Of a DNA stretch of 64,000 bases, positions 1 to 64,000 are shown piece after piece. Position 1 is the first letter of the stretch. Each line of letters starts with the position of its first letter. Origin of the DNA: a virus. The notes below the pieces were generated by a model. It was not told the origin of the DNA, did no database searches, and worked only from the letters and a program-made list of their open reading frames with translations. Made by a program: the position numbers and the translations under genes. Where the stretch lies: the IMG/VR virus record IMGVR_UViG_3300009181_004605, positions 1-64,000 of that record; one strand, 5' to 3'.

Positions 1-120
1 TGAGAATACTATCCAGCCACCAAACCCCAATATACCCAGGATGATGACTGTGAATAATCTAAACTTGCTTTCGCCAATGTAGGTTAATACACTGAGGACT
101 ATGTCTTTAAGCTTGTCCAT
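1..120 (-). CDS. Small membrane protein, N-terminal part only
   Basis: The first 40 codons of a minus-strand gene lie in the window and the rest continues past its left edge. The visible protein starts MDKLKDIVLSVLTYIG and then has one strongly hydrophobic stretch, roughly residues 22 to 39 (about FTVIILGILGFGGWIVF), which reads as a single membrane segment behind a short charged N-terminus. The start codon lies inside the end of the symporter gene, so the two genes overlap by 14 bases and are probably translated together. I do not recognise the family. A third part of the transport unit, a holin-like protein or an unrelated membrane protein are all possible. Confidence 0.6.
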   Translation of the reverse strand, partial: MDKLKDIVLSVLTYIGESKFRLFTVIILGILGFGGWIVFS

Positions 121-1378
121 GCTCTATTTCTTTGTCACATACGAATGCAGTTACACCCATATTGGCTGTGACATGACTCACGGTTCGAATCATATCCATT
201 AACGGATCAACTGCGATTAACAATACTAATACGGCTTCACTTGGTAACTTTAACAAGTCACAAACAACCGCAACAGTGGCCACAGTGAGAATACCTGTGG
301 TGCCGGCACTCGCAAGTCCTGCCAAGATACTACCAAATAACACTATTGCTAATCCAACAACTCCCATTGGAGCACCGTAGATGTTGGCAATGAATACTGT
401 GGCGATGGCATAGTAAAAGATACTGCCAATCCTATTTACGGTGAAACTCAATGGAATGGCCAACTCCACAGATGATGTTTGAAACTTTAACCTATGCATA
501 GCTTCTTGTGCATAAGGTATGCAGGCTAATGAACTACGGGAACTGACAGCCACAATCAATGTTTCCTGTATGGCATGGATTACTTCCATCAGACTAACTT
601 TACTACGCAACCAGATCACTGTTATACCACACACCATGACCAAGAATCCACCAAGTGCTTGTTGAACAATGAATTCAACCATGGTCAGGAAGATACCAAC
701 ACCCACTTTACCGACTTGGCTACTGATCATGGCCAACAATGCTATTGCCAGGAAATAATTTAAGAACTTGAAAATACTGATACTGGCTTGTTGGATACTT
801 TTTAGCACATCAACTAACATTTCCTGGCCGGTGCTTTTGATGTTACCTAATGCGATACCGAATATCAAACAGAAAATCACAATCTTCAAACTCTCACCAT
901 TGTTTAGAGTATTGAAGATGTTTTCGGGAATAAACTTTTGTGCTGCTGCCAGTGGATCCACTCCTGGCACAAGCGGCATGGCCTCTTTTAGTGTGATGTT
1001 AAGATCACTGCCGGCATCTTTGCTGTTGACAATGGCACCAAGTTTTGTTTGTTTCTCCGGAGTCATTTCGCTGCCGGTCAATACAACGGTACTAACGCCT
1101 ATAAATGATGCCAGGAACATACTGGCAACAAACCCAATTATGATTCTTCGGATCAGGGTGGCACTGCCATCCTTTTGTAGCAGGCTGATAACACCCACAA
1201 GAATAGTTGCCAGCAAGAATGGTAGCACAACTACTTTAAGCAAGCTGATGTAGATACCACCAACACTTTCAAAATGCATACTTGTAGCAGGAGCATATAC
1301 TCCGGCTATTACACCAAGTATAATAGAACCTAGTATAGTCCAGGGACTGGAGAGAAAATCTTTAAAATTAAATTTCAT
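107..1378 (-). CDS. Dicarboxylate/amino acid:cation symporter family protein (DAACS), divergent ion sites
   Basis: This 423-residue polytopic membrane protein has the usual length and layout of the glutamate/C4-dicarboxylate symporter family (GltP, DctA). Recognisable parts are the serine-rich hairpin 1 (SSRSSL, about 279-284), the TM7 motif region (NRIGS at 315-319), hairpin 2 (AGTTG, 358-362) and the TM8 substrate motif (D395, R398, T399). Several residues normal for the sodium-coupled members are changed. TM7 has NRIGS in place of NMDGT, and in TM8 the usual Asn and Asp after RT are His402 and Asn406. The fold is therefore secure, but sodium coupling and substrate are not. The gene lies 12 bases downstream of a secreted solute-binding protein on the same strand, so the two are probably co-transcribed. 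It may be an auxiliary metabolic gene that changes host nutrient uptake. Confidence 0.85.
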   Translation of the reverse strand: MKFNFKDFLSSPWTILGSIILGVIAGVYAPATSMHFESVGGIYISLLKVVVLPFLLATILVGVISLLQKDGSATLIRRIIIGFVASMFLASFIGVSTVVLTGSEMTPEKQTKLGAIVNSKDAGSDLNITLKEAMPLVPGVDPLAAAQKFIPENIFNTLNNGESLKIVIFCLIFGIALGNIKSTGQEMLVDVLKSIQQASISIFKFLNYFLAIALLAMISSQVGKVGVGIFLTMVEFIVQQALGGFLVMVCGITVIWLRSKVSLMEVIHAIQETLIVAVSSRSSLACIPYAQEAMHRLKFQTSSVELAIPLSFTVNRIGSIFYYAIATVFIANIYGAPMGVVGLAIVLFGSILAGLASAGTTGILTVATVAVVCDLLKLPSEAVLVLLIAVDPLMDMIRTVSHVTANMGVTAFVCDKEIEHGQA

Positions 1379-1390
1379 AAGGGTTCCTAA

Positions 1391-2221
1391 TTATTTTTTT
1401 GTTGATGCTGCTTTTTCGACTTTGTAACGGTCGATTAATTTTTTAGTATCAATATTACTATACTCACTTCTGATAACAAAATTCACTATACTGAGCAAGG
1501 TTGCGGATTGATAATTGACTGCCACTGCGATGTTGTCCACAGAATCAGAAATGGTTATTGTTTTAGTTGTGATTGCCGCATCGGGTTTTTCATAACTGAT
1601 TTTCTTGATTTCAAACTCATCTCTATAACCTGCTGCGATCGTGCCGGCGGTGACATTTTTAATTATGTTATCCCAACTATCATCAGGAATGTATTGTGCC
1701 TTGGGAAAATTGGCGCGAGCAAAGGTATCATAACTGCTGTTACGAATAAAAGATATCTTACCATCAAAGGTTCTAAGTACCTCATGTGGTTCCCGGCCTC
1801 GACTGTTTTGACTTAACCATAAACGATTAATGATCATTGCTTGTCTAAGTTTAATATACGGATCGCTAAAACGAACTGTCAGCAGTCTTGGCCCGGTGAT
1901 TGATAGTTTGCTTACTGCAATATCAGCTTTGCCGCTTCTAACTTGTTCCACTACTTCGGCAAAACTTTGGGCATCTCTACGGAATTCCACAGGCACACCA
2001 AGATATTCTCCAATTCTGCGGCCGATATCAACGTCGAGCCCTTTGAGATTTTCACCTTCTCCGCTGAAGAATGGGATTACATCGTTATGGTTCATGGCCA
2101 CAACCAAGACATTCCTTTTCTTGATTGCTGCAAGATCCGGCGCAAGCGGCACTGTGGAATTTGGCATTTGTGCGAACACAGCCGAGGACGCGAGTAATAA
2201 TAGTGCGAGTATTTTCTTCAT
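1391..2221 (-). CDS. Family 3 extracellular solute-binding protein
   Basis: This 276-residue protein begins with a Sec signal peptide (MKKILALLLLASSAVFA, cleavage after about residue 17), so it should be periplasmic. The body has the class II periplasmic-binding fold of polar amino acid binding proteins (SBP_bac_3): the conserved GLDVDIGRRI segment (61-70), the VRSGKADIAVSKLSIT segment (about 94-109) and FSDPYI (118-123). No ABC permease or ATPase gene is nearby. The next gene downstream, 12 bases away, is a DAACS-type secondary transporter, which suggests that this protein feeds that carrier rather than an ABC importer (inference). A late-promoter-like motif lies about 43 bases upstream of the start. 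The ribosome binding site is weak. The ligand cannot be told, although an amino acid or organic acid is likely. Confidence 0.85.
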   Translation of the reverse strand: MKKILALLLLASSAVFAQMPNSTVPLAPDLAAIKKRNVLVVAMNHNDVIPFFSGEGENLKGLDVDIGRRIGEYLGVPVEFRRDAQSFAEVVEQVRSGKADIAVSKLSITGPRLLTVRFSDPYIKLRQAMIINRLWLSQNSRGREPHEVLRTFDGKISFIRNSSYDTFARANFPKAQYIPDDSWDNIIKNVTAGTIAAGYRDEFEIKKISYEKPDAAITTKTITISDSVDNIAVAVNYQSATLLSIVNFVIRSEYSNIDTKKLIDRYKVEKAASTKK

Positions 2222-2264
2222 ATTTTCTTTATATGGTTAGGTATTCCATGCTTCTATGTCATGG

Positions 2265-2272
2265 TATTTATG
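2265..2272 (-). promoter_or_regulatory. Candidate late promoter (CATAAATA)
   Basis: On the minus strand the sequence reads CATAAATACC, close to the T4 late promoter element TATAAATA that gp55-type sigma factors recognise. It sits 43 bases before the solute-binding protein gene, with no other minus-strand gene between. Similar motifs precede gp6, gp25 and the tail-fibre-like gene in this window. It is supported by motif resemblance only. Confidence 0.4.
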
Positions 2273-2368
2273 GGCAGAATATGAGTGAAATTTTCACCGT
2301 TGCCATCAGATATATTTAGCGAATATAAAAGCCTGCTAAGTCATTGATTATAACCCGTATTAGTTTGG

Positions 2369-2397
2369 TTGACCAATAATACATATTTCGCTATAAT
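2369..2397 (+). promoter_or_regulatory. Early sigma70-type promoter
   Basis: TTGACC at 2369-2374 and a perfect TATAAT at 2392-2397 are separated by exactly 17 bases. Transcription would start near 2404, giving a leader of about 24 bases that contains AAGGA before the ATG at 2428. Confidence 0.85.
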
Positions 2398-2427
2398 ACT
2401 TGTATTGTAAATAACAAGGAAATCAAA

Positions 2428-2637
2428 ATGAACACAAAACAGTGGAAATATGTTGGCTATTCGACACGAAATGGTGTAAGTAAAATTCGTCTTGCTACGG
2501 ATTTTAGTCGTAAAAAAGTACTAGAAAAAACAGGTAACACAAATGTAGAATTGTATAAGTTGCCGTACCCTATGCCTAAAGAAGAAGCCCACTCTTATTT
2601 AAAAGACCATTTTGCTAAGGGATTGATTCCTGAATAG
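2428..2637 (+). CDS. Small early protein of unknown function
   Basis: This 69-residue basic protein (starts MNTKQWKYVGYSTRNG) sits directly behind its own strong promoter, with an AAGGA ribosome binding site 7 bases before the start. It has no signal peptide, membrane segment or motif I recognise. It carries many Lys and Arg residues in the first half and a helical, acidic-basic C-terminal part (PMPKEEAHSYLKDHF). The stop codon lies just before the next promoter cassette. Position and promoter suggest a host-takeover protein made immediately after infection, but this is inference. Confidence 0.7.
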   Translation: MNTKQWKYVGYSTRNGVSKIRLATDFSRKKVLEKTGNTNVELYKLPYPMPKEEAHSYLKDHFAKGLIPE

Positions 2638-2638
2638 G

Positions 2639-2667
2639 TTGACCAATAATACCCGAACTGCTATAAT
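2639..2667 (+). promoter_or_regulatory. Early sigma70-type promoter (cassette copy)
   Basis: TTGACC at 2639-2644 and TATAAT at 2662-2667 have a 17-base spacer. The -35 box begins one base after the stop codon of the preceding gene. The leader carries CGGAG eight bases before the ATG at 2699. Confidence 0.88.
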
Positions 2668-2698
2668 ACTTACATACAATAACGCAACGGAGAAACAA

Positions 2699-2908
2699 AT
2701 GGATGAAATCTTTTATAAAGTCTATTCCGGCAAGGCCTCTGCTTGTATGTGTGGTTGTGCGGGCAAATGGAGTATAGCTGATACCGCGCCCCGTAGTGTC
2801 AAACTCATTGTATCTAAAATGAAAAAATTGAATCCTGAGTTGGATCAGGCTGCTGGATGTTATCACGTCACGGTGGGCAAACGGATGTATGCTGCATATT
2901 TTGCTTAA
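2699..2908 (+). CDS. Small cysteine-rich early protein
   Basis: This 69-residue protein begins MDEIFYKVYSGKAS. The start at 2699 is chosen because the open frame reaches back to 2639 only through promoter DNA (a TTG in the -35 box), while 2699 has a GGAG ribosome binding site. It contains a compact CMCGC cluster at residues 16-20 (Cys16, Cys18 and Cys20) and one more Cys at about residue 53, so a small metal-binding site is possible. Small phage proteins with a similar CMCGC-G-K segment exist, as far as I recall, but no function is known to me. The stop codon is followed immediately by the next promoter cassette. Confidence 0.72.
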   Translation: MDEIFYKVYSGKASACMCGCAGKWSIADTAPRSVKLIVSKMKKLNPELDQAAGCYHVTVGKRMYAAYFA

Positions 2909-2939
2909 GAATCAATGACTTACAGCACATAGAGTTTGG

Positions 2940-2968
2940 TTGACCAATAATACCCGAACTGCTATAAT
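2940..2968 (+). promoter_or_regulatory. Early sigma70-type promoter (cassette copy)
   Basis: TTGACC at 2940-2945 and TATAAT at 2963-2968 have a 17-base spacer, preceded by the long form of the upstream element (2910-2939). The leader has TGGAG eight bases before the ATG at 2999. Confidence 0.88.
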
Positions 2969-2998
2969 ACTTACATACGATACTGCACTGGAGCAAAT

Positions 2999-3376
2999 AT
3001 GTTTATATCAAACGTAGGCGAATTTGGAGTTGGCGAGATGGTTGGCTATTACAGTCATAGTGACGGTTATCGCAGTATGATGGGCGTGGGTTATGGCAAG
3101 GTTACTAAGATCAACGGTCACGGTCACATTATCCTTGACAATGGCAAGACGTTTGACAAGCATGGTGACGAGCGTGGTCCTAAGTATAGCAAACTGCACC
3201 TTATGAATGCGGAGAAACTCCGGAACCGTGTTGCCGAAAATCTTGCCCAGGGAAAAAAAGCCACTATGGTGCGCGATCTGATCCGTAAGTTGGAAGGTAG
3301 TTTTTCCTACGCTGGAACCGTACATATCGACAGCGATACCAAGCAAGAGTTGCTGGCCATGGTGAATAGTCTTTAA
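2999..3376 (+). CDS. Early protein of unknown function, 125 residues
   Basis: The protein begins MFISNVGEFGVGEMVGYYSH. Its first half (to about residue 60) is glycine-rich and looks like a small beta-barrel: alternating GVGYGKVTKING, GHIILDNGKTFDKHG. The second half is helical and basic (LRNRVAENLAQGKKATMVRDL). I cannot assign a family. A GGAG ribosome binding site and a private promoter precede it. No gene follows until 3482 or 3529. Confidence 0.75.
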   Translation: MFISNVGEFGVGEMVGYYSHSDGYRSMMGVGYGKVTKINGHGHIILDNGKTFDKHGDERGPKYSKLHLMNAEKLRNRVAENLAQGKKATMVRDLIRKLEGSFSYAGTVHIDSDTKQELLAMVNSL

Positions 3377-3481
3377 GAACAATGACTTACAATATGCTGG
3401 GATTTTACAGGGTAAATAAAAATCTCAATAGAATCAATAGGTTACATTTTTCCTTAATTGTAGCCGGATTTGACAGCATCT

Positions 3482-3532
3482 ATGCATAGCGAACTCATGG
3501 TTGACTTTAAAAAAGAGGATGACGACGAATGA
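3482..3532 (+). CDS. Possible 16-residue leader peptide or gene remnant
   Basis: A short frame reads MHSELMVDFKKEDDDE and stops with a TGA that overlaps the ATG of the next gene as ATGA. The overlap is the type used for coupled genes across this genome, and the acidic tail resembles the end of a real protein. Yet the frame is short and has no good ribosome binding site or clear promoter. It may be a leader peptide, the 3' remnant of a lost gene, or chance. Confidence 0.25.
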   Translation: MHSELMVDFKKEDDDE

Positions 3533-3750
3533 AACTTGAAATTACAGACGAAATGTATGAGAAATTGGTTGAGCTGGCTTCAAGACCGGTTTGGACAGAT
3601 GATAACGGCGATGCTTTTCGCGCGCGCGAAATTTGGTCAGGCATGTTTGATGATGCAGATGACCAAGAAGATGCCTGCTTTTCTTGTTACGAAACTGGCG
3701 CCGACGATGGCCAGGTGTTGTTAGCACGAGAACTCATAAGAAATCAATGA
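3529..3750 (+). CDS. Small acidic early protein
   Basis: This 73-residue, very acidic protein begins MKLEITDEMYEKLVELASRP and has a run of acidic residues (FDDADDQEDACFSCYETGADD). Acidic small phage proteins are often DNA mimics or inhibitors of host enzymes, but nothing here proves that. An AGAGGA sequence lies 9 bases before the start. Unlike its neighbours it has no TTGACC/TATAAT promoter of its own, and I saw no convincing one between 3377 and 3528. It may depend on read-through from 2940 or on a promoter I could not recognise. Its last codons overlap the upstream element of the following cassette. Confidence 0.7.
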   Translation: MKLEITDEMYEKLVELASRPVWTDDNGDAFRAREIWSGMFDDADDQEDACFSCYETGADDGQVLLARELIRNQ

Positions 3751-3771
3751 CTTACAGCACATAGAGTTTGG

Positions 3772-3800
3772 TTGACCAATAATACCCAAACTGCTATAAT
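3772..3800 (+). promoter_or_regulatory. Early sigma70-type promoter (cassette copy)
   Basis: TTGACC at 3772-3777 and TATAAT at 3795-3800 have a 17-base spacer, with the long upstream element at 3742-3771. The leader with CGGAG reaches the ATG at 3832. Confidence 0.88.
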
Positions 3801-3831
3801 ATACACATACAATAACGCAACGGAGCAATAA

Positions 3832-4053
3832 ATGGGCTACAAAGTACTCGCAGACAAGTATGAAATGGACCAGATGCGCAACAAATATGGTCCGCGACAA
3901 GGTCTGGAAGGTCCGTTTAATTTCTCCGGTAGGGTGCTGTATTACGATAATCTAGAAGGTTCGTATTATGATCCTACAACGGATTTTTATGTGAGCCGGG
4001 ACGACATGGACATAATCAACAATCGCTTGATGGATACCTTAAAAGGCGGTTGA
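3832..4053 (+). CDS. Small early protein, 73 residues, unknown function
   Basis: The protein begins MGYKVLADKYEMDQMRNKYG and is rich in Tyr and Asp (YYDNLEGSYYDPTTDFYVSRDD). It has no membrane segment or recognised motif. It has its own promoter and a GGAG ribosome binding site. Its stop codon TGA (4051-4053) is formed by the -35 box of the next promoter, so the coding end and the regulatory cassette have been fused without a spare base. Confidence 0.72.
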   Translation: MGYKVLADKYEMDQMRNKYGPRQGLEGPFNFSGRVLYYDNLEGSYYDPTTDFYVSRDDMDIINNRLMDTLKGG

Positions 4054-4078
4054 CCAGAAATTCCCAAACTGCTATAAT
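4050..4078 (+). promoter_or_regulatory. Early sigma70-type promoter (cassette copy)
   Basis: TTGACC at 4050-4055 and TATAAT at 4073-4078 have a 17-base spacer. The TGA of the -35 box is the stop codon of the preceding gene. From -10 to start codon the leader is almost identical to that of the 3832 gene. Confidence 0.88.
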
Positions 4079-4109
4079 ATACACATACAATAACGCAACG
4101 GAGCAACAA

Positions 4110-4523
4110 ATGGCTTATATGTCGCAAGAGAAAAAAGCAGAATTGTCCCCGCGCATCAAATCCATATGCAAGAAGTATGGCATCAAGGCCAGCCTGGCGG
4201 TGCGCAATCATAGCACCCTGGTGCTTAATGTTAAGCAGGGTTCGATCGATTTTATCGGTAACTGCAACGAGGTCTGCGGCAACGACCACTACCAAGTGGC
4301 CAAAGGCTTCAAGGCAATTACCGATAATTACATGGATGTGAACCCCTACCACTATAAAAGTCACCATAGCGGTCGTGCTCTGAAGTTCCTGGACGAGGTT
4401 ATGACAGTGATGAACAATGGTAACTGGGACAAGAGCGATATCCAAACCGACTACTTTAACGTGGGTTGGTATGTGGATGTGAACATTGGTCGGTGGAACC
4501 AACCGTATGCGATTGTGAAATAA
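4110..4523 (+). CDS. LPD29-like domain protein
   Basis: This 137-residue protein begins MAYMSQEKKAELSPRIKSIC, a start that resembles, from memory, the large polyvalent protein-associated domain 29 (LPD29) family found in mobile elements and phages. Other typical parts are VRNHSTLVLNVKQGSIDFIG (about 31-50) and the C-terminal FNVGWYVDVNIGRWNQPY. As a stand-alone protein it consists of that domain only. Its role is unknown; polyvalent proteins carry many effector domains delivered into or made in host cells. The start at 4110 is preferred because the frame upstream is promoter DNA. A GGAG ribosome binding site precedes it. Confidence 0.7.
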   Translation: MAYMSQEKKAELSPRIKSICKKYGIKASLAVRNHSTLVLNVKQGSIDFIGNCNEVCGNDHYQVAKGFKAITDNYMDVNPYHYKSHHSGRALKFLDEVMTVMNNGNWDKSDIQTDYFNVGWYVDVNIGRWNQPYAIVK

Positions 4524-4530
4524 TTAGTAG

Positions 4531-4559
4531 TTGACATGAAATTCACTTTATATTATAAT
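4531..4559 (+). promoter_or_regulatory. Sigma70-type promoter of the MoxR gene
   Basis: A perfect TTGACA at 4531-4536 and TATAAT at 4554-4559 with 17 bases between make this the closest match to the sigma70 consensus in the window. Its spacer and leader differ from the cassette copies. Confidence 0.88.
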
Positions 4560-4588
4560 TGCTACACTTACAACATAGGAAGAAATAA

Positions 4589-5674
4589 ATGTCTGATACC
4601 CGAACAGTAACATCGACCCAGCTTCGTAAAAGCGTATTGAAAGCATTCAAAGTCAATCGTCCAATCTTTATCTGGGGTCCTCCGGGCATTGGAAAGAGTG
4701 TGCAGCAAGCCAGTATCGCAGCAGAGCTCGGTGGATTCTTAGTTGACATCCGTGTATCCCAGATGGAACCTACTGATGTGCGTGGTATTCCGTTTTTCAA
4801 TAAAGAACTTGGAAAAATGGATTGGGCTCCCCCGATTGAGATGCCGGACGAAGAACTGTGCGCGAAATATCCACTTGTGGTGTTGTTGCTGGACGAGATG
4901 AATTCAGGAACACCCAGTGTTCAGAGTGCCTTGTATCAGCTTATTCTTAACCGGCGCATTGGCACATATCGTTTGCCGGATAATGTGCGAATTGTCGCAG
5001 CAGGTAATCGTGAAAGTGACAAAGGCGTTACTTATCGCATGCCTATGCCACTTGCCAATCGCTTTATCCACCAGGAATTGCGTGTTGACTTTCCCAGCTG
5101 GCTTGTGTGGGCTGTAAACAATAAGATACATAAAGACGTGGTTGGATATCTTAGTTTCGCCAAGCAAGACTTGTATGACTTTGATGCTAAGAGTGCCAGT
5201 CGGGCTTTTGCCACGCCGCGTTCGTGGGAATTTGTTAGCCAATTGCTTGAAGAAGATGATGGCGATAACGAAACGTTGACAAACTTGATTGCTGGTACAG
5301 TGGGTGAGGGCCTGGCAGTTAAGTTCATGGCGCACCGCAAGATATCAGGTAAGATGCCTAATCCTACTGATATCTTGGCAGGTAAAGTTACTACGCTGGA
5401 GACTAAGGAAATCAGCGCCATGTATAGCTTGGTGATTTCATTGTGCTACGAATTGAAGGAGGCTATTACTAAGAAAATCGACAACGACAAATTTCACGAG
5501 ATGTCCGATAACTTTTTTGGTTATATGATGAAGAACTTTGAGACTGAGCTGGTGGTGATGGGTTCGCGCATTGCTCTTACCACATATGATCTTCCGTTCC
5601 AGCCTACCAAGCTTAAGAATTTTGACGAGTTCCATAAACGTTACGGCAAATATATCCTGAAGGCAGACATTTAA
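4589..5674 (+). CDS. MoxR-type AAA+ ATPase
   Basis: This 361-residue ATPase of the AAA_5/MoxR group has Walker A GPPGIGKS at 30-37, Walker B VVLLLDE at 97-103 and a sensor-1-like region ending AAGNRESDKG (about 133-142). MoxR ATPases are chaperone-like remodelling proteins that typically work with a von Willebrand factor A partner to mature or disassemble protein complexes. Such a partner lies at 6412. The two are separated by two short genes, each of the pair having its own consensus promoter, so co-regulation rather than one transcript is likely. An AGGAAG ribosome binding site precedes the start. The ATPase assignment is firm; the client is unknown. Confidence 0.9.
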   Translation: MSDTRTVTSTQLRKSVLKAFKVNRPIFIWGPPGIGKSVQQASIAAELGGFLVDIRVSQMEPTDVRGIPFFNKELGKMDWAPPIEMPDEELCAKYPLVVLLLDEMNSGTPSVQSALYQLILNRRIGTYRLPDNVRIVAAGNRESDKGVTYRMPMPLANRFIHQELRVDFPSWLVWAVNNKIHKDVVGYLSFAKQDLYDFDAKSASRAFATPRSWEFVSQLLEEDDGDNETLTNLIAGTVGEGLAVKFMAHRKISGKMPNPTDILAGKVTTLETKEISAMYSLVISLCYELKEAITKKIDNDKFHEMSDNFFGYMMKNFETELVVMGSRIALTTYDLPFQPTKLKNFDEFHKRYGKYILKADI

Positions 5675-5698
5675 TATGTCAGCATCGGTCTTGTTCTA

Positions 5699-6052
5699 AT
5701 GCGATATATTATATCCAAGCTTGATGGGCGTAATCCAGACCATAACAACTTTGATTGGAAGATTGAGTTTTCTAAAATTCCAAGATGGGAAGTGCGTTTA
5801 GCTCATCAACATGAGTATGGTACTGGAGCATTAGAATTTGATCGAGGTAGACGTTGGTTTAATGCCACGTATGGTTGGAGCCAGGATGTTGTAACAAGAG
5901 CCAAGATTGCCACCTGCTGTAAGCCAGAAGATGTCGCAGTTGGAGAAGTTAACCCACATTGGGCATATAGTATTATCTACAAAGATTATAGAATCTATGT
6001 TGCCGGTGATAAAGAAATTGCTTGGTTCCGGTTAGCTCATAGCCAAACTTAA
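5699..6052 (+). CDS. Unknown protein, 117 residues
   Basis: The protein begins MRYIISKLDGRNPDHNNFDW and is rich in aromatic residues (Trp, Tyr, Phe), notably RGRRWFNATYGWSQD (about 50-64) and NPHWAYSIIYKDYRIYV (84-100). The pattern suggests a compact mixed alpha/beta domain. I do not recognise a family. It lies between the MoxR ATPase and a lipoprotein and has no promoter or good ribosome binding site of its own, so it is probably expressed from the MoxR promoter, 24 bases after that gene ends. Confidence 0.65.
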   Translation: MRYIISKLDGRNPDHNNFDWKIEFSKIPRWEVRLAHQHEYGTGALEFDRGRRWFNATYGWSQDVVTRAKIATCCKPEDVAVGEVNPHWAYSIIYKDYRIYVAGDKEIAWFRLAHSQT

Positions 6053-6081
6053 TTGTTATAATTTGCAATAAGTATCATAAT

Positions 6082-6366
6082 ATGAAAATGATCAGCACTG
6101 TCACTTGCATACTGTTATCACTTAATGGATGCACTATTTTAGCCCAGCATTTGGGGGCAACTGCTACCACCGTGCAAATAGCACAAGGTGCAGACACTCT
6201 TAAAATAGCAGCAGATATGGTTAGTACAGCGAACTCTGGAAAGACCATAACGGACCATGCATTGAGCCATGCCCTGGATAAGGAGTGTAATATATTTGGG
6301 GTTCTTAAAGGCAAAGAACTATGCACAGATGTTAAAACTCCAACGCCAAGCTTGGTTGACCAGTAA
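6082..6366 (+). CDS. Small lipoprotein
   Basis: This 94-residue protein has a signal peptide ending in a lipobox (LSLNGC, Cys at residue 17), so it should be lipid-anchored in the host envelope. The mature part contains a TGADTLKIAADMV-like helix and the segment SGKTITDHALSHALDKECNIF, with two later Cys residues that may form a disulfide. Bacterial small lipoproteins with a similar T-G-K-DH-S plus Cys pattern exist, as I recall, with no known function. The gene is in the early region, and envelope lipoproteins of phages often block superinfection, which is one possible role. Its last codons contain the -35 box of the next promoter. Confidence 0.75.
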   Translation: MKMISTVTCILLSLNGCTILAQHLGATATTVQIAQGADTLKIAADMVSTANSGKTITDHALSHALDKECNIFGVLKGKELCTDVKTPTPSLVDQ

Positions 6367-6384
6367 TTCATACCGCTGTATAAT
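6356..6384 (+). promoter_or_regulatory. Early sigma70-type promoter
   Basis: TTGACC at 6356-6361 and TATAAT at 6379-6384 have a 17-base spacer. The -35 box and its preceding CTTGG are inside the end of the lipoprotein gene. The leader has AAGGA before the ATG at 6412. Confidence 0.85.
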
Positions 6385-6411
6385 AGCGTTATTGCATAAG
6401 GAATTAAACAA

Positions 6412-7722
6412 ATGACTATCAGCTATTTTCATGGATTTAATACAAAGGTTCACCCCATTTATTCTTTGACAACTACAGAGAATAAAAAAGAGATGGCAAA
6501 GAAATTTGCTAATCTCATTGGCCCAACTGATCCCAAGATTGATCGAGACGTCCGCGAGGAGTTGATAACAGCCAGGGTGGGACTGTTGATCAAGGCATCA
6601 TTTTTTGGTAACATGGCCACACGCCTAACGCTGGTCAATGCCGATAGCTGGTGCGCAACTGCGGCAACAGATGGCAGGAATTTCTACTACAATAGTCGCT
6701 TTATCAAATTGTTACGTGTCCGGGAGATTGAATTCTTGTTTGGACATGAAGTGCTGCATTGCGTATATGATCACTTTGGCCGGCGCGGCGATCGCGATCC
6801 CCAGCTTTGGAACATTGCTGACGACTATCGTGTGAATGGCGACCTTGTAAAATACAAGATTGGCGAGAAGATTACTTCGGTACCATGCTTGTTTGATACC
6901 AAGTTTGATGACATGTATTCTGAAGAAATTTATGATCATTTGTATAAAAATGCAAAAAAGATCAACATCAATGATCTAATGGGCAAATTGCTTGACGAAC
7001 ATATTGATGGTGACGAAGAAGATGGTGATAGCAGCGGTGAGGGTAAAGATGGACAACCAAAGTTGTCGGCAGAGGACCGTGCCCAAATACGCGACGAGAT
7101 CAAAGAAGCTATACTGGCAGCGGCGGCAGCATGCGATAATGCCGGTAATCTTCCTGCTGGTGTGAAACGTATTATCCAGGATATGACAGAAAGCAAGATG
7201 GATTGGCGCGATCTGTTGCGTATGCAGCTGGAGAGCACTATTAAAACAGACTTTACTTGGATGCGGGCAAGCAGGCGTGGCTGGCATATGGATGCTATTA
7301 TGCCAGGTATGAAATACGACGAAATGATTGATATCGCAGTAGGTATTGATGCATCCGGTTCCATTGACACGCAGATGCTAAAAGATTTTCTAGGTGAAAT
7401 CCAAGGCATCATGGATTCCTTTCCTGCATATCGTATCCATGTGTTCACATTTGATACTGAAGTATATAATCCAGCACAATATGATTCGGATAACCTTGAT
7501 ACCATTTGCGATTATGAGGTAAGTGGTGGCGGTGGCACAGATTTCACTTCCATGTATCATTACATGAAAGACAATCAAATTGAACCAAAACGCTTGGTGG
7601 TATTCACAGATGGATATCCATGTGGCAGTTGGGGTGATGAGAATTATTGCGATGCTGTTTGGATCATACACGGCAATAAATCTATTGTTGCCCCGTTCGG
7701 CCAGACCGCATATTACGAATAA
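6412..7722 (+). CDS. vWA domain protein with putative metallopeptidase domain
   Basis: This 436-residue protein combines two domains. The N-terminal half carries a zinc-metallopeptidase motif HEVLH at 112-116, followed by WNIADDYRVN (133-142), the layout of the VWA-associated putative metallopeptidase family (DUF2201 type). An acidic linker follows (about 195-210, DEHIDGDEEDGDSSGEG). The C-terminal half is a von Willebrand factor A domain with an apparently complete metal-dependent adhesion site: DASGS at 313-317, Thr376 in the GGGGTDF loop and Asp400 in FTDGYP. It pairs with the MoxR ATPase at 4589. Such pairs remodel or activate protein targets. The protease activity is suggested by the motif only. 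It is transcribed from the promoter at 6356 and ends at a hairpin terminator. Confidence 0.88.
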   Translation: MTISYFHGFNTKVHPIYSLTTTENKKEMAKKFANLIGPTDPKIDRDVREELITARVGLLIKASFFGNMATRLTLVNADSWCATAATDGRNFYYNSRFIKLLRVREIEFLFGHEVLHCVYDHFGRRGDRDPQLWNIADDYRVNGDLVKYKIGEKITSVPCLFDTKFDDMYSEEIYDHLYKNAKKININDLMGKLLDEHIDGDEEDGDSSGEGKDGQPKLSAEDRAQIRDEIKEAILAAAAACDNAGNLPAGVKRIIQDMTESKMDWRDLLRMQLESTIKTDFTWMRASRRGWHMDAIMPGMKYDEMIDIAVGIDASGSIDTQMLKDFLGEIQGIMDSFPAYRIHVFTFDTEVYNPAQYDSDNLDTICDYEVSGGGGTDFTSMYHYMKDNQIEPKRLVVFTDGYPCGSWGDENYCDAVWIIHGNKSIVAPFGQTAYYE

Positions 7723-7740
7723 TATGTAGGATATCAATTT

Positions 7741-7776
7741 TACCATTTTGCCCCATAATGGGGCATTTTTATGGTA
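7741..7776 (+). terminator. Rho-independent terminator after the vWA gene
   Basis: A GC-rich stem GCCCC/GGGGC (7750-7754 and 7760-7764) with a 5-base loop is followed by ATTTTTAT. The arms extend outward with A/T pairs, and TACCAT at 7741 matches ATGGTA at 7771. It closes the early transcript 27 bases after the vWA stop codon. The reverse strand also ends in a T run, so it may work both ways. Confidence 0.8.
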
Positions 7777-7828
7777 GAAAATATATTCCAACTTGCTAAA
7801 GATAGTAAATATCTATACGGAGATTACA

Positions 7829-8029
7829 ATGGACGAACAACAGATTACTATATCAGACTTAGACGCGTTAAAAAATCTAATCAATTTGGCATGTGGTCGT
7901 GGTGCATTTAGGGCCGACGAAATGACACAGATTGGCACATTGTACGACAAACTAGATAAATTTCTTACAGTGGCCGTGGCACAGGCACAAGCGGAAGCAG
8001 CAACAGACCTAACACAAACAGGAGAATAA
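7829..8029 (+). CDS. Conserved T4-like phage protein, 66 residues
   Basis: The start at 7829 is chosen for its CGGAG ribosome binding site; an upstream ATG at 7793 has none. The protein (MDEQQITISDLDALKNLINL) is mostly helical with a segment ACGRGAFRADEMTQIGTLYDKL and an Ala/Gln-rich tail. Similar short proteins with a RGAFRA-EM-VG segment are, from memory, common in T4-like phages of cyanobacteria and other aquatic bacteria; the function is not known. It is the first gene after the terminator, so a promoter is expected in 7777-7828. I saw only a weak candidate (TTGCTA with a short spacer to TATACG). Confidence 0.75.
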   Translation: MDEQQITISDLDALKNLINLACGRGAFRADEMTQIGTLYDKLDKFLTVAVAQAQAEAATDLTQTGE

Positions 8030-8030
8030 C

Positions 8031-8753
8031 ATGGTATTTTTAAAACACGTAGGGAAGCACGGAGATCGCATGGTATGTATATTGTACAAAACTGTGCCGG
8101 GTGAAGATCATATGTGTCTGCTGGTATATCCACAAGTGCTGCCGGCTCCTTGGCATGATACTATTATGAAGGTACTTGAAAGCGAACCTGGTCAACAAGC
8201 TGATGAATTTTCGGATGCTTTGCATAGGAATCTATTACCGGATGGTAGGCCAATATTAGAAACATTGCATCATGAGCGTATGATTAAGAAAGTACGTACC
8301 AGTGACATTATTGTTACTCCCCGTCCGGGTTCGTCAATTCGTTTAGACGAACTTAACAAGATGTTGACTGAGATGAAAACTGGTGATGCTGCCAAGGAAC
8401 GTATGGCTCTGGCTGATAGGAGTCGTGGCATGGTTGCTCCTGAAGTCAAACGTGCAGCGGAGGCAGCTTTTAAGGAAAGCAAAGGAGTGCCTAAAACACC
8501 ACAAATCGTGGCCGGTACTGATGGTGCTCTTAGTGATCGTGACATAGCCGGCAATATGTTGGCTCAGGCACAACGCATGGAGGCTGAGGGCAAAGGACTG
8601 TTAGATGAATCAGCAAGGATGAAGAAGGATGCGGAACGTATGCATCCAGGTGTGGTCTCTAAGGAAACAGTATCAATTACAACCCCAGCAGTTAAACGCA
8701 CACGCGGTCCAGGCAAAGCTAAAACTGCGGTGGTAGCGGATGCAGCTTCCTGA
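8031..8753 (+). CDS. Conserved T4-like cyanophage-type protein
   Basis: This 240-residue protein begins MVFLKHVGKHGDRMVCILYK. The first 110 residues (through SSIRLDELNKML) match, from memory, a conserved hypothetical protein of T4-like cyanophages that shares the features V-ILY-TVP-EDHMCL, LLPDGR-ILE-LH and S-RLDELN. The C-terminal half is different: a long Ala/Lys/Glu-rich helical region (about 115-210) and a basic tail (VKRTRGPGKAKTAVV), which suggests nucleic acid contact or a disordered linker. AGGAG lies 8 bases upstream. Its role is unknown. It overlaps the next gene by 14 bases. Confidence 0.75.
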   Translation: MVFLKHVGKHGDRMVCILYKTVPGEDHMCLLVYPQVLPAPWHDTIMKVLESEPGQQADEFSDALHRNLLPDGRPILETLHHERMIKKVRTSDIIVTPRPGSSIRLDELNKMLTEMKTGDAAKERMALADRSRGMVAPEVKRAAEAAFKESKGVPKTPQIVAGTDGALSDRDIAGNMLAQAQRMEAEGKGLLDESARMKKDAERMHPGVVSKETVSITTPAVKRTRGPGKAKTAVVADAAS

Positions 8754-9042
8754 TAATTTCTTAGAACAATGGGAACACATAATTGCCGATGTTAACAAAA
8801 CTGATGTTCCACTTGAATGCATAAAAAAAGTTGTGATCAAGTTAGTGGGCGGACGGCAACGCACCATTAACTTGCATACTTTACGAAAGCAAGGATTGGA
8901 TGTAGATGAAATTGAATCTCTGCTGACAAGAACATTCAATGAACAAGATGCTGATATACGCGATGTAGACTTTGTTGTGGATATACGCACGGTGGCTGCA
9001 TTAATACAACCTGAAACCGATAAACTATTGGGAAAAATATGA
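8740..9042 (+). CDS. Conserved T4-like cyanophage-type protein, 100 residues
   Basis: The protein (MQLPDNFLEQWEHIIADVNK) resembles another conserved hypothetical of T4-like cyanophages, recognised by EQWEHII-DV-KT-VP-ECIKKV (about 9-31), V-L-GGRQRTIN (35-44) and the C-terminal D-VVDI-TVA-IQPETD. It starts inside the end of the preceding gene and its stop codon overlaps the thyX start as ATGA, so the three are translated as a unit. The function is unknown. The basic GGRQRTINL turn could contact nucleic acid, which is inference. Confidence 0.75.
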   Translation: MQLPDNFLEQWEHIIADVNKTDVPLECIKKVVIKLVGGRQRTINLHTLRKQGLDVDEIESLLTRTFNEQDADIRDVDFVVDIRTVAALIQPETDKLLGKI

Positions 9043-9710
9043 AGGCGAGACTCTTATCCTACAGCCAACCGACACCGGAATTTCATGCTGTGGGGATTTT
9101 AGATGCACAAGAGTTGGTGGCGTATTGCGCTCGTGTCAGTAATCCAACAAATCAATTAAACACAGACACATCTGAAAAGCTTATAAAATATCTTATCAAG
9201 CATCAGCACTGGAGCCCTCTTGAAATGGTTTCGGCATGTTTGGAAATTGAAACTACACGTGATATTGCTCGACAGATACTACGACATCGATCATTTTCAT
9301 TCCAAGAATTTAGCCAAAGATATGCTGATCCGACAAAGGATCTGTCATTTGTGCTGCGTGATGCAAGGATGCAGGATCCAGTAAACAGACAGAATAGTAT
9401 CCCACTTGGTGCTACACCTGCTGATGCTATTATCGCCAATGAATGGCGTGACAAGCAAGTAGAGTTAATAACACTTGCTAAAGAAACATACGAGTGGGCA
9501 GTAAGCAAGGGTATAGCCAAGGAACAGGCTCGTGCTGTGCTTCCAGAGGGCAATACTGTAAGCAAACTCTATATGAATGGCACATTGAGAAGTTGGATAC
9601 ATTGGATACAATTGCGATCGGGCAACGGAACACAGCTCGAGCATCAAGAAATCGCCATTGTTTGCGCCGAAGTTATCGCAAAGATTTTTCCAATTGCAAA
9701 AAATTTATAG
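9039..9710 (+). CDS. thyX: FAD-dependent thymidylate synthase ThyX
   Basis: This 223-residue enzyme should convert dUMP to dTMP with methylenetetrahydrofolate, FAD and NADPH, supplying thymidylate for phage DNA synthesis. The ThyX signature RHRxxSxQxxSxR is present at residues 82-94, with Gln in the position where Asn or Gln is usual. A second conserved region near the C-terminus reads NGTLRSWIHWIQLRSGNGTQLEHQEIA, where the R-SW-H and Q-E elements bind substrate. The length is normal for the family. Its start overlaps the stop of the preceding gene (ATGA), and GGGAA precedes it. Confidence 0.95.
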   Translation: MKARLLSYSQPTPEFHAVGILDAQELVAYCARVSNPTNQLNTDTSEKLIKYLIKHQHWSPLEMVSACLEIETTRDIARQILRHRSFSFQEFSQRYADPTKDLSFVLRDARMQDPVNRQNSIPLGATPADAIIANEWRDKQVELITLAKETYEWAVSKGIAKEQARAVLPEGNTVSKLYMNGTLRSWIHWIQLRSGNGTQLEHQEIAIVCAEVIAKIFPIAKNL

Positions 9711-9719
9711 GATAATATC

Positions 9720-10589
9720 GTGAAACATATCAATCTTCCGGATCAAGATCCTCCATCACATAGAATGTTTAAAGAAGTTAATACTCCCCCTTTTTCTATT
9801 CCTAATGTCCATTTACCAAATGTAGAAGTATATGATAATCTATTAGATGAACAGTTTCATAAAGAAGTGTATAATTATATAATTGATCAAGTGTGGTGTG
9901 AAGCATGGGGTGCAATTCCATTTGAAGTACAACTTCGTCGACCAGCCGATTGGGACGATAGTTACGCTCATCACAGTTACCGGCGTCGTGGTTATATGCA
10001 ACCACGATGCCCGCTTGGCAGTGATGAAAATAGCATACAGAGAGACCATCCTATAATATGGAAATTATGGCAATCTATAAATTCTCATCTTGATAATCGT
10101 TATGAAATTGCTGGCACTCCTGAAGGTATGCATTGGGATAAAAAATGTCCAGATACTTTAAATCCCGATTTAAAACCTGGATGGCGAGTTTATGCGAACG
10201 GACAAGGAAACGATTTAATGGCATCTGGCGCTGCTATACATAGAGATACTCCTAATCTTGCTGATGAAAATACTGTTACTATAATATGGGTAGCAACTAT
10301 AGAATGGTACCCAAGTTGGGGGCAAGAGATTACGTTTTATCCCGAAGATCCAACTGGAGCGACCGGAGATCACCAACAATTTTTCAAAGGTGAGCGTAAT
10401 CAAAATAGAAATTTTAGAATTGGATGGCCAGACGACGGTAAAACTGTGTGTGTTAAACCAAATCGATTAATAGTATATGATGGTAGAACGCTACATTCAA
10501 CAGCCACAGCTAAAAATTGGGAGATTACGGTACAAAATCGTCGTATAGTGTTCAGAGCTAGATTAAAAAATACAGTACCACCAACATAA
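9720..10589 (+). CDS. 2-oxoglutarate/Fe(II)-dependent oxygenase-like protein
   Basis: This 289-residue protein has the iron site expected for prolyl-hydroxylase-like oxygenases: His174 and Asp176 in AAIHRDTP, the distal His259 in YDGRTLHS, and an Arg (274 or 275, in NRRIVFRAR) that would bind 2-oxoglutarate. The strand-rich core TIIWVATIEWYPSWGQEITFYPED lies between them. Such enzymes hydroxylate amino acids, sugars, nucleobases or lipids. The gene begins with GTG at 9720, eight bases after AGGA. It opens a run of modification enzymes, so its substrate may be an intermediate of that pathway. A nucleic acid or protein target cannot be excluded. Confidence 0.75.
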   Translation: MKHINLPDQDPPSHRMFKEVNTPPFSIPNVHLPNVEVYDNLLDEQFHKEVYNYIIDQVWCEAWGAIPFEVQLRRPADWDDSYAHHSYRRRGYMQPRCPLGSDENSIQRDHPIIWKLWQSINSHLDNRYEIAGTPEGMHWDKKCPDTLNPDLKPGWRVYANGQGNDLMASGAAIHRDTPNLADENTVTIIWVATIEWYPSWGQEITFYPEDPTGATGDHQQFFKGERNQNRNFRIGWPDDGKTVCVKPNRLIVYDGRTLHSTATAKNWEITVQNRRIVFRARLKNTVPPT

Positions 10590-10614
10590 CAATATATTTG
10601 TTGAGAACATAATA

Positions 10615-11214
10615 ATGCCACATTTTACATCTGATTGGTTTTCTAATAATGCATTAGTAAACTTCGATTATATCACCAACTATCTTAATAAAGAAAAACA
10701 AATCGATAGCATATTGGAAATAGGTAGCCACGAAGGCAGGAGTGCCTGTTGGATGTTGGAAAATATGTTAAGTGATACAGGCACAATGACTTGCATTGAT
10801 CCCTTTGCTGATAGACCGGTTACTGCTTTTGCAGAAGATAGTATTCCGGAGGATAGAACGATCGAGAATCGTTTCCGGGCAAATATTGCCGAAGTCAAAG
10901 GTGCAAATCAAACAGTAAATGTCATGGTCGATTTAAGTTTCTCTGCATTAGCACAATTGATAGTTGCTAAACAACAATACGATTTTATCTATGTGGATGG
11001 TACACATCATGCTGATGAAGTATTGGCTGATGCTGTGATGTGTTTTGGAATGTTACAGTCTGGTGGTGTTATGTTGTTCGACGACTATCTATGGGAAGAT
11101 GATCCAAGGCATCTGGGGCGATGTAAAGCCAGTATCGATGCATTTGTAAATATGTTTTATGATAGACTTAAATTGGGCCTGGTAAATTATCAATTAGCAA
11201 TAGTTAAGAAATAA
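10615..11214 (+). CDS. Class I SAM-dependent methyltransferase
   Basis: This 199-residue protein has a Rossmann-type methyltransferase core: motif I ILEIGSHEGRSACWML (about 33-48), an acidic end of strand 2 in CIDPFAD (about 60-66), and YDFIYVDGTHHADEVLADA (about 121-139) followed by SGGVMLFDDY. The set matches the Methyltransf_24 group, whose members include sugar and small-molecule O-methyltransferases. The target is not readable from the sequence. It lies between an oxygenase and an aminotransferase, which favours a sugar or other metabolite substrate over DNA (inference). The ribosome binding site is weak. Confidence 0.82.
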   Translation: MPHFTSDWFSNNALVNFDYITNYLNKEKQIDSILEIGSHEGRSACWMLENMLSDTGTMTCIDPFADRPVTAFAEDSIPEDRTIENRFRANIAEVKGANQTVNVMVDLSFSALAQLIVAKQQYDFIYVDGTHHADEVLADAVMCFGMLQSGGVMLFDDYLWEDDPRHLGRCKASIDAFVNMFYDRLKLGLVNYQLAIVKK

Positions 11215-11226
11215 TTTCTTAAATAT

Positions 11227-12306
11227 ATGACAGGGCTTACAATCCCCTTTACTGGGCTTAAAAAACAGTATAACAATCTACGTGATGAAATATTAGCTGC
11301 CACCGACGAGGTATTGCGTTCCGGACAGTTAATGAATGGAAATTACACAGCTGAATTTGAAGATTGGCTGGCCAAGAAGAATCACACCAAATATGCTATA
11401 ACGTGTCATTCCGGAACCCAGGCATTAGAAATTATCGCGCAATATCACGCGCAGAATGCACATACTAAATTCCCAGTTGTGCTACTCCCTGCAATGACGT
11501 ATGTGGCCACGGCGAATGCATTTATTAGGGCAGGATGGTCTATTAGAATTCTCGACACTGATGCATATGGCATTATAGCAACAGACAACAAGCAGTTACG
11601 CGATCCTGCTCAAGCTGTTGTTTTGGTGGGATTATATGGTGCAGCCCAAACAAGAGATGTATATTGGAAAGGAGAAGCCAGAATACTTATTGAGGATGCT
11701 GCACAGCATTGGCTGGCAAATGATTGCACAAGAGTCGGGTGTGCTGCTATAAGTTTTGACCCAATGAAGAATCTTTCCTGTTATGGAAATGGTGGTGCTG
11801 TTGTTACTGACGATTTATATCTGGCAGAATATGCAAGAAGTTGGAGAGATAATGGCAAGCCCACACATGCAGATACCGGAACCAATAGTCGTATGAGTGA
11901 GATCGATTGTGCTCAGATGATGGTTAAAACCAAATATATCGATACATGGCAATCACAACGCAAAGAGATTGTGCATTATTGGATGGAACAGTTCGAGAAA
12001 GTGGGTATACGCAGCTTGATAGATAGCACGAACTTTGCTCGGCATTGCTATCATAAGTTTGTTATAGACATTGATAACAGAGATATTGTTAAACAACAAC
12101 TGGCCGACAGCAAGATCGAAACTCGCATACACTATGCACAGCCCTTGCACGAATTGCCTGCTTATGCTGATCTTCCTGGTCCTGGTTTCTTTAGTAAAGC
12201 AAGTGCATTAAGTCGACGTGTTCTTTCTTTGCCATTGTATCCTGAGCTCACCGATCTTGAAGTTGAATATGTTGCTGATCACGTTATACGATATACTAAA
12301 TTATAA
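11227..12306 (+). CDS. DegT/DnrJ/EryC1/StrS-type sugar aminotransferase
   Basis: This 359-residue PLP-dependent enzyme is of the family that makes amino sugars from keto-sugar nucleotides. The N-terminal IPFTGLKKQYNNLRDEI, the cofactor-binding HSGTQALEI (61-69), EDAAQHW (156-162) and the Schiff-base lysine Lys181 in SFDPMKNLSCYGNGGAVVT are all present. It supports the reading of this region as a sugar or glycan pathway. Its 3' end overlaps the convergent gene at 12279 by 28 bases. No clear ribosome binding site is seen before the ATG. Confidence 0.9.
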   Translation: MTGLTIPFTGLKKQYNNLRDEILAATDEVLRSGQLMNGNYTAEFEDWLAKKNHTKYAITCHSGTQALEIIAQYHAQNAHTKFPVVLLPAMTYVATANAFIRAGWSIRILDTDAYGIIATDNKQLRDPAQAVVLVGLYGAAQTRDVYWKGEARILIEDAAQHWLANDCTRVGCAAISFDPMKNLSCYGNGGAVVTDDLYLAEYARSWRDNGKPTHADTGTNSRMSEIDCAQMMVKTKYIDTWQSQRKEIVHYWMEQFEKVGIRSLIDSTNFARHCYHKFVIDIDNRDIVKQQLADSKIETRIHYAQPLHELPAYADLPGPGFFSKASALSRRVLSLPLYPELTDLEVEYVADHVIRYTKL

Positions 12307-13871
12307 TACGTTAATAACCAATGCCACTCATACGTCTTACGTAATTCTGTAAAATTTCCTTTAACTGACTTATAGTAAGTTACTGCATCTAATGCTCCTT
12401 GTTGACTTGCATCTGCAAATTTGCCAGTGCCAGGACGTTGCCAAATACCAAGTCTGTACTGCGATTCAACATCTGTCGTATTGCATTGTAGTTTTATAAC
12501 TTCTCTAAATGCTGTCCTCCATGCTGTCCATGCATCAGCAGCATACTCTGCCACACCCGACAATACGGGAACAACCTCATGTTCCTGCTCAAGTGTAAAG
12601 TCTAAACCTTGTGCATTATTTTCCATGACTAATCGTTTATTATATGCTATCATAGCTTGATGACCATATACTAAACCATTTACAGGGTTAAGGGCATGGA
12701 AGATATAATGCTTAGATTGTTGTAAGCGATCGGGTTGCCAATTCCAATTGAACTTATCATCAACTTTTAGTTTTGCAAACACACAAAAAGCCCAATCGGT
12801 ATCACTTGCAAATAATGCAGCACGATATGCTTGTGCTCTACCAACAACTCCATCGATGCGTATCACACGATTGGCTGCATGTTTAGTAACTGTGAGTAGA
12901 TGCTGCCAGTTTTGCTCGGCATTACTTTCTCCGTTACTGATAAACACTATATCAAGTGGTGCATCTGTTACGGATTTAGCATATGAACGATCAATGGTTG
13001 GATAATCGTATAATTGTGTCTTAAGGAAGTTCTTAGCTTCTCGTGGTACCACAACTGAACTGGCACCAATGCTTAATGGAATTATAGCTTTGGTTTCTGT
13101 ACGCCAAAGGTTAATTGCAGGGGGATTAGAAACTGCTGTATGGCGAACAAATTGCACAACAGGGTCCTGAAAATCATGTAACCATACTGCATCAACTTGG
13201 CTATCATGTGCATGCGATACAATTGGCATTGGCTTTCTAGGTACTACAATATCCTCAACAAAGTGTATGGTATCAAACCATTCTAAGAGAGCAAGTTTGG
13301 CAGTTTTGGCAAGAAAGGTAGGTACATGGACATAAAAGGTATCACCAAATACTTGTTCATCGCTAGGGAATACGTGTAACATTTCTTGCTGCCATTCGCT
13401 TGGATGCCAGGTAAAATCAAAATTGCTATAATCACAAACACTGGATATCACCCAAACGTATTCATCTGTTACTTTAGACAACACTCGTCGTAGGGTGCCG
13501 AGATAATCATTGATGTATCGGGTATGCTGCTGTACTTTTGGCAGACTATCATTCCCGTGATCGATGCCAATGATAGGAACTGAATGTATACGTGGAATTG
13601 CTGTATGTGTTCTGTTTATTTCTGTGTGACTATGTTTGGGTATTAAGTATGTTGCACCATTTTCTTGATGTTGACTGGGCCATACGTGAGCTTGATGTGC
13701 TTGCCATTGCACCGGTTCAAAAAGAAAATCAAACGTATCATAGTCCGATAAGTAGTTTATGATCCAACAGAATCTTGTTTTGCTTAATTGTTGTGCATGT
13801 TTGATAGAATCTGCTGCTTGCTCATGTGCAAACAATTTAGGTGCGGTTCCAATATAAAATATATCAAACAT
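12279..13871 (-). CDS. Modular glycosyltransferase-like protein with three repeats
   Basis: This 530-residue protein appears built from three related modules, each with an aromatic core: FCWIINYLSDYDTFDFLFEP (about 33-52), YVWVISSVCDYSNFDFTWHP (about 138-157) and DWAFCVFAKLKVDDKFNWNWQP (about 361-382). Each is followed by a W-Q or R-LQQ segment, a V-F/P-S segment and a further strand. The C-terminal module (DIVFISNGESNAEQNW onward) is similar to the protein at 28523, which reads as a GT-A-like transferase. The gene is the only minus-strand one inside a plus-strand run. Its start codon interlocks with that of the next gene. It is likely a glycosyltransferase or sugar-binding protein; enzyme activity is unproven. 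Confidence 0.65.
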   Translation of the reverse strand: MFDIFYIGTAPKLFAHEQAADSIKHAQQLSKTRFCWIINYLSDYDTFDFLFEPVQWQAHQAHVWPSQHQENGATYLIPKHSHTEINRTHTAIPRIHSVPIIGIDHGNDSLPKVQQHTRYINDYLGTLRRVLSKVTDEYVWVISSVCDYSNFDFTWHPSEWQQEMLHVFPSDEQVFGDTFYVHVPTFLAKTAKLALLEWFDTIHFVEDIVVPRKPMPIVSHAHDSQVDAVWLHDFQDPVVQFVRHTAVSNPPAINLWRTETKAIIPLSIGASSVVVPREAKNFLKTQLYDYPTIDRSYAKSVTDAPLDIVFISNGESNAEQNWQHLLTVTKHAANRVIRIDGVVGRAQAYRAALFASDTDWAFCVFAKLKVDDKFNWNWQPDRLQQSKHYIFHALNPVNGLVYGHQAMIAYNKRLVMENNAQGLDFTLEQEHEVVPVLSGVAEYAADAWTAWRTAFREVIKLQCNTTDVESQYRLGIWQRPGTGKFADASQQGALDAVTYYKSVKGNFTELRKTYEWHWLLTYYNLVYRIT

Positions 13872-14994
13872 GATTCGAATTGATGAGATTTACCAAAATA
13901 CCTTTAAGGCTTGGTTAAAACAAAATAAAGTAGGAACTCGGATATTGCTTTGCGATCCATTTGGCAGAAGTGATCCAGATAGTATAATTAGTTATGATGA
14001 TCAATCTATACTACAACAAAATTATGTATTCTTTTTTGATCAAGAACCTATTGATTTAAAAAGACACAAGGCAACTATAGAACGCGCACAAGATATAAAT
14101 TATCTATATCTGCTAAGGAAAGGGGTATCTTATAAAACAAAACAAGTGTTACCGGGATGTATTGTTACCAGTGAAAAAGATAGCGAAATTATTGCACAAA
14201 TTTGTGATCAGTACAACATACCGTCTGCATATTATTTCTTTCATGGTTGGGCGGCATTAGATTGGTATCGTGGATATAATCAAACTTTCTTAATATCCTC
14301 TCCTGGAGAGAGAGTTATAAACAAAACATTTATAATGCCAAATCGTATCATTGCTGGTCAGCGCCAACATAGATTACTAATGTTATATCACATTTTTAAG
14401 AGTAATCTTAAAGATAATTGGATTAGTTGTCCGGCGATATGTCCGGCAGAAAATATAGATATTAACACAGCGGTGCAATCATTAAGCGAAACTTATCCAG
14501 ATATTTGTGATATTTTTTCCCGGAAAATATTTCCTATGCAATTTCCTGGAGAAATTGATCATCCCATGCATAGCTGTTGGTTAAGCCTATTCGATGAGAG
14601 TGCCGAATGTTTACTATATCTTGTTACAGAAACTGTGGCAACAGGCAAACGATTACATCTTACAGAAAAAACATTTAAACCGATATGTTTGGAAATGCCA
14701 TTTATTATAGTAGGGACAAGAGGCAGTTTAGAATATCTACGTAGCTATGGATTTCAAACATTCGGCAGCTTATGGGACGAAAGTTATGATGATGAACATG
14801 ATGACATCGTTCGACTGGAAAAGATTGCGCAATTATTGAAAGAATTAGATGCACTATCACAGAAAGAAAAACAAGAGTTGTTTCATGCCAGTAACGATAT
14901 AATACGACACAACTATAATCATTTTTACAATGGTGGATTTGAAAAAATACTATGGGCAGAGTTAATTCACATGCTTGAAACTCTTCCAATATAA
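13870..14994 (+). CDS. Glycosyltransferase-like protein (TEK-motif family)
   Basis: This 374-residue protein shares a C-terminal block with the protein at 25262. Here it is LVTETVATGKRLHLTEKTFKPI, then PFIIVGTRGSLEYLRSYGF, then QTFGSLWDESYDDEHDDIVRLEKI (about 253-315). The E-TEK-KP and GF-TF-DESYD elements resemble the nucleotide-sugar half of family 10 glycosyltransferases, in which TEK is a hallmark, but I would not insist on that family. The N-terminal half (RILLCDPFGRSD, YVFFFDQEPIDL) may form the acceptor domain. Its ATG overlaps the start codon of the divergent gene within a CATG. It ends 10 bases before the amidinotransferase start. Confidence 0.68.
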   Translation: MIRIDEIYQNTFKAWLKQNKVGTRILLCDPFGRSDPDSIISYDDQSILQQNYVFFFDQEPIDLKRHKATIERAQDINYLYLLRKGVSYKTKQVLPGCIVTSEKDSEIIAQICDQYNIPSAYYFFHGWAALDWYRGYNQTFLISSPGERVINKTFIMPNRIIAGQRQHRLLMLYHIFKSNLKDNWISCPAICPAENIDINTAVQSLSETYPDICDIFSRKIFPMQFPGEIDHPMHSCWLSLFDESAECLLYLVTETVATGKRLHLTEKTFKPICLEMPFIIVGTRGSLEYLRSYGFQTFGSLWDESYDDEHDDIVRLEKIAQLLKELDALSQKEKQELFHASNDIIRHNYNHFYNGGFEKILWAELIHMLETLPI

Positions 14995-15004
14995 TAGGAT
15001 AACT

Positions 15005-16033
15005 ATGAAAAAATTAATCAATGCATACAACAGTTGGGATCCGTTGGAGGAGGTTGTTGTCGGACGAGCATATTCTCCGGAATACTTTGACTTCATTGAC
15101 AATGCACAAGTTCGCAATCAGTTACAACAGATACTGAACGAAACTGCAGAAGATCTCGACGCACTTAGCAAAGTTATTGAATCACATGGTGCGATTGTAC
15201 GTCGACCAACTTTACCCAACATAGATAAATTCCAGCAATGGCAGATTAACGATAACGGAGCACCATTACCGCCATTAACTCCGCGTGATTGGCAAATCAC
15301 ACTTGGACAGAAACTATTACGTGTATTATCAATAGCCGAACTGGATGAGATATGTAATGATTTTGGGGATCAAGTTATAAATCCCCACCGTACTCAATGG
15401 GACGAATCATGTATTCTCAACGGAGCCAGTGCCAGTTGCATAGTTCGTGTAGGACGTGATGTGTTTTTTGATAACAGTGATTATTTGCAGCCCAATCAAA
15501 CACGTTGGATTGTTGATAATGTGTTAGGACCCGAATATCGTATCCACGAAGCCATTACAGACGGGCATGGTGATGCTGTGTTTGCTATACTTAAACCTGG
15601 TGTGATACTGTCAAGCAAACATGATTTTCATATTAATCTTGCACATGATTTTCCCGGGTGGGACGTACTTAAACTTTGGGATAGTTCAATATGGGCCGCT
15701 ATGGAAGTTGGCAAGTTTAAGTATGATGCTGATCCCGGAGCATGGTATGTACAAGGACAAACACCAACTCCAGATTTTACAGAATTTGTTAACACATATC
15801 TTACTAAGTGGACAGGTTTTGTTGCCGAGACAGTATTTGATGTTAATTGTCTTGTGCTTGACGAACAACATGTTATATTCAGCGCATATAATAAATCGGT
15901 ATTTGATTTCTGTCAGCAGCATAAAATTGAACCCATTATATGTGAACTACGGCATAGTTATTTTTGGGACGGTGGAATAAGTTGTTGCACACAGGATCTG
16001 CGTCGGCGTGGTGGTATGGAAACCTATCTATGA
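15005..16033 (+). CDS. Amidinotransferase (glycine amidinotransferase-like)
   Basis: This 342-residue enzyme of the guanidino-group modifying superfamily starts at 15005 behind AGGAT. The N-terminal NAYNSWDPLEEVVVGRA (7-22), the catalytic-type His188 in DGHGD (186-190) and the C-terminal WDGGISCCTQDLRRRG (321-336) match arginine:glycine amidinotransferases. Aligning on the DLRRRG end places the nucleophile at Cys327. Such enzymes move an amidino group from arginine to an amine, so a product carrying a guanidino group is likely. The acceptor could be an amino sugar made by the DegT enzyme (inference). Its stop overlaps the start of the radical SAM gene (ATGA). Confidence 0.88.
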   Translation: MKKLINAYNSWDPLEEVVVGRAYSPEYFDFIDNAQVRNQLQQILNETAEDLDALSKVIESHGAIVRRPTLPNIDKFQQWQINDNGAPLPPLTPRDWQITLGQKLLRVLSIAELDEICNDFGDQVINPHRTQWDESCILNGASASCIVRVGRDVFFDNSDYLQPNQTRWIVDNVLGPEYRIHEAITDGHGDAVFAILKPGVILSSKHDFHINLAHDFPGWDVLKLWDSSIWAAMEVGKFKYDADPGAWYVQGQTPTPDFTEFVNTYLTKWTGFVAETVFDVNCLVLDEQHVIFSAYNKSVFDFCQQHKIEPIICELRHSYFWDGGISCCTQDLRRRGGMETYL

Positions 16034-17310
16034 ACAATCTCGACGAAATATATCAAGAACTAGGCTCTGATATATGTCTATGTCCTTTTTTAGGAGCATT
16101 TTATCAAACCAATAATGTAATACCCGATACTGTTCCTACTATGCCAAATAGCGTTAGGCCATGTAGTATTGTTATGTCCGAGGATCGGCATAAATGGGAT
16201 ATAATCAATGATAGTATCACCGATGCTAGAAATACAGATGCATGGAAAAACATGCGTAAAGATTTTATACAAGGTAATTTTCATAAGATTAACGACTGTA
16301 GAGCTTGCAGTCATAATGAACAGGTGGGTGCAACGAGCCCACGGCAACAAAATAATCAATTTTTAGGAAATTTCTTAACAATTGATATTGTTGATCACAT
16401 TAAGACAATTATTGCAAATGATTATATTGTCAATGATATTGTAACATTAGATTATTACCCCAGCAATTACTGTAACTATTCATGTATTATGTGTGCTGGT
16501 GGTGCAAGTAGCAAACGACAAATATTCGAAGTTACTGTATTAAATCAAAAAACAAAAATTATCCTAAATTCTACCGATCCAGATTTTTTCAATATATTAG
16601 AAAAAGTTCAGATTATTAATTTTACCGGCGGCGAAACTGTATTGCAACCACAAGTACATGATATTATAGATTATCTTATTGAACGTGGACTTAGTAAGAA
16701 TATAATGATTACCTTGCTAACTAATGCCAGCAGTAGTCCACAAGAGTTGGATGAGAAATTTAAACAATTTAAGAAAGTTATTTACAATGTAAGTATCGAT
16801 GGTATTGGCAATGTGATTGAATATCAACGTCGTGGATGTAATTGGAAAACTGTTGAGAAACATAGCTTGGAATTGATGCATCATCCATATATTTCTACTG
16901 TGGTTAACTATGTACTAACCGCTGTTAATGTTCTTAGTGCGATGGATTTTGTTAATTGGGCTTATGATAATAATTTTGGTCCAAAGAATTCTGGAGCAAA
17001 TGGCGGCAGCTTTATAAACATAAGCCCGGTGTTTCGTGTAGATCATCTTGGACAAGGTGTGCTACCTCCAGCACTTAGAGAATTAGCATTGCATAGACTA
17101 TATGCAGGTAAACAACGATTTGATAATCAAACTGGATTTATGGAAAATTATTATAGAGGACTAGTAGATAAGATAATCGGTGTAATTGATTCTACTGCAC
17201 ATCAACCAGAATTTATACCATTATTTGTCAATCATATACGCAAGGAAGATTCAGTGTCAAAAAAACATTTGATAGATGTTGTTCCTGAATGGGCGCCGTG
17301 GTTTAGTTAA
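16030..17310 (+). CDS. Radical SAM protein with N-terminal twitch domain (plus-strand copy)
   Basis: This 426-residue protein is one of six related radical SAM proteins in the window and the only one on the plus strand. The N-terminus has the cysteine pattern of a twitch/SPASM-type auxiliary cluster site (CLCPF near 16, PCS near 45, CRAC near 90-93). The radical SAM core motif CxxxCxxC follows at Cys148, Cys152 and Cys155, with NFTGGET (about residue 200) as the SAM-binding GGE-type motif. The start is the ATG overlapping the amidinotransferase stop. Unlike the minus-strand copies it has RPCSI instead of the RPCC type. The substrate is unknown; the neighbours suggest a sugar, peptide or other metabolite. 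Confidence 0.88.
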   Translation: MNNLDEIYQELGSDICLCPFLGAFYQTNNVIPDTVPTMPNSVRPCSIVMSEDRHKWDIINDSITDARNTDAWKNMRKDFIQGNFHKINDCRACSHNEQVGATSPRQQNNQFLGNFLTIDIVDHIKTIIANDYIVNDIVTLDYYPSNYCNYSCIMCAGGASSKRQIFEVTVLNQKTKIILNSTDPDFFNILEKVQIINFTGGETVLQPQVHDIIDYLIERGLSKNIMITLLTNASSSPQELDEKFKQFKKVIYNVSIDGIGNVIEYQRRGCNWKTVEKHSLELMHHPYISTVVNYVLTAVNVLSAMDFVNWAYDNNFGPKNSGANGGSFINISPVFRVDHLGQGVLPPALRELALHRLYAGKQRFDNQTGFMENYYRGLVDKIIGVIDSTAHQPEFIPLFVNHIRKEDSVSKKHLIDVVPEWAPWFS

Positions 17311-18076
17311 TATCGCGATCAAGAATATGATTAAACATTATATTCTCTACTTGTGCAAGTCGTTGCGTTTTGTTTGCTTCCCCTAAAATAACTATAACAT
17401 ATTGTTGTTTCTTGTTTTGTACCAGCAATGCCACACACCATCCAGCAGGATTAGTAAACCCAGTCTTGCTAATTAGAATATTATCAAACTCTATCAACAC
17501 CGGTCGATTAGTATTGTTTATATCTATGCTACGAATTTTCTTTCCATAATGAGCATCTATTAATGCCTGCTTCTTTGTGCTCGTACTTGTTATTAACTCG
17601 TATTTGGCCGCTTCCTTCAACAATATTCCAATCTCGCCAGCTGTGGATATGTTTGCACTACTTAACCCACTGGGATCATTGAATCGAGTCTGTGTCATGC
17701 CCAATGCTGTTGCTTTAGTGTTCATTGCTTTTATAAATGCTTTTCGACCACCAGGATAGTTTGCAGCCAATGTTTCTGCTGCGGCATTATCGGATCGTAT
17801 TAACATAGCACTGAATAAATCTTCTCGACTGTAGTGAGTAAGTGGCAAGCGACTCTTTGTCACACGAGATAGTTTTAACTGTTGAACCATACTGGGATTC
17901 TGATCGATAGCTATTATTGCTGTCATTAGCTTAGTCAGACTTGCGATAGGTCGAGTGCTATTTACATCGTTACCAATTATTATCGTATCTGTGGTTTCGT
18001 TATAAACCCAAATGCTGGGTTTCTTAGCTGCATGGGCTGACATTGAAAAAAACAACAAGATAATAAGAAATTTCAT
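17303..18076 (-). CDS. S11-family D-alanyl-D-alanine peptidase, secreted
   Basis: This 257-residue protein has a signal peptide (cleavage after AHA, about residue 16) and all three motifs of a penicillin-binding D,D-peptidase: SLTK at 46-49 with the catalytic Ser46, SDN at 95-97 and KTG at 204-206. The size matches the PBP7-type D,D-endopeptidases, which lack the C-terminal domain of PBP5. In a phage it could trim cell-wall cross-links for lysis, virion entry or envelope remodelling. It is the last gene of the minus-strand modification operon, beginning one base after the carbamoyltransferase gene ends, and overlaps the convergent radical SAM gene by 8 bases. Confidence 0.92.
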   Translation of the reverse strand: MKFLIILLFFSMSAHAAKKPSIWVYNETTDTIIIGNDVNSTRPIASLTKLMTAIIAIDQNPSMVQQLKLSRVTKSRLPLTHYSREDLFSAMLIRSDNAAAETLAANYPGGRKAFIKAMNTKATALGMTQTRFNDPSGLSSANISTAGEIGILLKEAAKYELITSTSTKKQALIDAHYGKKIRSIDINNTNRPVLIEFDNILISKTGFTNPAGWCVALLVQNKKQQYVIVILGEANKTQRLAQVENIMFNHILDRDIN

Positions 18077-18077
18077 T

Positions 18078-19007
18078 TTAACTTGGCCAAGCTATTCGTG
18101 TATCGGCTAATAACAATGCTGCACCAATCGCACTAGAACTATCACCAGGCACAGGTAATCCCCATACATTATCCCACAGTGGTAATATGTGTTGTCTAGC
18201 TTTGCTATTCATCGCACACCCGCCCATGTATACCAAGTTGCGCTCACCGGTTAGTTCTAGTGCTTTATACATTACCCAGATTACTTGCTCTTCAAATACT
18301 CGTTGTACCGCAGTGGCGATGTCGTAACGATCATGGCTTGATGATATTTTATGAGGCCAATTATAAACACCACGATGTAAATTATATCGTGCTTGCATTG
18401 GAGATTTGAAATAATCGGCTACAGTTTCATAATATCTACTGTATGCACCATGATCGCTATCAAGTTGTAATAAATGTTCTTCTCCCAATGGTTTGTATCC
18501 TATTAGTTTAGTAAATGCAGAATAGAATAATCCAAGACTATTTGGGTAACTAACACTCCATAATTTTGTAAGCGTCTTGCCGGTGCCTTTCCAAATTGAT
18601 GCTGATTCCCATTCACCTATTGCATCCAATACTACAATAGCTGCACTGTCAAATGTTGATGTATAGAATCCGGCTGCTGCATGAGTCTTATGATGAGAAA
18701 AATATTTTATTGGAATCGACGGTATGGGTAATTTTTCTAAATATACACTAGGAAGTACTTGACTATCAAATGCATCGGCATATTGTCCGGCATATAATTG
18801 ACGAAACTTTTTAATCAGTGGGCGTTCATACCACGCTATCTGATCTGGTTTACCATGAGCAAGAACATCATATATCAATGGCTTACATAATAGTTCATCG
18901 CCGGAATAGGTATAGTTTCGTGACTGTGCCCAAAATGCTAATTTATCATCCTTAATCACGGCGATACTTGCATCATGATTAAGAGCTGTAATACCCCAGG
19001 TTATCAT
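18078..19007 (-). CDS. Carbamoyltransferase, N-terminal (Kae1-like) domain only
   Basis: This 309-residue protein matches the N-terminal catalytic half of NodU/CmcH-type O-carbamoyltransferases: GITALNHDASIAVI (about 5-18), the metal and carbamoyl-adenylate site HHKTHA (105-110), VLDAIGEWES (about 126-135), MGGCAMNS near residue 260 and GDSSSAIGAALL near the end. Family members are usually about 550-600 residues and have a second C-terminal domain that is missing here, with a normal stop codon and tight junction to the next gene. It may work with a separate partner or be a domain-only form. It would add carbamoyl groups to hydroxyls, for example on a sugar. The start overlaps the stop of the 33-residue gene. 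Confidence 0.82.
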   Translation of the reverse strand: MITWGITALNHDASIAVIKDDKLAFWAQSRNYTYSGDELLCKPLIYDVLAHGKPDQIAWYERPLIKKFRQLYAGQYADAFDSQVLPSVYLEKLPIPSIPIKYFSHHKTHAAAGFYTSTFDSAAIVVLDAIGEWESASIWKGTGKTLTKLWSVSYPNSLGLFYSAFTKLIGYKPLGEEHLLQLDSDHGAYSRYYETVADYFKSPMQARYNLHRGVYNWPHKISSSHDRYDIATAVQRVFEEQVIWVMYKALELTGERNLVYMGGCAMNSKARQHILPLWDNVWGLPVPGDSSSAIGAALLLADTRIAWPS

Positions 19008-19105
19008 TTATAAATGAATGGATCTCGTTTGCGCAACTCTTTAAGTTTACGCCGATAGCGTATCTCAAGTCGCATACGCTGATATAACTTTTTTAGCCAG
19101 TTCAT
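19004..19105 (-). CDS. 33-residue basic protein, conserved-looking
   Basis: This short gene encodes a 33-residue basic helical peptide beginning MNWLKKLYQRMRLEIRYRRK and ending KRDPFIYK. It is well supported despite its size. A perfect AAGGAG lies 6 bases upstream (19112-19117). Its start overlaps the stop of the upstream gene as ATGA, and its own stop overlaps the carbamoyltransferase start as ATGA. Small phage proteins ending in RDPFIYK are, as I recall, seen in T4-like cyanophages. The function is unknown; an amphipathic membrane or RNA-binding helix is possible. Confidence 0.82.
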   Translation of the reverse strand: MNWLKKLYQRMRLEIRYRRKLKELRKRDPFIYK

Positions 19106-20187
19106 CCCATTCTCCTTTGATAATCGTAGCCCGGTTTTAGCTTGGCAATCTGTTGTTGTTTATAGTCACTGTCAGTCCAACAGTAATCAAACACTTGATT
19201 AGTACCATTTACTTCTATCTTATATATATCTAGATGTGCAGACAACATATTCCATATAGATTGAAAATCAGTAGTTCCAAAACTCTGTTGCAATTGCACT
19301 TGCCCTATAGGTAAATACCCAAGACTTAGTGAAACATCTGTTATGTCTTGTCCATTGTTTTGTAGCCAGATGCGAAATTGATCTTGTTCTTCATCATGCC
19401 AGGCACATGCACTATTATACACAATATCATTGCCCCATTCAACATCAAATTCTCCAGAATAATATTTAAGATGTGTGATTGCATCACATACTGTATTGGT
19501 TAAAACAGGTGCATGTTCGTCACGAAACACTTCAAACAAGGTTTTTCCTATCTGAGTCCAATGCATGTATACCCCACCAAACACACGGTCGTATCCATTA
19601 GAGTTAAACAGTTGTCTATGTTCATCGGTAAGTGTATACCTATCGGCTGTAATCCAAGTTGTGATTTGACTTGGACGTACCCAATTTGGAGCCGTTACTG
19701 CTTTTCTTCTGCTTAGAATAAGAGACTCTAATTCATGACATATATTGTTTAATTGACGTATAGCATACTTAACATCATAGTCGGCGTGTTTATACCAGTT
19801 ACTAATGTCTGATACTGTTCCTTGCAGTATTTCGAAATGATTATGTAATTCGTTAAACAACATATGATTGGGCCCATTCTCAGCCCAATCAGTTGCTAAT
19901 ACTGTATCTGGAGTAATAGTTAAATCAATATGGTATCCATCTAAGCCATTATTGACTGTGGCAATATGTTGTGTAATCTCATTGCATAGATATTCCACGG
20001 TGCGAGCTGTTTGTGGAAATCCAAGGAAACAATAATTTTTCTCTAAAGGTTTAGCTGATTGTAATAATTTTTCAAGAGCTGATATCCAGTCTTGTCCAAG
20101 CTTATGATCAAATGATTGTATAACATAGTCAAGTTGATCGGCATGATTTAATGGGTTGCGTAGAACTATACGTACATTAGATTCCAT
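19102..20187 (-). CDS. Unknown protein of the modification operon, 361 residues
   Basis: The start at 20187 (MESNVRIVLRNPLNHADQL) is chosen because an AGGTGG sequence precedes it and it overlaps the upstream radical SAM gene by only 11 bases; an in-frame ATG at 20229 would overlap more. The protein is mixed alpha/beta with a helical first half, an aromatic segment GGVYMHWTQIGKTLFEVFRDE near the middle and a C-terminal strand-rich part. I recognise no catalytic motif. Its place between a radical SAM gene and the 33-residue gene suggests a role in the same pathway, perhaps as substrate carrier, scaffold or an unrecognised transferase. Nothing in it settles this. Confidence 0.7.
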   Translation of the reverse strand: MESNVRIVLRNPLNHADQLDYVIQSFDHKLGQDWISALEKLLQSAKPLEKNYCFLGFPQTARTVEYLCNEITQHIATVNNGLDGYHIDLTITPDTVLATDWAENGPNHMLFNELHNHFEILQGTVSDISNWYKHADYDVKYAIRQLNNICHELESLILSRRKAVTAPNWVRPSQITTWITADRYTLTDEHRQLFNSNGYDRVFGGVYMHWTQIGKTLFEVFRDEHAPVLTNTVCDAITHLKYYSGEFDVEWGNDIVYNSACAWHDEEQDQFRIWLQNNGQDITDVSLSLGYLPIGQVQLQQSFGTTDFQSIWNMLSAHLDIYKIEVNGTNQVFDYCWTDSDYKQQQIAKLKPGYDYQRRMG

Positions 20188-21457
20188 TCCACCACCTAGA
20201 AACATCTGATCTGGCGGCAAGTATATCATTCATTGTGATGTTATGTGTACGTATACTTTCTAATTTTAGTATGCGTGTCTTACCTCTACGTAGTCCATCT
20301 GCATAAGCATCTGGCCATTGTTCCTCAAAGGTAGGACGTTGTTTAAGTTGTAGTAACACATCTGATAATGCTCCGGAGATTTGTGGAACAAGTTCATCAA
20401 TCCATGCATTTAATATATTACGCGGTAATGCAAGTGGACTCATTACAATGTCCGAAGTAAAACTGAATATAACTTTAGCCAACACATCAACACCGAGTTG
20501 TTTAGCTAACTTGTCAATCGCAATAACTTCAAACATACCTGGTAAGGTCAGTGTAAAATCTATACGTAATTGTCTTGGATGTTTTGCATATGGTAGCCCA
20601 AGTTTAAAATTATCCAACCATTCATTATAATTTAACCCGGTGCGTATGTATTCACCAATAGCGCCAGTGCCATCAAGACTGGCACATATTTGCCAATCAC
20701 GTAAATGTGCAAGTATATCTTTGTATAAATTAGTACCACCATAACCGACTTTACTAAGATTAGTATTGTACCGGGCATAAACGTTCTTACCATCGCCAAG
20801 CTCAATGATACGTTTCATATATCGCCAGTGTTGCTCATACATAAGTGGTTCACCACCCACCCAATAAATCTCTTCTACTCTATGTTCTTCAACTGCTTGT
20901 GAAAATTCAGCTTCTATTTGTGTGTCTTGAAATTGTGTTATCTGTTTTTTAACCATAGGACGCATCCAATTGTTTTTTGGATTGGACCAATCGACCATAT
21001 TATTTTGACGTTGTTCTATTTCCCAACTACTCGACAGCATATCACCACACATACGACATTTAAAGTTACAGAGATTGCTAAATCTATAATCCCAACTTAC
21101 TGGTAACATTGTGGTTGCACCATCGGCATTGGTTGTGCTAGATATTTTATCATATTTGTGTTTAAACAATTGCCAAAAGTATGTACGATATACATCCGTA
21201 TTCAATAGTTTTTCATTGCATACTTCGCATTCTGGCAATGTTTCTCCAGCTATCATCCTCCGTCTAACAGACTGCATATGAGCACTATTCCAATGTTCCT
21301 CCAAAGTGATTGGAATATACTTGCCGGATCCAGCTTTTGTGTCGATATATTGTTTAAAATTTTGTGCAGGTTCACGACTTGCACAGCACATCCTACGTTC
21401 GCCTTGTGGAGAAAGATATGTGTGAGTCCATGGTGCTAGACAAAGTGTATTAGACAT
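20177..21457 (-). CDS. Radical SAM protein with N-terminal twitch domain (copy 2)
   Basis: This 426-residue protein has an N-terminal CLAPW (6-10), MCC (23-25) and CEVC (77-80) cysteine set typical of twitch/SPASM auxiliary cluster domains placed before the core. The radical SAM cluster is at Cys130, Cys134 and Cys137 (CNFKCRMC), and WVGGEPLM (about 198-205) is the SAM-binding motif. This order, twitch then core, is the opposite of usual SPASM proteins. Substrates of such phage proteins are unknown. It overlaps the preceding gene by 8 bases and the next by 11. Confidence 0.9.
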   Translation of the reverse strand: MSNTLCLAPWTHTYLSPQGERRMCCASREPAQNFKQYIDTKAGSGKYIPITLEEHWNSAHMQSVRRRMIAGETLPECEVCNEKLLNTDVYRTYFWQLFKHKYDKISSTTNADGATTMLPVSWDYRFSNLCNFKCRMCGDMLSSSWEIEQRQNNMVDWSNPKNNWMRPMVKKQITQFQDTQIEAEFSQAVEEHRVEEIYWVGGEPLMYEQHWRYMKRIIELGDGKNVYARYNTNLSKVGYGGTNLYKDILAHLRDWQICASLDGTGAIGEYIRTGLNYNEWLDNFKLGLPYAKHPRQLRIDFTLTLPGMFEVIAIDKLAKQLGVDVLAKVIFSFTSDIVMSPLALPRNILNAWIDELVPQISGALSDVLLQLKQRPTFEEQWPDAYADGLRRGKTRILKLESIRTHNITMNDILAARSDVSRWWNGI

Positions 21458-22658
21458 AGTTGACTAACTTAGCAAACTCGGGCTCAACAATAGATAAATG
21501 TTGCGAACGTTTACGATCAAGATCAGCAATCCTCATACGCATGATCGCTCCATCTGTACTTGCGCCCTTATTCATAAATTCTGCAATTAATTTAAATTCT
21601 GCTGATACTTTTTCTAAAACGTCGGCATTAATTAATCTATCAGTTATAACACTCTTGGCTGTATCCGGCAATGATGCAACACTAAAGTACCAGGCATCAT
21701 GCATGATATTCCAATATATGTAATCAAAATGTTGCTTAACAATCCATTGTGCTACAGTTTCTAGATAATACACATTAAACACATTTACCGTACAGCAGAC
21801 CTGTAATCGTATATTTTTACATCGTTTGCGTAGTTCTCTAAATTTTTGTATGTTATCGCATACTTCTGACCATACAGCATTACTACGTTGATATTCAAAT
21901 CTCTCTGCAACATCATCAATGCTAAATGCAATCTCTACTAATTTAAAATGCTGCCAAATATTTTCAGCATTGCTAGGCCATTGTGTGCCATTTGTATTGT
22001 AGTGGATTTCAATAGTACCTGCTAGCCCTTGATCAACAAGCCGTTGCAGCATATCAAAATGCTCACGGATCATGAATGGTTCACCACCAGTAAATTCAAT
22101 ATATCGTATTTGTTCGGATACCTGTGCTATTTCTTGCCAGAAACCTGGATTTTCACGTGGCCAAGCACCAGCACGTAACATAGTAAAGTGATGATTATTT
22201 TTTGAATCTTCTCCGACTGGCAAATTTTTTAGTTCTTCAACTGCAAATGTGCTTGAACTCCAACTACCACATATACGACATTTTAGATTACAGATATTTC
22301 CTAGCTTGAGATCTAAGAATACCAATGGTTTTGCATCAGCCGTCCAGCTTTGGTCTGGCAGCATGTGTTTTAGTCTATCCAATGTATGCATACGCTTGCT
22401 TGTACGACCACCACGTTCTTCATTCCAACATTTTCTGCAAGTTTTTGGCTGTTTGCCATCAAGAAATTCTTGACGAAGATCCCGCATATGAACGCTGTCT
22501 TGTATATTTTGAAATCCTGCTTGATGCAAATCAAATTTATTACCAGCATCATCTACTATTTCATCATCAGCAAGACAGCATGGTCTCACTGTGCCAATTG
22601 GGCTGGTCTCAAGGCTAACCCAGGGCAATACACAGAACTTATCGTGTGGGATATTCAT
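21450..22658 (-). CDS. Radical SAM protein with N-terminal twitch domain (copy 3)
   Basis: The start at 22658 is taken because its ATG overlaps the upstream stop as ATGA; longer versions only read into the preceding gene. The 402-residue protein begins MNIPHDKFCVLPWVSLETSP and carries PCC (27-28) and CRKC (74-77). The core motif is CNLKCRIC at 123-130, and FTGGEPFM (about 189-196) follows. The IEIHYNTNGTQWP strand matches the radical SAM barrel. It belongs to the same paralogue group as the copies at 20177 and 22655. Confidence 0.9.
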   Translation of the reverse strand: MNIPHDKFCVLPWVSLETSPIGTVRPCCLADDEIVDDAGNKFDLHQAGFQNIQDSVHMRDLRQEFLDGKQPKTCRKCWNEERGGRTSKRMHTLDRLKHMLPDQSWTADAKPLVFLDLKLGNICNLKCRICGSWSSSTFAVEELKNLPVGEDSKNNHHFTMLRAGAWPRENPGFWQEIAQVSEQIRYIEFTGGEPFMIREHFDMLQRLVDQGLAGTIEIHYNTNGTQWPSNAENIWQHFKLVEIAFSIDDVAERFEYQRSNAVWSEVCDNIQKFRELRKRCKNIRLQVCCTVNVFNVYYLETVAQWIVKQHFDYIYWNIMHDAWYFSVASLPDTAKSVITDRLINADVLEKVSAEFKLIAEFMNKGASTDGAIMRMRIADLDRKRSQHLSIVEPEFAKLVNYV

Positions 22659-23941
22659 ATTAATGCAGCCAATTCTGGAATAACATCTAGTATATTTTCG
22701 CATCGTATATAATCAAGCTCACTAGTTTTAGCCCAGAATGTATCGATTAATTTTGTATTATCGGTTTTATTCATAAAGGTAATAGCACTTTCAAATCCAA
22801 CAGTTGCTCTATGTAGTGTGTCCAACGGGCGCAGCCATTCTAAATGTTTTTCAAATTTTTGTTGTATCTGTTCTTTATATTCTTTAGTTGCGATATCAAT
22901 TCTAAAATGCATTGGATCTTGTAAGATATTTACATTCAAATCTTGCGGGTATATCAATCCCTTATCAATCCAATCTTTATGAAAATCAGGCAGGTGCAAT
23001 GCATTCATGATGCTAAGTGTTGGTGAGATATAAAAGTCTACATCAGGACAGATTTCTATCATACTTCTACGATTTTCTTCTACAACTTTCCACACGGTAC
23101 CTTTACGAATATATTCAGCACGCGGGCCCATAGCATCTAAGCTGGCTCCAACAGCGACATGTTCAAACTTTTTCCAATAATCAAATACACTACGATTTTT
23201 TAGTTTCACTTGTGTAAAGTTTGTATTGTATATCAGTCTTACATCAAAGCGTTTACGACGTTCTAATTCTTCAAGGATAAGATAATGTTCTTCCATCATT
23301 AATGGTTCGCCACCGGCAAAATATATTTGCTCTACATGATCGATATGTTCTATTAGCTGTTCCCACATATCGGTTTCATGTTGCCCGGCGTAGTTTAATG
23401 CCGTGTTTTTAATCGCCCATTCGGGTCCAGCAATTTTGACTTGATCTTGATACCATTGACTTGAAAATATAGATCCACAGCTACGGCAACGGAGATTGCA
23501 TAAGTTGCTAAATCGTATATCCCAATATGTCATGGCAAATTCATCCACATGCCCGGTGTCTGTAGTATCGTCAATTCGATCAATTTGATGTCCGTGATGC
23601 TTGTTAGCACTTTTACGTCCACTGAAAAATCCAGATTGTTCTTGCTCGTAACAACGACCACATGCCACATTGGTATTTTCAGACAACATATCTACTCTAA
23701 GTTTCTTTTGTGGTTCACTATTCCATATTTCTTTAAGTGTATTGGTTTTACAATTACCAACGGGATAGTTCATTTCTGAATGGCAACATGGATAAGCTTC
23801 GCCGGTGGGATAGGCATGTAGGTGAATCCAAGGATAGATGCAAAATGTTTTTGATTCTGAAAGCAAGAACTGTTTCTTTTTGTCAAGATCGGCTAATTGG
23901 ATCTTAACTGGATCGGTGCTGCTATAATTATATGCTGTCAT
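22655..23941 (-). CDS. Radical SAM protein with N-terminal twitch domain (copy 4)
   Basis: This 428-residue protein has an extra N-terminal helix (about 25 residues, LADLDKKKQFLLSESK) before the twitch domain: CIYPW (34-38), PCC (51-53) and CGRC (94-97). The core cluster is at Cys148, Cys152 and Cys155, and YFAGGEPLMM is the SAM-binding motif. The C-terminus ends with ENILDVIPELAAL, a type of ending also seen in the plus-strand copy (HLIDVVPEWAPWF) and in NLLEWYDSI of the 23928 copy, and may be a shared C-terminal helix. It overlaps both neighbours. Confidence 0.9.
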   Translation of the reverse strand: MTAYNYSSTDPVKIQLADLDKKKQFLLSESKTFCIYPWIHLHAYPTGEAYPCCHSEMNYPVGNCKTNTLKEIWNSEPQKKLRVDMLSENTNVACGRCYEQEQSGFFSGRKSANKHHGHQIDRIDDTTDTGHVDEFAMTYWDIRFSNLCNLRCRSCGSIFSSQWYQDQVKIAGPEWAIKNTALNYAGQHETDMWEQLIEHIDHVEQIYFAGGEPLMMEEHYLILEELERRKRFDVRLIYNTNFTQVKLKNRSVFDYWKKFEHVAVGASLDAMGPRAEYIRKGTVWKVVEENRRSMIEICPDVDFYISPTLSIMNALHLPDFHKDWIDKGLIYPQDLNVNILQDPMHFRIDIATKEYKEQIQQKFEKHLEWLRPLDTLHRATVGFESAITFMNKTDNTKLIDTFWAKTSELDYIRCENILDVIPELAALI

Positions 23942-25265
23942 ACCATTCTAATAGATTGGGAAATGTTTGGGCAAAGTTTTTACCACGACGTTGATCGTAT
24001 TGTGTGTAAAATTGTTTGAAATCATTGTGTAGCTTAGGCATGTCAAATGCATCACTATGTGGGGTTTTAACTACGTCAAGATAATCAATTAATCTTTGGA
24101 CCTGATTGATTTCGTGTTCGTGTAACAATTTATTTGATGCATTAATATTTAACCAAGCTGCAAGTGTGTGTTGATATCGTGTACGAATTTCTACCGGTAA
24201 CACCAAGGGGCTTTGGAAGCTGGGGAAACGCAGTATATTAAGTGTAAAACTTGGAAAATCTTTACCATATAGATGCTTTAGTTCAAGCATATGATTTAAG
24301 AAGTTTGGTAAACTGTCAAGGCATAGCGCGTTGATCGTACACATCACATGCACAGCACGAACGGTGCCACTTGTGATAAGTGTTCTCATGTTCATAAACC
24401 ATTGTGCGTAATCAAGCCCATCTCTAATGTATTCTGCTTGTGCTGAAACCGATTCACAGCTAGTATAAACTTCAACATGTGGCAATGGGCGTATAGCTTC
24501 AATAAACTCTTGTAGTTTGTCTTGCTTGAGTCCAAGATTACTGTTAATTGCAAGATGTGTAGTGCTCTTACCTTGATTAAGTTTAAACCATTCTATTAGT
24601 TTCCAAGTCTCGGCTGACATTAATGGTTCGCCACCAGTAATGCGTAGCTCTTTAAGGGTACGATGTAGATCAGTTTCCCACCAACGAAAAAATGCATCAA
24701 CATATGGATTTACTTCACCAAATTTATACAGTTGTGCGCTGTCATGCGGATGTGTGAAATGATTACGACCATCGCTTATTAGTCCGGTGTATGCTCCATT
24801 GGTTTTAATATCCTTGACCCATGTACTTGAAAATGCAGGATTGCAGTAGCTACAAGCAAATTGACAGGTGCGATCAAATGCAATTTCTAAAGTTTGAAGA
24901 TCCACATCGGCAGTTGGATCCATATCAAATGCACGTTGTAGATCTTGTTTGCTGTAGATTTTACTTTTGTACACACGATCACTAATGTTATTACGTCCAG
25001 TGTCTTCTATTTTCCAACAGTATTCACAACCTTTTGGACGATTACCATCCTGCATCATAGCACGATCCAATTTTTTAGTTGGAGTATTGTGTATTGCTTT
25101 AGGATTTGTTTTTAATGCTTCGGTGTCGATTGCATGTGCTGGAGGGTGATGGCAACTGGTGCTTTGACCACTGCCTAACCATATGGTTGCATTATACCAC
25201 TTGGCCGCGCAAAAGCTGGCACTTTTAGTGTCAAGCACGTTGCGTTTAAATTCTAAATCGTTCAT
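23928..25265 (-). CDS. Radical SAM protein, HPP subgroup (copy 5)
   Basis: This 445-residue protein belongs to a distinct subgroup shared with the protein at 26430. Instead of PCC it has SCHHPPAHAID (37-47), followed by KTNPKAIHNTPTKKLDRAMM and CEYCWKIED (80-88). The core motif is CQFACSYC at 134-141 and ITGGEPLMS follows. The likely target of this subgroup differs from that of the PCC group. Its start overlaps the stop of the upstream gene (ATGA), and its end overlaps the next gene by 14 bases. Confidence 0.9.
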   Translation of the reverse strand: MNDLEFKRNVLDTKSASFCAAKWYNATIWLGSGQSTSCHHPPAHAIDTEALKTNPKAIHNTPTKKLDRAMMQDGNRPKGCEYCWKIEDTGRNNISDRVYKSKIYSKQDLQRAFDMDPTADVDLQTLEIAFDRTCQFACSYCNPAFSSTWVKDIKTNGAYTGLISDGRNHFTHPHDSAQLYKFGEVNPYVDAFFRWWETDLHRTLKELRITGGEPLMSAETWKLIEWFKLNQGKSTTHLAINSNLGLKQDKLQEFIEAIRPLPHVEVYTSCESVSAQAEYIRDGLDYAQWFMNMRTLITSGTVRAVHVMCTINALCLDSLPNFLNHMLELKHLYGKDFPSFTLNILRFPSFQSPLVLPVEIRTRYQHTLAAWLNINASNKLLHEHEINQVQRLIDYLDVVKTPHSDAFDMPKLHNDFKQFYTQYDQRRGKNFAQTFPNLLEWYDSI

Positions 25266-26446
25266 TTGATATGTTGATTGATAAATTGGTGGAACTGATT
25301 GGGCAACTCTCTAGGAACTTGGTGACGCATCTCAGTATACAACTCTTGATTGTATTTACATACATTATAACACTCTTTGTAGAAAATTGCAAGATCTTGT
25401 TGACATAAATCTTCAACCACTTCAGCTACACGTTCAATACGATCTTGACTGTTATCTATTACGTCAAATGATTCATCAATTACATGTCCGAATGTTTTAA
25501 ACCCCAGCTTATGTATGTCTCGATAAAATCCTCGATTGGCCACAGCAATAAATGGATGTCCTACAGCAACAGGTTTCCAAATCTTTTCTGTTCTAAAGCT
25601 GTATGGGTAATTAAACACTGTTTCAGTTACTAGACTAAAGTAAGTATCTCTGTATGCTGTTCCATCTACTACAGCATCGCCCCAGGTGTTGTTGAACAAA
25701 TTAAATTTAACAGTACCAGCAGAGGGCAAATGATCTATATTGTTTCTAAATGCTGGAGTTTCGTATACCTTAGGTAGGAAATGCAGATCAATCTGGCGTT
25801 CCATAACGTCCGCACCGTTGTGCTCAAACGCCAATTTGATCATATTCATATTGTTAAAATTCTGCCAACATGTTTGTGGTAGATTTTTAATTAGCACAAG
25901 ATCAGTGTCAAGATTTGTCCATAGACTATGATCTAATAATCCACTTGCTTGAAATCGCTCTAACAGATATTTTCTATGGCTACGCATACGTCCATTTAAA
26001 AATAGGAAATTGTATGGTTTATCGGTGATTGCAAAATACTCCTCGATGCGGCTGCCAGCTTCAACATTCTCATCAAAGTCAAATATCTTGGGCAGAAAAT
26101 ATTCATACCTCATGTAGGGCCACGTAGAAGGATCCATGTCGCCACCACCAATTAACAGTATACGGCCTTCTTCTATTAGGTTAATTAGGCCTTTGACAAA
26201 ACACCAAGTAACCAGAGTTTCTGACCCTTCTGCGGCATTGTCTAATATCACAGTTACCTGGCCACTACGAGCCAGTTCTTGTATTTCATAATTGTAATTG
26301 TTGACCTGTTCACGACATATGATATACACAGCACCGGGCACTATTTCATGCTGTCGAAGATCCCAAAATTCGTCGTCGGCCCAGGGCAATAATTCTCTAT
26401 AGATTTCGCTATGTGTGTCTAATATAAGTTTATGATTGCCGAGCAT
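25262..26446 (-). CDS. Glycosyltransferase-like protein (TEK-motif family)
   Basis: This 394-residue protein shares its C-terminal block with the protein at 13870: LVTETVFNYPYSFRTEKIWKP, then HPFIAVANRGFYRDIHKLGF, then KTFGHVIDESFD (about 270-330). The TEK and DES(Y/F)D elements resemble the donor half of family 10 type glycosyltransferases, though the match is not decisive. It lies between the two HPP-subgroup radical SAM genes and overlaps both (17 and 4 bases), so it is likely part of the same functional unit. Confidence 0.7.
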   Translation of the reverse strand: MLGNHKLILDTHSEIYRELLPWADDEFWDLRQHEIVPGAVYIICREQVNNYNYEIQELARSGQVTVILDNAAEGSETLVTWCFVKGLINLIEEGRILLIGGGDMDPSTWPYMRYEYFLPKIFDFDENVEAGSRIEEYFAITDKPYNFLFLNGRMRSHRKYLLERFQASGLLDHSLWTNLDTDLVLIKNLPQTCWQNFNNMNMIKLAFEHNGADVMERQIDLHFLPKVYETPAFRNNIDHLPSAGTVKFNLFNNTWGDAVVDGTAYRDTYFSLVTETVFNYPYSFRTEKIWKPVAVGHPFIAVANRGFYRDIHKLGFKTFGHVIDESFDVIDNSQDRIERVAEVVEDLCQQDLAIFYKECYNVCKYNQELYTEMRHQVPRELPNQFHQFINQHIK

Positions 26447-27827
26447 GATACTTACATTCTGCCCACCATGAGCTCATTTCTGGAAATACAGTTAAGAAGT
26501 TGGTACCGTGTCTGCGGTCTGATTCCGTAAAGAAGCGATAAAAGTCTGCTTTATTTTTATTAAGATATACTGGATCTAACTTCTGTCCATCACGCATCCA
26601 AGCAATGTCGCGATCAAGACGTGCCAACTCATAATCTTTAAATCCTTTAAAAGGAGCTTCTTCTGTTTCTAATTGTCGAATCATCCAAGCCCATATTAGT
26701 TCTAATTGATCTGCATAGCTTTCTGGTAACAACTGTAGACTTTGCCACGTAGGTTGACGTAATACTGGAGTATCAAACCAGATACGTTGATAGGTATTGC
26801 TGTATAGATGTCGTAAGCCCAGTATAGCTGCAAATAAACTACCAAGCCCTGTAACAGATAGATTATTCATTGTAACAATGAATGTGATACTGTTACGTCC
26901 AGGAATTTCTGTTAAAAATTGATTAACTCGATCCCATAACAGATTAAAATCTAATCCATTCCGTATATATTCTGCTTGTGATCCAAATGAATCTAAACTT
27001 ACATATTGCATAAAATGTTCAACATTGTCTTTTTTACATAGGCGCTTGACATATCTAAGATATTTTTTCCAGCTTTTTTCATCGACTGAAAAGTTACTGG
27101 TAACATTTAAATGCAGATCTGGCTTTGGATTAGCTAACACATAGTCAAACACACGATAGGTATTTTTATCAAGCAATGGTTCGCCGCCAGTCATGCGGAA
27201 ATGTTTTAGCTGTGGATATAGTTCAGGCCACCATGCCCAGAATGCATCCACATAAGGATTAGGTTGTGAGTGTGGTATTGGCTTACGACTTCCTGCGAAA
27301 TGTTCTGGAGCATTATGTGGTGTTGAAGTTGGGTAGGCTCCATGTCGATCTATTTCCTGCTGCCAAGTACTGCTGAACTGTGGACTGCAATAGCTACATT
27401 TAAGATTACAAGCATTGTTGAAATTAACTTCTACATAACTAGGAATAACATCTTCGTCACCAGTTGAATTTTTAATAGCATCAAAATCTGCAGCAGCCCA
27501 TGGTTCTCCAGAACGGTAGTGTCTATCACTAAGTTTGCCATTATCTTCCATATTCCAGCAGTAGCTACATTCTGCTGGACGTTCTTGTTTTAACATAATC
27601 TTACGTTGCTCTTTTTTGTATGCGGTATTATGTAATGCAGATGGATTGGACTTAATCGCAGATGGATCTATAGAATGTAGGGGAGGATGGTAACATGAGT
27701 TATTAAGCCCAGTTGGTAAGTGTAAGCTTACCTGTTTCCATTTAGCTAAACAAAGCGCATGTCCAAGTTTATCATGCATCGTTTCGGCATCGTTTAAAAA
27801 CTTTGATTTAAAGTCGGGTGTTGTCAT
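26430..27827 (-). CDS. Radical SAM protein, HPP subgroup (copy 6)
   Basis: The start at 27827 overlaps the upstream stop as ATGA; an in-frame ATG at 27842 lies inside the preceding gene. The 465-residue protein has the subgroup motif SCYHPPLHSID (44-54), then NPSALHNTAYKKEQRKIM, then CSYCWNMED (87-95). The core cluster is at Cys130, Cys134 and Cys137 (CNLKCSYC) and MTGGEPLLD follows. It is clearly paralogous to the protein at 23928 over the whole length, down to NPYVDAFWAWW versus NPYVDAFFRWW. That points to a duplication with a glycosyltransferase gene now between the copies. Confidence 0.9.
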   Translation of the reverse strand: MTTPDFKSKFLNDAETMHDKLGHALCLAKWKQVSLHLPTGLNNSCYHPPLHSIDPSAIKSNPSALHNTAYKKEQRKIMLKQERPAECSYCWNMEDNGKLSDRHYRSGEPWAAADFDAIKNSTGDEDVIPSYVEVNFNNACNLKCSYCSPQFSSTWQQEIDRHGAYPTSTPHNAPEHFAGSRKPIPHSQPNPYVDAFWAWWPELYPQLKHFRMTGGEPLLDKNTYRVFDYVLANPKPDLHLNVTSNFSVDEKSWKKYLRYVKRLCKKDNVEHFMQYVSLDSFGSQAEYIRNGLDFNLLWDRVNQFLTEIPGRNSITFIVTMNNLSVTGLGSLFAAILGLRHLYSNTYQRIWFDTPVLRQPTWQSLQLLPESYADQLELIWAWMIRQLETEEAPFKGFKDYELARLDRDIAWMRDGQKLDPVYLNKNKADFYRFFTESDRRHGTNFLTVFPEMSSWWAECKYHARQS

Positions 27828-28519
27828 ACTAATAAATCCCATACTTTATTAAAAACTTCATCATCATAAAATTTTAATTCTTTTTGCATAGTACTTGAAA
27901 AAATATCTGTTCCTGTTCTGATATCAATGATAGTATCAGCGTGGGACAGGTCTATTGGATATTTAGAATAGTAATCCAGATGCCAGTCTATTATATCGTT
28001 CGCAGAATCGATTTTGTTAATATATTCATTTTTAATAGTGTTTAGCGGCACATCTGATTGATAAGGTGACAAGATTTTTTTTAAATCTTGATTAACTTCG
28101 TGTACTATCTCAATTGGCAACTTATTAAAATCTGCTATGCTCAAACAATCAGGCCAACTGCTATCTTTAATTATGTTATAATGAACAATTCTATCTATGA
28201 TAGGCTCGATCTTTTTTTTAACGTGACGAGTATGCCCTTCGAGAATCCATTCACGTTGCAAACATTTATTCAAGTCACCTAAAATTAAACAGATACTATG
28301 TTTGGGGAACTTAGATATAATATAACGAGAATTTAAACAATGCGTTAATATATATTCTTGCCCTTTATCTACAATATCATCTAATAGATACCGGTTTTCA
28401 AAATACTGGGGAGTATTTACTTTACTGTCGTATGTTACATTTGATTCTTGCCATTCTAAATTTTCCAACATACGTAGATATCGATTACCACCTGCACCCG
28501 GATAAAATGCAATAATCAC
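27824..28519 (-). CDS. Unknown protein with P-loop-like N-terminus (sulfotransferase-like?)
   Basis: This 231-residue protein begins MIIAFYPGAGGNRYLRMLEN, where the glycine-rich turn after the first strand (PGAGGNRY, 7-14) resembles the cofactor loop of small phage sulfotransferase-like or P-loop proteins. Other parts (YILTHCLNSRYI near 57-68, FPKHSICLILGD near 71-82) fit an alpha/beta nucleotide-binding fold. No clear Walker B or sulfotransferase 3' phosphate site is visible, so the assignment is tentative. It is 3 bases from the upstream glycosyltransferase gene and overlaps the downstream radical SAM gene. Confidence 0.6.
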   Translation of the reverse strand: MIIAFYPGAGGNRYLRMLENLEWQESNVTYDSKVNTPQYFENRYLLDDIVDKGQEYILTHCLNSRYIISKFPKHSICLILGDLNKCLQREWILEGHTRHVKKKIEPIIDRIVHYNIIKDSSWPDCLSIADFNKLPIEIVHEVNQDLKKILSPYQSDVPLNTIKNEYINKIDSANDIIDWHLDYYSKYPIDLSHADTIIDIRTGTDIFSSTMQKELKFYDDEVFNKVWDLLV

Positions 28520-28522
28520 AAG

Positions 28523-29449
28523 TTACCAACCTTCTTGATTTCTAATTACATCAATCTCACGCGTCATAATACCAACATTGTGCCAATTGCTGCGATAATG
28601 CTGTTTGAAGAATTTGCTGCTATTCTCGTCTAACATAGTAATTGGCAAACCAAGTTGCGTAACCAAATCTTCAGATACACGACCTGCTAATAAATCTGGG
28701 TCTGAATCCTGCACTGTGCCCCACAACTCAGCTAATGCATCAAAATCTTGAACCGTTGTATGATCCCAGGAAGTGAGCATGGTCATGTAAGTACCCATCC
28801 TGGCGCCGGCTATACTCCAACTTCCGTGCTCTACATCACGGCCAACGTTGTGCCATATAGTAAGATGATCAAGATTACGCTGATGCACTTGAGTTTGAAA
28901 TTCTGCTAATGTTGGCTTTACTCCCTTATTCAAGCACATCTTAACACCTTCCCTAAATCCTGCGCGCCAAGCATGATAGGATGATTGATCGGGATAGGTT
29001 GTGCTATAGCAATCATGCATGGGCCAATACAACGGATCAAAGCAAAACTCTACTTGGGTTTCGGCTCGGCCATCTGTGGCTTCATGTGTTTGCATACGGT
29101 TAACAAAGTTTTTTGTCCAACTACTTATTCCACCATTGCCGTACATGAGTCCATTTATATGATTACGGGCACGCCAACGATATACAGCCTGTTGCCATTC
29201 TGCAGTGGGAAATTCCAATGAAAGATTAAAAAACTTTAGATCAGGCATGTTGTCGCCGTCAATTAGGATAAATCGATCAGTTGTGCTGGCTGCTGCTGCT
29301 GCTTTATGTGCTGCGTCACTGCCCCTAATCCCATCAACTCGTTTGGCCCATGGGATCATATGTCGAATTTTAATCCAGAATTCTTCTCTATTTGGTTCAT
29401 CAAATGTAAGGAAAATTACATCAAGATCGGCAATATCAATTTGTGTCAT
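28523..29449 (-). CDS. Glycosyltransferase-like protein (GT-A type)
   Basis: This 308-residue protein has LDVIFLTFDEPNREEFW at the start, DGIRGSDAAHKAAAAAS (about 37-53) and DRFILIDGDNMP (about 58-69), where DGD stands as a DxD-type metal and sugar-nucleotide motif. The layout matches a GT-A fold. It is similar to the third module of the 530-residue protein at 12279 (DIVFISNGESNAEQNW, IRIDGVVGRAQAYRAA, INGLMYG versus VNGLVYG), so the two arose from one ancestor. It overlaps the upstream gene by 14 bases. Confidence 0.75.
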   Translation of the reverse strand: MTQIDIADLDVIFLTFDEPNREEFWIKIRHMIPWAKRVDGIRGSDAAHKAAAAASTTDRFILIDGDNMPDLKFFNLSLEFPTAEWQQAVYRWRARNHINGLMYGNGGISSWTKNFVNRMQTHEATDGRAETQVEFCFDPLYWPMHDCYSTTYPDQSSYHAWRAGFREGVKMCLNKGVKPTLAEFQTQVHQRNLDHLTIWHNVGRDVEHGSWSIAGARMGTYMTMLTSWDHTTVQDFDALAELWGTVQDSDPDLLAGRVSEDLVTQLGLPITMLDENSSKFFKQHYRSNWHNVGIMTREIDVIRNQEGW

Positions 29450-29789
29450 AGTTCTTTAAACTCCACTGTGTATGTATCTGTGCAGCATCCACCACCACAC
29501 ATATATCTTGAGGATCGCAACAGGTCCCTGGGGATATTGGTACTAGCTTTTTTGACTGCGAGTTAATATCAATTTTTACCAATTGTCCGGCTACTACACG
29601 AACCGTCATCGATGCGGTTACATAAACTATTGGATCTACATCTATATATAATCCAGGCAGATCCTCCATAGTGTAGAATAATGGCATACCTTGTGCATCA
29701 TGGTATAATCGTCGAAATATTACAGCTGGCGTATCATGTGCCCAGTTATTAAATACTGCCCAAAAATTATCAGTGGTTTCGTTGCTCAC
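29436..29789 (-). CDS. Unknown protein with GTG start, 117 residues
   Basis: I place the start at a GTG (29789) because the upstream gene stops with a TAG sharing the G of this GTG, and an ATG further out lies inside the upstream gene. The protein (VSNETTDNFWAVFNNWAHDT) has a core FYTMEDLPGLYIDVDPIVYV, then SKKLVPISPGTCCDPQDICVVVD with a CC-x5-C set. Similar short proteins with MEDLPG and TCCDP-D-CVVVD segments are, from memory, found in aquatic T4-like phages. No function is known to me. A small metal or disulfide site is possible. Confidence 0.68.
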   Translation of the reverse strand: MSNETTDNFWAVFNNWAHDTPAVIFRRLYHDAQGMPLFYTMEDLPGLYIDVDPIVYVTASMTVRVVAGQLVKIDINSQSKKLVPISPGTCCDPQDICVVVDAAQIHTQWSLKNYDTN

Positions 29790-30574
29790 TATATACGCCA
29801 ATCTTTGATATGGTAATGTACCGCACCCCATTGGGCTATGGTATTGATACGTAACCCAGGGTTAGTATGTTCCCACACAAGTTCTTGTGTCCAGTCCGAT
29901 GTCCGAGTTGGGATGATGTGTTTTTTCATATGTACCATGGTTGGTCCATAACCCGGCGGTAATATAACTGTATCTGGACCTAGAATTACTGCGGCCACTG
30001 CATACACAACATCAGTTGTAGGATCTTGCTCGGCAAACTTTAACAACTTCTTAAATTGATCCCAGTTTTCAAATATCTTGCGCACCAACTCAAAAAATTC
30101 TCGAGCTGCATGACTTGCTCGCCAATATGTAATACCGTTGTATACATCCGGCAACTGATTTTCATCAAACACACGTCGATAGAATCTGTTGCTACTTGTT
30201 TGGTCGTAAAAATCCCTGCAACCTTGACTGATAACTATATCGCGATGTTCAAACAATGTCCACCAATGATCAATTGGGCTGGCAATGAACATGTCAGCTT
30301 CGAGTTTTATGGTTTGACGAAACGGTGATGCTGAAAAAACTTGCCAATCATTTGATAGTTTCCAATTACTATCAGGATCTTGATCTCCGTGCGGTAATTG
30401 AACCACATGATCAAATATTGGATCTGTTATAGATTGATTTGTCAACAAGCAAACATTTGCAGCGGGATGCCAGTCCTTTATGCTGTGAGCAAGCTGCCGA
30501 GCACAGGCTATATAATCATTGTTGGCTGTGTTGATAGCAGGGATTAGATATCCGCGTTCACTGAGAATTGGCAA
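29789..30574 (-). CDS. Glycosyltransferase-like protein (GT-A type, ExD motif)
   Basis: This 261-residue protein is paralogous to its upstream neighbour (30558). Shared parts are CARQLAHSIKDWHPAANVCLLTN against SAKNIHRHLNIPVCIVTD, and SPFRQTIKLEADMFIASPID (83-102) against SPWQQTLVLDADYVVASDQ. The metal motif here is Glu92-Ala-Asp94, a variant of DxD. A GT-A fold is likely, with UDP- or GDP-sugar donor unknown. The gene stops at a TAG shared with the GTG start of the next gene. Confidence 0.78.
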   Translation of the reverse strand: MPILSERGYLIPAINTANNDYIACARQLAHSIKDWHPAANVCLLTNQSITDPIFDHVVQLPHGDQDPDSNWKLSNDWQVFSASPFRQTIKLEADMFIASPIDHWWTLFEHRDIVISQGCRDFYDQTSSNRFYRRVFDENQLPDVYNGITYWRASHAAREFFELVRKIFENWDQFKKLLKFAEQDPTTDVVYAVAAVILGPDTVILPPGYGPTMVHMKKHIIPTRTSDWTQELVWEHTNPGLRINTIAQWGAVHYHIKDWRI

Positions 30575-31364
30575 CTATATCTCCTAGATGGCGTTTTCCC
30601 ATGGCGTGGAAATCTTGACCTTGCAATGTTATCCAGCGTGGCTGTTTTTGTGCTGTAACAAACTCCACACGGTAATTGTCTTGACTTATCTCGACTACTG
30701 TGTGCTCGGGAGTAATACTGGCAAGATTCCAAGGTATAACAGGGTAGGTAAGGACATGTCCATTAACAAAACTTTGAGCTATTGTTAGGGCATGATCGTT
30801 GCGATATGCTGATCTTGCGTTGGCATAAAGATTTACATAGTGTGGCCAATGATCACGTACCATACGCATGCTCTTAAAAATAAGATCCGCTGTGGTGCTG
30901 CGTTGAAATAACATAACAGTGGCCCAGGACATAGGCATACGATGTTGACCAAAATAATTAAGATCATCAAAATCTCGTAAGTTGGTTATGTCATAGGCGC
31001 GTGAATGTGCAAGGAAGTCTTGATTTGCTGAAAACAAAGTGCTGAGTTGATCACTTGCCACCACATAATCTGCATCAAGTACCAAGGTCTGCTGCCATGG
31101 TGAAATGTTATATGCATCCACACGATCAGCATTGTACCAAATCACATTACCATCAATGTCTGCAAATTGTCTGGTGCTACCAGGTTGTGGCTGCAGATGT
31201 ATAATCTGATCGAATGTATGGTCGGTTGGTAGCACATCTGCATCAGTTACAATACACACCGGAATGTTTAAATGTCGATGTATATTTTTTGCAGACCAAG
31301 CAGCAAGTGACACATAGTCGATATGCTCATTATTGAATGCAAATATCAACGCACCGGTTGTCAT
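30558..31364 (-). CDS. Glycosyltransferase-like protein (GT-A type, DxD motif)
   Basis: The start at 31364 overlaps the preceding stop as ATGA; a longer frame reaches into that gene. The 268-residue protein has GALIFAFNNEHIDYV at its N-terminus and the metal motif Asp97-Ala-Asp99 in LVLDADYVV, with DDLNYFG and WATVMLF segments typical of GT-A transferases. It is paralogous to the next gene (29789), so the operon has a tandem glycosyltransferase pair. They overlap by 17 bases. Confidence 0.8.
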   Translation of the reverse strand: MTTGALIFAFNNEHIDYVSLAAWSAKNIHRHLNIPVCIVTDADVLPTDHTFDQIIHLQPQPGSTRQFADIDGNVIWYNADRVDAYNISPWQQTLVLDADYVVASDQLSTLFSANQDFLAHSRAYDITNLRDFDDLNYFGQHRMPMSWATVMLFQRSTTADLIFKSMRMVRDHWPHYVNLYANARSAYRNDHALTIAQSFVNGHVLTYPVIPWNLASITPEHTVVEISQDNYRVEFVTAQKQPRWITLQGQDFHAMGKRHLGDIVANSQ

Positions 31365-31669
31365 CTTTGTTGTGTAAGTGTGGTGTATTCTATCAGCCAG
31401 GCATTCATTTGTTCCTGCCATCGCTGTTGGCTTAATGCCATGAGTTCTGTGGTATCGATTTTTACCGGAGTCTCGTAAAGATCTAGTAACACTGCTTCAC
31501 CAATTTTACCGCATGTAAATATAGTTGCCTGTAATTCTGGACCGGCTTGCCACATACCTCCGTGACTTGCAAATAGCAGTTTAGCTTGATATTTTTCTTT
31601 TAAAGTGCGTTTGGCCGCAGCATGATCAAATCGTGCTCGCGAATGTTTAATCAATTCATCAGTATCCAT
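31361..31669 (-). CDS. Unknown protein, first gene of the modification operon
   Basis: The start at 31669 (MDTDELIKHSRARFDHAAAK) is preferred to an ATG at 31711 that lies in the terminator hairpin. The 102-residue protein has an N-terminal basic helix, a strand-rich middle (KLLFASHGGMWQAGPELQATIF, CGKIGEAVLLDLY) and a helical C-terminus (SQQRWQEQMNAWLIEYTTL). I do not know the family, although similar small proteins occur in T4-like phages as I recall. There is no ribosome binding site, and a -10 element ends 6 bases upstream, so it may be translated from a leaderless message. Confidence 0.68.
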   Translation of the reverse strand: MDTDELIKHSRARFDHAAAKRTLKEKYQAKLLFASHGGMWQAGPELQATIFTCGKIGEAVLLDLYETPVKIDTTELMALSQQRWQEQMNAWLIEYTTLTQQR

Positions 31670-31675
31670 GTGATA

Positions 31676-31704
31676 ATTATACAGGAAAATTAGGCAAAAG
31701 TAAA
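31676..31704 (-). promoter_or_regulatory. Candidate promoter of the modification operon
   Basis: On the minus strand TTTACT (31699-31704) and TATAAT (31676-31681) are 17 bases apart. The -10 box is perfect and the -35 box matches TTGACA at four of six positions. The expected transcription start falls at or next to the first codon of the gene at 31669. It begins inside the terminator hairpin of the upstream late operon. Confidence 0.6.
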
Positions 31705-31721
31705 GGGCCAATTGGCCCTTT
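31702..31721 (-). terminator. Palindromic terminator of the late operon
   Basis: A perfect 20-base palindrome forms an 8-base stem (AAAGGGCC/GGCCCTTT) with an AATT loop. Read on the minus strand it follows the 31741 structural gene by about 19 bases and is followed by ACTTTTGCC, a short T run. It separates the structural block from the modification operon. Confidence 0.72.
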
Positions 31722-31740
31722 ATCTAAGTCGATTACCCGT

Positions 31741-32721
31741 TTACGTAATTGCTGCCGCTATTGCAGGTGTTCCCCAGGTGCCGGTAAGATTAGTTGTTTC
31801 TGGTGGAATATACGTAACCACTGTGGCTGGTGCTGTGCCGAACGCAGTAAATGGGCTGGCAGTATCAGTACCACCTGTGATGTTATCTGCCGATCCCGCA
31901 CCGGATCCTCCTGGATCCACCCACGTCGTAGTAAGTGTTAGCACTGTGGACGTTGCACTGGCCTGGATCCGTATGTATGAGCCGGTATATGGCGAGGTAT
32001 CTGCATTTTGCTGGTAAATGGTAACTGGTGTGCCGGTGAGTGCATACCATCCAGTTGCAGTGGATAATGTAGTTGGTGTGCCAGTACCGTTGATCTTTTT
32101 AGTTCCAGTATAAGAAACACCATTGATCGTCTGCGCCGCGCCGGTTATGTATATCTGACCGGATAATGTATTGGCCAAATCATTCCATTCTGCATCGGCA
32201 AGTTGTCCGGTGCTGGTTTTGCTCACTGCCCATTTAATAATACCACCGGCATTGAAAAAATACCTGGCTGCGGCAGCCGTTGTAAAGGTCACGGTGTGGG
32301 TGAAAGTAATGGTCCAGGCGGCGTTTCCCGAACCAGTGGCGCTGGTTTTAGCAGAACTACCAGTCCATGTTTTATATTCAGTGCCGGACGATGCAGCATT
32401 GCCACGATTGGTGTTGCAATTAGTAAGATCTGTGTTAAGCGCAGCCAAGATACCGATAAGGTCGCTGGTAACTGGACCTGTTCTTGATGTTATTGTTGTG
32501 CCAGTATGTGCTGCTATGCTGGTGATCCTGCTGCATAATGCCGACCAGTTTGTGGCAGTAACAGTGCCGGCAGGAGATACAGTACCCAGCGTGGTACTTT
32601 GCCCATACCCTTTATCGCCGCTGCCAGTACCCCATAAATCGTCAACGTTAGCATCGGCTGTGGTGCTTGCAAAACCATTATAATCTGTGGCTAATATTAT
32701 ATTACCCGATGAATATGTCAT
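31741..32721 (-). CDS. Virion structural (tail-fibre-like) protein
   Basis: This 326-residue, Thr/Ser/Ala/Gly-rich protein begins MTYSSGNIILATDYNGFAST, then VDDLWGTGSGDKGYGQSTT. That opening resembles, from memory, structural proteins of T4-like cyanophages. The middle and end are strand-rich and low in charge, as in fibre or tail-decoration proteins. It is the last gene of the late operon before the terminator. AGGAA lies about 8 bases before its start. Receptor binding is possible but unproven. Confidence 0.75.
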   Translation of the reverse strand: MTYSSGNIILATDYNGFASTTADANVDDLWGTGSGDKGYGQSTTLGTVSPAGTVTATNWSALCSRITSIAAHTGTTITSRTGPVTSDLIGILAALNTDLTNCNTNRGNAASSGTEYKTWTGSSAKTSATGSGNAAWTITFTHTVTFTTAAAARYFFNAGGIIKWAVSKTSTGQLADAEWNDLANTLSGQIYITGAAQTINGVSYTGTKKINGTGTPTTLSTATGWYALTGTPVTIYQQNADTSPYTGSYIRIQASATSTVLTLTTTWVDPGGSGAGSADNITGGTDTASPFTAFGTAPATVVTYIPPETTNLTGTWGTPAIAAAIT

Positions 32722-32731
32722 TCTGTTATTC

Positions 32732-34090
32732 CTAGTTTATTGTTACGATAGCTTCTACTGTACCACTATCTACATCTAATTTATCAGCTAATGCTCGACC
32801 TATCACATTGAATGCTGTGGCTTCTCCGGCACGTGCAGCCCGAGCCAGGCCTGCTCCTGCTGACACAAGACGATCGCCTTTGAGAACCTTACCGATCACT
32901 TGCACTGGAACACGCCCAGTCATTGCAATCGGTGGATGTGTTGCGTCTGATCCAGCACCGCTGTTCATAAGATATGCCGCCTGTGTACTGATCACACCAA
33001 ACACCCGCTCGCTCAATTCTTCCTGTGCTCTTGTTATTTCTTTTGCACCGCCAAGTTCCATTATGGTACCTGCTAAGTATACATCATCAGCAGCAAATCG
33101 CTCTGCAACGTCAGCATATAATGCCGAAGTAGCTTTTGCAAAGATTGTATTGAAATATGAGCTTGTGCTGCCAATATTGCCTACCGCATTGCTATTAAGA
33201 TTGGTTAATCCAAGCACACCAATCTGTCCGGTGGACCCAACAACAGTCAATGCATTTGTTGGCAATCCGCCCAAATTAACACTCATTGACAGATTTCCGT
33301 TTGATGTCTGATTAGCAATAGTGACAGCTGTACCTGCTACACTTACTGCAAAGTCGCTGTTAGAACCAACTTTTAATCCGGTGTTATTAACAACAGATAA
33401 TGTGCCGGTGGTAGATGTGTTGGCATCGCTGCGCATGAATTGTGTGTAACTTAATCCGCCAACGGTGTTGGAATCAGTTGATGTACCTTGGAACAGTGGT
33501 ATCTGAGTACCAATTAATGTACTAAGTGTTATGCCGGGGCGTATAGTAGTATAGCCTGACAATGCTGCTTGTGGTGTAAATGCAGCATCTTTGCTTACGA
33601 TGCCAACTATTGCATCTGCTACATATAGTTGGATAACCACATGGCTTACTGATGTATTATCAGTAATAGTGTTAACGATTGCGCCTGTTGTTCCTGTGCC
33701 TGAAGTAAACGCCGGGCCAATTAATAAGAATGCTGTTCCGGTCCAAACTTTAAGTTGTGCATTTGTTGTGTCATACCAAAGATCGCCTGTGACATTACTA
33801 GTAGGTGCGCTGGCGCTGGCAGTTGCTGCAGAAATAGTTTTAAATGTGCTGCCGTTGTATACTTTTAGTAAACTATTACCGCTATCCCACCACAATTGCC
33901 CAGTAAGTGGTGCCGGGGGTGCAGTTGTATTGGATGCATTTTCCAGTAAATGTATGAAGTTTTCGTCTAGGAATTCACCGTAACCAGCATAGTTTTTGCC
34001 CACCAAAGTCATCGAACTGGCGGTGTTGATAGTACCATCTGCTATTGAAGCAAATATTGCACCATCTGTTAGATTAATTGTATATGCCAT
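32732..34090 (-). CDS. Tail-fibre-like structural protein with chaperone-like C-terminus
   Basis: This 452-residue protein has an N-terminal region with two tandem units of the type GQLWWDSGNSLLKVYNGSTF and GDLWYDTTNAQLKVWTGTAF (about 65-120), a motif common in tail fibres. A long low-charge strand-rich shaft follows. The C-terminal about 130 residues (YADVAERFAADDVYLAGTIM, then ELSERVFGVIST, then GRVPVQVIGKVLKGDRLV) resemble the self-chaperoning or autoproteolytic ends of phage fibres (peptidase G2 type); I saw no proof of cleavage. AAGG lies upstream of the start, and a late-promoter-like motif about 42 bases further up. Confidence 0.72.
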   Translation of the reverse strand: MAYTINLTDGAIFASIADGTINTASSMTLVGKNYAGYGEFLDENFIHLLENASNTTAPPAPLTGQLWWDSGNSLLKVYNGSTFKTISAATASASAPTSNVTGDLWYDTTNAQLKVWTGTAFLLIGPAFTSGTGTTGAIVNTITDNTSVSHVVIQLYVADAIVGIVSKDAAFTPQAALSGYTTIRPGITLSTLIGTQIPLFQGTSTDSNTVGGLSYTQFMRSDANTSTTGTLSVVNNTGLKVGSNSDFAVSVAGTAVTIANQTSNGNLSMSVNLGGLPTNALTVVGSTGQIGVLGLTNLNSNAVGNIGSTSSYFNTIFAKATSALYADVAERFAADDVYLAGTIMELGGAKEITRAQEELSERVFGVISTQAAYLMNSGAGSDATHPPIAMTGRVPVQVIGKVLKGDRLVSAGAGLARAARAGEATAFNVIGRALADKLDVDSGTVEAIVTIN

Positions 34091-34132
34091 TTTTGTTTAC
34101 CTTATCCTATTGTTTAGAAATACTCATATTCA

Positions 34133-34140
34133 TATTTATG
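34133..34140 (-). promoter_or_regulatory. Candidate late promoter (CATAAATA)
   Basis: The minus strand reads GCATAAATATG, with ATAAATA starting within the stop codon of the 34136 gene. It lies 42 bases upstream of the tail-fibre-like gene, a normal leader length. The assignment is by similarity to the T4 late promoter TATAAATA. Confidence 0.45.
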
Positions 34141-34741
34141 CCGCACTTAGATTAGTCAACGTCTGAATCCTCAGCGTATAATCAATCTGTATCTGGCGAT
34201 TTAAACTCTTTTGTACCGGATGAAAAATAACATGGGTAATCAACCGTAGATTTGTTGCTGATCCATTCCACACCTTAAGCCCAAGTTCATCAAATACATA
34301 TTCACCATTGAAATTTGTGCTATTATCAAACGCTTGTTGCCCTGGTGGTTCGCCATAGTCTAGCAAGCATGATACTAATATATCTGTATATAACTTACCA
34401 GTTGTGTGTAGCACTGTCATTTTATTATTTAACGGATCCGTATCAGCTGCTGAATTATCATCAACTACCTTGGCATAAGTTTCATTATACAAATCAGCAT
34501 TTTGACCGGTTGTATTTGGTGGGAGATAGGTAATAACCCCGGTAGGGTCTACTGAACTACCACCATTACCAAATGCCATAAGATAAATGTATCCAAGATC
34601 TCTATTGCTCAGAGTTTGTGCCATTGCTACGGATATATTTTCGTAGTGGATTGCATTGGTTTTGTCTACAAAAACTTCGCTGGTGATTGGATTGAAAATC
34701 TTTACAAATCCTTGTATATGTGCCATTCCTGCGCTGATCAT
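34136..34741 (-). CDS. T4-like structural protein of cyanophage type
   Basis: This 201-residue protein begins MISAGMAHIQGFVKIFNPITS, and the segment VFVDKTNAIHYENISVAMAQ (24-43) resembles, from memory, a conserved virion protein of T4-like cyanophages. The rest is strand-rich with GYIYLMAFGNGG and YTDILVSCLLDYGEP segments. The start at 34741 is supported by its ATGA overlap with the short gene upstream and by GGAG about 8 bases before. Its first 25 residues are similar to the C-terminal part of that short upstream protein. Confidence 0.75.
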   Translation of the reverse strand: MISAGMAHIQGFVKIFNPITSEVFVDKTNAIHYENISVAMAQTLSNRDLGYIYLMAFGNGGSSVDPTGVITYLPPNTTGQNADLYNETYAKVVDDNSAADTDPLNNKMTVLHTTGKLYTDILVSCLLDYGEPPGQQAFDNSTNFNGEYVFDELGLKVWNGSATNLRLITHVIFHPVQKSLNRQIQIDYTLRIQTLTNLSAA

Positions 34742-34887
34742 GCTCGTTGCTCCACAAATATTTCCTTAGTTTCTGGGTCAGAAATTCGAACAAACGCTTC
34801 AACCGAAATAGAGCCGGTTTCATTTGGGCGTTTTGGTAACTGCACACCGGGCTTGCTATCTTTAAGATTTTCATTTGTTTGTTTCAT
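34738..34887 (-). CDS. 49-residue structural-cluster protein, partial paralogue of its neighbour
   Basis: The gene fills the space between the giant structural gene and the 34136 gene. It begins MKQTNENLKDSKPGVQLPKR and ends SDPETKEIFVEQRA. Its last 25 residues (SISVEAFVRISDPETKEIF) align with the N-terminus of the next protein (MAHIQGFVKIFNPITSEVF). Its stop overlaps the next start as ATGA. A weak AGG precedes it. It is probably a virion or assembly protein made from a partial duplication. Confidence 0.75.
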   Translation of the reverse strand: MKQTNENLKDSKPGVQLPKRPNETGSISVEAFVRISDPETKEIFVEQRA

Positions 34888-34903
34888 GCTTTATTTACCT
34901 GGG

Positions 34904-37900
34904 CTACATACCACGCAAGAACCTTGCAGCCTGCGTATCGGTGTTCTGCAATGCGACTCCATCACTTGCTGTGTTGATTCCTGGTGCATACCATGTTACT
35001 CCTTGACGTATAAGAACAGTAATTTGCACCCCGTCAGCTGGTGCTGTATCAAACTCTACAGTCACAGGATTATTGCCAATAACCGTATACCCTGTTAATT
35101 CTGTCAATAAGATTCCACCTACATATACTTCTACTGCTTCATTTATTAACGTGCTGTCATCACCTGCAAGCACTACATTATCTGCGGTAAACAATGTGGT
35201 TACACCATCTGCCATAAACTCGTTATAATCTATGTAGTTTTGGAATTGTTCAGCTAATAAATTACCACGACCAAGATCATATACTATGGCATCAACTGCA
35301 TGTGTTGCTGCACCAGTGCCAGCAGTACCACGACGTAATCCAGATACGGTATTGGTTACAGTATCTCTTGTGCGATACATAATACGTTCACCGTTGACTG
35401 TTAGCACACCCCAAATATTAATAGCAAGGTCTGGTTCTGCAAGGGCAGCGGCATTTGTTACATACATGATATCATCTGTTGCACCCAGCGTGACTGTCAG
35501 TGTTGTGGTTGTGTCTGTTGTGATACGATAGGTTGCTTGCACCCCACGCATGTCCTGGAATATACGGAATGCCATTGCACCGGGTGCAACGCTGTTGGTG
35601 AACAGAGTTACTATCATGACATCAGTTGCATTTATAACACCAGAATTTATTATTATTTCCCGTCCTGACATAGTAAAACCTGAACCATAAAATAATCGAT
35701 TACCATTCAGTGTGACCCAAAGTCTGCTGGTGTCGATGATGTTTCTTTCTAATATGAAATTATTAACATTGATAATTGCTCCTTCTGCATAATCAAACGA
35801 CCCTGGATCACCGTCCACTGTATCTGGCGAGTAGACTGTATCATCGTAACCTTCTTGGTACACAACACTTTCGGTTACGGGACCAACAAATACCTGCGTT
35901 AATACGTCTTGTTGGCGTGTATCATTCCAGGAAGTTACAGCTATAATATCTCCATTGATAGGAATCAATCCAGTGGTTGTATTAAATATCAACTGATTGC
36001 TGGTTACTATGTATTGAGCATCTGTACTAACTGTGACCAATACCCGAACACCTATTGTTGGTGAAGTGATAAACTGTATCGCCCTTGGTGATCCACTTAG
36101 TGGATCATATGCTTCTACTGTATAAACCACTCCCTGTGTTTGCAATATATCGTCAAGATATACACGGACTTGATTATCGGCTATTAATCCTGGACTTACT
36201 CCAAGACGTTGTGGTAAGGCATAAGCTGTACTACCATCTCCGTAATATTCTGCACCGGCGGCACCCCTAGCACGGACACCGTTCAGAGTAACTACTAAAT
36301 TATCTGGATTGGTGTAGATCATCGCATTGGTAAGAGTATAAGTTAATACTCCAACTATACCATTGATATATTGTGTTTGTGGTGTGCTCCAACTATAGGC
36401 CACAGTAGAAGAATCGATTGTGGTTGCCCCAATTGCAGTTAAATTGATATAGTCAGTTGCTGTGTATGTCGTACCGAATCGCACTCGAGTTTGACTGTTT
36501 GTTAAATCAGTTAATGTATAATCTGTTGTGTACACTCCGTTAACAAACACTGCCAATTCTTGTATAGCCGTATACATCACAGGTACGATAACTGTGTTAC
36601 CAATCGTCGCACCATTGTATGCATTGCGATATAATTGATTGCCGCCGCCAATTCCGTAAACATCCACAGCAATTACATCACCATCGGACGCACCATTTAT
36701 AATTGTGATGATTTGATCTGGCCAATTTACTGTATAATCTATTCCAAGTGCCATAGTCACCGAACGAGTTTGGTTGCTAACAACAACTTGTACTGGATAT
36801 TCTATATGATTGGCAAAGCTTGTAGTGGCGAACAGTGGATCAAATGCAAATCTAAATTCGTCTTCGTTAAAGCCATGCCCATTGCGATCCCAATCAGCAC
36901 CTGGAGTAGTATAGACACGCATATCTAATGTATCAAACTCGCTACCAGGCACTAACTCTTCTGGAGCATAGCTGCTAAACACGTCAATATATTCGCCGCC
37001 GGCTATAATAACATCTGTTGCTCGTATACCAAGATATGGATCAACAAATGAACTTTCGTATATGGCGTCAAGAATAGCAGGATCATATGAGGGCTTGCCT
37101 TCTGGGCCATACGATAAATTATCAAATGGATTGATATCATAGTTACCAACATCAAATCCTGAATTTTGATCGTAGTTTACCCCTTTGACCTGAAGTCCCG
37201 GATACTCAACACCATCAATTAATAATGGCAAACTAAGTCCAGGTTGATTTACAGTTGGTGTATATAGACCCATGGTACGATCAACACCACTTAATGTTTC
37301 GGGATCGACCAATAACCATTGATCTGTATTAAATGTGGTAGATGAGTTTGTTATTTGTGCGTTTGTATTAGCATAAAATCCACCAAGACCCAATGTTATT
37401 AATGTTATTCCAAATGCCGTTATTCCTTTAATATTAACATTAAATCCAGCTGTAGCAATAGGTGTGCCTATACCGAGCCCTAGATTTATAATACCACCGG
37501 TACTGTGTGTAAACACTATAGCACCTGTGTTGTTGATACTTGCACTTACGTAAGGTACCGCAGCAGCAGTTACAGCAGCCACAAAGGCAGCGGCTGTTGT
37601 GCCTAATAATGTTGCTGTAACAGCAGTAGTTGCATTTGGTGTTCCTGGAGCAGATGCACTAATAGTGAATGTATTACCAATAACAAATGGTCCTGGTGTA
37701 TTATCGTCACCAGTTATAACAGTTGCCCCAGCAAGGAATCTGTCAAACGGCGTATATCCAAGTGCAACAGTCGAATCGGCTCTTGCATACGTGGTACCCA
37801 CTGTGATGTTAATTCCGCCGCCAACTGGGTCAAGTGCATAAAGTGCATTAAATCCAGTTTGATATATTACTATTGGGAAGTTAGCCGACCAAACTTGATC

Positions 37901-40900
37901 AGCATATCTAACATACGCGCCATTTACATATTGTGTGTTTGGTTTCCATTCTACAATAGTAGAAACATATTGATATCTGTCATATTTGATAGTGGTAGAT
38001 ATCGATCTTATAAGATCATTTCCCATCACCACCACTGCACTTGCTCCGGTGCCATTTCCACCATCAAATGTTATTGTGGCGGTGGTAGAGTATCCTGCAC
38101 CTGCATCGTTGATTATAACACCAACGACTTTCCCGGCACTATTTATAACAGAGGTCATAATTGCCGGGGTAATGCAGGTACCTGTTACTGTTATTACTGG
38201 TGGTTCTGTATATCCTGATCCACCATTGACAATGTTAACATATTGGATACTTAATAGATAGTTGTTGTACCAATTAGTCCAAGGCCATTTAGCCCATATC
38301 GTATTATCCGCTGCGGTATCGCTAACGATATTTGCGCCGGCACTCACTGCTGTACTGGTAGTATACGGCAGCAATACTGGACTTACGTATTGTGGTATTT
38401 CAAGATCTATATTATAGAATGCAGGATTATCAAAATCCGCTAAATCACCCGGATATACATCTTGACCATTATATGCCAAATGCAATTCTCGTATTTGGGT
38501 ATGATATGGTTTAACTTCTTGTATATAATCTACAACAAATTCTTGATTGTCTCTGCTATAAAGTTGATATGGAATCAGTTCACGTATGCGATGCTCTACA
38601 TCGATTAAACTGGTTTTAACTAGCCACTCTGGTGCGGTTGATTCACTCAAAATATAATTAAACATAAGAACTAATACGCGATTACGTTCTATAGCCAGAT
38701 CATCAATTAACAACTCTTGATTAATGGCCTGGATTATCTTACGTGTTTCGATCACTGGTTCTTTATCAAAATATTGTGCATCAAATACTTCAATATCAAA
38801 GCCAAATCTACCAATGGAATAGTCCCATAATTCAGCAGAGAATGCGATGGTACCATCTTCGAGTCCGACACGATCCCAACCAATTAGTGTGCGAAGATAA
38901 ATTTCGAATTTGCCTTGTGCGTTGGACGTAACTTTGACGCTGCTACCGACCGACACAGATATTGTATCCAGTGCTGTGTATGTTGCCACTTGTGCAACTG
39001 GCTTTATGCTGCTATTATATCCGGGCAAGTACCAATCGATGTAGTTCCAATAGTTGCGAGTATCGTATGTTTGTACTCGCAGCAATTGTGTAGATTTTTC
39101 TCCAGTGGCAGCATTGGTTATGATAACGGTGTATATTGTCCAAAGACCGTTATTGCTGCTATCCGACACGATAAGATAGTTGTAGCCAACAGGCACTAGT
39201 TTTAAATTCTGATAACTAAGTTCTTCGAGATTAGCCAACCGTTTGTTCCATGCACCACTTGCTGAATTTGGCTCTGGCTCACTACTATTCAACAATGTAA
39301 ATGTACGAGATTCCGACATTGGATATTGTTTTATTATAGCATTTACTCTGGTGAGATAGTTTTGTAATGCCATGTATCTGTTTACAAACATTGTCTGTCT
39401 TGGTCGGAATTGTACACCAATTTTTTCATCGTCTGAAAGATTTGGATCAGGTACTTTTGCGCCGGTGGAATTCACACCACAAAAACTGTCTTGTAACTTG
39501 CGATATAATCCACTGCTAATAAAGCTATCAGATTTTCCATCAGTTACTAATTCATATTCAACATGGATATTATCAGAATTGAGTTCCTTATCATATTCTA
39601 TATGTAATATAGTATCTTGTGCTGAAATAAATTCTAATCCATTATAAATCGCAACCGTGCTCGCATCAAGTGCAGCAATATATGGTATGCCACTACTTTT
39701 TGGATTTTCTATGTAACGTGCGATGCCAACAGTGCTAAGTGTTTTTCCAGCTGCGGAATTAATAGTGTCGATGCCGGTAACCCAGAAATAATAATTAGTG
39801 GCAATTATTCCATCAGACCCCAGTCTAGATAGTACAGTATATCTAGTCGTTGATAATGGTGTGCCTATGCCAGCATATTGATTTGGTGGTGTACTACTTG
39901 CTACCCATTGGTAAATCTCGATTCGACTGCCAGGAAATAACTGGCCCCATCTACGACTGGCATACACAATATCATCCTGGTTAGGATCGATAAATCTTGC
40001 TGAATTAGTATCCCACCATATTTGTCCGACACGCTCCTGTGCCCAATAATTTCCATTGTTATTTACCGGACCGGTATTATATTTTGCAGGATCTACTGCA
40101 CCAAGAAAATCAATATTCTGACGGGCAGCACCAAGTATCTTTCCTTGTAGTGGATTGAAGAAATCAAAATATTGAGTCTTAGCCGACAATAATCTATCAT
40201 ACATATAAACGGAATCTAATAGCTGAACATCAACCACCGGTTGCTGCGTATGTATAACTGCCCAGGCTGGTGTTTCTGTAGTATTGTCAAATATACCCAC
40301 ACGACCATAATTGGCTGTGCTATCGTCTATGTTATCATACCCCGGTGATCCCACAAGTAGGCGACCACTTGTATAATTAAGTGAGAACCCCCATTGATCT
40401 AATTCTTTAAGTTCGCTGTCATATATCTGTTGTCCAAATACTAAATTTCCTGGATTAGAAATTGACGGTGTGGCACTTGGCAGATAGTCAAATGTATAAA
40501 CTGCTCCACTCTGTACAATTACACTAAAGAAGCTTGTGCTGTTATCATCAAAATAAGTAGTACCTTGGTCGAATGTCAATTGCGTATATACATTTCCGCC
40601 TGGCGCACCAACTACGAGATTTACCGCACTGCTGTCAATGAATACTGCGCCGCCGAATCCAGCAAAATAGTCTATTCGCGGGCTTAGTATTGTCTGTGCA
40701 TACGTGTATGCTTCAAATCCAAGATTAGCAAATGCTGTACCGGTGGTGCCTGGTAGAACACTGAGTTTGTTAAATTCGTCGGCCGCTTTATTATCAACCA
40801 CTGATATAGTTAACAATCCTGCAGAAACAGATGCTATTACATTTGGAATACTTGCTGCATTTATAGCAGCAGCCAATCCAGCAACATTCTGATTTGGTGA

Positions 40901-43900
40901 ATTAGGTACGGCGACTGCGGTATTATTAATACGTATAGTGTCACCGTTGTCCAGCGCCGGGTTAGCAATAGTAGAAGTTATAACTCCGAACAATCTTGCT
41001 TGATTTATATGGCGTTCAACAGAGCCGGCACCTGGCAGTATAGAACTATCCCCGGGCGCACCCACATAAATGCTACAATTTCTATGACATACATCAGTTG
41101 CAGCACCAAACAATGCGCCAGCAGCTGGTGTATTTGCCGGTATCTTTTGTATTAATGTAAATATGTTGCTTTCAATTTCTAATATATCACCAACAGCGAG
41201 TGTGACAGATTCAGAAATCACAATATCAGTACCTACAACAGCAAACTGACCATTCATAATTTGCGCATCGTTTGTAAGGAATTGATTGTTTAATAGTACG
41301 GCCACGGGATTCACAAAGTTAGCCGGCATTGCGTAGGTAAGCTGTGTTGTAGTATTAATAATATATCGTGACACGCTACGATCTATGGCATAGACAGATC
41401 CTGCAGATGTTGTTGCATCTACTGTATCATTAGAACAACCAATAATTACTTGTCGACCATCTGTGGTTGTTGATACACTTGATCCAAATCTTGCATTGGC
41501 TGGCAATCCAGCAATTGATATTGACTCAATCCATTCAAAATAACTGCGGGCGGACACTATAATAATTGCGCCGGCGGCCGGCACTGTGACAAATACAATT
41601 TCCATCGCGTATAGTGCGCTATCACTATTAAAGTCATAATCTATGTGTGGACGTTGTAGAACACCATTTACCGTGACTGTAAATGAATAGATATTTGTAG
41701 CAGTATATAGGTATGGATCTATTGCAAATATTGTTGTATTGCTGACTCCGCTACCAGACTTAGTAAATCCGGTTATGCTACCACCAGCACCGATTGAGGT
41801 AACTGTTAACGTTATGTCATTGGCAGGGCTCGTACCACCATCTACTGTGGCAGCCAGTATTGTTATGGTATTTGCCACTGCATAATTAGTTCCACCTGCA
41901 GTTATAGATACACTGTACACTCCGCGTGTGCGATCAATAGTAAATTCGGCGCCGGTTCCTACTCCGGATGTAGAATTTTGTAAAACATTATAATAACTTC
42001 CCTGGTCTAATTGATATCCCGAACGTCGGTGTATTATAATTGGTAATCCAGCTGCTGGCGCTGAATTAAAGATTACATCAGTATCACTTACTGAATAATC
42101 AACATTTAATATTTGTAGCGTATTATTAACTACTACACTTAGCTGTTCATCATTGCTAATTTCAATTGTGTCTGCGTAATTATAAAATGAAGTATATCCA
42201 GTGCTGGTATAAATTACCGTTTGATTGTCATCAACGTCAACCCTGCCATAAGCATATACTGTATTTGCCTCCGGTGCACTAATATACATCCATCGTTCAT
42301 TCAGACTCATTGCTACAGCATATCCAAATTCTGTTGGTCCAAAGTTTTGATCGGGTGCAGTCAACAACTGTAACTGTTCAAAAACATTACTGGCCGCATT
42401 GCGGTAAATTACTGCTGCATATCCTTGATTATTATTGCTTGCACTTGCACCAGCAATACTCCAAGTGTTGGTTCCGGTATCAACGGCATTGCCATATCCT
42501 TTAGTTCCAGTTGCTCCTAATGTTAATAAAGTATTTTCAGCATAATTACCTAGATTGTCTGTGAGATATGTGTAAATTGCACCAGTATTATTATACCCCG
42601 ACATTCCAATTAGAGCTGCTGTATGGTTAACCGATTGTGTTACAGCAGATCCAAATTTGGTTCCGGTTGGTAAATCTGCTGGTTGCAATGATGCTCGTGT
42701 ATCAAATGGTTGTTGTTTCTCTAACACTTCCCAATGTCCAAACCCGTTGTTATCTACCCAGGCTCGCGCACCAGGAAGTAAATCAGTTGAATACGGTAAA
42801 TTTGCAACATCGCTTGCCTGTGCCACCCGTTGAGTCTGAAGGAAATATGCAAGTCCTTGCCCTGTTATGGTAACTGTTGCTTGCAAATCAATAACAACAG
42901 ACCCGATTGCTGGCACCGCCAATACTCGATAAACACCATTTGCTGTACTATCAACAAACTTTAAAATTATTATATCATTGACTGCAAGCTGAGGATCTTT
43001 TGTAAAGATCACTGTGCTAGTTCCGTTAAGATTATTACTAATTTCAGCAACAAAGCCCGGCACAGCAACACATCGATATATATTCCAATCATAATCATTA
43101 CTCTTCGCTGCCCACACTGTGGTGCCAACACCAATAGTACTAATAACTCCGGGTGCTAATCCAAGTTGTCCTTGAATAGAAAAAACTGTAATATCTACGT
43201 CATCAATGTTAACATAGCCAGCTGATGGTAATGCTATATCGGTTGGCACAGTAAATGTAGTGGGCAGGAAATTTGGAGATGTAAGTTTATAACTTTCTCT
43301 CCATACCTCATTTAGCAATATTGATTGATCTGCGATAGTTGCTTCGCCAGGATTAATTAATTGTACTAGAGATGGGTCAGAGCGAAGCATTGCTTCATTA
43401 AGTCTAAATTCAACAAAACTTTGATTAGCATTGGCGCCATATACTGCCCGCTGTATTGCCCAGTTTTCCCAAACATCATACTCTGCTACTTCTTTAGCAA
43501 GTTGTGCATTAGCGAACAGATCTATACTGAGTTTTGTACCTTTGCTTTTTAAGAATTGCTGATACACGTTAACTTGACTTACATCGTCGAGATTTAACGA
43601 AGTCATATATGTTCTTGGCTTAAATCCGATCAAGCCATAGCTTAATAAATCATTATCTAATTCTAAATTAGCAGCGTTAACATTATAACTATTAGCCAAT
43701 TGATTAGCTTTATTTGGAATATTAGCAAGTAATCCACGTTGTATCTTAGTATAATCGCTCTTGACCCAGTCACTAAATTTAAAAATAGCACTGGGTTGTA
43801 CAATACCTTGTGCTGACCAATAATTATTTTTGTATATAACAATTTCGCCTTTGGCATACTTTCTAATAGGTTGCCACTCAGTAACAGTAGTATCGTTGTT

Positions 43901-46900
43901 TAATATAAATCCTTGTGCATCTAGCTGACCGTTCCAATCAGCACTAACTGTTGCAACTACATTTATTCTACCTTGTCTTGCGCCTGTTACTGGAGCATAT
44001 ATCAAGTCGTTGAATATACTTACATTGTCTAATACCACCATGCTTTCGTAACTAACAAATTTTAAATCAAGATATGAAATTGTCTGTGAAGATGCTGTAG
44101 AAACAGTGAACGTATTTTCATCTCTAATCACAATAAGATCACGAGCAGGTACGGTAGTTCTATTTTGATCAAGCACAAGATTTTCTTGTGTCATTAACAC
44201 TATACTATCAACAATAGCTTGTGATTTTATTGCGGTTAGCGCACCTGCTGCTGGATTAAGACCTATAATACTTCCGTCACTCCATCCTTGATTGGCCCAG
44301 TAGAGAAATTCTTGTGCCATTTGATTCCAATCAAGTGTACGACCATTTTCAACGCCATCAAACAACAATCCTTGTTTTGATAACAATGCACCATAACTTA
44401 ATAGGAAATCTACAACCATCGTGGCATTTGCCAATACATATCCGTATGGAACCTGTGTGACAACATCGCTATATTGTGTCGGTACGGTAACAGATTCTCC
44501 GCCGGTACTTATTGTAGTCTTCAGGCCACCCGGACGACTGGTAAGAATCTCAAAATAAGGATTAGTTATGCTATAACCTAGTACTCTATATCCATCACCA
44601 GCATTTTGTATAATAACCGCACTGTAAATTATACGCTCAAATGGTTGATTCTTGTATAATAATAAATTATAACTTTCATCTGGTAGCAATAGACTACTAT
44701 TTTGACTATTGGGGCTGGATTTTTCTGTATATATTTTGAGATATTGTTTGTCTGTAAATGTGCCCATGCGATAACATAATCTTACATCTAAGCTGGCTAA
44801 GTCGGCTGCTAATTTTGCAGAGCTATCGCGGCCCGATACTTGATTATAATCAACTATCCAATCAATGTAGCTGGCCTTGCTAACTCCACTACCATATACT
44901 TGAATACCATTGGCATCAAGACGATAACGATCGTTGTAAAGATATTGATTATAATCTAAATTATATTTGTAAAGATCTCGGTCAGCAAATAGACTGAAGA
45001 ATTCTGCTGGTCGAGTTAGCGCCAATAAGCGCATGATTGCAAATGGATAGCTACTGCTCTTAATCCAGCTGGCCTCGACTGGGCCACCATCACCAAATAC
45101 CCAACTTTTACGAAATTGTGAAGACTCATACATACCAACTACGCTGTCAAACGGACTTAGTAGCTGCCCTTCTGTGCCGGTTGGTATGACTTCGGTTAAT
45201 CGGGGTCTTGCATACTGTGGTAAAATATATTCGCCGGCAGGGTCGGCAACAAGACCAAGTGCTAGATCATCCCATAACACCAAGTTATCTTGTGTGTATG
45301 GTCCCGGACCATATACATCTATCCACCAGCCTGGTATCTGACTAAAACCTAGCATCTGCCACGGGGTACGTTGCGGACTGTCTGTATCGTAGAAATAATT
45401 ATAGATGCCGCGCCAAGCACCCAATAATGGTGTTTCTCCAATACTTGTGTCGCCAGTTAAACGATTGCCAGCTGCACTATAATTCCAAGTAAATTCATTA
45501 CTGGCGATATAATTCTGTGTAGAATAATTTAATTTATTCCAGCCTATCCAACTTAGAAAATCTGTTGATAATATCTCGTTTATTTCTGACAATGAATAGT
45601 CTGTGGTACGAAACTGTCCAGGTATGACTTCTGTCGCAGGCAATGGTATGGCGGAACGAATTTTAAGATTATTAAATATACGGGTTTCAAACTCTAATAA
45701 AATCTGATCTCGTATATCACTAAATGCAACTGTGATACTGCCATCATGGCCGCGGATAACTACCGTGGGATTTACATAGGTATCATCTACAAAAATTTCT
45801 GGCTTATATGCAGGATATAAGCCTAACTTGGTAGGAGTATTAGGTACGTAATTACCATAAGTTGCTGCATATTCTTGTATGGTAATTACATCTCCAACTA
45901 CTAGCGGAATAGTGATTGTAAGTCGCGGTCCATCTGTAGACACGATATAATCATAATTTAATGCTAACAATACGTCATTTACATACACCAACAACCCTTG
46001 ATAGTTTGATGCGGTAAAATCATAAGTTGTTGTTAGATCAAATACTGGTGTTGATATTGCGGTATATGTCGTAACCGTTTGGGTATTGGTCGACCCAACA
46101 GGCAACATGTCACTCCAATAAAATGAATTTAAATTTGATTTACCATCATTTATATCTGAAAATGCAGAGGTTAAAATACCAGCCACTGTCTCATCGCTAT
46201 AATCGTTACGGATCACATTATCTAATAATTGATTTTTAAATTTAATGTATTCTCTACTGTTGAAATCAAGTGCAGCAAAGATATTGTATTCTTTGCTACG
46301 CATAAAATAGCCAGCCATTGTCATCGGCGCACTTTGTTGCAGGATATTCATACCGTACGGTATGATGTCGCCGAGGTCACGTGTGTTGTTTGCTCCGTTA
46401 ATTGGACCGGAGATAGCTAATAGATTCTCCCCTATGGTTTCGTAGTGAGCGCGGATAGTGCCAAGACTAAGCACTGGACTATTTTGATTTAATGGATTAT
46501 TTTCAAGATTAACTGGTACTTGATAGAATCCTACACCGCTTGTCTGGTCACTTATTGCTGCTACTTCTATGATATCGCCGGGCACATAGATATCTAATAA
46601 TGTTATAGTTGTAACAGTATTGGTACGTGCAACTGTATATCGGCTAGGATTTACAAATACCGATCCGGCATATAATTGTATGGCCGGAACACTGGTGTTA
46701 TCATTCGTTCTAATATCCAGTCGCAACGGGCCACCATCATAGCTAAATCTAAACTGTTGACGTATCTTACTTTTTTCTATAGCAGGTTGCCAACCAATCT
46801 CTTTAATAAATGATATACGATTACTGTATTGTCTAACAACACCTTCACTAATATTTTCTACACTGCTAACACTGTCAATTACATAAACAAATGTATCGGT

Positions 46901-49531
46901 GTATAAATTATTATCGAAAACAATATCGCCAATATTATTAAGACTAAGATATTTTAATGCAAACCCTAAAACGGGATCAACTGTACCTGATGCAGTTGCA
47001 TAGGAAAATAACTTGCTGCCAACAAATGTGCTGCTTGGATATTTGTCTTTATTACTAAAACTAATACCGCTAATATCGTATATATTAAACAACGGTGCTT
47101 GATTAACACTAATTTTTTGTTGTGCATTAATCCATTCAACACCATCATACCAAAAACTCTTACCTTGTACTGTATCTCCAGCAAGGCATACTATAACCTG
47201 GTCTATTAGCACATCTGAATCTGCTGCCAGAACTAAATTTATAATAGGTTGTGCAATTAATGGTGGCACAGTGTCTGGTACAATAAATGTAACTTCATAT
47301 ATCTTGTTTCGTACTGCAGGATTTGTGTCAGCAGCAAATATTACTCTTGTACCACTTACAAATGTATATCCATCTGTACTATATCCAATCGATCCATTGA
47401 TATTACTTAAAGCATCAGTACTAGAAAAATCGATTATATCGATTGGTTGTTTTCCTTGTGTACCGTAATCATATAATCGAGTGCCGGCACGGTATTCTAA
47501 TATAGGGCGGCGACCGCGGAACGCATTATCAACAACCGGATTAGTGTTATTATAGGTTGCTGATGCATTAATAATATCGATGTGGAACCAACGATTACTA
47601 CGTGTCCAAGGGTTTAAATCTGGGCTGGCACGATTAATAGTAAGATAATCTGGTACCATTGGTATATTAAGACTTGAATAATCGGTTATACTTTGTACAT
47701 AGATTTCTGGAGTTACAAAATCATCCACTGACAATAGTTTAATTGCTGTGCCAACTCCTTCGATATAATATGTTTGACCTTGATAGATTGCAGGAGTTAC
47801 TGCTCCGATAAATCGTACTTTTAATCCATTGGAAAAGGCCACACCATTTGGACTTGTATAGTTTTTTTGCCCGATGATTTCATCTATGTCAAGGATATCA
47901 GAACTTGTCTGATCGATTAAGCGTATTCTACCGAAGATTTCTGGATCGGTACCATCTTGATAATATAATGTATTTTGTATCGCTGACAACAACGGTATCT
48001 GTTCAAAGTATCCTTCGGCATTTTTATACCAATTGGTGCTAGAATATTGCGTACCGTAGTTAATACTGAATTTTTCAAGATTATTAACTGGCTCAACACT
48101 ATTAAGCACCATGTATGGCAGTCCGCCGGCATCATACACATATCGTATCTGCCATACACTATATCGTTGTGCTTGACTATCGATATTCGTAACTTGATCA
48201 AATAGTGTAGTATCAAATGTGCCCGGTAATCCTGGAGTGGCTGTTGGCGGCAATGGATCAAACTGTGTGGTTATTTGCCAACCACCATCCTCCGGATCAG
48301 CAATAGGATTAAGGAATATAATAGTTTTACCATTAAGTTCAGTAATACCATCAATGCTGCCATTTTCTTCCAAAAAAGGAGCCACATATACGTTATTGAT
48401 TTGATTAAACTTTAAGGTCGGAACTACAAGATTAACCACACCACCAGCAATTACAGGAAGGTTATAATAAAAATTCTGTGCTGTGCTTGCTGGTACATTA
48501 AATTGAACTATACCAAGATCTTCGCCGTTGTTAATAACACCAAGAACATCTCTACTACTGATATTTGGTGCTGTTGGTAATCTTCCATTTACCCCCGGTG
48601 TTGTTTGTATCCAAAATCCTGGACCGGTTCCAGCGGTACCATCGACGATATTTAGAACACCATTCATGTTCATTTCTGTGTCGCTGGTATAATACAAGGT
48701 GTCGGGTGCGTCTTGAGGAACAACAAAAGTTACAGTTTGCTCAAATGCTCCATTGTTAGTAACTCCAGAGTCGTATGTTTGCCCTTGACCAAGCACGGGT
48801 GCAGTTTTAATCCAAAATCTATAAGCACCACGCAGGCTTAGATCAAATGCATAGGTATTGCCGCGCACAAGAGTTAGCGTAGGATTATTAATATAATCTA
48901 TTACGTATGCAGAATTGCCAGCATTTGTAACACGATAGTTAACATCTTCTTTATTATTTTGAGCCACAGTAAATGAATAGTTGCCCTGACGTACTAATGT
49001 TAGTGTTGGATTAGTTCCCGTTGCGCCCGAGAATGTGTAAACACCATTTGCTCGTGTGACAACAAAATTATCTGTACTCGGTACATTTTCAGAAAACACA
49101 TCAACACTATCCGGGCCGTTTGGCAACCAATAGTATTGGCTATAGTTTACAAATTTATCAAAATCTACAAATGGATCCCAGGCGTAATACTCGCTAGTGT
49201 ACAGTCGATCGGCACGGGTAGTTAAACTACCTTGTAATGCCAAGGCATCAGTAATACCAGGATATGTTATAGCATCGGATATATCGGTAGAGTCGGGTTT
49301 GGTAATTATAACTCCCGGTTCTAATTGATAGTTGGCGCGTGTATCTGTAGTTTCTTGTACATAGTTATCGTTGGGATTTATTCCTGGGCCAATGGTGCGA
49401 CCAACAAATCCCTGAATCTTTTTAAAATTTGGTTCTTGTACAAGTTGATCTAATGTTGCTGACAAGAATTGACGATTTACTGGTGTTTGAAATATCTCAG
49501 GTAAAAAATCTACTGTACGAGTTCTTGCCAT
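34904..49531 (-). CDS. Giant baseplate/tail structural protein, 4875 residues
   Basis: This single uninterrupted frame fills more than a fifth of the window. The N-terminus (MARTRTVDFLPEIFQTPVNR) and a VKPYHTQIREL segment (about residue 3680) resemble, from memory, large virion proteins of T4-like cyanophages that follow gp6. It has three kinds of repeat: (a) fibre-like units, V-NG-L--DY-V-G--I-F--AP--GD-I-V, scattered along much of the chain; (b) about six FG-GAP-like units between roughly 2290 and 3060, such as FGSAVTQSVN, FGYAVAMS and FGGAVFID, followed by VGAPG or similar, suggesting a beta-propeller; (c) Thr/Asn-rich strand blocks. A role in linking baseplate to fibres or adhesion is likely. 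Its start overlaps the gp6 stop as TAATG. Confidence 0.85.
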   Translation of the reverse strand: MARTRTVDFLPEIFQTPVNRQFLSATLDQLVQEPNFKKIQGFVGRTIGPGINPNDNYVQETTDTRANYQLEPGVIITKPDSTDISDAITYPGITDALALQGSLTTRADRLYTSEYYAWDPFVDFDKFVNYSQYYWLPNGPDSVDVFSENVPSTDNFVVTRANGVYTFSGATGTNPTLTLVRQGNYSFTVAQNNKEDVNYRVTNAGNSAYVIDYINNPTLTLVRGNTYAFDLSLRGAYRFWIKTAPVLGQGQTYDSGVTNNGAFEQTVTFVVPQDAPDTLYYTSDTEMNMNGVLNIVDGTAGTGPGFWIQTTPGVNGRLPTAPNISSRDVLGVINNGEDLGIVQFNVPASTAQNFYYNLPVIAGGVVNLVVPTLKFNQINNVYVAPFLEENGSIDGITELNGKTIIFLNPIADPEDGGWQITTQFDPLPPTATPGLPGTFDTTLFDQVTNIDSQAQRYSVWQIRYVYDAGGLPYMVLNSVEPVNNLEKFSINYGTQYSSTNWYKNAEGYFEQIPLLSAIQNTLYYQDGTDPEIFGRIRLIDQTSSDILDIDEIIGQKNYTSPNGVAFSNGLKVRFIGAVTPAIYQGQTYYIEGVGTAIKLLSVDDFVTPEIYVQSITDYSSLNIPMVPDYLTINRASPDLNPWTRSNRWFHIDIINASATYNNTNPVVDNAFRGRRPILEYRAGTRLYDYGTQGKQPIDIIDFSSTDALSNINGSIGYSTDGYTFVSGTRVIFAADTNPAVRNKIYEVTFIVPDTVPPLIAQPIINLVLAADSDVLIDQVIVCLAGDTVQGKSFWYDGVEWINAQQKISVNQAPLFNIYDISGISFSNKDKYPSSTFVGSKLFSYATASGTVDPVLGFALKYLSLNNIGDIVFDNNLYTDTFVYVIDSVSSVENISEGVVRQYSNRISFIKEIGWQPAIEKSKIRQQFRFSYDGGPLRLDIRTNDNTSVPAIQLYAGSVFVNPSRYTVARTNTVTTITLLDIYVPGDIIEVAAISDQTSGVGFYQVPVNLENNPLNQNSPVLSLGTIRAHYETIGENLLAISGPINGANNTRDLGDIIPYGMNILQQSAPMTMAGYFMRSKEYNIFAALDFNSREYIKFKNQLLDNVIRNDYSDETVAGILTSAFSDINDGKSNLNSFYWSDMLPVGSTNTQTVTTYTAISTPVFDLTTTYDFTASNYQGLLVYVNDVLLALNYDYIVSTDGPRLTITIPLVVGDVITIQEYAATYGNYVPNTPTKLGLYPAYKPEIFVDDTYVNPTVVIRGHDGSITVAFSDIRDQILLEFETRIFNNLKIRSAIPLPATEVIPGQFRTTDYSLSEINEILSTDFLSWIGWNKLNYSTQNYIASNEFTWNYSAAGNRLTGDTSIGETPLLGAWRGIYNYFYDTDSPQRTPWQMLGFSQIPGWWIDVYGPGPYTQDNLVLWDDLALGLVADPAGEYILPQYARPRLTEVIPTGTEGQLLSPFDSVVGMYESSQFRKSWVFGDGGPVEASWIKSSSYPFAIMRLLALTRPAEFFSLFADRDLYKYNLDYNQYLYNDRYRLDANGIQVYGSGVSKASYIDWIVDYNQVSGRDSSAKLAADLASLDVRLCYRMGTFTDKQYLKIYTEKSSPNSQNSSLLLPDESYNLLLYKNQPFERIIYSAVIIQNAGDGYRVLGYSITNPYFEILTSRPGGLKTTISTGGESVTVPTQYSDVVTQVPYGYVLANATMVVDFLLSYGALLSKQGLLFDGVENGRTLDWNQMAQEFLYWANQGWSDGSIIGLNPAAGALTAIKSQAIVDSIVLMTQENLVLDQNRTTVPARDLIVIRDENTFTVSTASSQTISYLDLKFVSYESMVVLDNVSIFNDLIYAPVTGARQGRINVVATVSADWNGQLDAQGFILNNDTTVTEWQPIRKYAKGEIVIYKNNYWSAQGIVQPSAIFKFSDWVKSDYTKIQRGLLANIPNKANQLANSYNVNAANLELDNDLLSYGLIGFKPRTYMTSLNLDDVSQVNVYQQFLKSKGTKLSIDLFANAQLAKEVAEYDVWENWAIQRAVYGANANQSFVEFRLNEAMLRSDPSLVQLINPGEATIADQSILLNEVWRESYKLTSPNFLPTTFTVPTDIALPSAGYVNIDDVDITVFSIQGQLGLAPGVISTIGVGTTVWAAKSNDYDWNIYRCVAVPGFVAEISNNLNGTSTVIFTKDPQLAVNDIIILKFVDSTANGVYRVLAVPAIGSVVIDLQATVTITGQGLAYFLQTQRVAQASDVANLPYSTDLLPGARAWVDNNGFGHWEVLEKQQPFDTRASLQPADLPTGTKFGSAVTQSVNHTAALIGMSGYNNTGAIYTYLTDNLGNYAENTLLTLGATGTKGYGNAVDTGTNTWSIAGASASNNNQGYAAVIYRNAASNVFEQLQLLTAPDQNFGPTEFGYAVAMSLNERWMYISAPEANTVYAYGRVDVDDNQTVIYTSTGYTSFYNYADTIEISNDEQLSVVVNNTLQILNVDYSVSDTDVIFNSAPAAGLPIIIHRRSGYQLDQGSYYNVLQNSTSGVGTGAEFTIDRTRGVYSVSITAGGTNYAVANTITILAATVDGGTSPANDITLTVTSIGAGGSITGFTKSGSGVSNTTIFAIDPYLYTATNIYSFTVTVNGVLQRPHIDYDFNSDSALYAMEIVFVTVPAAGAIIIVSARSYFEWIESISIAGLPANARFGSSVSTTTDGRQVIIGCSNDTVDATTSAGSVYAIDRSVSRYIINTTTQLTYAMPANFVNPVAVLLNNQFLTNDAQIMNGQFAVVGTDIVISESVTLAVGDILEIESNIFTLIQKIPANTPAAGALFGAATDVCHRNCSIYVGAPGDSSILPGAGSVERHINQARLFGVITSTIANPALDNGDTIRINNTAVAVPNSPNQNVAGLAAAINAASIPNVIASVSAGLLTISVVDNKAADEFNKLSVLPGTTGTAFANLGFEAYTYAQTILSPRIDYFAGFGGAVFIDSSAVNLVVGAPGGNVYTQLTFDQGTTYFDDNSTSFFSVIVQSGAVYTFDYLPSATPSISNPGNLVFGQQIYDSELKELDQWGFSLNYTSGRLLVGSPGYDNIDDSTANYGRVGIFDNTTETPAWAVIHTQQPVVDVQLLDSVYMYDRLLSAKTQYFDFFNPLQGKILGAARQNIDFLGAVDPAKYNTGPVNNNGNYWAQERVGQIWWDTNSARFIDPNQDDIVYASRRWGQLFPGSRIEIYQWVASSTPPNQYAGIGTPLSTTRYTVLSRLGSDGIIATNYYFWVTGIDTINSAAGKTLSTVGIARYIENPKSSGIPYIAALDASTVAIYNGLEFISAQDTILHIEYDKELNSDNIHVEYELVTDGKSDSFISSGLYRKLQDSFCGVNSTGAKVPDPNLSDDEKIGVQFRPRQTMFVNRYMALQNYLTRVNAIIKQYPMSESRTFTLLNSSEPEPNSASGAWNKRLANLEELSYQNLKLVPVGYNYLIVSDSSNNGLWTIYTVIITNAATGEKSTQLLRVQTYDTRNYWNYIDWYLPGYNSSIKPVAQVATYTALDTISVSVGSSVKVTSNAQGKFEIYLRTLIGWDRVGLEDGTIAFSAELWDYSIGRFGFDIEVFDAQYFDKEPVIETRKIIQAINQELLIDDLAIERNRVLVLMFNYILSESTAPEWLVKTSLIDVEHRIRELIPYQLYSRDNQEFVVDYIQEVKPYHTQIRELHLAYNGQDVYPGDLADFDNPAFYNIDLEIPQYVSPVLLPYTTSTAVSAGANIVSDTAADNTIWAKWPWTNWYNNYLLSIQYVNIVNGGSGYTEPPVITVTGTCITPAIMTSVINSAGKVVGVIINDAGAGYSTTATITFDGGNGTGASAVVVMGNDLIRSISTTIKYDRYQYVSTIVEWKPNTQYVNGAYVRYADQVWSANFPIVIYQTGFNALYALDPVGGGINITVGTTYARADSTVALGYTPFDRFLAGATVITGDDNTPGPFVIGNTFTISASAPGTPNATTAVTATLLGTTAAAFVAAVTAAAVPYVSASINNTGAIVFTHSTGGIINLGLGIGTPIATAGFNVNIKGITAFGITLITLGLGGFYANTNAQITNSSTTFNTDQWLLVDPETLSGVDRTMGLYTPTVNQPGLSLPLLIDGVEYPGLQVKGVNYDQNSGFDVGNYDINPFDNLSYGPEGKPSYDPAILDAIYESSFVDPYLGIRATDVIIAGGEYIDVFSSYAPEELVPGSEFDTLDMRVYTTPGADWDRNGHGFNEDEFRFAFDPLFATTSFANHIEYPVQVVVSNQTRSVTMALGIDYTVNWPDQIITIINGASDGDVIAVDVYGIGGGNQLYRNAYNGATIGNTVIVPVMYTAIQELAVFVNGVYTTDYTLTDLTNSQTRVRFGTTYTATDYINLTAIGATTIDSSTVAYSWSTPQTQYINGIVGVLTYTLTNAMIYTNPDNLVVTLNGVRARGAAGAEYYGDGSTAYALPQRLGVSPGLIADNQVRVYLDDILQTQGVVYTVEAYDPLSGSPRAIQFITSPTIGVRVLVTVSTDAQYIVTSNQLIFNTTTGLIPINGDIIAVTSWNDTRQQDVLTQVFVGPVTESVVYQEGYDDTVYSPDTVDGDPGSFDYAEGAIINVNNFILERNIIDTSRLWVTLNGNRLFYGSGFTMSGREIIINSGVINATDVMIVTLFTNSVAPGAMAFRIFQDMRGVQATYRITTDTTTTLTVTLGATDDIMYVTNAAALAEPDLAINIWGVLTVNGERIMYRTRDTVTNTVSGLRRGTAGTGAATHAVDAIVYDLGRGNLLAEQFQNYIDYNEFMADGVTTLFTADNVVLAGDDSTLINEAVEVYVGGILLTELTGYTVIGNNPVTVEFDTAPADGVQITVLIRQGVTWYAPGINTASDGVALQNTDTQAARFLRGM

Positions 49532-52500
49532 TATATGACTCCGCTGCCTGGGGCAGTACGTAAATTAGTGCTGGTCAACGCTTCAATTACTTCAACGCTG
49601 TTGATATTGGCTGCATTAACAAATATCTGATTAGGTGCTGATCTAATTTCATATAGATCGCCAAAACTCTTTTGTAAATTCAATGGTACGAGCACAACAG
49701 AACTAATGATACTACCCATCTGCGCATGTAGATATGCTGCCATTTCTGAAAAATAAAATGTATCACCAAAGTCCCATTTATCTAACGTAAAATAATTATC
49801 CATATTGGCTATGACAAGATTCTTAATCTCACTTACGCTTGCATTGCTACCATATGCTTTTATAACCTTAATAGTGGCTTGCAATTCTTTTGCTGCTTTG
49901 ACACCAAATAGAGGTTTAAATTCTACAGAATTTAATATCATTGTATCTGATAACATTTTATAGTTTTGCAAGCCACTATATGTAGTTGTTAAAGAATTAA
50001 TAGTAGGAGGTACTGGTTTTGATACGGTATCAGTTATATCTTTGATATAATTTTGATATTGACTATAATATTCTTGTGTTACTACATATACATCGATGAT
50101 ATTTGTTGTCCCAGGGTCTATTAAATTGGTTAAAGGACTATTGTGTCTGTATTGGAAATATAAGTCCTGGCGACCAGTCCTGGCAATAAAATCATTTCGT
50201 AGTACTAGCGATCTAACTCCTGTTGTTGGATCAATCACAAGTGTGTAAAATAGTGCCGCAGTATATGCGTAGAATATCTGACCAGCAACATATGAATTTT
50301 TAACAAGCTCTATGGCATTCATAGTAGCATATTCGGAATTAACTATACCGCTTTCAACTAATAGATAGCGTTCGAGATTATCAAAGTCCACAGTTCTTTG
50401 CAAGAATACTAATTTAAGATTTGATGAAACATCCGGCGCTACTACTTCTGTGAAGAAATCTGGATTATCGGGCACACCGTCACCATCAGAATCTTGGAAT
50501 GATACTAGCACTTGATAATCATCCACATATCCATCACTCTCAACTGGCTGCCCTACGATAGTAACATCAATATCACTGGGAAATGAGGCAGAAACATCCG
50601 GAAGACTATTAGATTTTAATATCTTGATAAAATCTTTGATTACTGTGCCGGTGCGTGAATCATATATGGCTTGATTGCTGTAAAAGAAAAATCTAGTTTG
50701 TAATACACTACCAAATATATAATCTAATGCTCTGGCAGTTGTTGTGTAGGTAATACCGTCGGTTAAAAATTCTACTACCCAGCTTGCATCACTGCCGACA
50801 CCGGCAGTACTACCGGCATTTGTTTGGCTCCAGGTAGCACCTTGATCAAGATTGGTAGAAGTGATAAGATACCAAGTGCCGGGCACTCCGGTAATGGTTC
50901 CTAGGCTGTCAAATCCTATACCAAAGTTACGCTGCAATACAATTTGATCCAGCATACTTTTCTCAAATGCAGCTGGCAGATCTGTTATGAACAATGGAAT
51001 AACCTGTGTGGCAATTGCCCCAGTTGGTATAAAATTATTCAGCGCAACAGGCCCTGTACCATTTGCTAAATTACCAGTACCTTGATTTGTACCATCCCCT
51101 ATTACAGCAGATGGACTTGCCCATAGTATTAATTTTTCGTCGGACCTAAGCGGCGTTCCTGGTTGTAATCTATTATTTGAGTCAAAGTAATAACCAGCTG
51201 GCGGTATAAATTTTACTAATGATCCAACTTGTATATATTTTTTATTATCGCTTGTATAGCTACCAACTGGTGCAGGTGCACCAAGACTGTTTACAAAATA
51301 TCCAGTAGTTTCATTTATTAGTGTGGTACTCTGATGCCAAGTAATTGCAAGTGTTACAAGATCTGGGCGAGGAAAATTCGCATAATAAAACTGCTGCATT
51401 TGAGAAGCAGCTAAGAGTGGCTGTACTTGGTTAACAATAATATCATTAATCTCGTTTGTGGTTGCCCAGGTGAATAAGAATGTTGGCAATGTGTTTTCTT
51501 CATACAATGCTCCATCACTACCAAAAATATTTGTGCTGGAATACTTTCCGGTGTTATCTACTAGATCTAGATATCGACTGGTACCGATGCTACTACGATT
51601 TAATGCTTTGCTTTTTATAATACTATTATATGCAGTAAATGGGAAATTATTATAATCTTCGCCGTTGACCATGCGATTCTGTGTATAGTATCTAGCCGGA
51701 GCACGTTGCTTGATTTCGTCGATAGTTTCTCTTGCTTGTGCATTAGATACTGGCTGTGTAATACCACAGGTAAATGTAATAGTTTCGAGTTGTCCGGTTC
51801 TGCTGACATAACTTATAGGCAGACTAACTGCTTGCATTTCTTCAGGGTTGATAATATATTCAAGCCCATTGCTGGCACGTACATAGTTACGGAATTGTCC
51901 CACTGGGATTTCGCTAAACACCCCATCACCAAAGTTTAATGTGATCTGATCATTAGTTCTACTTGCGACAGAAAATAGTTTTCTTAAACGTGCGCCTTCC
52001 TGCACTGCTGCAGAGGTATATACGCTTTCAACGTACTGCCATTCGGATTTAATAGAACCCACATTATCTAATTGATATAACCAAATATCTTCGTTGTTAA
52101 TACCTTCAATATTAATGTTAACAGTCCTGTTGCTTATACGTTCAGACAGATTAAAATCTTGATTCTGCAATGCACCTTGTTTGAATAAAAAGAAGTAGCC
52201 GGTATTGGCGCTGGCGAATCCTAGTTGATCATTACGAAATAACATATTAAATACGCCATTTGGTTTTGGTGCAGGCTCGTAAATAAATTCTTTGTTAAGT
52301 GCGGTACTTGTAACCGCTTCAAATGGCATGCTTATACCATTAACTGTGGCGGTATATGGGATTACTGGCAAGTAGCCCGGAACCAAGTTAATACTATACT
52401 CGTCGGTGCGTACTCCTAATATGGTAGTACGATTTCCCGGACGGCCAACACGCTGAGTGTTAACCATAGATGCATTAATGATTGCTGTGAATTGTTCCTG

Positions 52501-52956
52501 CCAATTTAAATTTGTAGGATCGGCCCAATTGACTGTGACATTAGAGAGATTGATACCGTTGATGTCTGTAACATTTTCTGTAGTTTGCACAGAGAATACT
52601 TTGAGATATCCTTCGGCAGCACTATTGCGCTTAGGTGTATAGCTTACAAGATTAGCCAGTCGAACAACAGAATCTCTGCGTTCGGCTGTATCCATGTAAT
52701 TTTCACGTGTGTTTAAATCTGTGCGGAATGCAAGGGCTTGTCCCATGAATGCCATCACATCAAGTATGGCGATAAATTCTGAACTTTCTATGTAGTCATT
52801 AAAAGTTTCAGGGTAATAAAGGCGTAGATAGTCCACAAAACTTTTACGCAACGTTTCAAAATCGTAACTTTGAAAGTCTGCCTCACGATAGGTTTGATAG
52901 ATTCTTTTCCAATCCTCAACCCCAAATATTGCTGTTTGTCTTGTTGTCTTTGCCAT
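49531..52956 (-). CDS. gp6: Baseplate wedge protein, gp6 homologue
   Basis: This 1141-residue protein is longer than T4 gp6 (about 660 residues). The N-terminus has the features of gp6-like proteins: GVEDWKRIYQTYREADFQSYDFETL, LRLYYPETFNDYIESSEFI and MGQALAFRTDLNTRENYMDTAERRDSV (within residues 11-95). Gp6 forms the iris-like ring that joins baseplate wedges. The extra length is in the middle and C-terminus (about 500-1000), with segments such as SDGDGVPDNPDFF. An ATAAATA motif ends 7 bases before the start and there is no ribosome binding site, so a leaderless message is possible. Confidence 0.92.
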   Translation of the reverse strand: MAKTTRQTAIFGVEDWKRIYQTYREADFQSYDFETLRKSFVDYLRLYYPETFNDYIESSEFIAILDVMAFMGQALAFRTDLNTRENYMDTAERRDSVVRLANLVSYTPKRNSAAEGYLKVFSVQTTENVTDINGINLSNVTVNWADPTNLNWQEQFTAIINASMVNTQRVGRPGNRTTILGVRTDEYSINLVPGYLPVIPYTATVNGISMPFEAVTSTALNKEFIYEPAPKPNGVFNMLFRNDQLGFASANTGYFFLFKQGALQNQDFNLSERISNRTVNINIEGINNEDIWLYQLDNVGSIKSEWQYVESVYTSAAVQEGARLRKLFSVASRTNDQITLNFGDGVFSEIPVGQFRNYVRASNGLEYIINPEEMQAVSLPISYVSRTGQLETITFTCGITQPVSNAQARETIDEIKQRAPARYYTQNRMVNGEDYNNFPFTAYNSIIKSKALNRSSIGTSRYLDLVDNTGKYSSTNIFGSDGALYEENTLPTFLFTWATTNEINDIIVNQVQPLLAASQMQQFYYANFPRPDLVTLAITWHQSTTLINETTGYFVNSLGAPAPVGSYTSDNKKYIQVGSLVKFIPPAGYYFDSNNRLQPGTPLRSDEKLILWASPSAVIGDGTNQGTGNLANGTGPVALNNFIPTGAIATQVIPLFITDLPAAFEKSMLDQIVLQRNFGIGFDSLGTITGVPGTWYLITSTNLDQGATWSQTNAGSTAGVGSDASWVVEFLTDGITYTTTARALDYIFGSVLQTRFFFYSNQAIYDSRTGTVIKDFIKILKSNSLPDVSASFPSDIDVTIVGQPVESDGYVDDYQVLVSFQDSDGDGVPDNPDFFTEVVAPDVSSNLKLVFLQRTVDFDNLERYLLVESGIVNSEYATMNAIELVKNSYVAGQIFYAYTAALFYTLVIDPTTGVRSLVLRNDFIARTGRQDLYFQYRHNSPLTNLIDPGTTNIIDVYVVTQEYYSQYQNYIKDITDTVSKPVPPTINSLTTTYSGLQNYKMLSDTMILNSVEFKPLFGVKAAKELQATIKVIKAYGSNASVSEIKNLVIANMDNYFTLDKWDFGDTFYFSEMAAYLHAQMGSIISSVVLVPLNLQKSFGDLYEIRSAPNQIFVNAANINSVEVIEALTSTNLRTAPGSGVI

Positions 52957-52963
52957 AGTCAGT

Positions 52964-52971
52964 TATTTATG
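52964..52971 (-). promoter_or_regulatory. Candidate late promoter of gp6 (CATAAATA)
   Basis: The minus strand reads CCATAAATAACTGACT just before the gp6 ATG. The last base of the motif is 7 bases from the start codon, so transcription would begin close to or at the ATG. Confidence 0.5.
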
Positions 52972-52990
52972 GACATATTAATCAGCTGAT

Positions 52991-53365
52991 TTATACGTAA
53001 CTGGCTTGACCCAAATTTTGATTAAAAAATATTGCCAAGCTCTCTGCATTGGTACCAGGAACGAATACTAGCTCAACTTGTATTAACATTCCATTTTCTT
53101 GTGGGAATAGCTGTAATTCGCTGATCTGCACCCTAGGATCACCCCCTACAACTCGTTGTAATTCTTGAGTTATAGTGCGCTGTGTGTCGGCATTTTGATT
53201 TTCAAATAGATTATCCCATAAACTAGTGCCGTACGCTGGTCGGCCCACTAACTGTCCATGACGAATATTTAAAGCATTAAGTAAATCTCGTTTAATAAGC
53301 TCATTATCAAGCAAAGTAAATTTTTTGAATTGATCTTGTGTATTGAATCCGATAAATGTTGTCAT
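52991..53365 (-). CDS. gp25: Baseplate wedge protein, gp25 homologue
   Basis: This 124-residue protein of the gp25-like family belongs to the baseplate wedge, near the sheath initiation site. The segment GQLVGRPAYGTSLWDNLFE (about 37-55) is the gp25 signature, followed by TITQELQRVVGGDPRVQISELQL. The length is normal for the family. It lies between gp6 and the protein at 53376, a typical T4-like order. ATAAATA ends 7 bases before the ATG, and GAGGA is too far away (about 15 bases) to act as a normal ribosome binding site. Confidence 0.93.
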   Translation of the reverse strand: MTTFIGFNTQDQFKKFTLLDNELIKRDLLNALNIRHGQLVGRPAYGTSLWDNLFENQNADTQRTITQELQRVVGGDPRVQISELQLFPQENGMLIQVELVFVPGTNAESLAIFFNQNLGQASYV

Positions 53366-53372
53366 GATACTT

Positions 53373-53379
53373 TATTTAT
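53373..53379 (-). promoter_or_regulatory. Candidate late promoter of gp25 (ATAAATA)
   Basis: The minus strand reads AAATAAATAAAGTATC before the gp25 ATG. It overlaps the stop codon of the preceding gene, and the spacing to the ATG (7 bases) is the same as for gp6. Confidence 0.45.
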
Positions 53380-54161
53380 TTCCTCAAAGGATTGTCTGGA
53401 GCGAAACGGAAAATTCCATCTTCGTCTGTTAACATAGGAGTAACGGCTAGTACTGCTGCTGCATCAGAATATATGATGTCGGGTATTTTTGCATTTCCGA
53501 TTATATTTGAAACTAGCTGATCAAGATCTTGACGTTGTACAGTGTTATCATATCCAGATAGTGATGGAGCCACATTAAGTTGTGCAGAATACGATTCAAC
53601 AAAATCTATAGCATACTGCCCTTGCCTTGCAGCCATTTGTATTTTACCGATCATATCCGGAGGTGATACTCCTACTATCCAAGCAATAACAGCATCTACC
53701 CCATATTGAGCAGCAGGTTGCACTAAGGCAGCTTGGAATCGCGCGCTTTCATCGCCGGTCATCATGCCAGTATCAATTAATCCCTGATAACTTCCTTGTA
53801 ACAAAGCCTGTTGTGCTAAATTTTGTATTAAGGGAAAATTTAAATAGTCTAATAACGATGTTATTCCTAGCAATCCCGTCCATACTGTGGATTGTAGCAG
53901 CACCGTAAGTGTATCTGCGGGATCTTGCAAATATGTGTCGATCGTTCCCGGTTTTAAAAATCCAGTAAGCGTTAATGCTGCAGGGCTTTGCCCATATACT
54001 CCAACACCTCGTGTGGCTATGTCGGCTCCGAGATATACTGGATCATTGCTGTCATTTAATTGCCAATCTGGCAATAACACACCATTGACATCGTATGCAC
54101 CAATGGCAGACGCTACAGCAGTTTGTGCCGTTAGTGCAGTAACTTGTTGAGCTGTAAACAT
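53376..54161 (-). CDS. Baseplate/tail structural protein, 261 residues
   Basis: This Ala/Leu/Gln-rich protein begins MFTAQQVTALTAQTAVASAI. The segment YDVNGVLLPDWQLNDSNDPVYLG (about 23-45) matches a module in the 685-residue baseplate protein at 59537 (DDEGNLNPGWTLREDGSPVFLG), so the two share a domain. The remainder is helical and mildly hydrophobic. Its position between spike and gp25 supports a baseplate hub or tail-tube role. I do not know a T4 counterpart. Confidence 0.68.
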   Translation of the reverse strand: MFTAQQVTALTAQTAVASAIGAYDVNGVLLPDWQLNDSNDPVYLGADIATRGVGVYGQSPAALTLTGFLKPGTIDTYLQDPADTLTVLLQSTVWTGLLGITSLLDYLNFPLIQNLAQQALLQGSYQGLIDTGMMTGDESARFQAALVQPAAQYGVDAVIAWIVGVSPPDMIGKIQMAARQGQYAIDFVESYSAQLNVAPSLSGYDNTVQRQDLDQLVSNIIGNAKIPDIIYSDAAAVLAVTPMLTDEDGIFRFAPDNPLRK

Positions 54162-54162
54162 G

Positions 54163-55878
54163 TTATATCGATTGTCCTATTGATTGACTTGCTGGTGGTT
54201 CTTTAATATATGCTTCTACAGTAAGTGGATTAGATAATGGTATATTATCAATATATTCTACTGCCTTTACTGTTGCGATTGGAGTACCTGTTGCGATTGG
54301 AGTACCTGTTGCGCCCGTAGTACCTGTTGATACTGCACCGGTATTTGAATTAACTACCGTATTTGTTGACGTGGATACCGCCCCTGAACTAGTAGTCGTT
54401 GTGGTTGCTGCAACGTTTAAATTGCTAGTTACATTAACTCCTTGATTGGCATATGGATAAGGTGAATGTGTCGGTGCTCGTGTCACAATAGTTGGTAGTA
54501 TTCCGTTTTGCGATTTCCACCCTTGCGCGGTTAAACTTGTGTCGGCAAGTTTAAATCCTTTTAATGCTGTGGCCGATGATACAGATGGTGGGCTACCACC
54601 ATTTAAATTGATTGGTGATCCTTTGAAATCTAATGAACCCGACGCATTCCATCCACCCCCCTTGCTCTTTATTCCTAATTTGCCTCCGCTGTTGATTCCG
54701 ATTTCTGTTTTGCTATACAACAACAGTTTTTTTTCAGCATACACCGTCATTGTTGCATCGCTTTCTAAACGTAGATTATCTTTACTTTTAATATTAATTT
54801 TGCCGCCGGCATACATGTTTATGTCTTTATCAGCATGTAGATTCAGAGTACCTTGGGTACGTATATTCACACTGTTTGTGGAGAATACATCTACCGTACC
54901 TTGCTTGCCAAACTCCATCCATGTCTGCCCATTGGCATGGGTGATGAAGAAACAATCTCCATCATCACTCATGGTTATTTGATGGCCTTTGGCTGTGCGT
55001 ATGCGTATTAATGTGTCGGCGCCGTCGAGATCACCATCGTCCATTACAAAGGTATGCCCGCCTTGTCGGCCTACTACTTTAATATCTTGCGGTTTAAGCT
55101 CACCACGTTCTAATTTCCCACGAATAGTTTTAGTATCAAGCCCGCCGTTATAGATAGCCTTGCCTGGGGTGCTGATTCCATATACTGTGCTAGGACTTTC
55201 TCGTTGGCTGCTACTGCGAATAGGACCACGTATAATATCTCGATCTAATCCTTGTTGAAACAATATAGCTGCTACTACGCTTTGAACTGGTTTAATTTGA
55301 TCAAAGAATCTTGGATTATCACTTATAGCAGTATTGTAATCATTTATTTCAGTAACTGGTAATAATTTAGCACGTACAAACGAAGTTGTCTGTGCATTAT
55401 TAGAAATAGAATATTTACTACTTGATCCAATTGCTGGTATCATGTGATTGATACCTGGTTCAGGCACACATCCGGTATAGTATCCTTGGCTTGGGTCACC
55501 ACCAACAAAGAAACATAATACTCTAACACCAAGATCTGGTGGAGTAAACCACATACCGTAACTGGAACTATTTCCCGGAAATGTGCCTACTCCTGGAGTT
55601 TCGGCCGTATATCCTATATCGCCATTGAATGGTGTGGCTCCGTAAAATGGTGGACAATAACTTACTGTACGCCAAAGATTTATATCTGTTAGATTAGGGG
55701 TTCCGTCGGCATTGATAGCATTAAATTCTTGTATAGCGACTTGCAATCTACCATTGCGTGTATTATCAATATTATTAACAACAATACCGATAAATGGTCC
55801 CATTTCTGCAGGAACGCCGCCGCGGTCGTATTTGTATGCTGGTGGTCTACCTCTGCTGCGTTGACTATTATATCCCAT
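54163..55878 (-). CDS. gp5: Baseplate central spike protein, gp5-like, without lysozyme domain
   Basis: This 571-residue protein has an N-terminal OB-fold-type region (GPFIGIVVNNIDNTRNGRLQV, about 27-47) and a long C-terminal beta-helix with short alternating strands, such as GKINIKSKDNLRLESDATMTV and TLNLHADKDINMYAG (about 340-430), like T4 gp5 and VgrG spikes. The middle has RQGGHTFVMDDGDLDGADTLI, the spike-entry motif. T4 gp5 has a lysozyme domain between these parts; none is visible here. The tail is Thr/Ala-rich with an 18-base DNA repeat. AAGGA precedes the start. Confidence 0.85.
   Translation of the reverse strand: MGYNSQRSRGRPPAYKYDRGGVPAEMGPFIGIVVNNIDNTRNGRLQVAIQEFNAINADGTPNLTDINLWRTVSYCPPFYGATPFNGDIGYTAETPGVGTFPGNSSSYGMWFTPPDLGVRVLCFFVGGDPSQGYYTGCVPEPGINHMIPAIGSSSKYSISNNAQTTSFVRAKLLPVTEINDYNTAISDNPRFFDQIKPVQSVVAAILFQQGLDRDIIRGPIRSSSQRESPSTVYGISTPGKAIYNGGLDTKTIRGKLERGELKPQDIKVVGRQGGHTFVMDDGDLDGADTLIRIRTAKGHQITMSDDGDCFFITHANGQTWMEFGKQGTVDVFSTNSVNIRTQGTLNLHADKDINMYAGGKINIKSKDNLRLESDATMTVYAEKKLLLYSKTEIGINSGGKLGIKSKGGGWNASGSLDFKGSPINLNGGSPPSVSSATALKGFKLADTSLTAQGWKSQNGILPTIVTRAPTHSPYPYANQGVNVTSNLNVAATTTTTSSGAVSTSTNTVVNSNTGAVSTGTTGATGTPIATGTPIATVKAVEYIDNIPLSNPLTVEAYIKEPPASQSIGQSI
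54271..54324 (-). repeat. Short tandem repeat of 18 bases in the spike gene
   Basis: Two identical 18-base units (54271-54288 and 54289-54306) and a third diverged unit (54307-54324) encode repeats of TGTPIA near the spike C-terminus. In-frame gain or loss of units would change the length of a disordered linker without shifting the frame. Confidence 0.85.
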
Positions 55879-55898
55879 GTGTATCCTTGTTAATCATA

Positions 55899-58800
55899 TT
55901 ATAATCCGCCGATATCTGAGTTTTCATTTAAGGTAGTTGTTTGTGTATCTTGCGGCCCGACTCCATCGGTTTGTATAAGATCTGTATTGTCTTCTCTAGC
56001 ATTAGGATCTACTTGAGAATATGCATCATCGGTTGCTGCCATTACTTGTGATGGAGTATTTACTATCTGTGGTGAGGTTGCTGAGTTAATTGCATCGTTT
56101 ACACTTTTGGTTACGACATTGCCGGCTGCCCTGGCGGTTGGTAGAAGCGCCTGCCCTAATGTATTTTGTAGTTGAGCGCTTGCTGTACCAATAAACTGAC
56201 CAAAAGACGTTGGGGGTTTTGGTTGCGCAGCAATACTTGGTGTTGCTGCGGTTGCTGCTATAGCATTGTCGCTTTTACGTACATCTCCCTGTGATGCTGA
56301 TACTAAATTATTAATCCCAGCTGCAACCACAGTTGACGTTGTGCCGACTCTTGCATTTTCAGCAAGCATCAGGCGTAAATCGGCTGCTTCTTTATCGAGA
56401 GCGATATCGGCATTTACATCTGTGTGGGACATCCGTAGTCCGGCACCCATAATTGTTTGTGTAAATTTTCCTTGCTTAAATTCACTAAGAACTTCTCGTG
56501 CTTTAAACACATAATTCTGTGCTGCGCGTCCTGGTCCGGATTTTCCGGGAGTACGTCCAATAATTGGATCAATCCCGAAGTTATTTGCGCCAACATCCAT
56601 AAGTCCAGTTTGAAGATCATAATCTGTGGGTTTGTTAAACGCTATTTCAAATAATATTTCCTGACTTTCAAAGTTAATAGTGCCATCAGGTAAAAATGGA
56701 TTAAAATATACTGATGGAGCCAATCCTACAGATGCTTCGCCTTGCTGTAACCAGGCAGGATCTCCGACAATATTCAGTTTTGCTTCGTTCCAAACAGCTG
56801 GACTGTATAATTCGTCTGCTGCGTTAGCTGCCGCTTCGTTTACGCGGCCATCGGAGCCGAAGCTGCTGGCATCGCTACGTGGCTGCGAATTGCGTTTAAC
56901 TAGCGAATTTAATAAATTTGCATTTTGTATTTCGCCATTGGGTACGTTAGATGTTATGGTCTGGGTATAGAGTGCGTCCATGGTATTTTCAAAGCTTATA
57001 ACTGATGTATTTTCGCCCGTAAACCAATAATTATAAGATTTATGCACTCCTGGAAATGCTAGGTCATTCACAAAATAACTACTTGTTAATTCTGCTAATT
57101 TGTAAAAGCTTAATGTGTATGTGATGTCATATGCATAGTCGTGTCGCAATGGATCCATTGGACTATTTGGCACCGCTTTCATCCCAATTTTAAACCAACT
57201 TAATGCATGTTTGCCGGCGCCTGCTATTGGTTTAAGTGTTTGTTTTCCATCACTACCAACGGCAACATCAACAGTTTGCTGATCTTTTATATAGGTACTA
57301 TTACGTGTAATTAATTCAATTACTTGTACAAGTTGTTGACCTGGGGTAATAGTTAAATTGTATGAGTTAATATTCATTGACTGTGTTCTTGGATCAAAAT
57401 TAACTGTATCGTATGGGCCACAGATCATGGCTGTTTTTGTTTTATCGACAGATCCTGAGGCTTTAATCAATGCGTTTGCAATAGCAGGATTTGTGAATTC
57501 TATAAAATAACGATCAGGATATGTTATCTGTTTACCCACCGCATCTAATTGTTGTTGATTCATTGCATCCATTAATCCACGACGCACTGTTTTTGTAGTT
57601 GTTGGTGCTGCTGCTGCATTTGGCGGTGGTGTATTTACTGCCCCTGCTACCTTTGTTTGCGCAAAAATTGCATTGACCTGTCCAGTTGCTGTACCAAGTT
57701 GCGGATTAAACACTTGACCGGTAAATGTAGGAAGTCTTTGTCTTGCTGCGATATCAGATGATTGACTCTCGGTTGTTCCAGATGATCGAATCTCGGTGGT
57801 ACCGGAAAATGCCTGAGATAGAGTAATACCACTTAATTCTATACCAAATTTAATTGTTCCTCTGTCAGAGCTTGCTGCAATTTGAGTAGCTGGGGTGGCA
57901 GCTTTCAGGGTATATGCAACTGCTTTGCCGGCAATCTTCCATTGGACTTCATTTAATTGAAAAGGATAAAATTTTTCAATTATAGAATCTGTCCCGCCAG
58001 GTGTGGCATTGGTTCCTTGTGCAATGGTCGTGTTGGCATTGCCACCGCGAACCAACTTCCCGTTTTGATCATATCCATAAAATCTTATTGCTAAAAGATA
58101 TATTTGGGAAGTATAACTATTATCTTTATCTCCGATTGTTCCTAAAAATTCATTCACAGCTTTCTTTAAATTAGAAAGAAAAGTTATACCATACGGTTCG
58201 ATTACCGTCATGATAAATTCATTTGTATTATGTGCAGCACCCGTACCTTGGCCGGCAATTTGAGATTTTAGTGAAAAGGTATCAATATAATAATCTGTCT
58301 TAAAAAATTTATTACGCCCAATTTGATCATCAACAGTATTGATTGTTGCTCCCCCGCTTTGAAACAATAGCTGTGCTCCGCGCAACGTTGCCTTTTTTTC
58401 TTTCATCATGTTTGCATAATCAGTCGGACTTAAAAGATATACAGATGCATTGTAGGTATAACTAGCATATTGATCAAGCACATTAGGTTGGGGTGTTATC
58501 TGTTGATTTTGATTAAAGATATTATCGATTTCAATTAGTGTAGCATTTCTATTAGGTATAACATTATCAGCGTTACCGGCACCGACCCCTATTTTCGTTA
58601 TAGGTTTTGCTATTTCGGGCATTACTGCAATATCATCATCGCCGGTGCTTGCTGCCATGCGCACCCTGGGTGGTGGAGGAGGATTTCTAATCTGAATATT
58701 TGGAGTATCTGTAGTCGCTTGTGTTTGTATTACTGGTCGTGTTGCGGCGTCGGTTCCAAATGTTATTCCATCAACGCCCACAGATGGTATGGCATTAGTT

Positions 58801-59237
58801 CCTGCGGTAGTAGTAGAAGGTGCCACACCCACTTTGCCATCGTTGTCAACTTGTTGTTGTGGTGGTGCAGGCGCTTGAGTTCGAGCCCCATCATCGGTCG
58901 CTGCTTGTGCGTCTTGTGTGACTTGTCCTGTACTTGCTGTTCCCTTGTCGTCTTGCGCAACAATCACAGGATTTGTAGACTGTGTTGGTGGTGCCACAGC
59001 CGCTTTGATGTCGGTATCAAGTTTGATTTCTTCTTTAAGTTGGTCGATCTCTTTTGACACAATGTTTAATTTTGCAAGATCGACAAATAAGGCTTGTCTT
59101 TTTGCCAATGGTAAACTATTAAAACTATTTGCATCAACAAATAGTCTGTCAGCTAACCCTATCTTATCCATCTCGTCTCGAAGATATTTTATTTGTGCCG
59201 GAGTAAAATCGCTCCACTGATAGCCGTTAACTGACAT
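55899..59237 (-). CDS. Baseplate structural protein, 1112 residues
   Basis: The N-terminal domain (about 1-75, QIKYLRDEMDKIGLADRLFV and LPLAKRQALFVDLAKLNIVSKEI) is helical. A long Pro/Gln/Thr/Ala-rich linker follows (about 77-200, with several PP and QQ runs), then a large strand-rich core. Segments such as NVLDQYASYTYNASVYLLSP and NEFIMTVIEPYGITFLSNL look like those of large virion proteins in T4-like aquatic phages. The C-terminus is again low-complexity. It lies between gp53 and the spike gene, so a baseplate hub role is likely. The exact T4 counterpart is uncertain. Confidence 0.75.
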   Translation of the reverse strand: MSVNGYQWSDFTPAQIKYLRDEMDKIGLADRLFVDANSFNSLPLAKRQALFVDLAKLNIVSKEIDQLKEEIKLDTDIKAAVAPPTQSTNPVIVAQDDKGTASTGQVTQDAQAATDDGARTQAPAPPQQQVDNDGKVGVAPSTTTAGTNAIPSVGVDGITFGTDAATRPVIQTQATTDTPNIQIRNPPPPPRVRMAASTGDDDIAVMPEIAKPITKIGVGAGNADNVIPNRNATLIEIDNIFNQNQQITPQPNVLDQYASYTYNASVYLLSPTDYANMMKEKKATLRGAQLLFQSGGATINTVDDQIGRNKFFKTDYYIDTFSLKSQIAGQGTGAAHNTNEFIMTVIEPYGITFLSNLKKAVNEFLGTIGDKDNSYTSQIYLLAIRFYGYDQNGKLVRGGNANTTIAQGTNATPGGTDSIIEKFYPFQLNEVQWKIAGKAVAYTLKAATPATQIAASSDRGTIKFGIELSGITLSQAFSGTTEIRSSGTTESQSSDIAARQRLPTFTGQVFNPQLGTATGQVNAIFAQTKVAGAVNTPPPNAAAAPTTTKTVRRGLMDAMNQQQLDAVGKQITYPDRYFIEFTNPAIANALIKASGSVDKTKTAMICGPYDTVNFDPRTQSMNINSYNLTITPGQQLVQVIELITRNSTYIKDQQTVDVAVGSDGKQTLKPIAGAGKHALSWFKIGMKAVPNSPMDPLRHDYAYDITYTLSFYKLAELTSSYFVNDLAFPGVHKSYNYWFTGENTSVISFENTMDALYTQTITSNVPNGEIQNANLLNSLVKRNSQPRSDASSFGSDGRVNEAAANAADELYSPAVWNEAKLNIVGDPAWLQQGEASVGLAPSVYFNPFLPDGTINFESQEILFEIAFNKPTDYDLQTGLMDVGANNFGIDPIIGRTPGKSGPGRAAQNYVFKAREVLSEFKQGKFTQTIMGAGLRMSHTDVNADIALDKEAADLRLMLAENARVGTTSTVVAAGINNLVSASQGDVRKSDNAIAATAATPSIAAQPKPPTSFGQFIGTASAQLQNTLGQALLPTARAAGNVVTKSVNDAINSATSPQIVNTPSQVMAATDDAYSQVDPNAREDNTDLIQTDGVGPQDTQTTTLNENSDIGGL

Positions 59238-59537
59238 TTAAAATCCTAGTGTTGCACGTAAAGTAGAAATTTTAGGCAAAAATATCTTAACACCTACAGC
59301 AAAATCTAATGGAGGTGTAGCCAATGTATTTGGATTGCGTTGATAAAATACCCACCATAAGCCCGGATTACTATATAGGTCAAATGCCAACAGATCAGGA
59401 CGATATTGATAAACCTGTGTTATTATCATTTGTAAATCATCGGATTGCTTAGGGATAGGTCTATTAACCATTGGACTAAGATAGAACTGGGTATATCCAG
59501 TTGCGTAATATGGGCTAGTCGATGTGTAGTCTGCCAT
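59238..59537 (-). CDS. gp53: Baseplate wedge protein, gp53 homologue
   Basis: The start at 59537 (MADYTSTSPYYAT) overlaps the upstream stop as TAATG. The 99-residue protein contains the gp53 hallmark YQYRPDLLAFDLYSNPGLWW, then VFYQRNPNTLATPPLDF and GVKIFLP near the end. It lacks the additional N-terminal region of longer gp53 proteins, having only this compact domain, which resembles a LysM-type fold. Gp53 clamps neighbouring wedges in the T4 baseplate. Confidence 0.85.
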   Translation of the reverse strand: MADYTSTSPYYATGYTQFYLSPMVNRPIPKQSDDLQMIITQVYQYRPDLLAFDLYSNPGLWWVFYQRNPNTLATPPLDFAVGVKIFLPKISTLRATLGF

Positions 59538-61594
59538 TACCAAAATCCTTTTCTTAGCAAATTACCATTTGCAAATTCAGTTAAACTGAATACTTGACTT
59601 ACTTGCTGTCGCGATTGTATTGGGTATAATTGAATACTAATCTCTATTTTAGTGGGAACATATGTTGATGGTGGATCTTGTGATGAAACTTGCCCCAATA
59701 TGCGTACAAAGGCAGGACCTGCAGCAGGAGCTTTTTGTGCTCCTGGGTCTATACCTTGCCCAAGATTTCTAAGACGCTCTATTGTATAGCTCAACGGATT
59801 GCTTGCTGTACTTGTAGTTTCTCTTGCGGTAAGCGTGTTGGTTCCATTAACGTTGAATACACTGCTCGATCGTATATAGTTCACATCTGCTGGTAATGAA
59901 TAATCAAACGAAGCTACCACACACGGATGTTTGTTAAATTGATATTGCCCCAATCCAGTAAGAAAAACCAATGGAGGTGGTGCACCACGGTTTGCATCTT
60001 GCCCATAAAACATTTTTGTTACTGAACGGAAAAAATGTATCACTGCCAGTAAATAGTTAGCTTCGGCAGTGTCCTGTGCTGTAAATGTTGCTTTAATATT
60101 AATTGGATCAACATAGCTACTTTTGTAAAAGTATCCTTTGAAGTTGCTATGTGTCAATGAATACGGTTCATAATCAGCTTTGTATGCGGTACTGATAGCG
60201 GGTGTGTATGGAAATATAACTCCGCCTGTGTTTTTTAATGGTGCTAGTATAGTGCCCACGGCTGCTGCATTATAGAGATAGTCGGCCTCTGGTGCAAGGC
60301 TAAGACGAACTCGCCAATCTCCAGTTGTGGCATTGTCTAATCCTTGTGCGGCCTGTGTTGCTTGTTGCTGCGCTAAATTTCTTAAAGCTGCGGTCTTATC
60401 TAGAGCAGCCACAGCGGCTGCGGCGATATTGCCACCCGGAGTAATTGGTGCCAATAGTGCGGCGGCTGCTGCTGATATGCCAGAGGCTGTCAGCCCAGCA
60501 ATAGCAGCATCAACCGGTGTGGCCCCTATTGCCAATACCGAGTTTGCTGCACCAACAACAACATTAACAAGGCCGGCAGCTTGCGCATCCACAAGTTTGG
60601 CTATGTCTGTAACTGATAATTTACGAAGATCTTGCACTACACCATCTACTAATGCAAATCCACTTTTTAATACACCATCAACTGTAAATCCAAAGCCGGT
60701 GTTTGGCACAGGAGCAGGGGGTGGGGAGAGAAATTTTCCGGTACTGTCTTGAAATCCTCCGCCTAGGAATACTGGAGAACCGTCTTCACGTAAGGTCCAT
60801 CCAGGATTCAAATTGCCTTCATCGTCAAATGCTGTGCCTTGAGGAATGGTGGCTGCAGGCGCATCATTTACACTGAATGCACTTGTGCTTGTTCCAAGTA
60901 TTCCGTAGCTTGTGGAGTTGGCAACTACTGCATTGGCTGTTTTATCTATGCCTCTGTTTAGTGCGGCTGCTGCTGCTTTTCCCGCCGGGGTGTCTCCAAA
61001 TGTGGATGCTACTACAGATTTTGCTGCTGCTACCAACTGATTCTTGGCAAAGGTAGTTGCTTGTTTGGGTAATTCGTTTGCTATATAGTCCGATACTTTT
61101 GTTGATAAGCTACTGGCGATTGAGCTAAGTTTATCGCCTATGGAATATTGTCCTGCTTCGACAGATGCGATCAGATCATTGGCGTATGCTTGTAAATCTA
61201 CTGCGTCGGTTAGAAAATTGGTTGCATCCCCCAGTACACCTTCGCCAAGTGCACCAATATCAATACCGGCAGCTTCGTTTAGAAAATTAGTTGCAGCACC
61301 AGCAACTCCTTCGCCCAGTGCATCGCCGACGGCGCCAAATGTATCTGCTGTTGTTTGCAATGCATCTGCGCCAAGATATTGTTCAAATTGTGCAAAATCT
61401 GGCGCGGCGGATGCAACTGTTTCATATGCAGTACCGAGGTAACTACCAAAGTCTCCGGGATCGCCCAATTGCTGAGTAACCGCCTCGGTAATTGTGCTAA
61501 ATTCATCAAAGGACGGAACATTCTCTGCAACAAACTCTGCTACTGCCGGCGCCTCCTCAGCGATAAACTCAAGTATTCCTGTAATGAAGGACAT
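59537..61594 (-). CDS. Baseplate/tail structural protein, 685 residues
   Basis: The N-terminal half is Ala-rich and helical (about 1-215) and probably elongated. A middle region has the shared module FDDEGNLNPGWTLREDGSPV (about 250-270) and a second weaker one at FTVDGVLKSGFALVDG. The C-terminal domain (about 415-685, beginning DWRVRLSLAP) has strong segments, including GVIFPYTPAI, LTHSNFKGYFYKSS, FTAQDTAEANYLLAVIHFFR and VTKMFYGQDANRG. These look, from memory, like a conserved baseplate protein of T4-like cyanophages. Its stop and start overlap both neighbours as TAATG. Confidence 0.78.
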   Translation of the reverse strand: MSFITGILEFIAEEAPAVAEFVAENVPSFDEFSTITEAVTQQLGDPGDFGSYLGTAYETVASAAPDFAQFEQYLGADALQTTADTFGAVGDALGEGVAGAATNFLNEAAGIDIGALGEGVLGDATNFLTDAVDLQAYANDLIASVEAGQYSIGDKLSSIASSLSTKVSDYIANELPKQATTFAKNQLVAAAKSVVASTFGDTPAGKAAAAALNRGIDKTANAVVANSTSYGILGTSTSAFSVNDAPAATIPQGTAFDDEGNLNPGWTLREDGSPVFLGGGFQDSTGKFLSPPPAPVPNTGFGFTVDGVLKSGFALVDGVVQDLRKLSVTDIAKLVDAQAAGLVNVVVGAANSVLAIGATPVDAAIAGLTASGISAAAAALLAPITPGGNIAAAAVAALDKTAALRNLAQQQATQAAQGLDNATTGDWRVRLSLAPEADYLYNAAAVGTILAPLKNTGGVIFPYTPAISTAYKADYEPYSLTHSNFKGYFYKSSYVDPINIKATFTAQDTAEANYLLAVIHFFRSVTKMFYGQDANRGAPPPLVFLTGLGQYQFNKHPCVVASFDYSLPADVNYIRSSSVFNVNGTNTLTARETTSTASNPLSYTIERLRNLGQGIDPGAQKAPAAGPAFVRILGQVSSQDPPSTYVPTKIEISIQLYPIQSRQQVSQVFSLTEFANGNLLRKGFW

Positions 61595-62259
61595 TACTGA
61601 TCCTCCACTATTATTGTGTCTTCTTTAATACGGTCAACATCGGTCTCTGACGTGGCGTGGATGCAAAACCATATCGAATCTTCATATGCTCTAATAGTAT
61701 GCTCCATATTTTTCTTTATATCAAGCACAGCCGGAGCAGTATATTCTACAGTATTTCCATCTGCTGTTACTGTAACATGTCCTTTGGCCAATATGCTCAT
61801 ATGATCATAAACATGTTTGTGGGTGGGTACTTGAGTATTTGCTGGAATTTCCCATTTTCTAGCATATACGCCTTCGCTGAAGAAATGTTCCGGCAAGAAT
61901 TCTATCACCCGTTCCCCTGGCGATTTATCTAATTTTGCAATGGTAGTTTCTGTTGTTGGCATCGATTCGTACAGTAGTGTATCGTCTAACGTGGTTGCAG
62001 TATAGTAATAATTTGCATCAAGTACAATATGAACAGGTGCCGTATATTTTATAATTCTGCCATTATTTTCTAATACCACGGTTCCTTTCCCCAGAATTAA
62101 CATACGCTGCACAGGCATTGGTTTTATTTTTACTCGCAATGCTTTTGGTATATGTAATACATTCATACGCATACCATCAATTAACACCGTTTTGTTTTTA
62201 ACTGTGGGTTTAGTAATTGGTGGTGCTATAGGGGGTGCTGTGTCGAGTTCAGTTTGCAT
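61594..62259 (-). CDS. Bicupin protein at the head of the late operon
   Basis: This 221-residue protein has two cupin-like halves. The C-terminal half has a complete metal site: His147, His149 and His153 in THKHVYDH, and His187 in NMEHTI, with GHVTVTADGNTVEYTAP between. The N-terminal half (MLILGKGTVVLENNGRIIKY, about 53-72) has a similar strand pattern but lacks the histidines. It could be an enzyme (dioxygenase, isomerase) or a structural cupin. It is translated before the baseplate genes, overlapping the next one by TAATG. An ATTAAATA sequence lies 5 bases before its start. Confidence 0.78.
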   Translation of the reverse strand: MQTELDTAPPIAPPITKPTVKNKTVLIDGMRMNVLHIPKALRVKIKPMPVQRMLILGKGTVVLENNGRIIKYTAPVHIVLDANYYYTATTLDDTLLYESMPTTETTIAKLDKSPGERVIEFLPEHFFSEGVYARKWEIPANTQVPTHKHVYDHMSILAKGHVTVTADGNTVEYTAPAVLDIKKNMEHTIRAYEDSIWFCIHATSETDVDRIKEDTIIVEDQ

Positions 62260-62304
62260 GTATGTATTTAATCAAAATAAATACCACGGTCTTAAAGAAA
62301 CTGG

Positions 62305-62332
62305 TTGACAAGTATAAAAAACCTGTTATAAT
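62305..62332 (+). promoter_or_regulatory. Sigma70-type promoter of the gp55 gene
   Basis: TTGACA at 62305-62310 and TATAAT at 62327-62332 are separated by 16 bases. The leader carries AGGAG seven bases before the GTG start at 62358. The upstream sequence AAATAAATACC (62275-62285) resembles a late element as well, so gp55 may also be expressed late. Confidence 0.82.
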
Positions 62333-62357
62333 CAATAACTTATTAAGGAGATTCACA

Positions 62358-63272
62358 GTGGCCACAGCATTACCGCGCACCTCACCCAGAGTAAATTATC
62401 TAAATAATCGCGATATTCTTAAAGAAATACATTTAAGTAAAAACAATTATTGCACATACTCAGATCCAGTAAATGATCATCAATACGATATCATACTTCC
62501 TAGTTTAAGCAAGATCAATGTGCGTTCTGTGGCTGAAGCCAGGCGCAACCGTGCAGATCGCATCAAGCGTGAAACAGGGCAAGTTATTAATCCAAAGAAG
62601 ATCCTGCACACAGAGCTGGTTTTTCGTGTGACCTGTTGGGAACACATACCCATGGCAGTTAAGAAAATTCCCAAAAGTCAGCTTAAGAAACAAAAAATTG
62701 AAGATATCCTTGAGTTTGACGCCGCTGATGAAAATCCTGTGGATGAATTGCTGGATATTCCAGTGCTAGATGATACTCGCATGAGATTAAACTTTCCACC
62801 ATTTTATCACTATAGACTTGATGCTGATAAACTTCCATTCCAAGTGGGCAAGAGCCATTGGCGTGGTGACTTTGAAACTGGGGAATTTAGCAAAGAGCAT
62901 GGTGCGATGACCCGCAAACTTGCCACCATGTTCCTCAAGCTTTGCGAACGATATGGCACAAGAAGCAACTGGCGGGGATATACCTACAACGAAGAAATGC
63001 GCGGCCAGGCCTTGCTCCAGCTTAGTCAGATTGGACTACAGTTTGATGAGAGTCGTAGCCAGAATCCGTTCGCATATTATACTGCTGCTATAACAAATTC
63101 ATTTACTCGGATATTAAATCTAGAAAAGAAGAATCAGAATATTCGAGATGATATTTTAGAAATGAATGGGCTCGATCCTAGTTGGACAAGGCAGAATTCC
63201 GGAAAACGAGCGCGCGAGATAATGCCGGTAACCGTCATTGATCATACTGCTGAATCTTTCAGGGAGATTTGA
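62358..63272 (+). CDS. gp55: Late-transcription sigma factor, gp55 homologue
   Basis: The start is the GTG at 62358, seven bases after AGGAG (62346-62350); upstream frame is promoter DNA. The 304-residue protein is longer than T4 gp55 (about 185). The C-terminal half (about 215-290: MTRKLATMFLKLCERYGTRSN onward, EMRGQALLQLSQIGLQFDES, PFAYYTAAITNSFTRILN, LEKKNQNIRDDIL) matches gp55. The T4 protein binds host RNA polymerase core and recognises the TATAAATA element. The N-terminal half is basic and of unknown origin. A dedicated early promoter supports expression before late genes. Confidence 0.92.
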   Translation: MATALPRTSPRVNYLNNRDILKEIHLSKNNYCTYSDPVNDHQYDIILPSLSKINVRSVAEARRNRADRIKRETGQVINPKKILHTELVFRVTCWEHIPMAVKKIPKSQLKKQKIEDILEFDAADENPVDELLDIPVLDDTRMRLNFPPFYHYRLDADKLPFQVGKSHWRGDFETGEFSKEHGAMTRKLATMFLKLCERYGTRSNWRGYTYNEEMRGQALLQLSQIGLQFDESRSQNPFAYYTAAITNSFTRILNLEKKNQNIRDDILEMNGLDPSWTRQNSGKRAREIMPVTVIDHTAESFREI

Positions 63273-63288
63273 AATGGCGAAAATACAT

Positions 63289-63317
63289 TTGCTCTTGCTT
63301 GATGTATAATGTATAAT
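63289..63317 (+). promoter_or_regulatory. Candidate promoter of the gp47 gene
   Basis: TTGCTC at 63289-63294 and TATAAT at 63312-63317 are 17 bases apart; a second TATAAT lies at 63305-63310. From the second box, transcription would begin at about the ATG at 63324, six bases further on. Confidence 0.6.
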
Positions 63318-63323
63318 TGATGG

Positions 63324-64000
63324 ATGAGTAATTTATTTAAAAAAGTTGCGGTGATGACCGATATTCACTACGGTCTGAAAAATAACAGTCTGCAACATAA
63401 TACAGATTGTGATACGTTTGTTGATTGGTTTATTGCCACAGCCAAAGAACAGGGTTGTGAGACCGGCATGTTTACCGGAGACTGGCACAATCATCGTGCA
63501 TCCATAAACTTGCAAACTTTGCAATTCTCTGTTCGAGCGTTAGAGAAGCTCAGTGCTGCATTTGATAGATTCTATTTTATTCCCGGCAATCACGATTTAT
63601 ATTATCGTGATCGTCGGGATATTCATGGCGCCGAATGGGCAAAGCACATACCCAACATTCATATTGTTAATGACTGGTTCAAGGATGGTGATGTGATCAT
63701 TGCTCCGTGGCTGGTTGGGGATGATCATAAAAAGATATCCAAGCTCAGTGCCAAATATGTATTTGGGCATTTTGAGCTGCCACATTTTAAGATGAATGCC
63801 ATGGTAGAGATGCCGGATCATGGTGAGATACAGGCCGAACACTTTGGTGGTGTTGATGAAGTGTTTTCTGGCCATTTCCATTTGCGACAGAAACAGCGTA
63901 ACATCAACTACATCGGAAATTGCTTCCCACATAACTTTGCCGATGCTGGGGATGATGCACGTGGCATGATGGTGTTGGATTGGGGCAAGGCACCGGTATA
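63324..64000 (+). CDS. gp47: Recombination nuclease subunit, gp47 homologue (C-terminus cut by window end)
   Basis: The visible 225 residues begin MSNLFKKVAVMTDIHYGLKN and include the metallophosphatase motifs TDIHYG (12-17), GDWHNHR (about 52-58), GNHD (about 92-95) and GHFH (about 190-193). This is the Mre11/SbcD-type catalytic subunit that acts with gp46 in T4 to process DNA ends during recombination-dependent replication. No strong ribosome binding site is visible (TGATGG only), and the promoter lies very close. The gene continues past 64000; gp46 should follow. Confidence 0.93.
   Translation, partial: MSNLFKKVAVMTDIHYGLKNNSLQHNTDCDTFVDWFIATAKEQGCETGMFTGDWHNHRASINLQTLQFSVRALEKLSAAFDRFYFIPGNHDLYYRDRRDIHGAEWAKHIPNIHIVNDWFKDGDVIIAPWLVGDDHKKISKLSAKYVFGHFELPHFKMNAMVEMPDHGEIQAEHFGGVDEVFSGHFHLRQKQRNINYIGNCFPHNFADAGDDARGMMVLDWGKAPV

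Follow-up and report, generated by a model that had tools for sequence, protein, structure and literature searches.

Tail-fibre genes of aquatic phages are linked to a run of transferase-like and N-twitch radical SAM genes in an arrangement which, as judged from gene order, is conserved in hundreds of such phages. We tentatively read it as a late, cytosolic glycan-building and tailoring module that lies physically in the tail-fibre operon and would decorate a Ser/Thr-rich fibre protein. The window analysed, a stretch of 64,000 nucleotides from the 69,132-base record of an uncultured T4-like phage, holds the features collected in Table 1. A six-frame search returned exactly six Radical_SAM matches, at the positions named in the original prediction, and bears out its claim of six N-twitch paralogues: as whole proteins, R1 to R6 score 206-397 bits against NF033640 (N_Twi_rSAM), all above the curated cut-off of 170 bits, and each contains one CxxxCxxC motif preceded by N-terminal cysteines that end in C-x2-C. 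The alignment has invariant cysteine columns at C34, C94, C97, C148, C152 and C155, with pairwise identities of 18-33% among the copies. R2 to R6 form overlapping genes with the transferases in a minus-strand run, the coupled operon that had been predicted. R1 adjoins the amidinotransferase gene outside this operon, has orthologues in few loci and does not belong to the conserved core.

Table 1. Positions of the features in the window, with the evidence for each
Feature	Position	Strand	Evidence
Methyltransferase (Methyltransf_24), possible tailoring enzyme	10615..11214	+	PF13578 1.3e-20
DegT/DnrJ/EryC1/StrS sugar aminotransferase	11227..12306	+	PF01041 1.3e-57
Longer GTx relative	12279..13871	-	relatives in about 30 loci
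Second TEK-motif putative transferase	13870..14994	+	alignment
Amidinotransferase-family enzyme (AGAT/StrB/SxtG relatives)	14975..16033	+	PDB profile 1.9e-18
R1, N-twitch radical SAM	16030..17310	+	NF033640 206 bits; CxxxCxxC
NodU/TobZ-type O-carbamoyltransferase, N-terminal half	18078..19007	-	PF02543 1.4e-29
33-residue basic microprotein, conserved C-terminus RDPFIYK	19004..19105	-	motif scan of loci
U19102, conserved protein	19102..20229	-	48-sequence alignment; AlphaFold2 pLDDT 88.7
R2, N-twitch radical SAM	20177..21457	-	NF033640 279 bits
R3, N-twitch radical SAM	21450..22703	-	NF033640 327 bits
R4, N-twitch radical SAM	22655..23941	-	NF033640 397 bits; AlphaFold2 pLDDT 96.4
R5, N-twitch radical SAM	23928..25265	-	NF033640 309 bits
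TEK-motif putative transferase, exchangeable cassette	25262..26446	-	missing at exact same point in L002
R6, N-twitch radical SAM, anchor copy of module	26430..27842	-	NF033640 312 bits
U27824, accessory cassette	27824..28519	-	radical SAM gene in its place in L002; 3 loci
GTx, conserved putative transferase, IDGDN motif	28523..29449	-	alignments; all sufficiently long fibre-seeded loci
U29436, small fast-evolving protein between GTA and GTx	29436..29831	-	small ORF there, most loci
GTA2, GT-A-like transferase	29789..30574	-	conserved in loci; weak glycogenin match
GTA1, GT-A-like transferase, alignable with GTA2	30558..31421	-	conserved in loci; weak glycogenin match
U31361, conserved small protein, between fibre and transferases	31361..31711	-	74/80 GTx-seeded loci
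S31741, Ser/Thr-rich (30%) virion-type protein, proposed target	31741..32721	-	79/80 GTx-seeded loci
S32732, virion structural/tail-fibre protein	32732..34090	-	PHROG virion and tail-fibre matches; 79/80 GTx-seeded loci

Across IMG/VR relatives the order runs from the tail-fibre genes through two GT-A-like genes, a small protein and a third transferase to R6, usually followed by R5-R4-R3-R2. In sets of loci that are incompletely dereplicated, radical SAM genes lie downstream in 78 of 80 loci gathered with GTx and in 58 of 59 and 52 of 54 loci in two sets gathered with fibre genes. Transferase genes are linked to virion structural genes, as is characteristic of virion glycosylation: both virion genes accompany GTx in 79/80 loci, and GTx is found in all 59 and all 54 fibre-seeded loci with enough downstream sequence. 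An R6-type copy comes first after GTx in 139 of 152 loci. In most relatives R6-R5-R4-R3-R2 are orthologous and in the same order, alongside the same transferases and tail-fibre genes, and this persistence of gene order across divergent phages rules out chance. The copies thus co-occur with the transferases as the original prediction had envisaged, rather than independently or among random neighbours, and since they keep both order and neighbours, a coupled system is supported. The proposal of a single pathway survives in that form and not as a fixed sequence of steps: in a few relatives R6 is the sole radical SAM gene of the fibre-transferase block, fibre-seeded loci with no detected copy occur, if rarely, and a close relative gains and loses genes, a pattern that a core with optional tailoring steps fits better.

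This last relative, L002, is about 90% identical and differs by clean gain or loss of single radical SAM or transferase genes. As for the transferases themselves, their predicted place in the operon holds, with family assignments of differing strength. The GT-A-like label of GTA1 and GTA2 rests on a weak glycogenin profile match in a PDB search (E ~0.04), the GTx profile gave no usable match against PDB, and the TEK proteins matched no Pfam, NCBIfam or PDB family; GTx and the TEK proteins are putative glycosyltransferases by their motifs. No relatives of GTx, GTA2 or S31741 were found in cultured phages at E 1e-5. The surroundings in the window comprise gp6, gp25, gp5-type, gp55 and fibre genes, the location of the T4-like host-recognition region. 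Late expression may be supposed from shared strand and position; the T4 late-promoter motif TATAAATA was unusable as evidence for it, with one match against 8.9 expected.

The module as we read it would have GTA1, GTA2 and GTx build a short saccharide, carried most likely by S31741, the Ser/Thr-rich fibre protein encoded just before the transferases. Serine and threonine make up a median 29% of residues in the S31741 family, whose loci were gathered by a single-sequence scan and whose alignment contains no conserved stretches. S31741 co-diverges with GTA1 and GTA2 (r 0.82-0.92) more closely than with S32732 on its other side (0.70-0.78), a correlation that linkage alone could produce. R6, and in most relatives also R5 to R2, would each perform one SAM-radical step on the sugars, candidates being oxidation, epimerisation or deoxygenation, with the help of an auxiliary iron-sulphur cluster bound by the twitch domain at the N-terminus. 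Conserved cluster cysteines, IscU and A-type carriers encoded by relatives and a nucleosidase-family gene that sits between radical SAM genes are signs of active radical chemistry. Related phages encode up to 16 N-twitch radical SAM copies together with IscU/IscA; a co-encoded flavodoxin as electron donor was not found in 17 records. Further decorations could come from TEK transferases, SGNH proteins and amidino-, carbamoyl- and aminotransferases. Single enzyme genes are swapped as cassettes, and related phages would therefore display different sugars, perhaps altering receptor binding or escaping recognition.

The accessory genes include several with homology to sugar-tailoring or related enzymes. 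The amidinotransferase matches AGAT (E 1.9e-18), StrB (2.7e-13) and SxtG (9.3e-13) in PDB and is found in 21 loci, with 76-87% identity among those listed; an NAD-epimerase, a UDP-sugar dehydrogenase and a hexapeptide transferase are further sugar enzymes of the module. The carbamoyltransferase domain of the original prediction is present as the N-terminal domain only (PF02543), the Carbam_trans_C domain of two-domain NodU/TobZ enzymes being missing, whereas the carbamoyltransferases of relatives have both domains and match NovN, GdmN and TobZ. The D,D-peptidase, though indeed a Pfam S11 enzyme, was rejected as a pathway member: it is present in only 3 of the loci examined and probably does not belong to the system.

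Host-surface remodelling late in infection, for instance of LPS core or O-chain to block superinfection or prevent re-adsorption of progeny, is the second-best supported target, although we consider it unlikely. In that case a lipid-linked sugar at the cytosolic membrane face would be the substrate of the soluble transferases and of the radical SAM enzymes. Such a role has been proposed for transferases that pelagimyophages encode in a comparable region (PMC7029224). In Vibrio phage K566 an LpxC gene lies close to a cluster of radical SAM and GT8 genes, and soluble transferases could act on LPS core; bacterial N-twitch relatives lie in polysaccharide loci, one of them with ABC-exporter-like genes, a setting that speaks for the virion-glycan reading as well. 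Against this, the block is tied to tail-fibre genes, and its enzymes are soluble, being devoid of membrane segments with almost no exceptions. In gtrABC O-antigen conversion, phage-encoded sugar transfer changes a surface, as is proposed here, but that system includes the GtrA flippase, and a GtrA-type flippase was found in 0 of 16 records, which may be fragments; neither an undecaprenyl-sugar transferase nor a lipid-linked export gene was found in them.

Less probable still is direct action of the radical SAM enzymes on the fibre protein, producing oxidised, epimerised or cross-linked residues, with the transferases adding sugars afterwards or acting separately. The fibre genes are always adjacent, and several of the nearest folds (anSME, CteB, SuiB, SkfB) act on peptides or proteins. 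The best matches of the predicted R4 model (VIA) are tied between sugar or nucleoside enzymes (BlsE, Z 12.8; DesII) and peptide enzymes (anSME, 12.7; CteB; SuiB), and assigning a substrate from the R4 fold was dropped. The predicted structure of U19102 is a barrel that resembles cyclophilin and carries a helical insert; VIA comparison with cyclophilin-fold chains gives Z scores of up to 8.8, and such a fold would also fit a protein substrate. Most other neighbours, however, are sugar enzymes, and among the small ORFs compared none behaved as a peptide precursor accompanying the radical SAM genes. The microprotein motif RDPFIYK occurs in 74 of 427 loci examined, including every carbamoyltransferase-bearing locus, yet only 8 of 37 independent matches lie near radical SAM genes; since independent copies follow carbamoyltransferase and SGNH genes instead, the microprotein was rejected as the leading candidate for a precursor. 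A similar microprotein is borne by the single-cell virus AG-345-D19 (L550), and the motif scan found none in four cultured-phage loci (L547, L548, L549, L551); BLAST against cultured phages also returned nothing, low-complexity filtering making that search unreliable. Hypermodification of phage DNA or nucleotides, suggested by a nearby ThyX gene and by viperin among the weak sequence and structure matches, is very improbable given the linkage to tail-fibre rather than replication genes and the lack of any recognised base-modification enzyme among the scanned proteins. Of the targets originally listed, a virion glycan is best supported, protein third and DNA unsupported.

The virion-glycan module resembles several described systems in part. 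All six window proteins share the domain order of NF033640; no function was found for any member of that family, whereas the window copies are paralogues arranged in order within a phage operon. BtrN, BlsE, DesII, anSME and CteB likewise combine a radical SAM core with an auxiliary-cluster domain, and the C-terminal domain of BtrN aligns with the N-terminal domain of the window proteins; in contrast to twitch/SPASM enzymes, the auxiliary domain is N-terminal here, and identity is only about 13-18%. Mycobacteriophage transferases are thought to decorate virion structural proteins, in a process not known to include radical SAM steps such as those proposed here. An announcement suggests capsid glycosylation (PMC11256854). 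The abundance of radical SAM genes in such phages was already reported in 2017 and 2020. The T4-like environmental genome TARA_ERS488813_N000010 has an A-type carrier alongside 12 radical SAM genes (PMC5332604), combining, like the relatives here, many radical SAM and Fe-S assembly genes in one phage; the section on that genome does not state how the genes are arranged, what their target is or by what mechanism they act. The host-recognition cluster of pelagimyophages and cyanomyophages, which in these T4-like phages brings transferases and radical SAM cassettes together in the tail-fibre region, was described as variable, with no fixed unit (PMC7029224), in contrast to the conserved fibre-GTA-GTA-GTx-R6 core. 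For the conserved architecture, the cassette exchange and the conserved 33-residue microprotein we found no earlier report.

Radical SAM enzymes come at a high cost and are sensitive to oxygen, yet a single uncharacterised family of them reaches 16 copies in aquatic phages, with the core copies beside tail-fibre genes. To our knowledge, radical SAM tailoring of sugars is not known in viral surface decoration, and if virion sugars are tailored in this way, it would be new chemistry for that process. More broadly, and with slightly more doubt, a widespread aquatic lineage of T4-like and jumbo phages could bear radical-tailored tail-fibre glycans, made by up to 16 exchangeable twitch radical SAM modules with phage Fe-S assembly, as the viral equivalent of natural-product glycan biosynthesis, serving variation in receptor use or escape. 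Distant versions of the radical SAM enzymes occur in KVP40-group Vibrio phages that are available in culture, which makes the question open to bench testing. Among cultured Vibrio phages, nt-1, QD01 and CZ01, recorded from V. natriegens hosts (Vmax in the case of QD01 and CZ01), have a radical SAM homologue but not this exact module. If true, the proposal would give the large family NF033640 a function and would account for the radical SAM and transferase cassettes in the host-recognition regions of abundant aquatic phages.

The window comes from a T4-like phage, as indicated by its baseplate wedge gp6, gp25, gp5-type lysozyme protein, tail-fibre proteins, and late sigma factor gp55. The original prediction of six N-terminal-twitch (N-twitch) radical SAM paralogues proved sound: upon comparison with Pfam, NCBIfam, and PHROGs, all six proteins (R1–R6) score 206–397 bits against the N-terminal-twitch radical SAM subfamily NF033640 (cut-off 170), each carries a single CxxxCxxC motif together with N-terminal cysteines, and an independent six-frame search returned six Radical_SAM matches in the window and none beyond. 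Pairwise identity is 18–33%, R5 and R6 being the closest pair. The long minus-strand run holding R2–R6 takes in baseplate and fibre genes. Across the whole window, TATAAATA, the octamer of T4 late promoters, is under-represented (1 match where 8.9 are expected), and host-like transport genes are also present (see table).

Near and far relatives were gathered from IMG/VR, most of which keep the orthologues in the order R6-R5-R4-R3-R2, with R2 and R3 sometimes swapped, beside the same transferases and fibre genes. Seeding in reverse from other genes is the stronger test because the starting point is not a radical SAM gene. Seeding from GTx, a putative transferase with an IDGDN motif, gave 80 loci, 78 with radical SAM and 79 with both virion genes, the two loci lacking radical SAM being contigs that stop early. 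From S31741, a Ser/Thr-rich virion-type protein, radical SAM was found downstream in 58 of the 59 loci with enough room, and from S32732, a virion structural or tail-fibre protein, in 52 of 54, with GTx in all loci of both sets. Of 121 loci in which GTx is followed by 9 kb or more of sequence, a set that includes loci found via radical SAM as well as near-identical contigs, at least one radical SAM gene occurs in 120, all five R orthologues in 70, and a strongly R6-type copy as the sole radical SAM in five. In 139/152 loci the radical SAM gene nearest downstream of GTx is R6-type. From the seeding counts and this placement, the core is therefore S32732-S31741-U31361-GTA1-GTA2-small protein-GTx-R6, where GTA1 and GTA2 are GT-A-like transferases. 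Rare loci (L327, L392, L406) have fibre genes and GTx with no radical SAM gene detected downstream, and as natural radical SAM losses are useful comparators.

Everything outside the core is modular. The closest relative, L002, with operon DNA identity of 89–93%, shows three clean differences from the window, all at gene boundaries: a radical SAM gene in place of U27824, the absence of one TEK gene (a motif-defined putative transferase), and an extra radical SAM gene that separates R3 from R2. Several accessory families turn up repeatedly among the loci: DUF6071-related SGNH-type proteins (106 genes across 63 loci), NAD-epimerases, UDP-sugar dehydrogenases, an APS-kinase-like family, DegT aminotransferases, hexapeptide transferases, and B12-type radical SAM proteins. 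The amidinotransferase likewise recurs (21 loci; 76–87% identity among those listed). Full-length carbamoyltransferases of relatives match NovN, GdmN, and TobZ, the window copy having no C-terminal domain. The proposal of a single system is partly supported, as a conserved core with optional tailoring steps; a single fixed pathway has less than full support. U19102 is also conserved, with a predicted cyclophilin-like barrel and a helical insert bearing invariant His, Glu, and Cys.

Judged by its nearly invariant C-terminus, typically LEIRYRKKLKELRKRDPFIYK, and a motif ([KR]DPFIYK) recurring in 74/427 loci (e.g. L090, L096, L150), the 33-residue gene is real. Its product measures about 33–50 residues across loci, and the gene is usually translation-coupled to the following one, most often a carbamoyltransferase or SGNH gene, even in loci without radical SAM nearby. 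Every carbamoyltransferase locus contains it, and a DNA-pattern scan turned up 37 similar genes, of which 29 have a carbamoyltransferase gene nearby, 23 an SGNH gene, and only 8 a radical SAM gene. The microprotein is more likely a partner of the carbamoyltransferase and SGNH enzymes than a radical SAM substrate. L550 (Marine virus AG-345-D19), a single-cell-derived virus fragment, reads SGNH, SGNH, microprotein-like ORF, carbamoyltransferase, radical SAM, and amidinotransferase relative.

Positions of features in the window and in related records
Feature	Record	Position	Strand	Remark
Sodium:dicarboxylate symporter and solute-binding protein gene	window	107-2221	-	
Amidinotransferase	window	14975		related to AGAT, StrB, SxtG
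End of run holding R2-R6	window	17303	-	
33-residue gene	window	19004-19105	-	
U19102	window	19102-20229	-	
TEK gene absent from L002	window	25262		
IscU-IscA pair	347-kb phage record	G010:C1:291412-294158		directly before radical SAM gene
Three N-twitch-like radical SAM genes	Vibrio phage KVP40 (L266)	135058-144466		

When whole records were searched, the highest count of NF033640 members above cut-off was 16, in a 347-kb record, and a 156-kb record holds 14; the number is far lower in other large records, with a single copy above cut-off in one. Outside the core, copies sit singly and dispersed among other phage genes, those for replication and packaging included. Of seven large relatives, IscU is encoded by four and an A-type carrier by six; flavodoxin was looked for in 17 records and not found. 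In a few contigs, radical SAM genes flank a gene for a nucleosidase-superfamily protein (PNP_UDP_1), which could remove 5'-deoxyadenosine, an inhibitory by-product of radical SAM enzymes (PMC8102628).

What the enzymes act on is approached through fold and context. The auxiliary domain of BtrN aligns with the N-terminal domain of the family (E ~4e-4), and the predicted structure of R4 (pLDDT 96.4) has tied best matches in BlsE (Z 12.8, 3.5 A, 219 residues), anSME (Z 12.7, 3.9 A, 225 residues), DesII (Z 12.5, 4.2 A, 232 residues), and a sactipeptide enzyme (Z 12.5, 3.6 A, 211 residues), the modelled fold not separating sugars from peptides. The neighbouring aminotransferase, epimerase, UDP-sugar dehydrogenase, amidino- and carbamoyltransferases, and transferases suggest a sugar substrate, as does the polysaccharide context of bacterial relatives. 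The virion as target is argued for by linkage to fibre genes, by S31741 being Ser/Thr-rich and co-divergent with GTA1/GTA2, by enzymes free of membrane segments in a simple hydropathy count, and by 16 records in which no member of the GtrA or undecaprenyl-sugar transferase families was found. These arguments fall short of proof, since genes that are linked diverge together in any case and the LPS core is also within reach of soluble transferases. The best explanation, tentatively held, is radical-tailored glycosylation of a tail-fibre protein; modification of the host surface is a less likely rival, and direct protein modification is less likely still.

Earlier studies described a T4-like genome from the ocean that carries 12 radical SAM genes alongside Fe-S assembly genes in 2017 (PMC5332604), radical SAM cassettes in the pelagimyophage host-recognition region in 2020 (PMC7029224), and viral genes labelled ahbD in a Baltic Sea study that termed the inference speculative (PMC9301287). 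Our literature search, in a library with a minority of subscription papers, found no account of the conserved fibre-transferase-R6 core or of any role put forward for the enzymes. In bacteria, N-twitch radical SAM genes are arrayed in tandem in L019, L020, L025, L046 (Elusimicrobia MAG), and L017 (Bacteriovoracaceae MAG), the last with eight above cut-off within one cluster. GTx, GTA2, and S31741 had no match at E 1e-5 in the cultured-phage collection. Distant N-twitch-like proteins are present in Vibrio phages, K566 having about five, interleaved with GT8-type and GT4-like transferases near an LpxC gene. K566 and the long-cultured laboratory phage KVP40 may serve as bench models for the N-twitch family.
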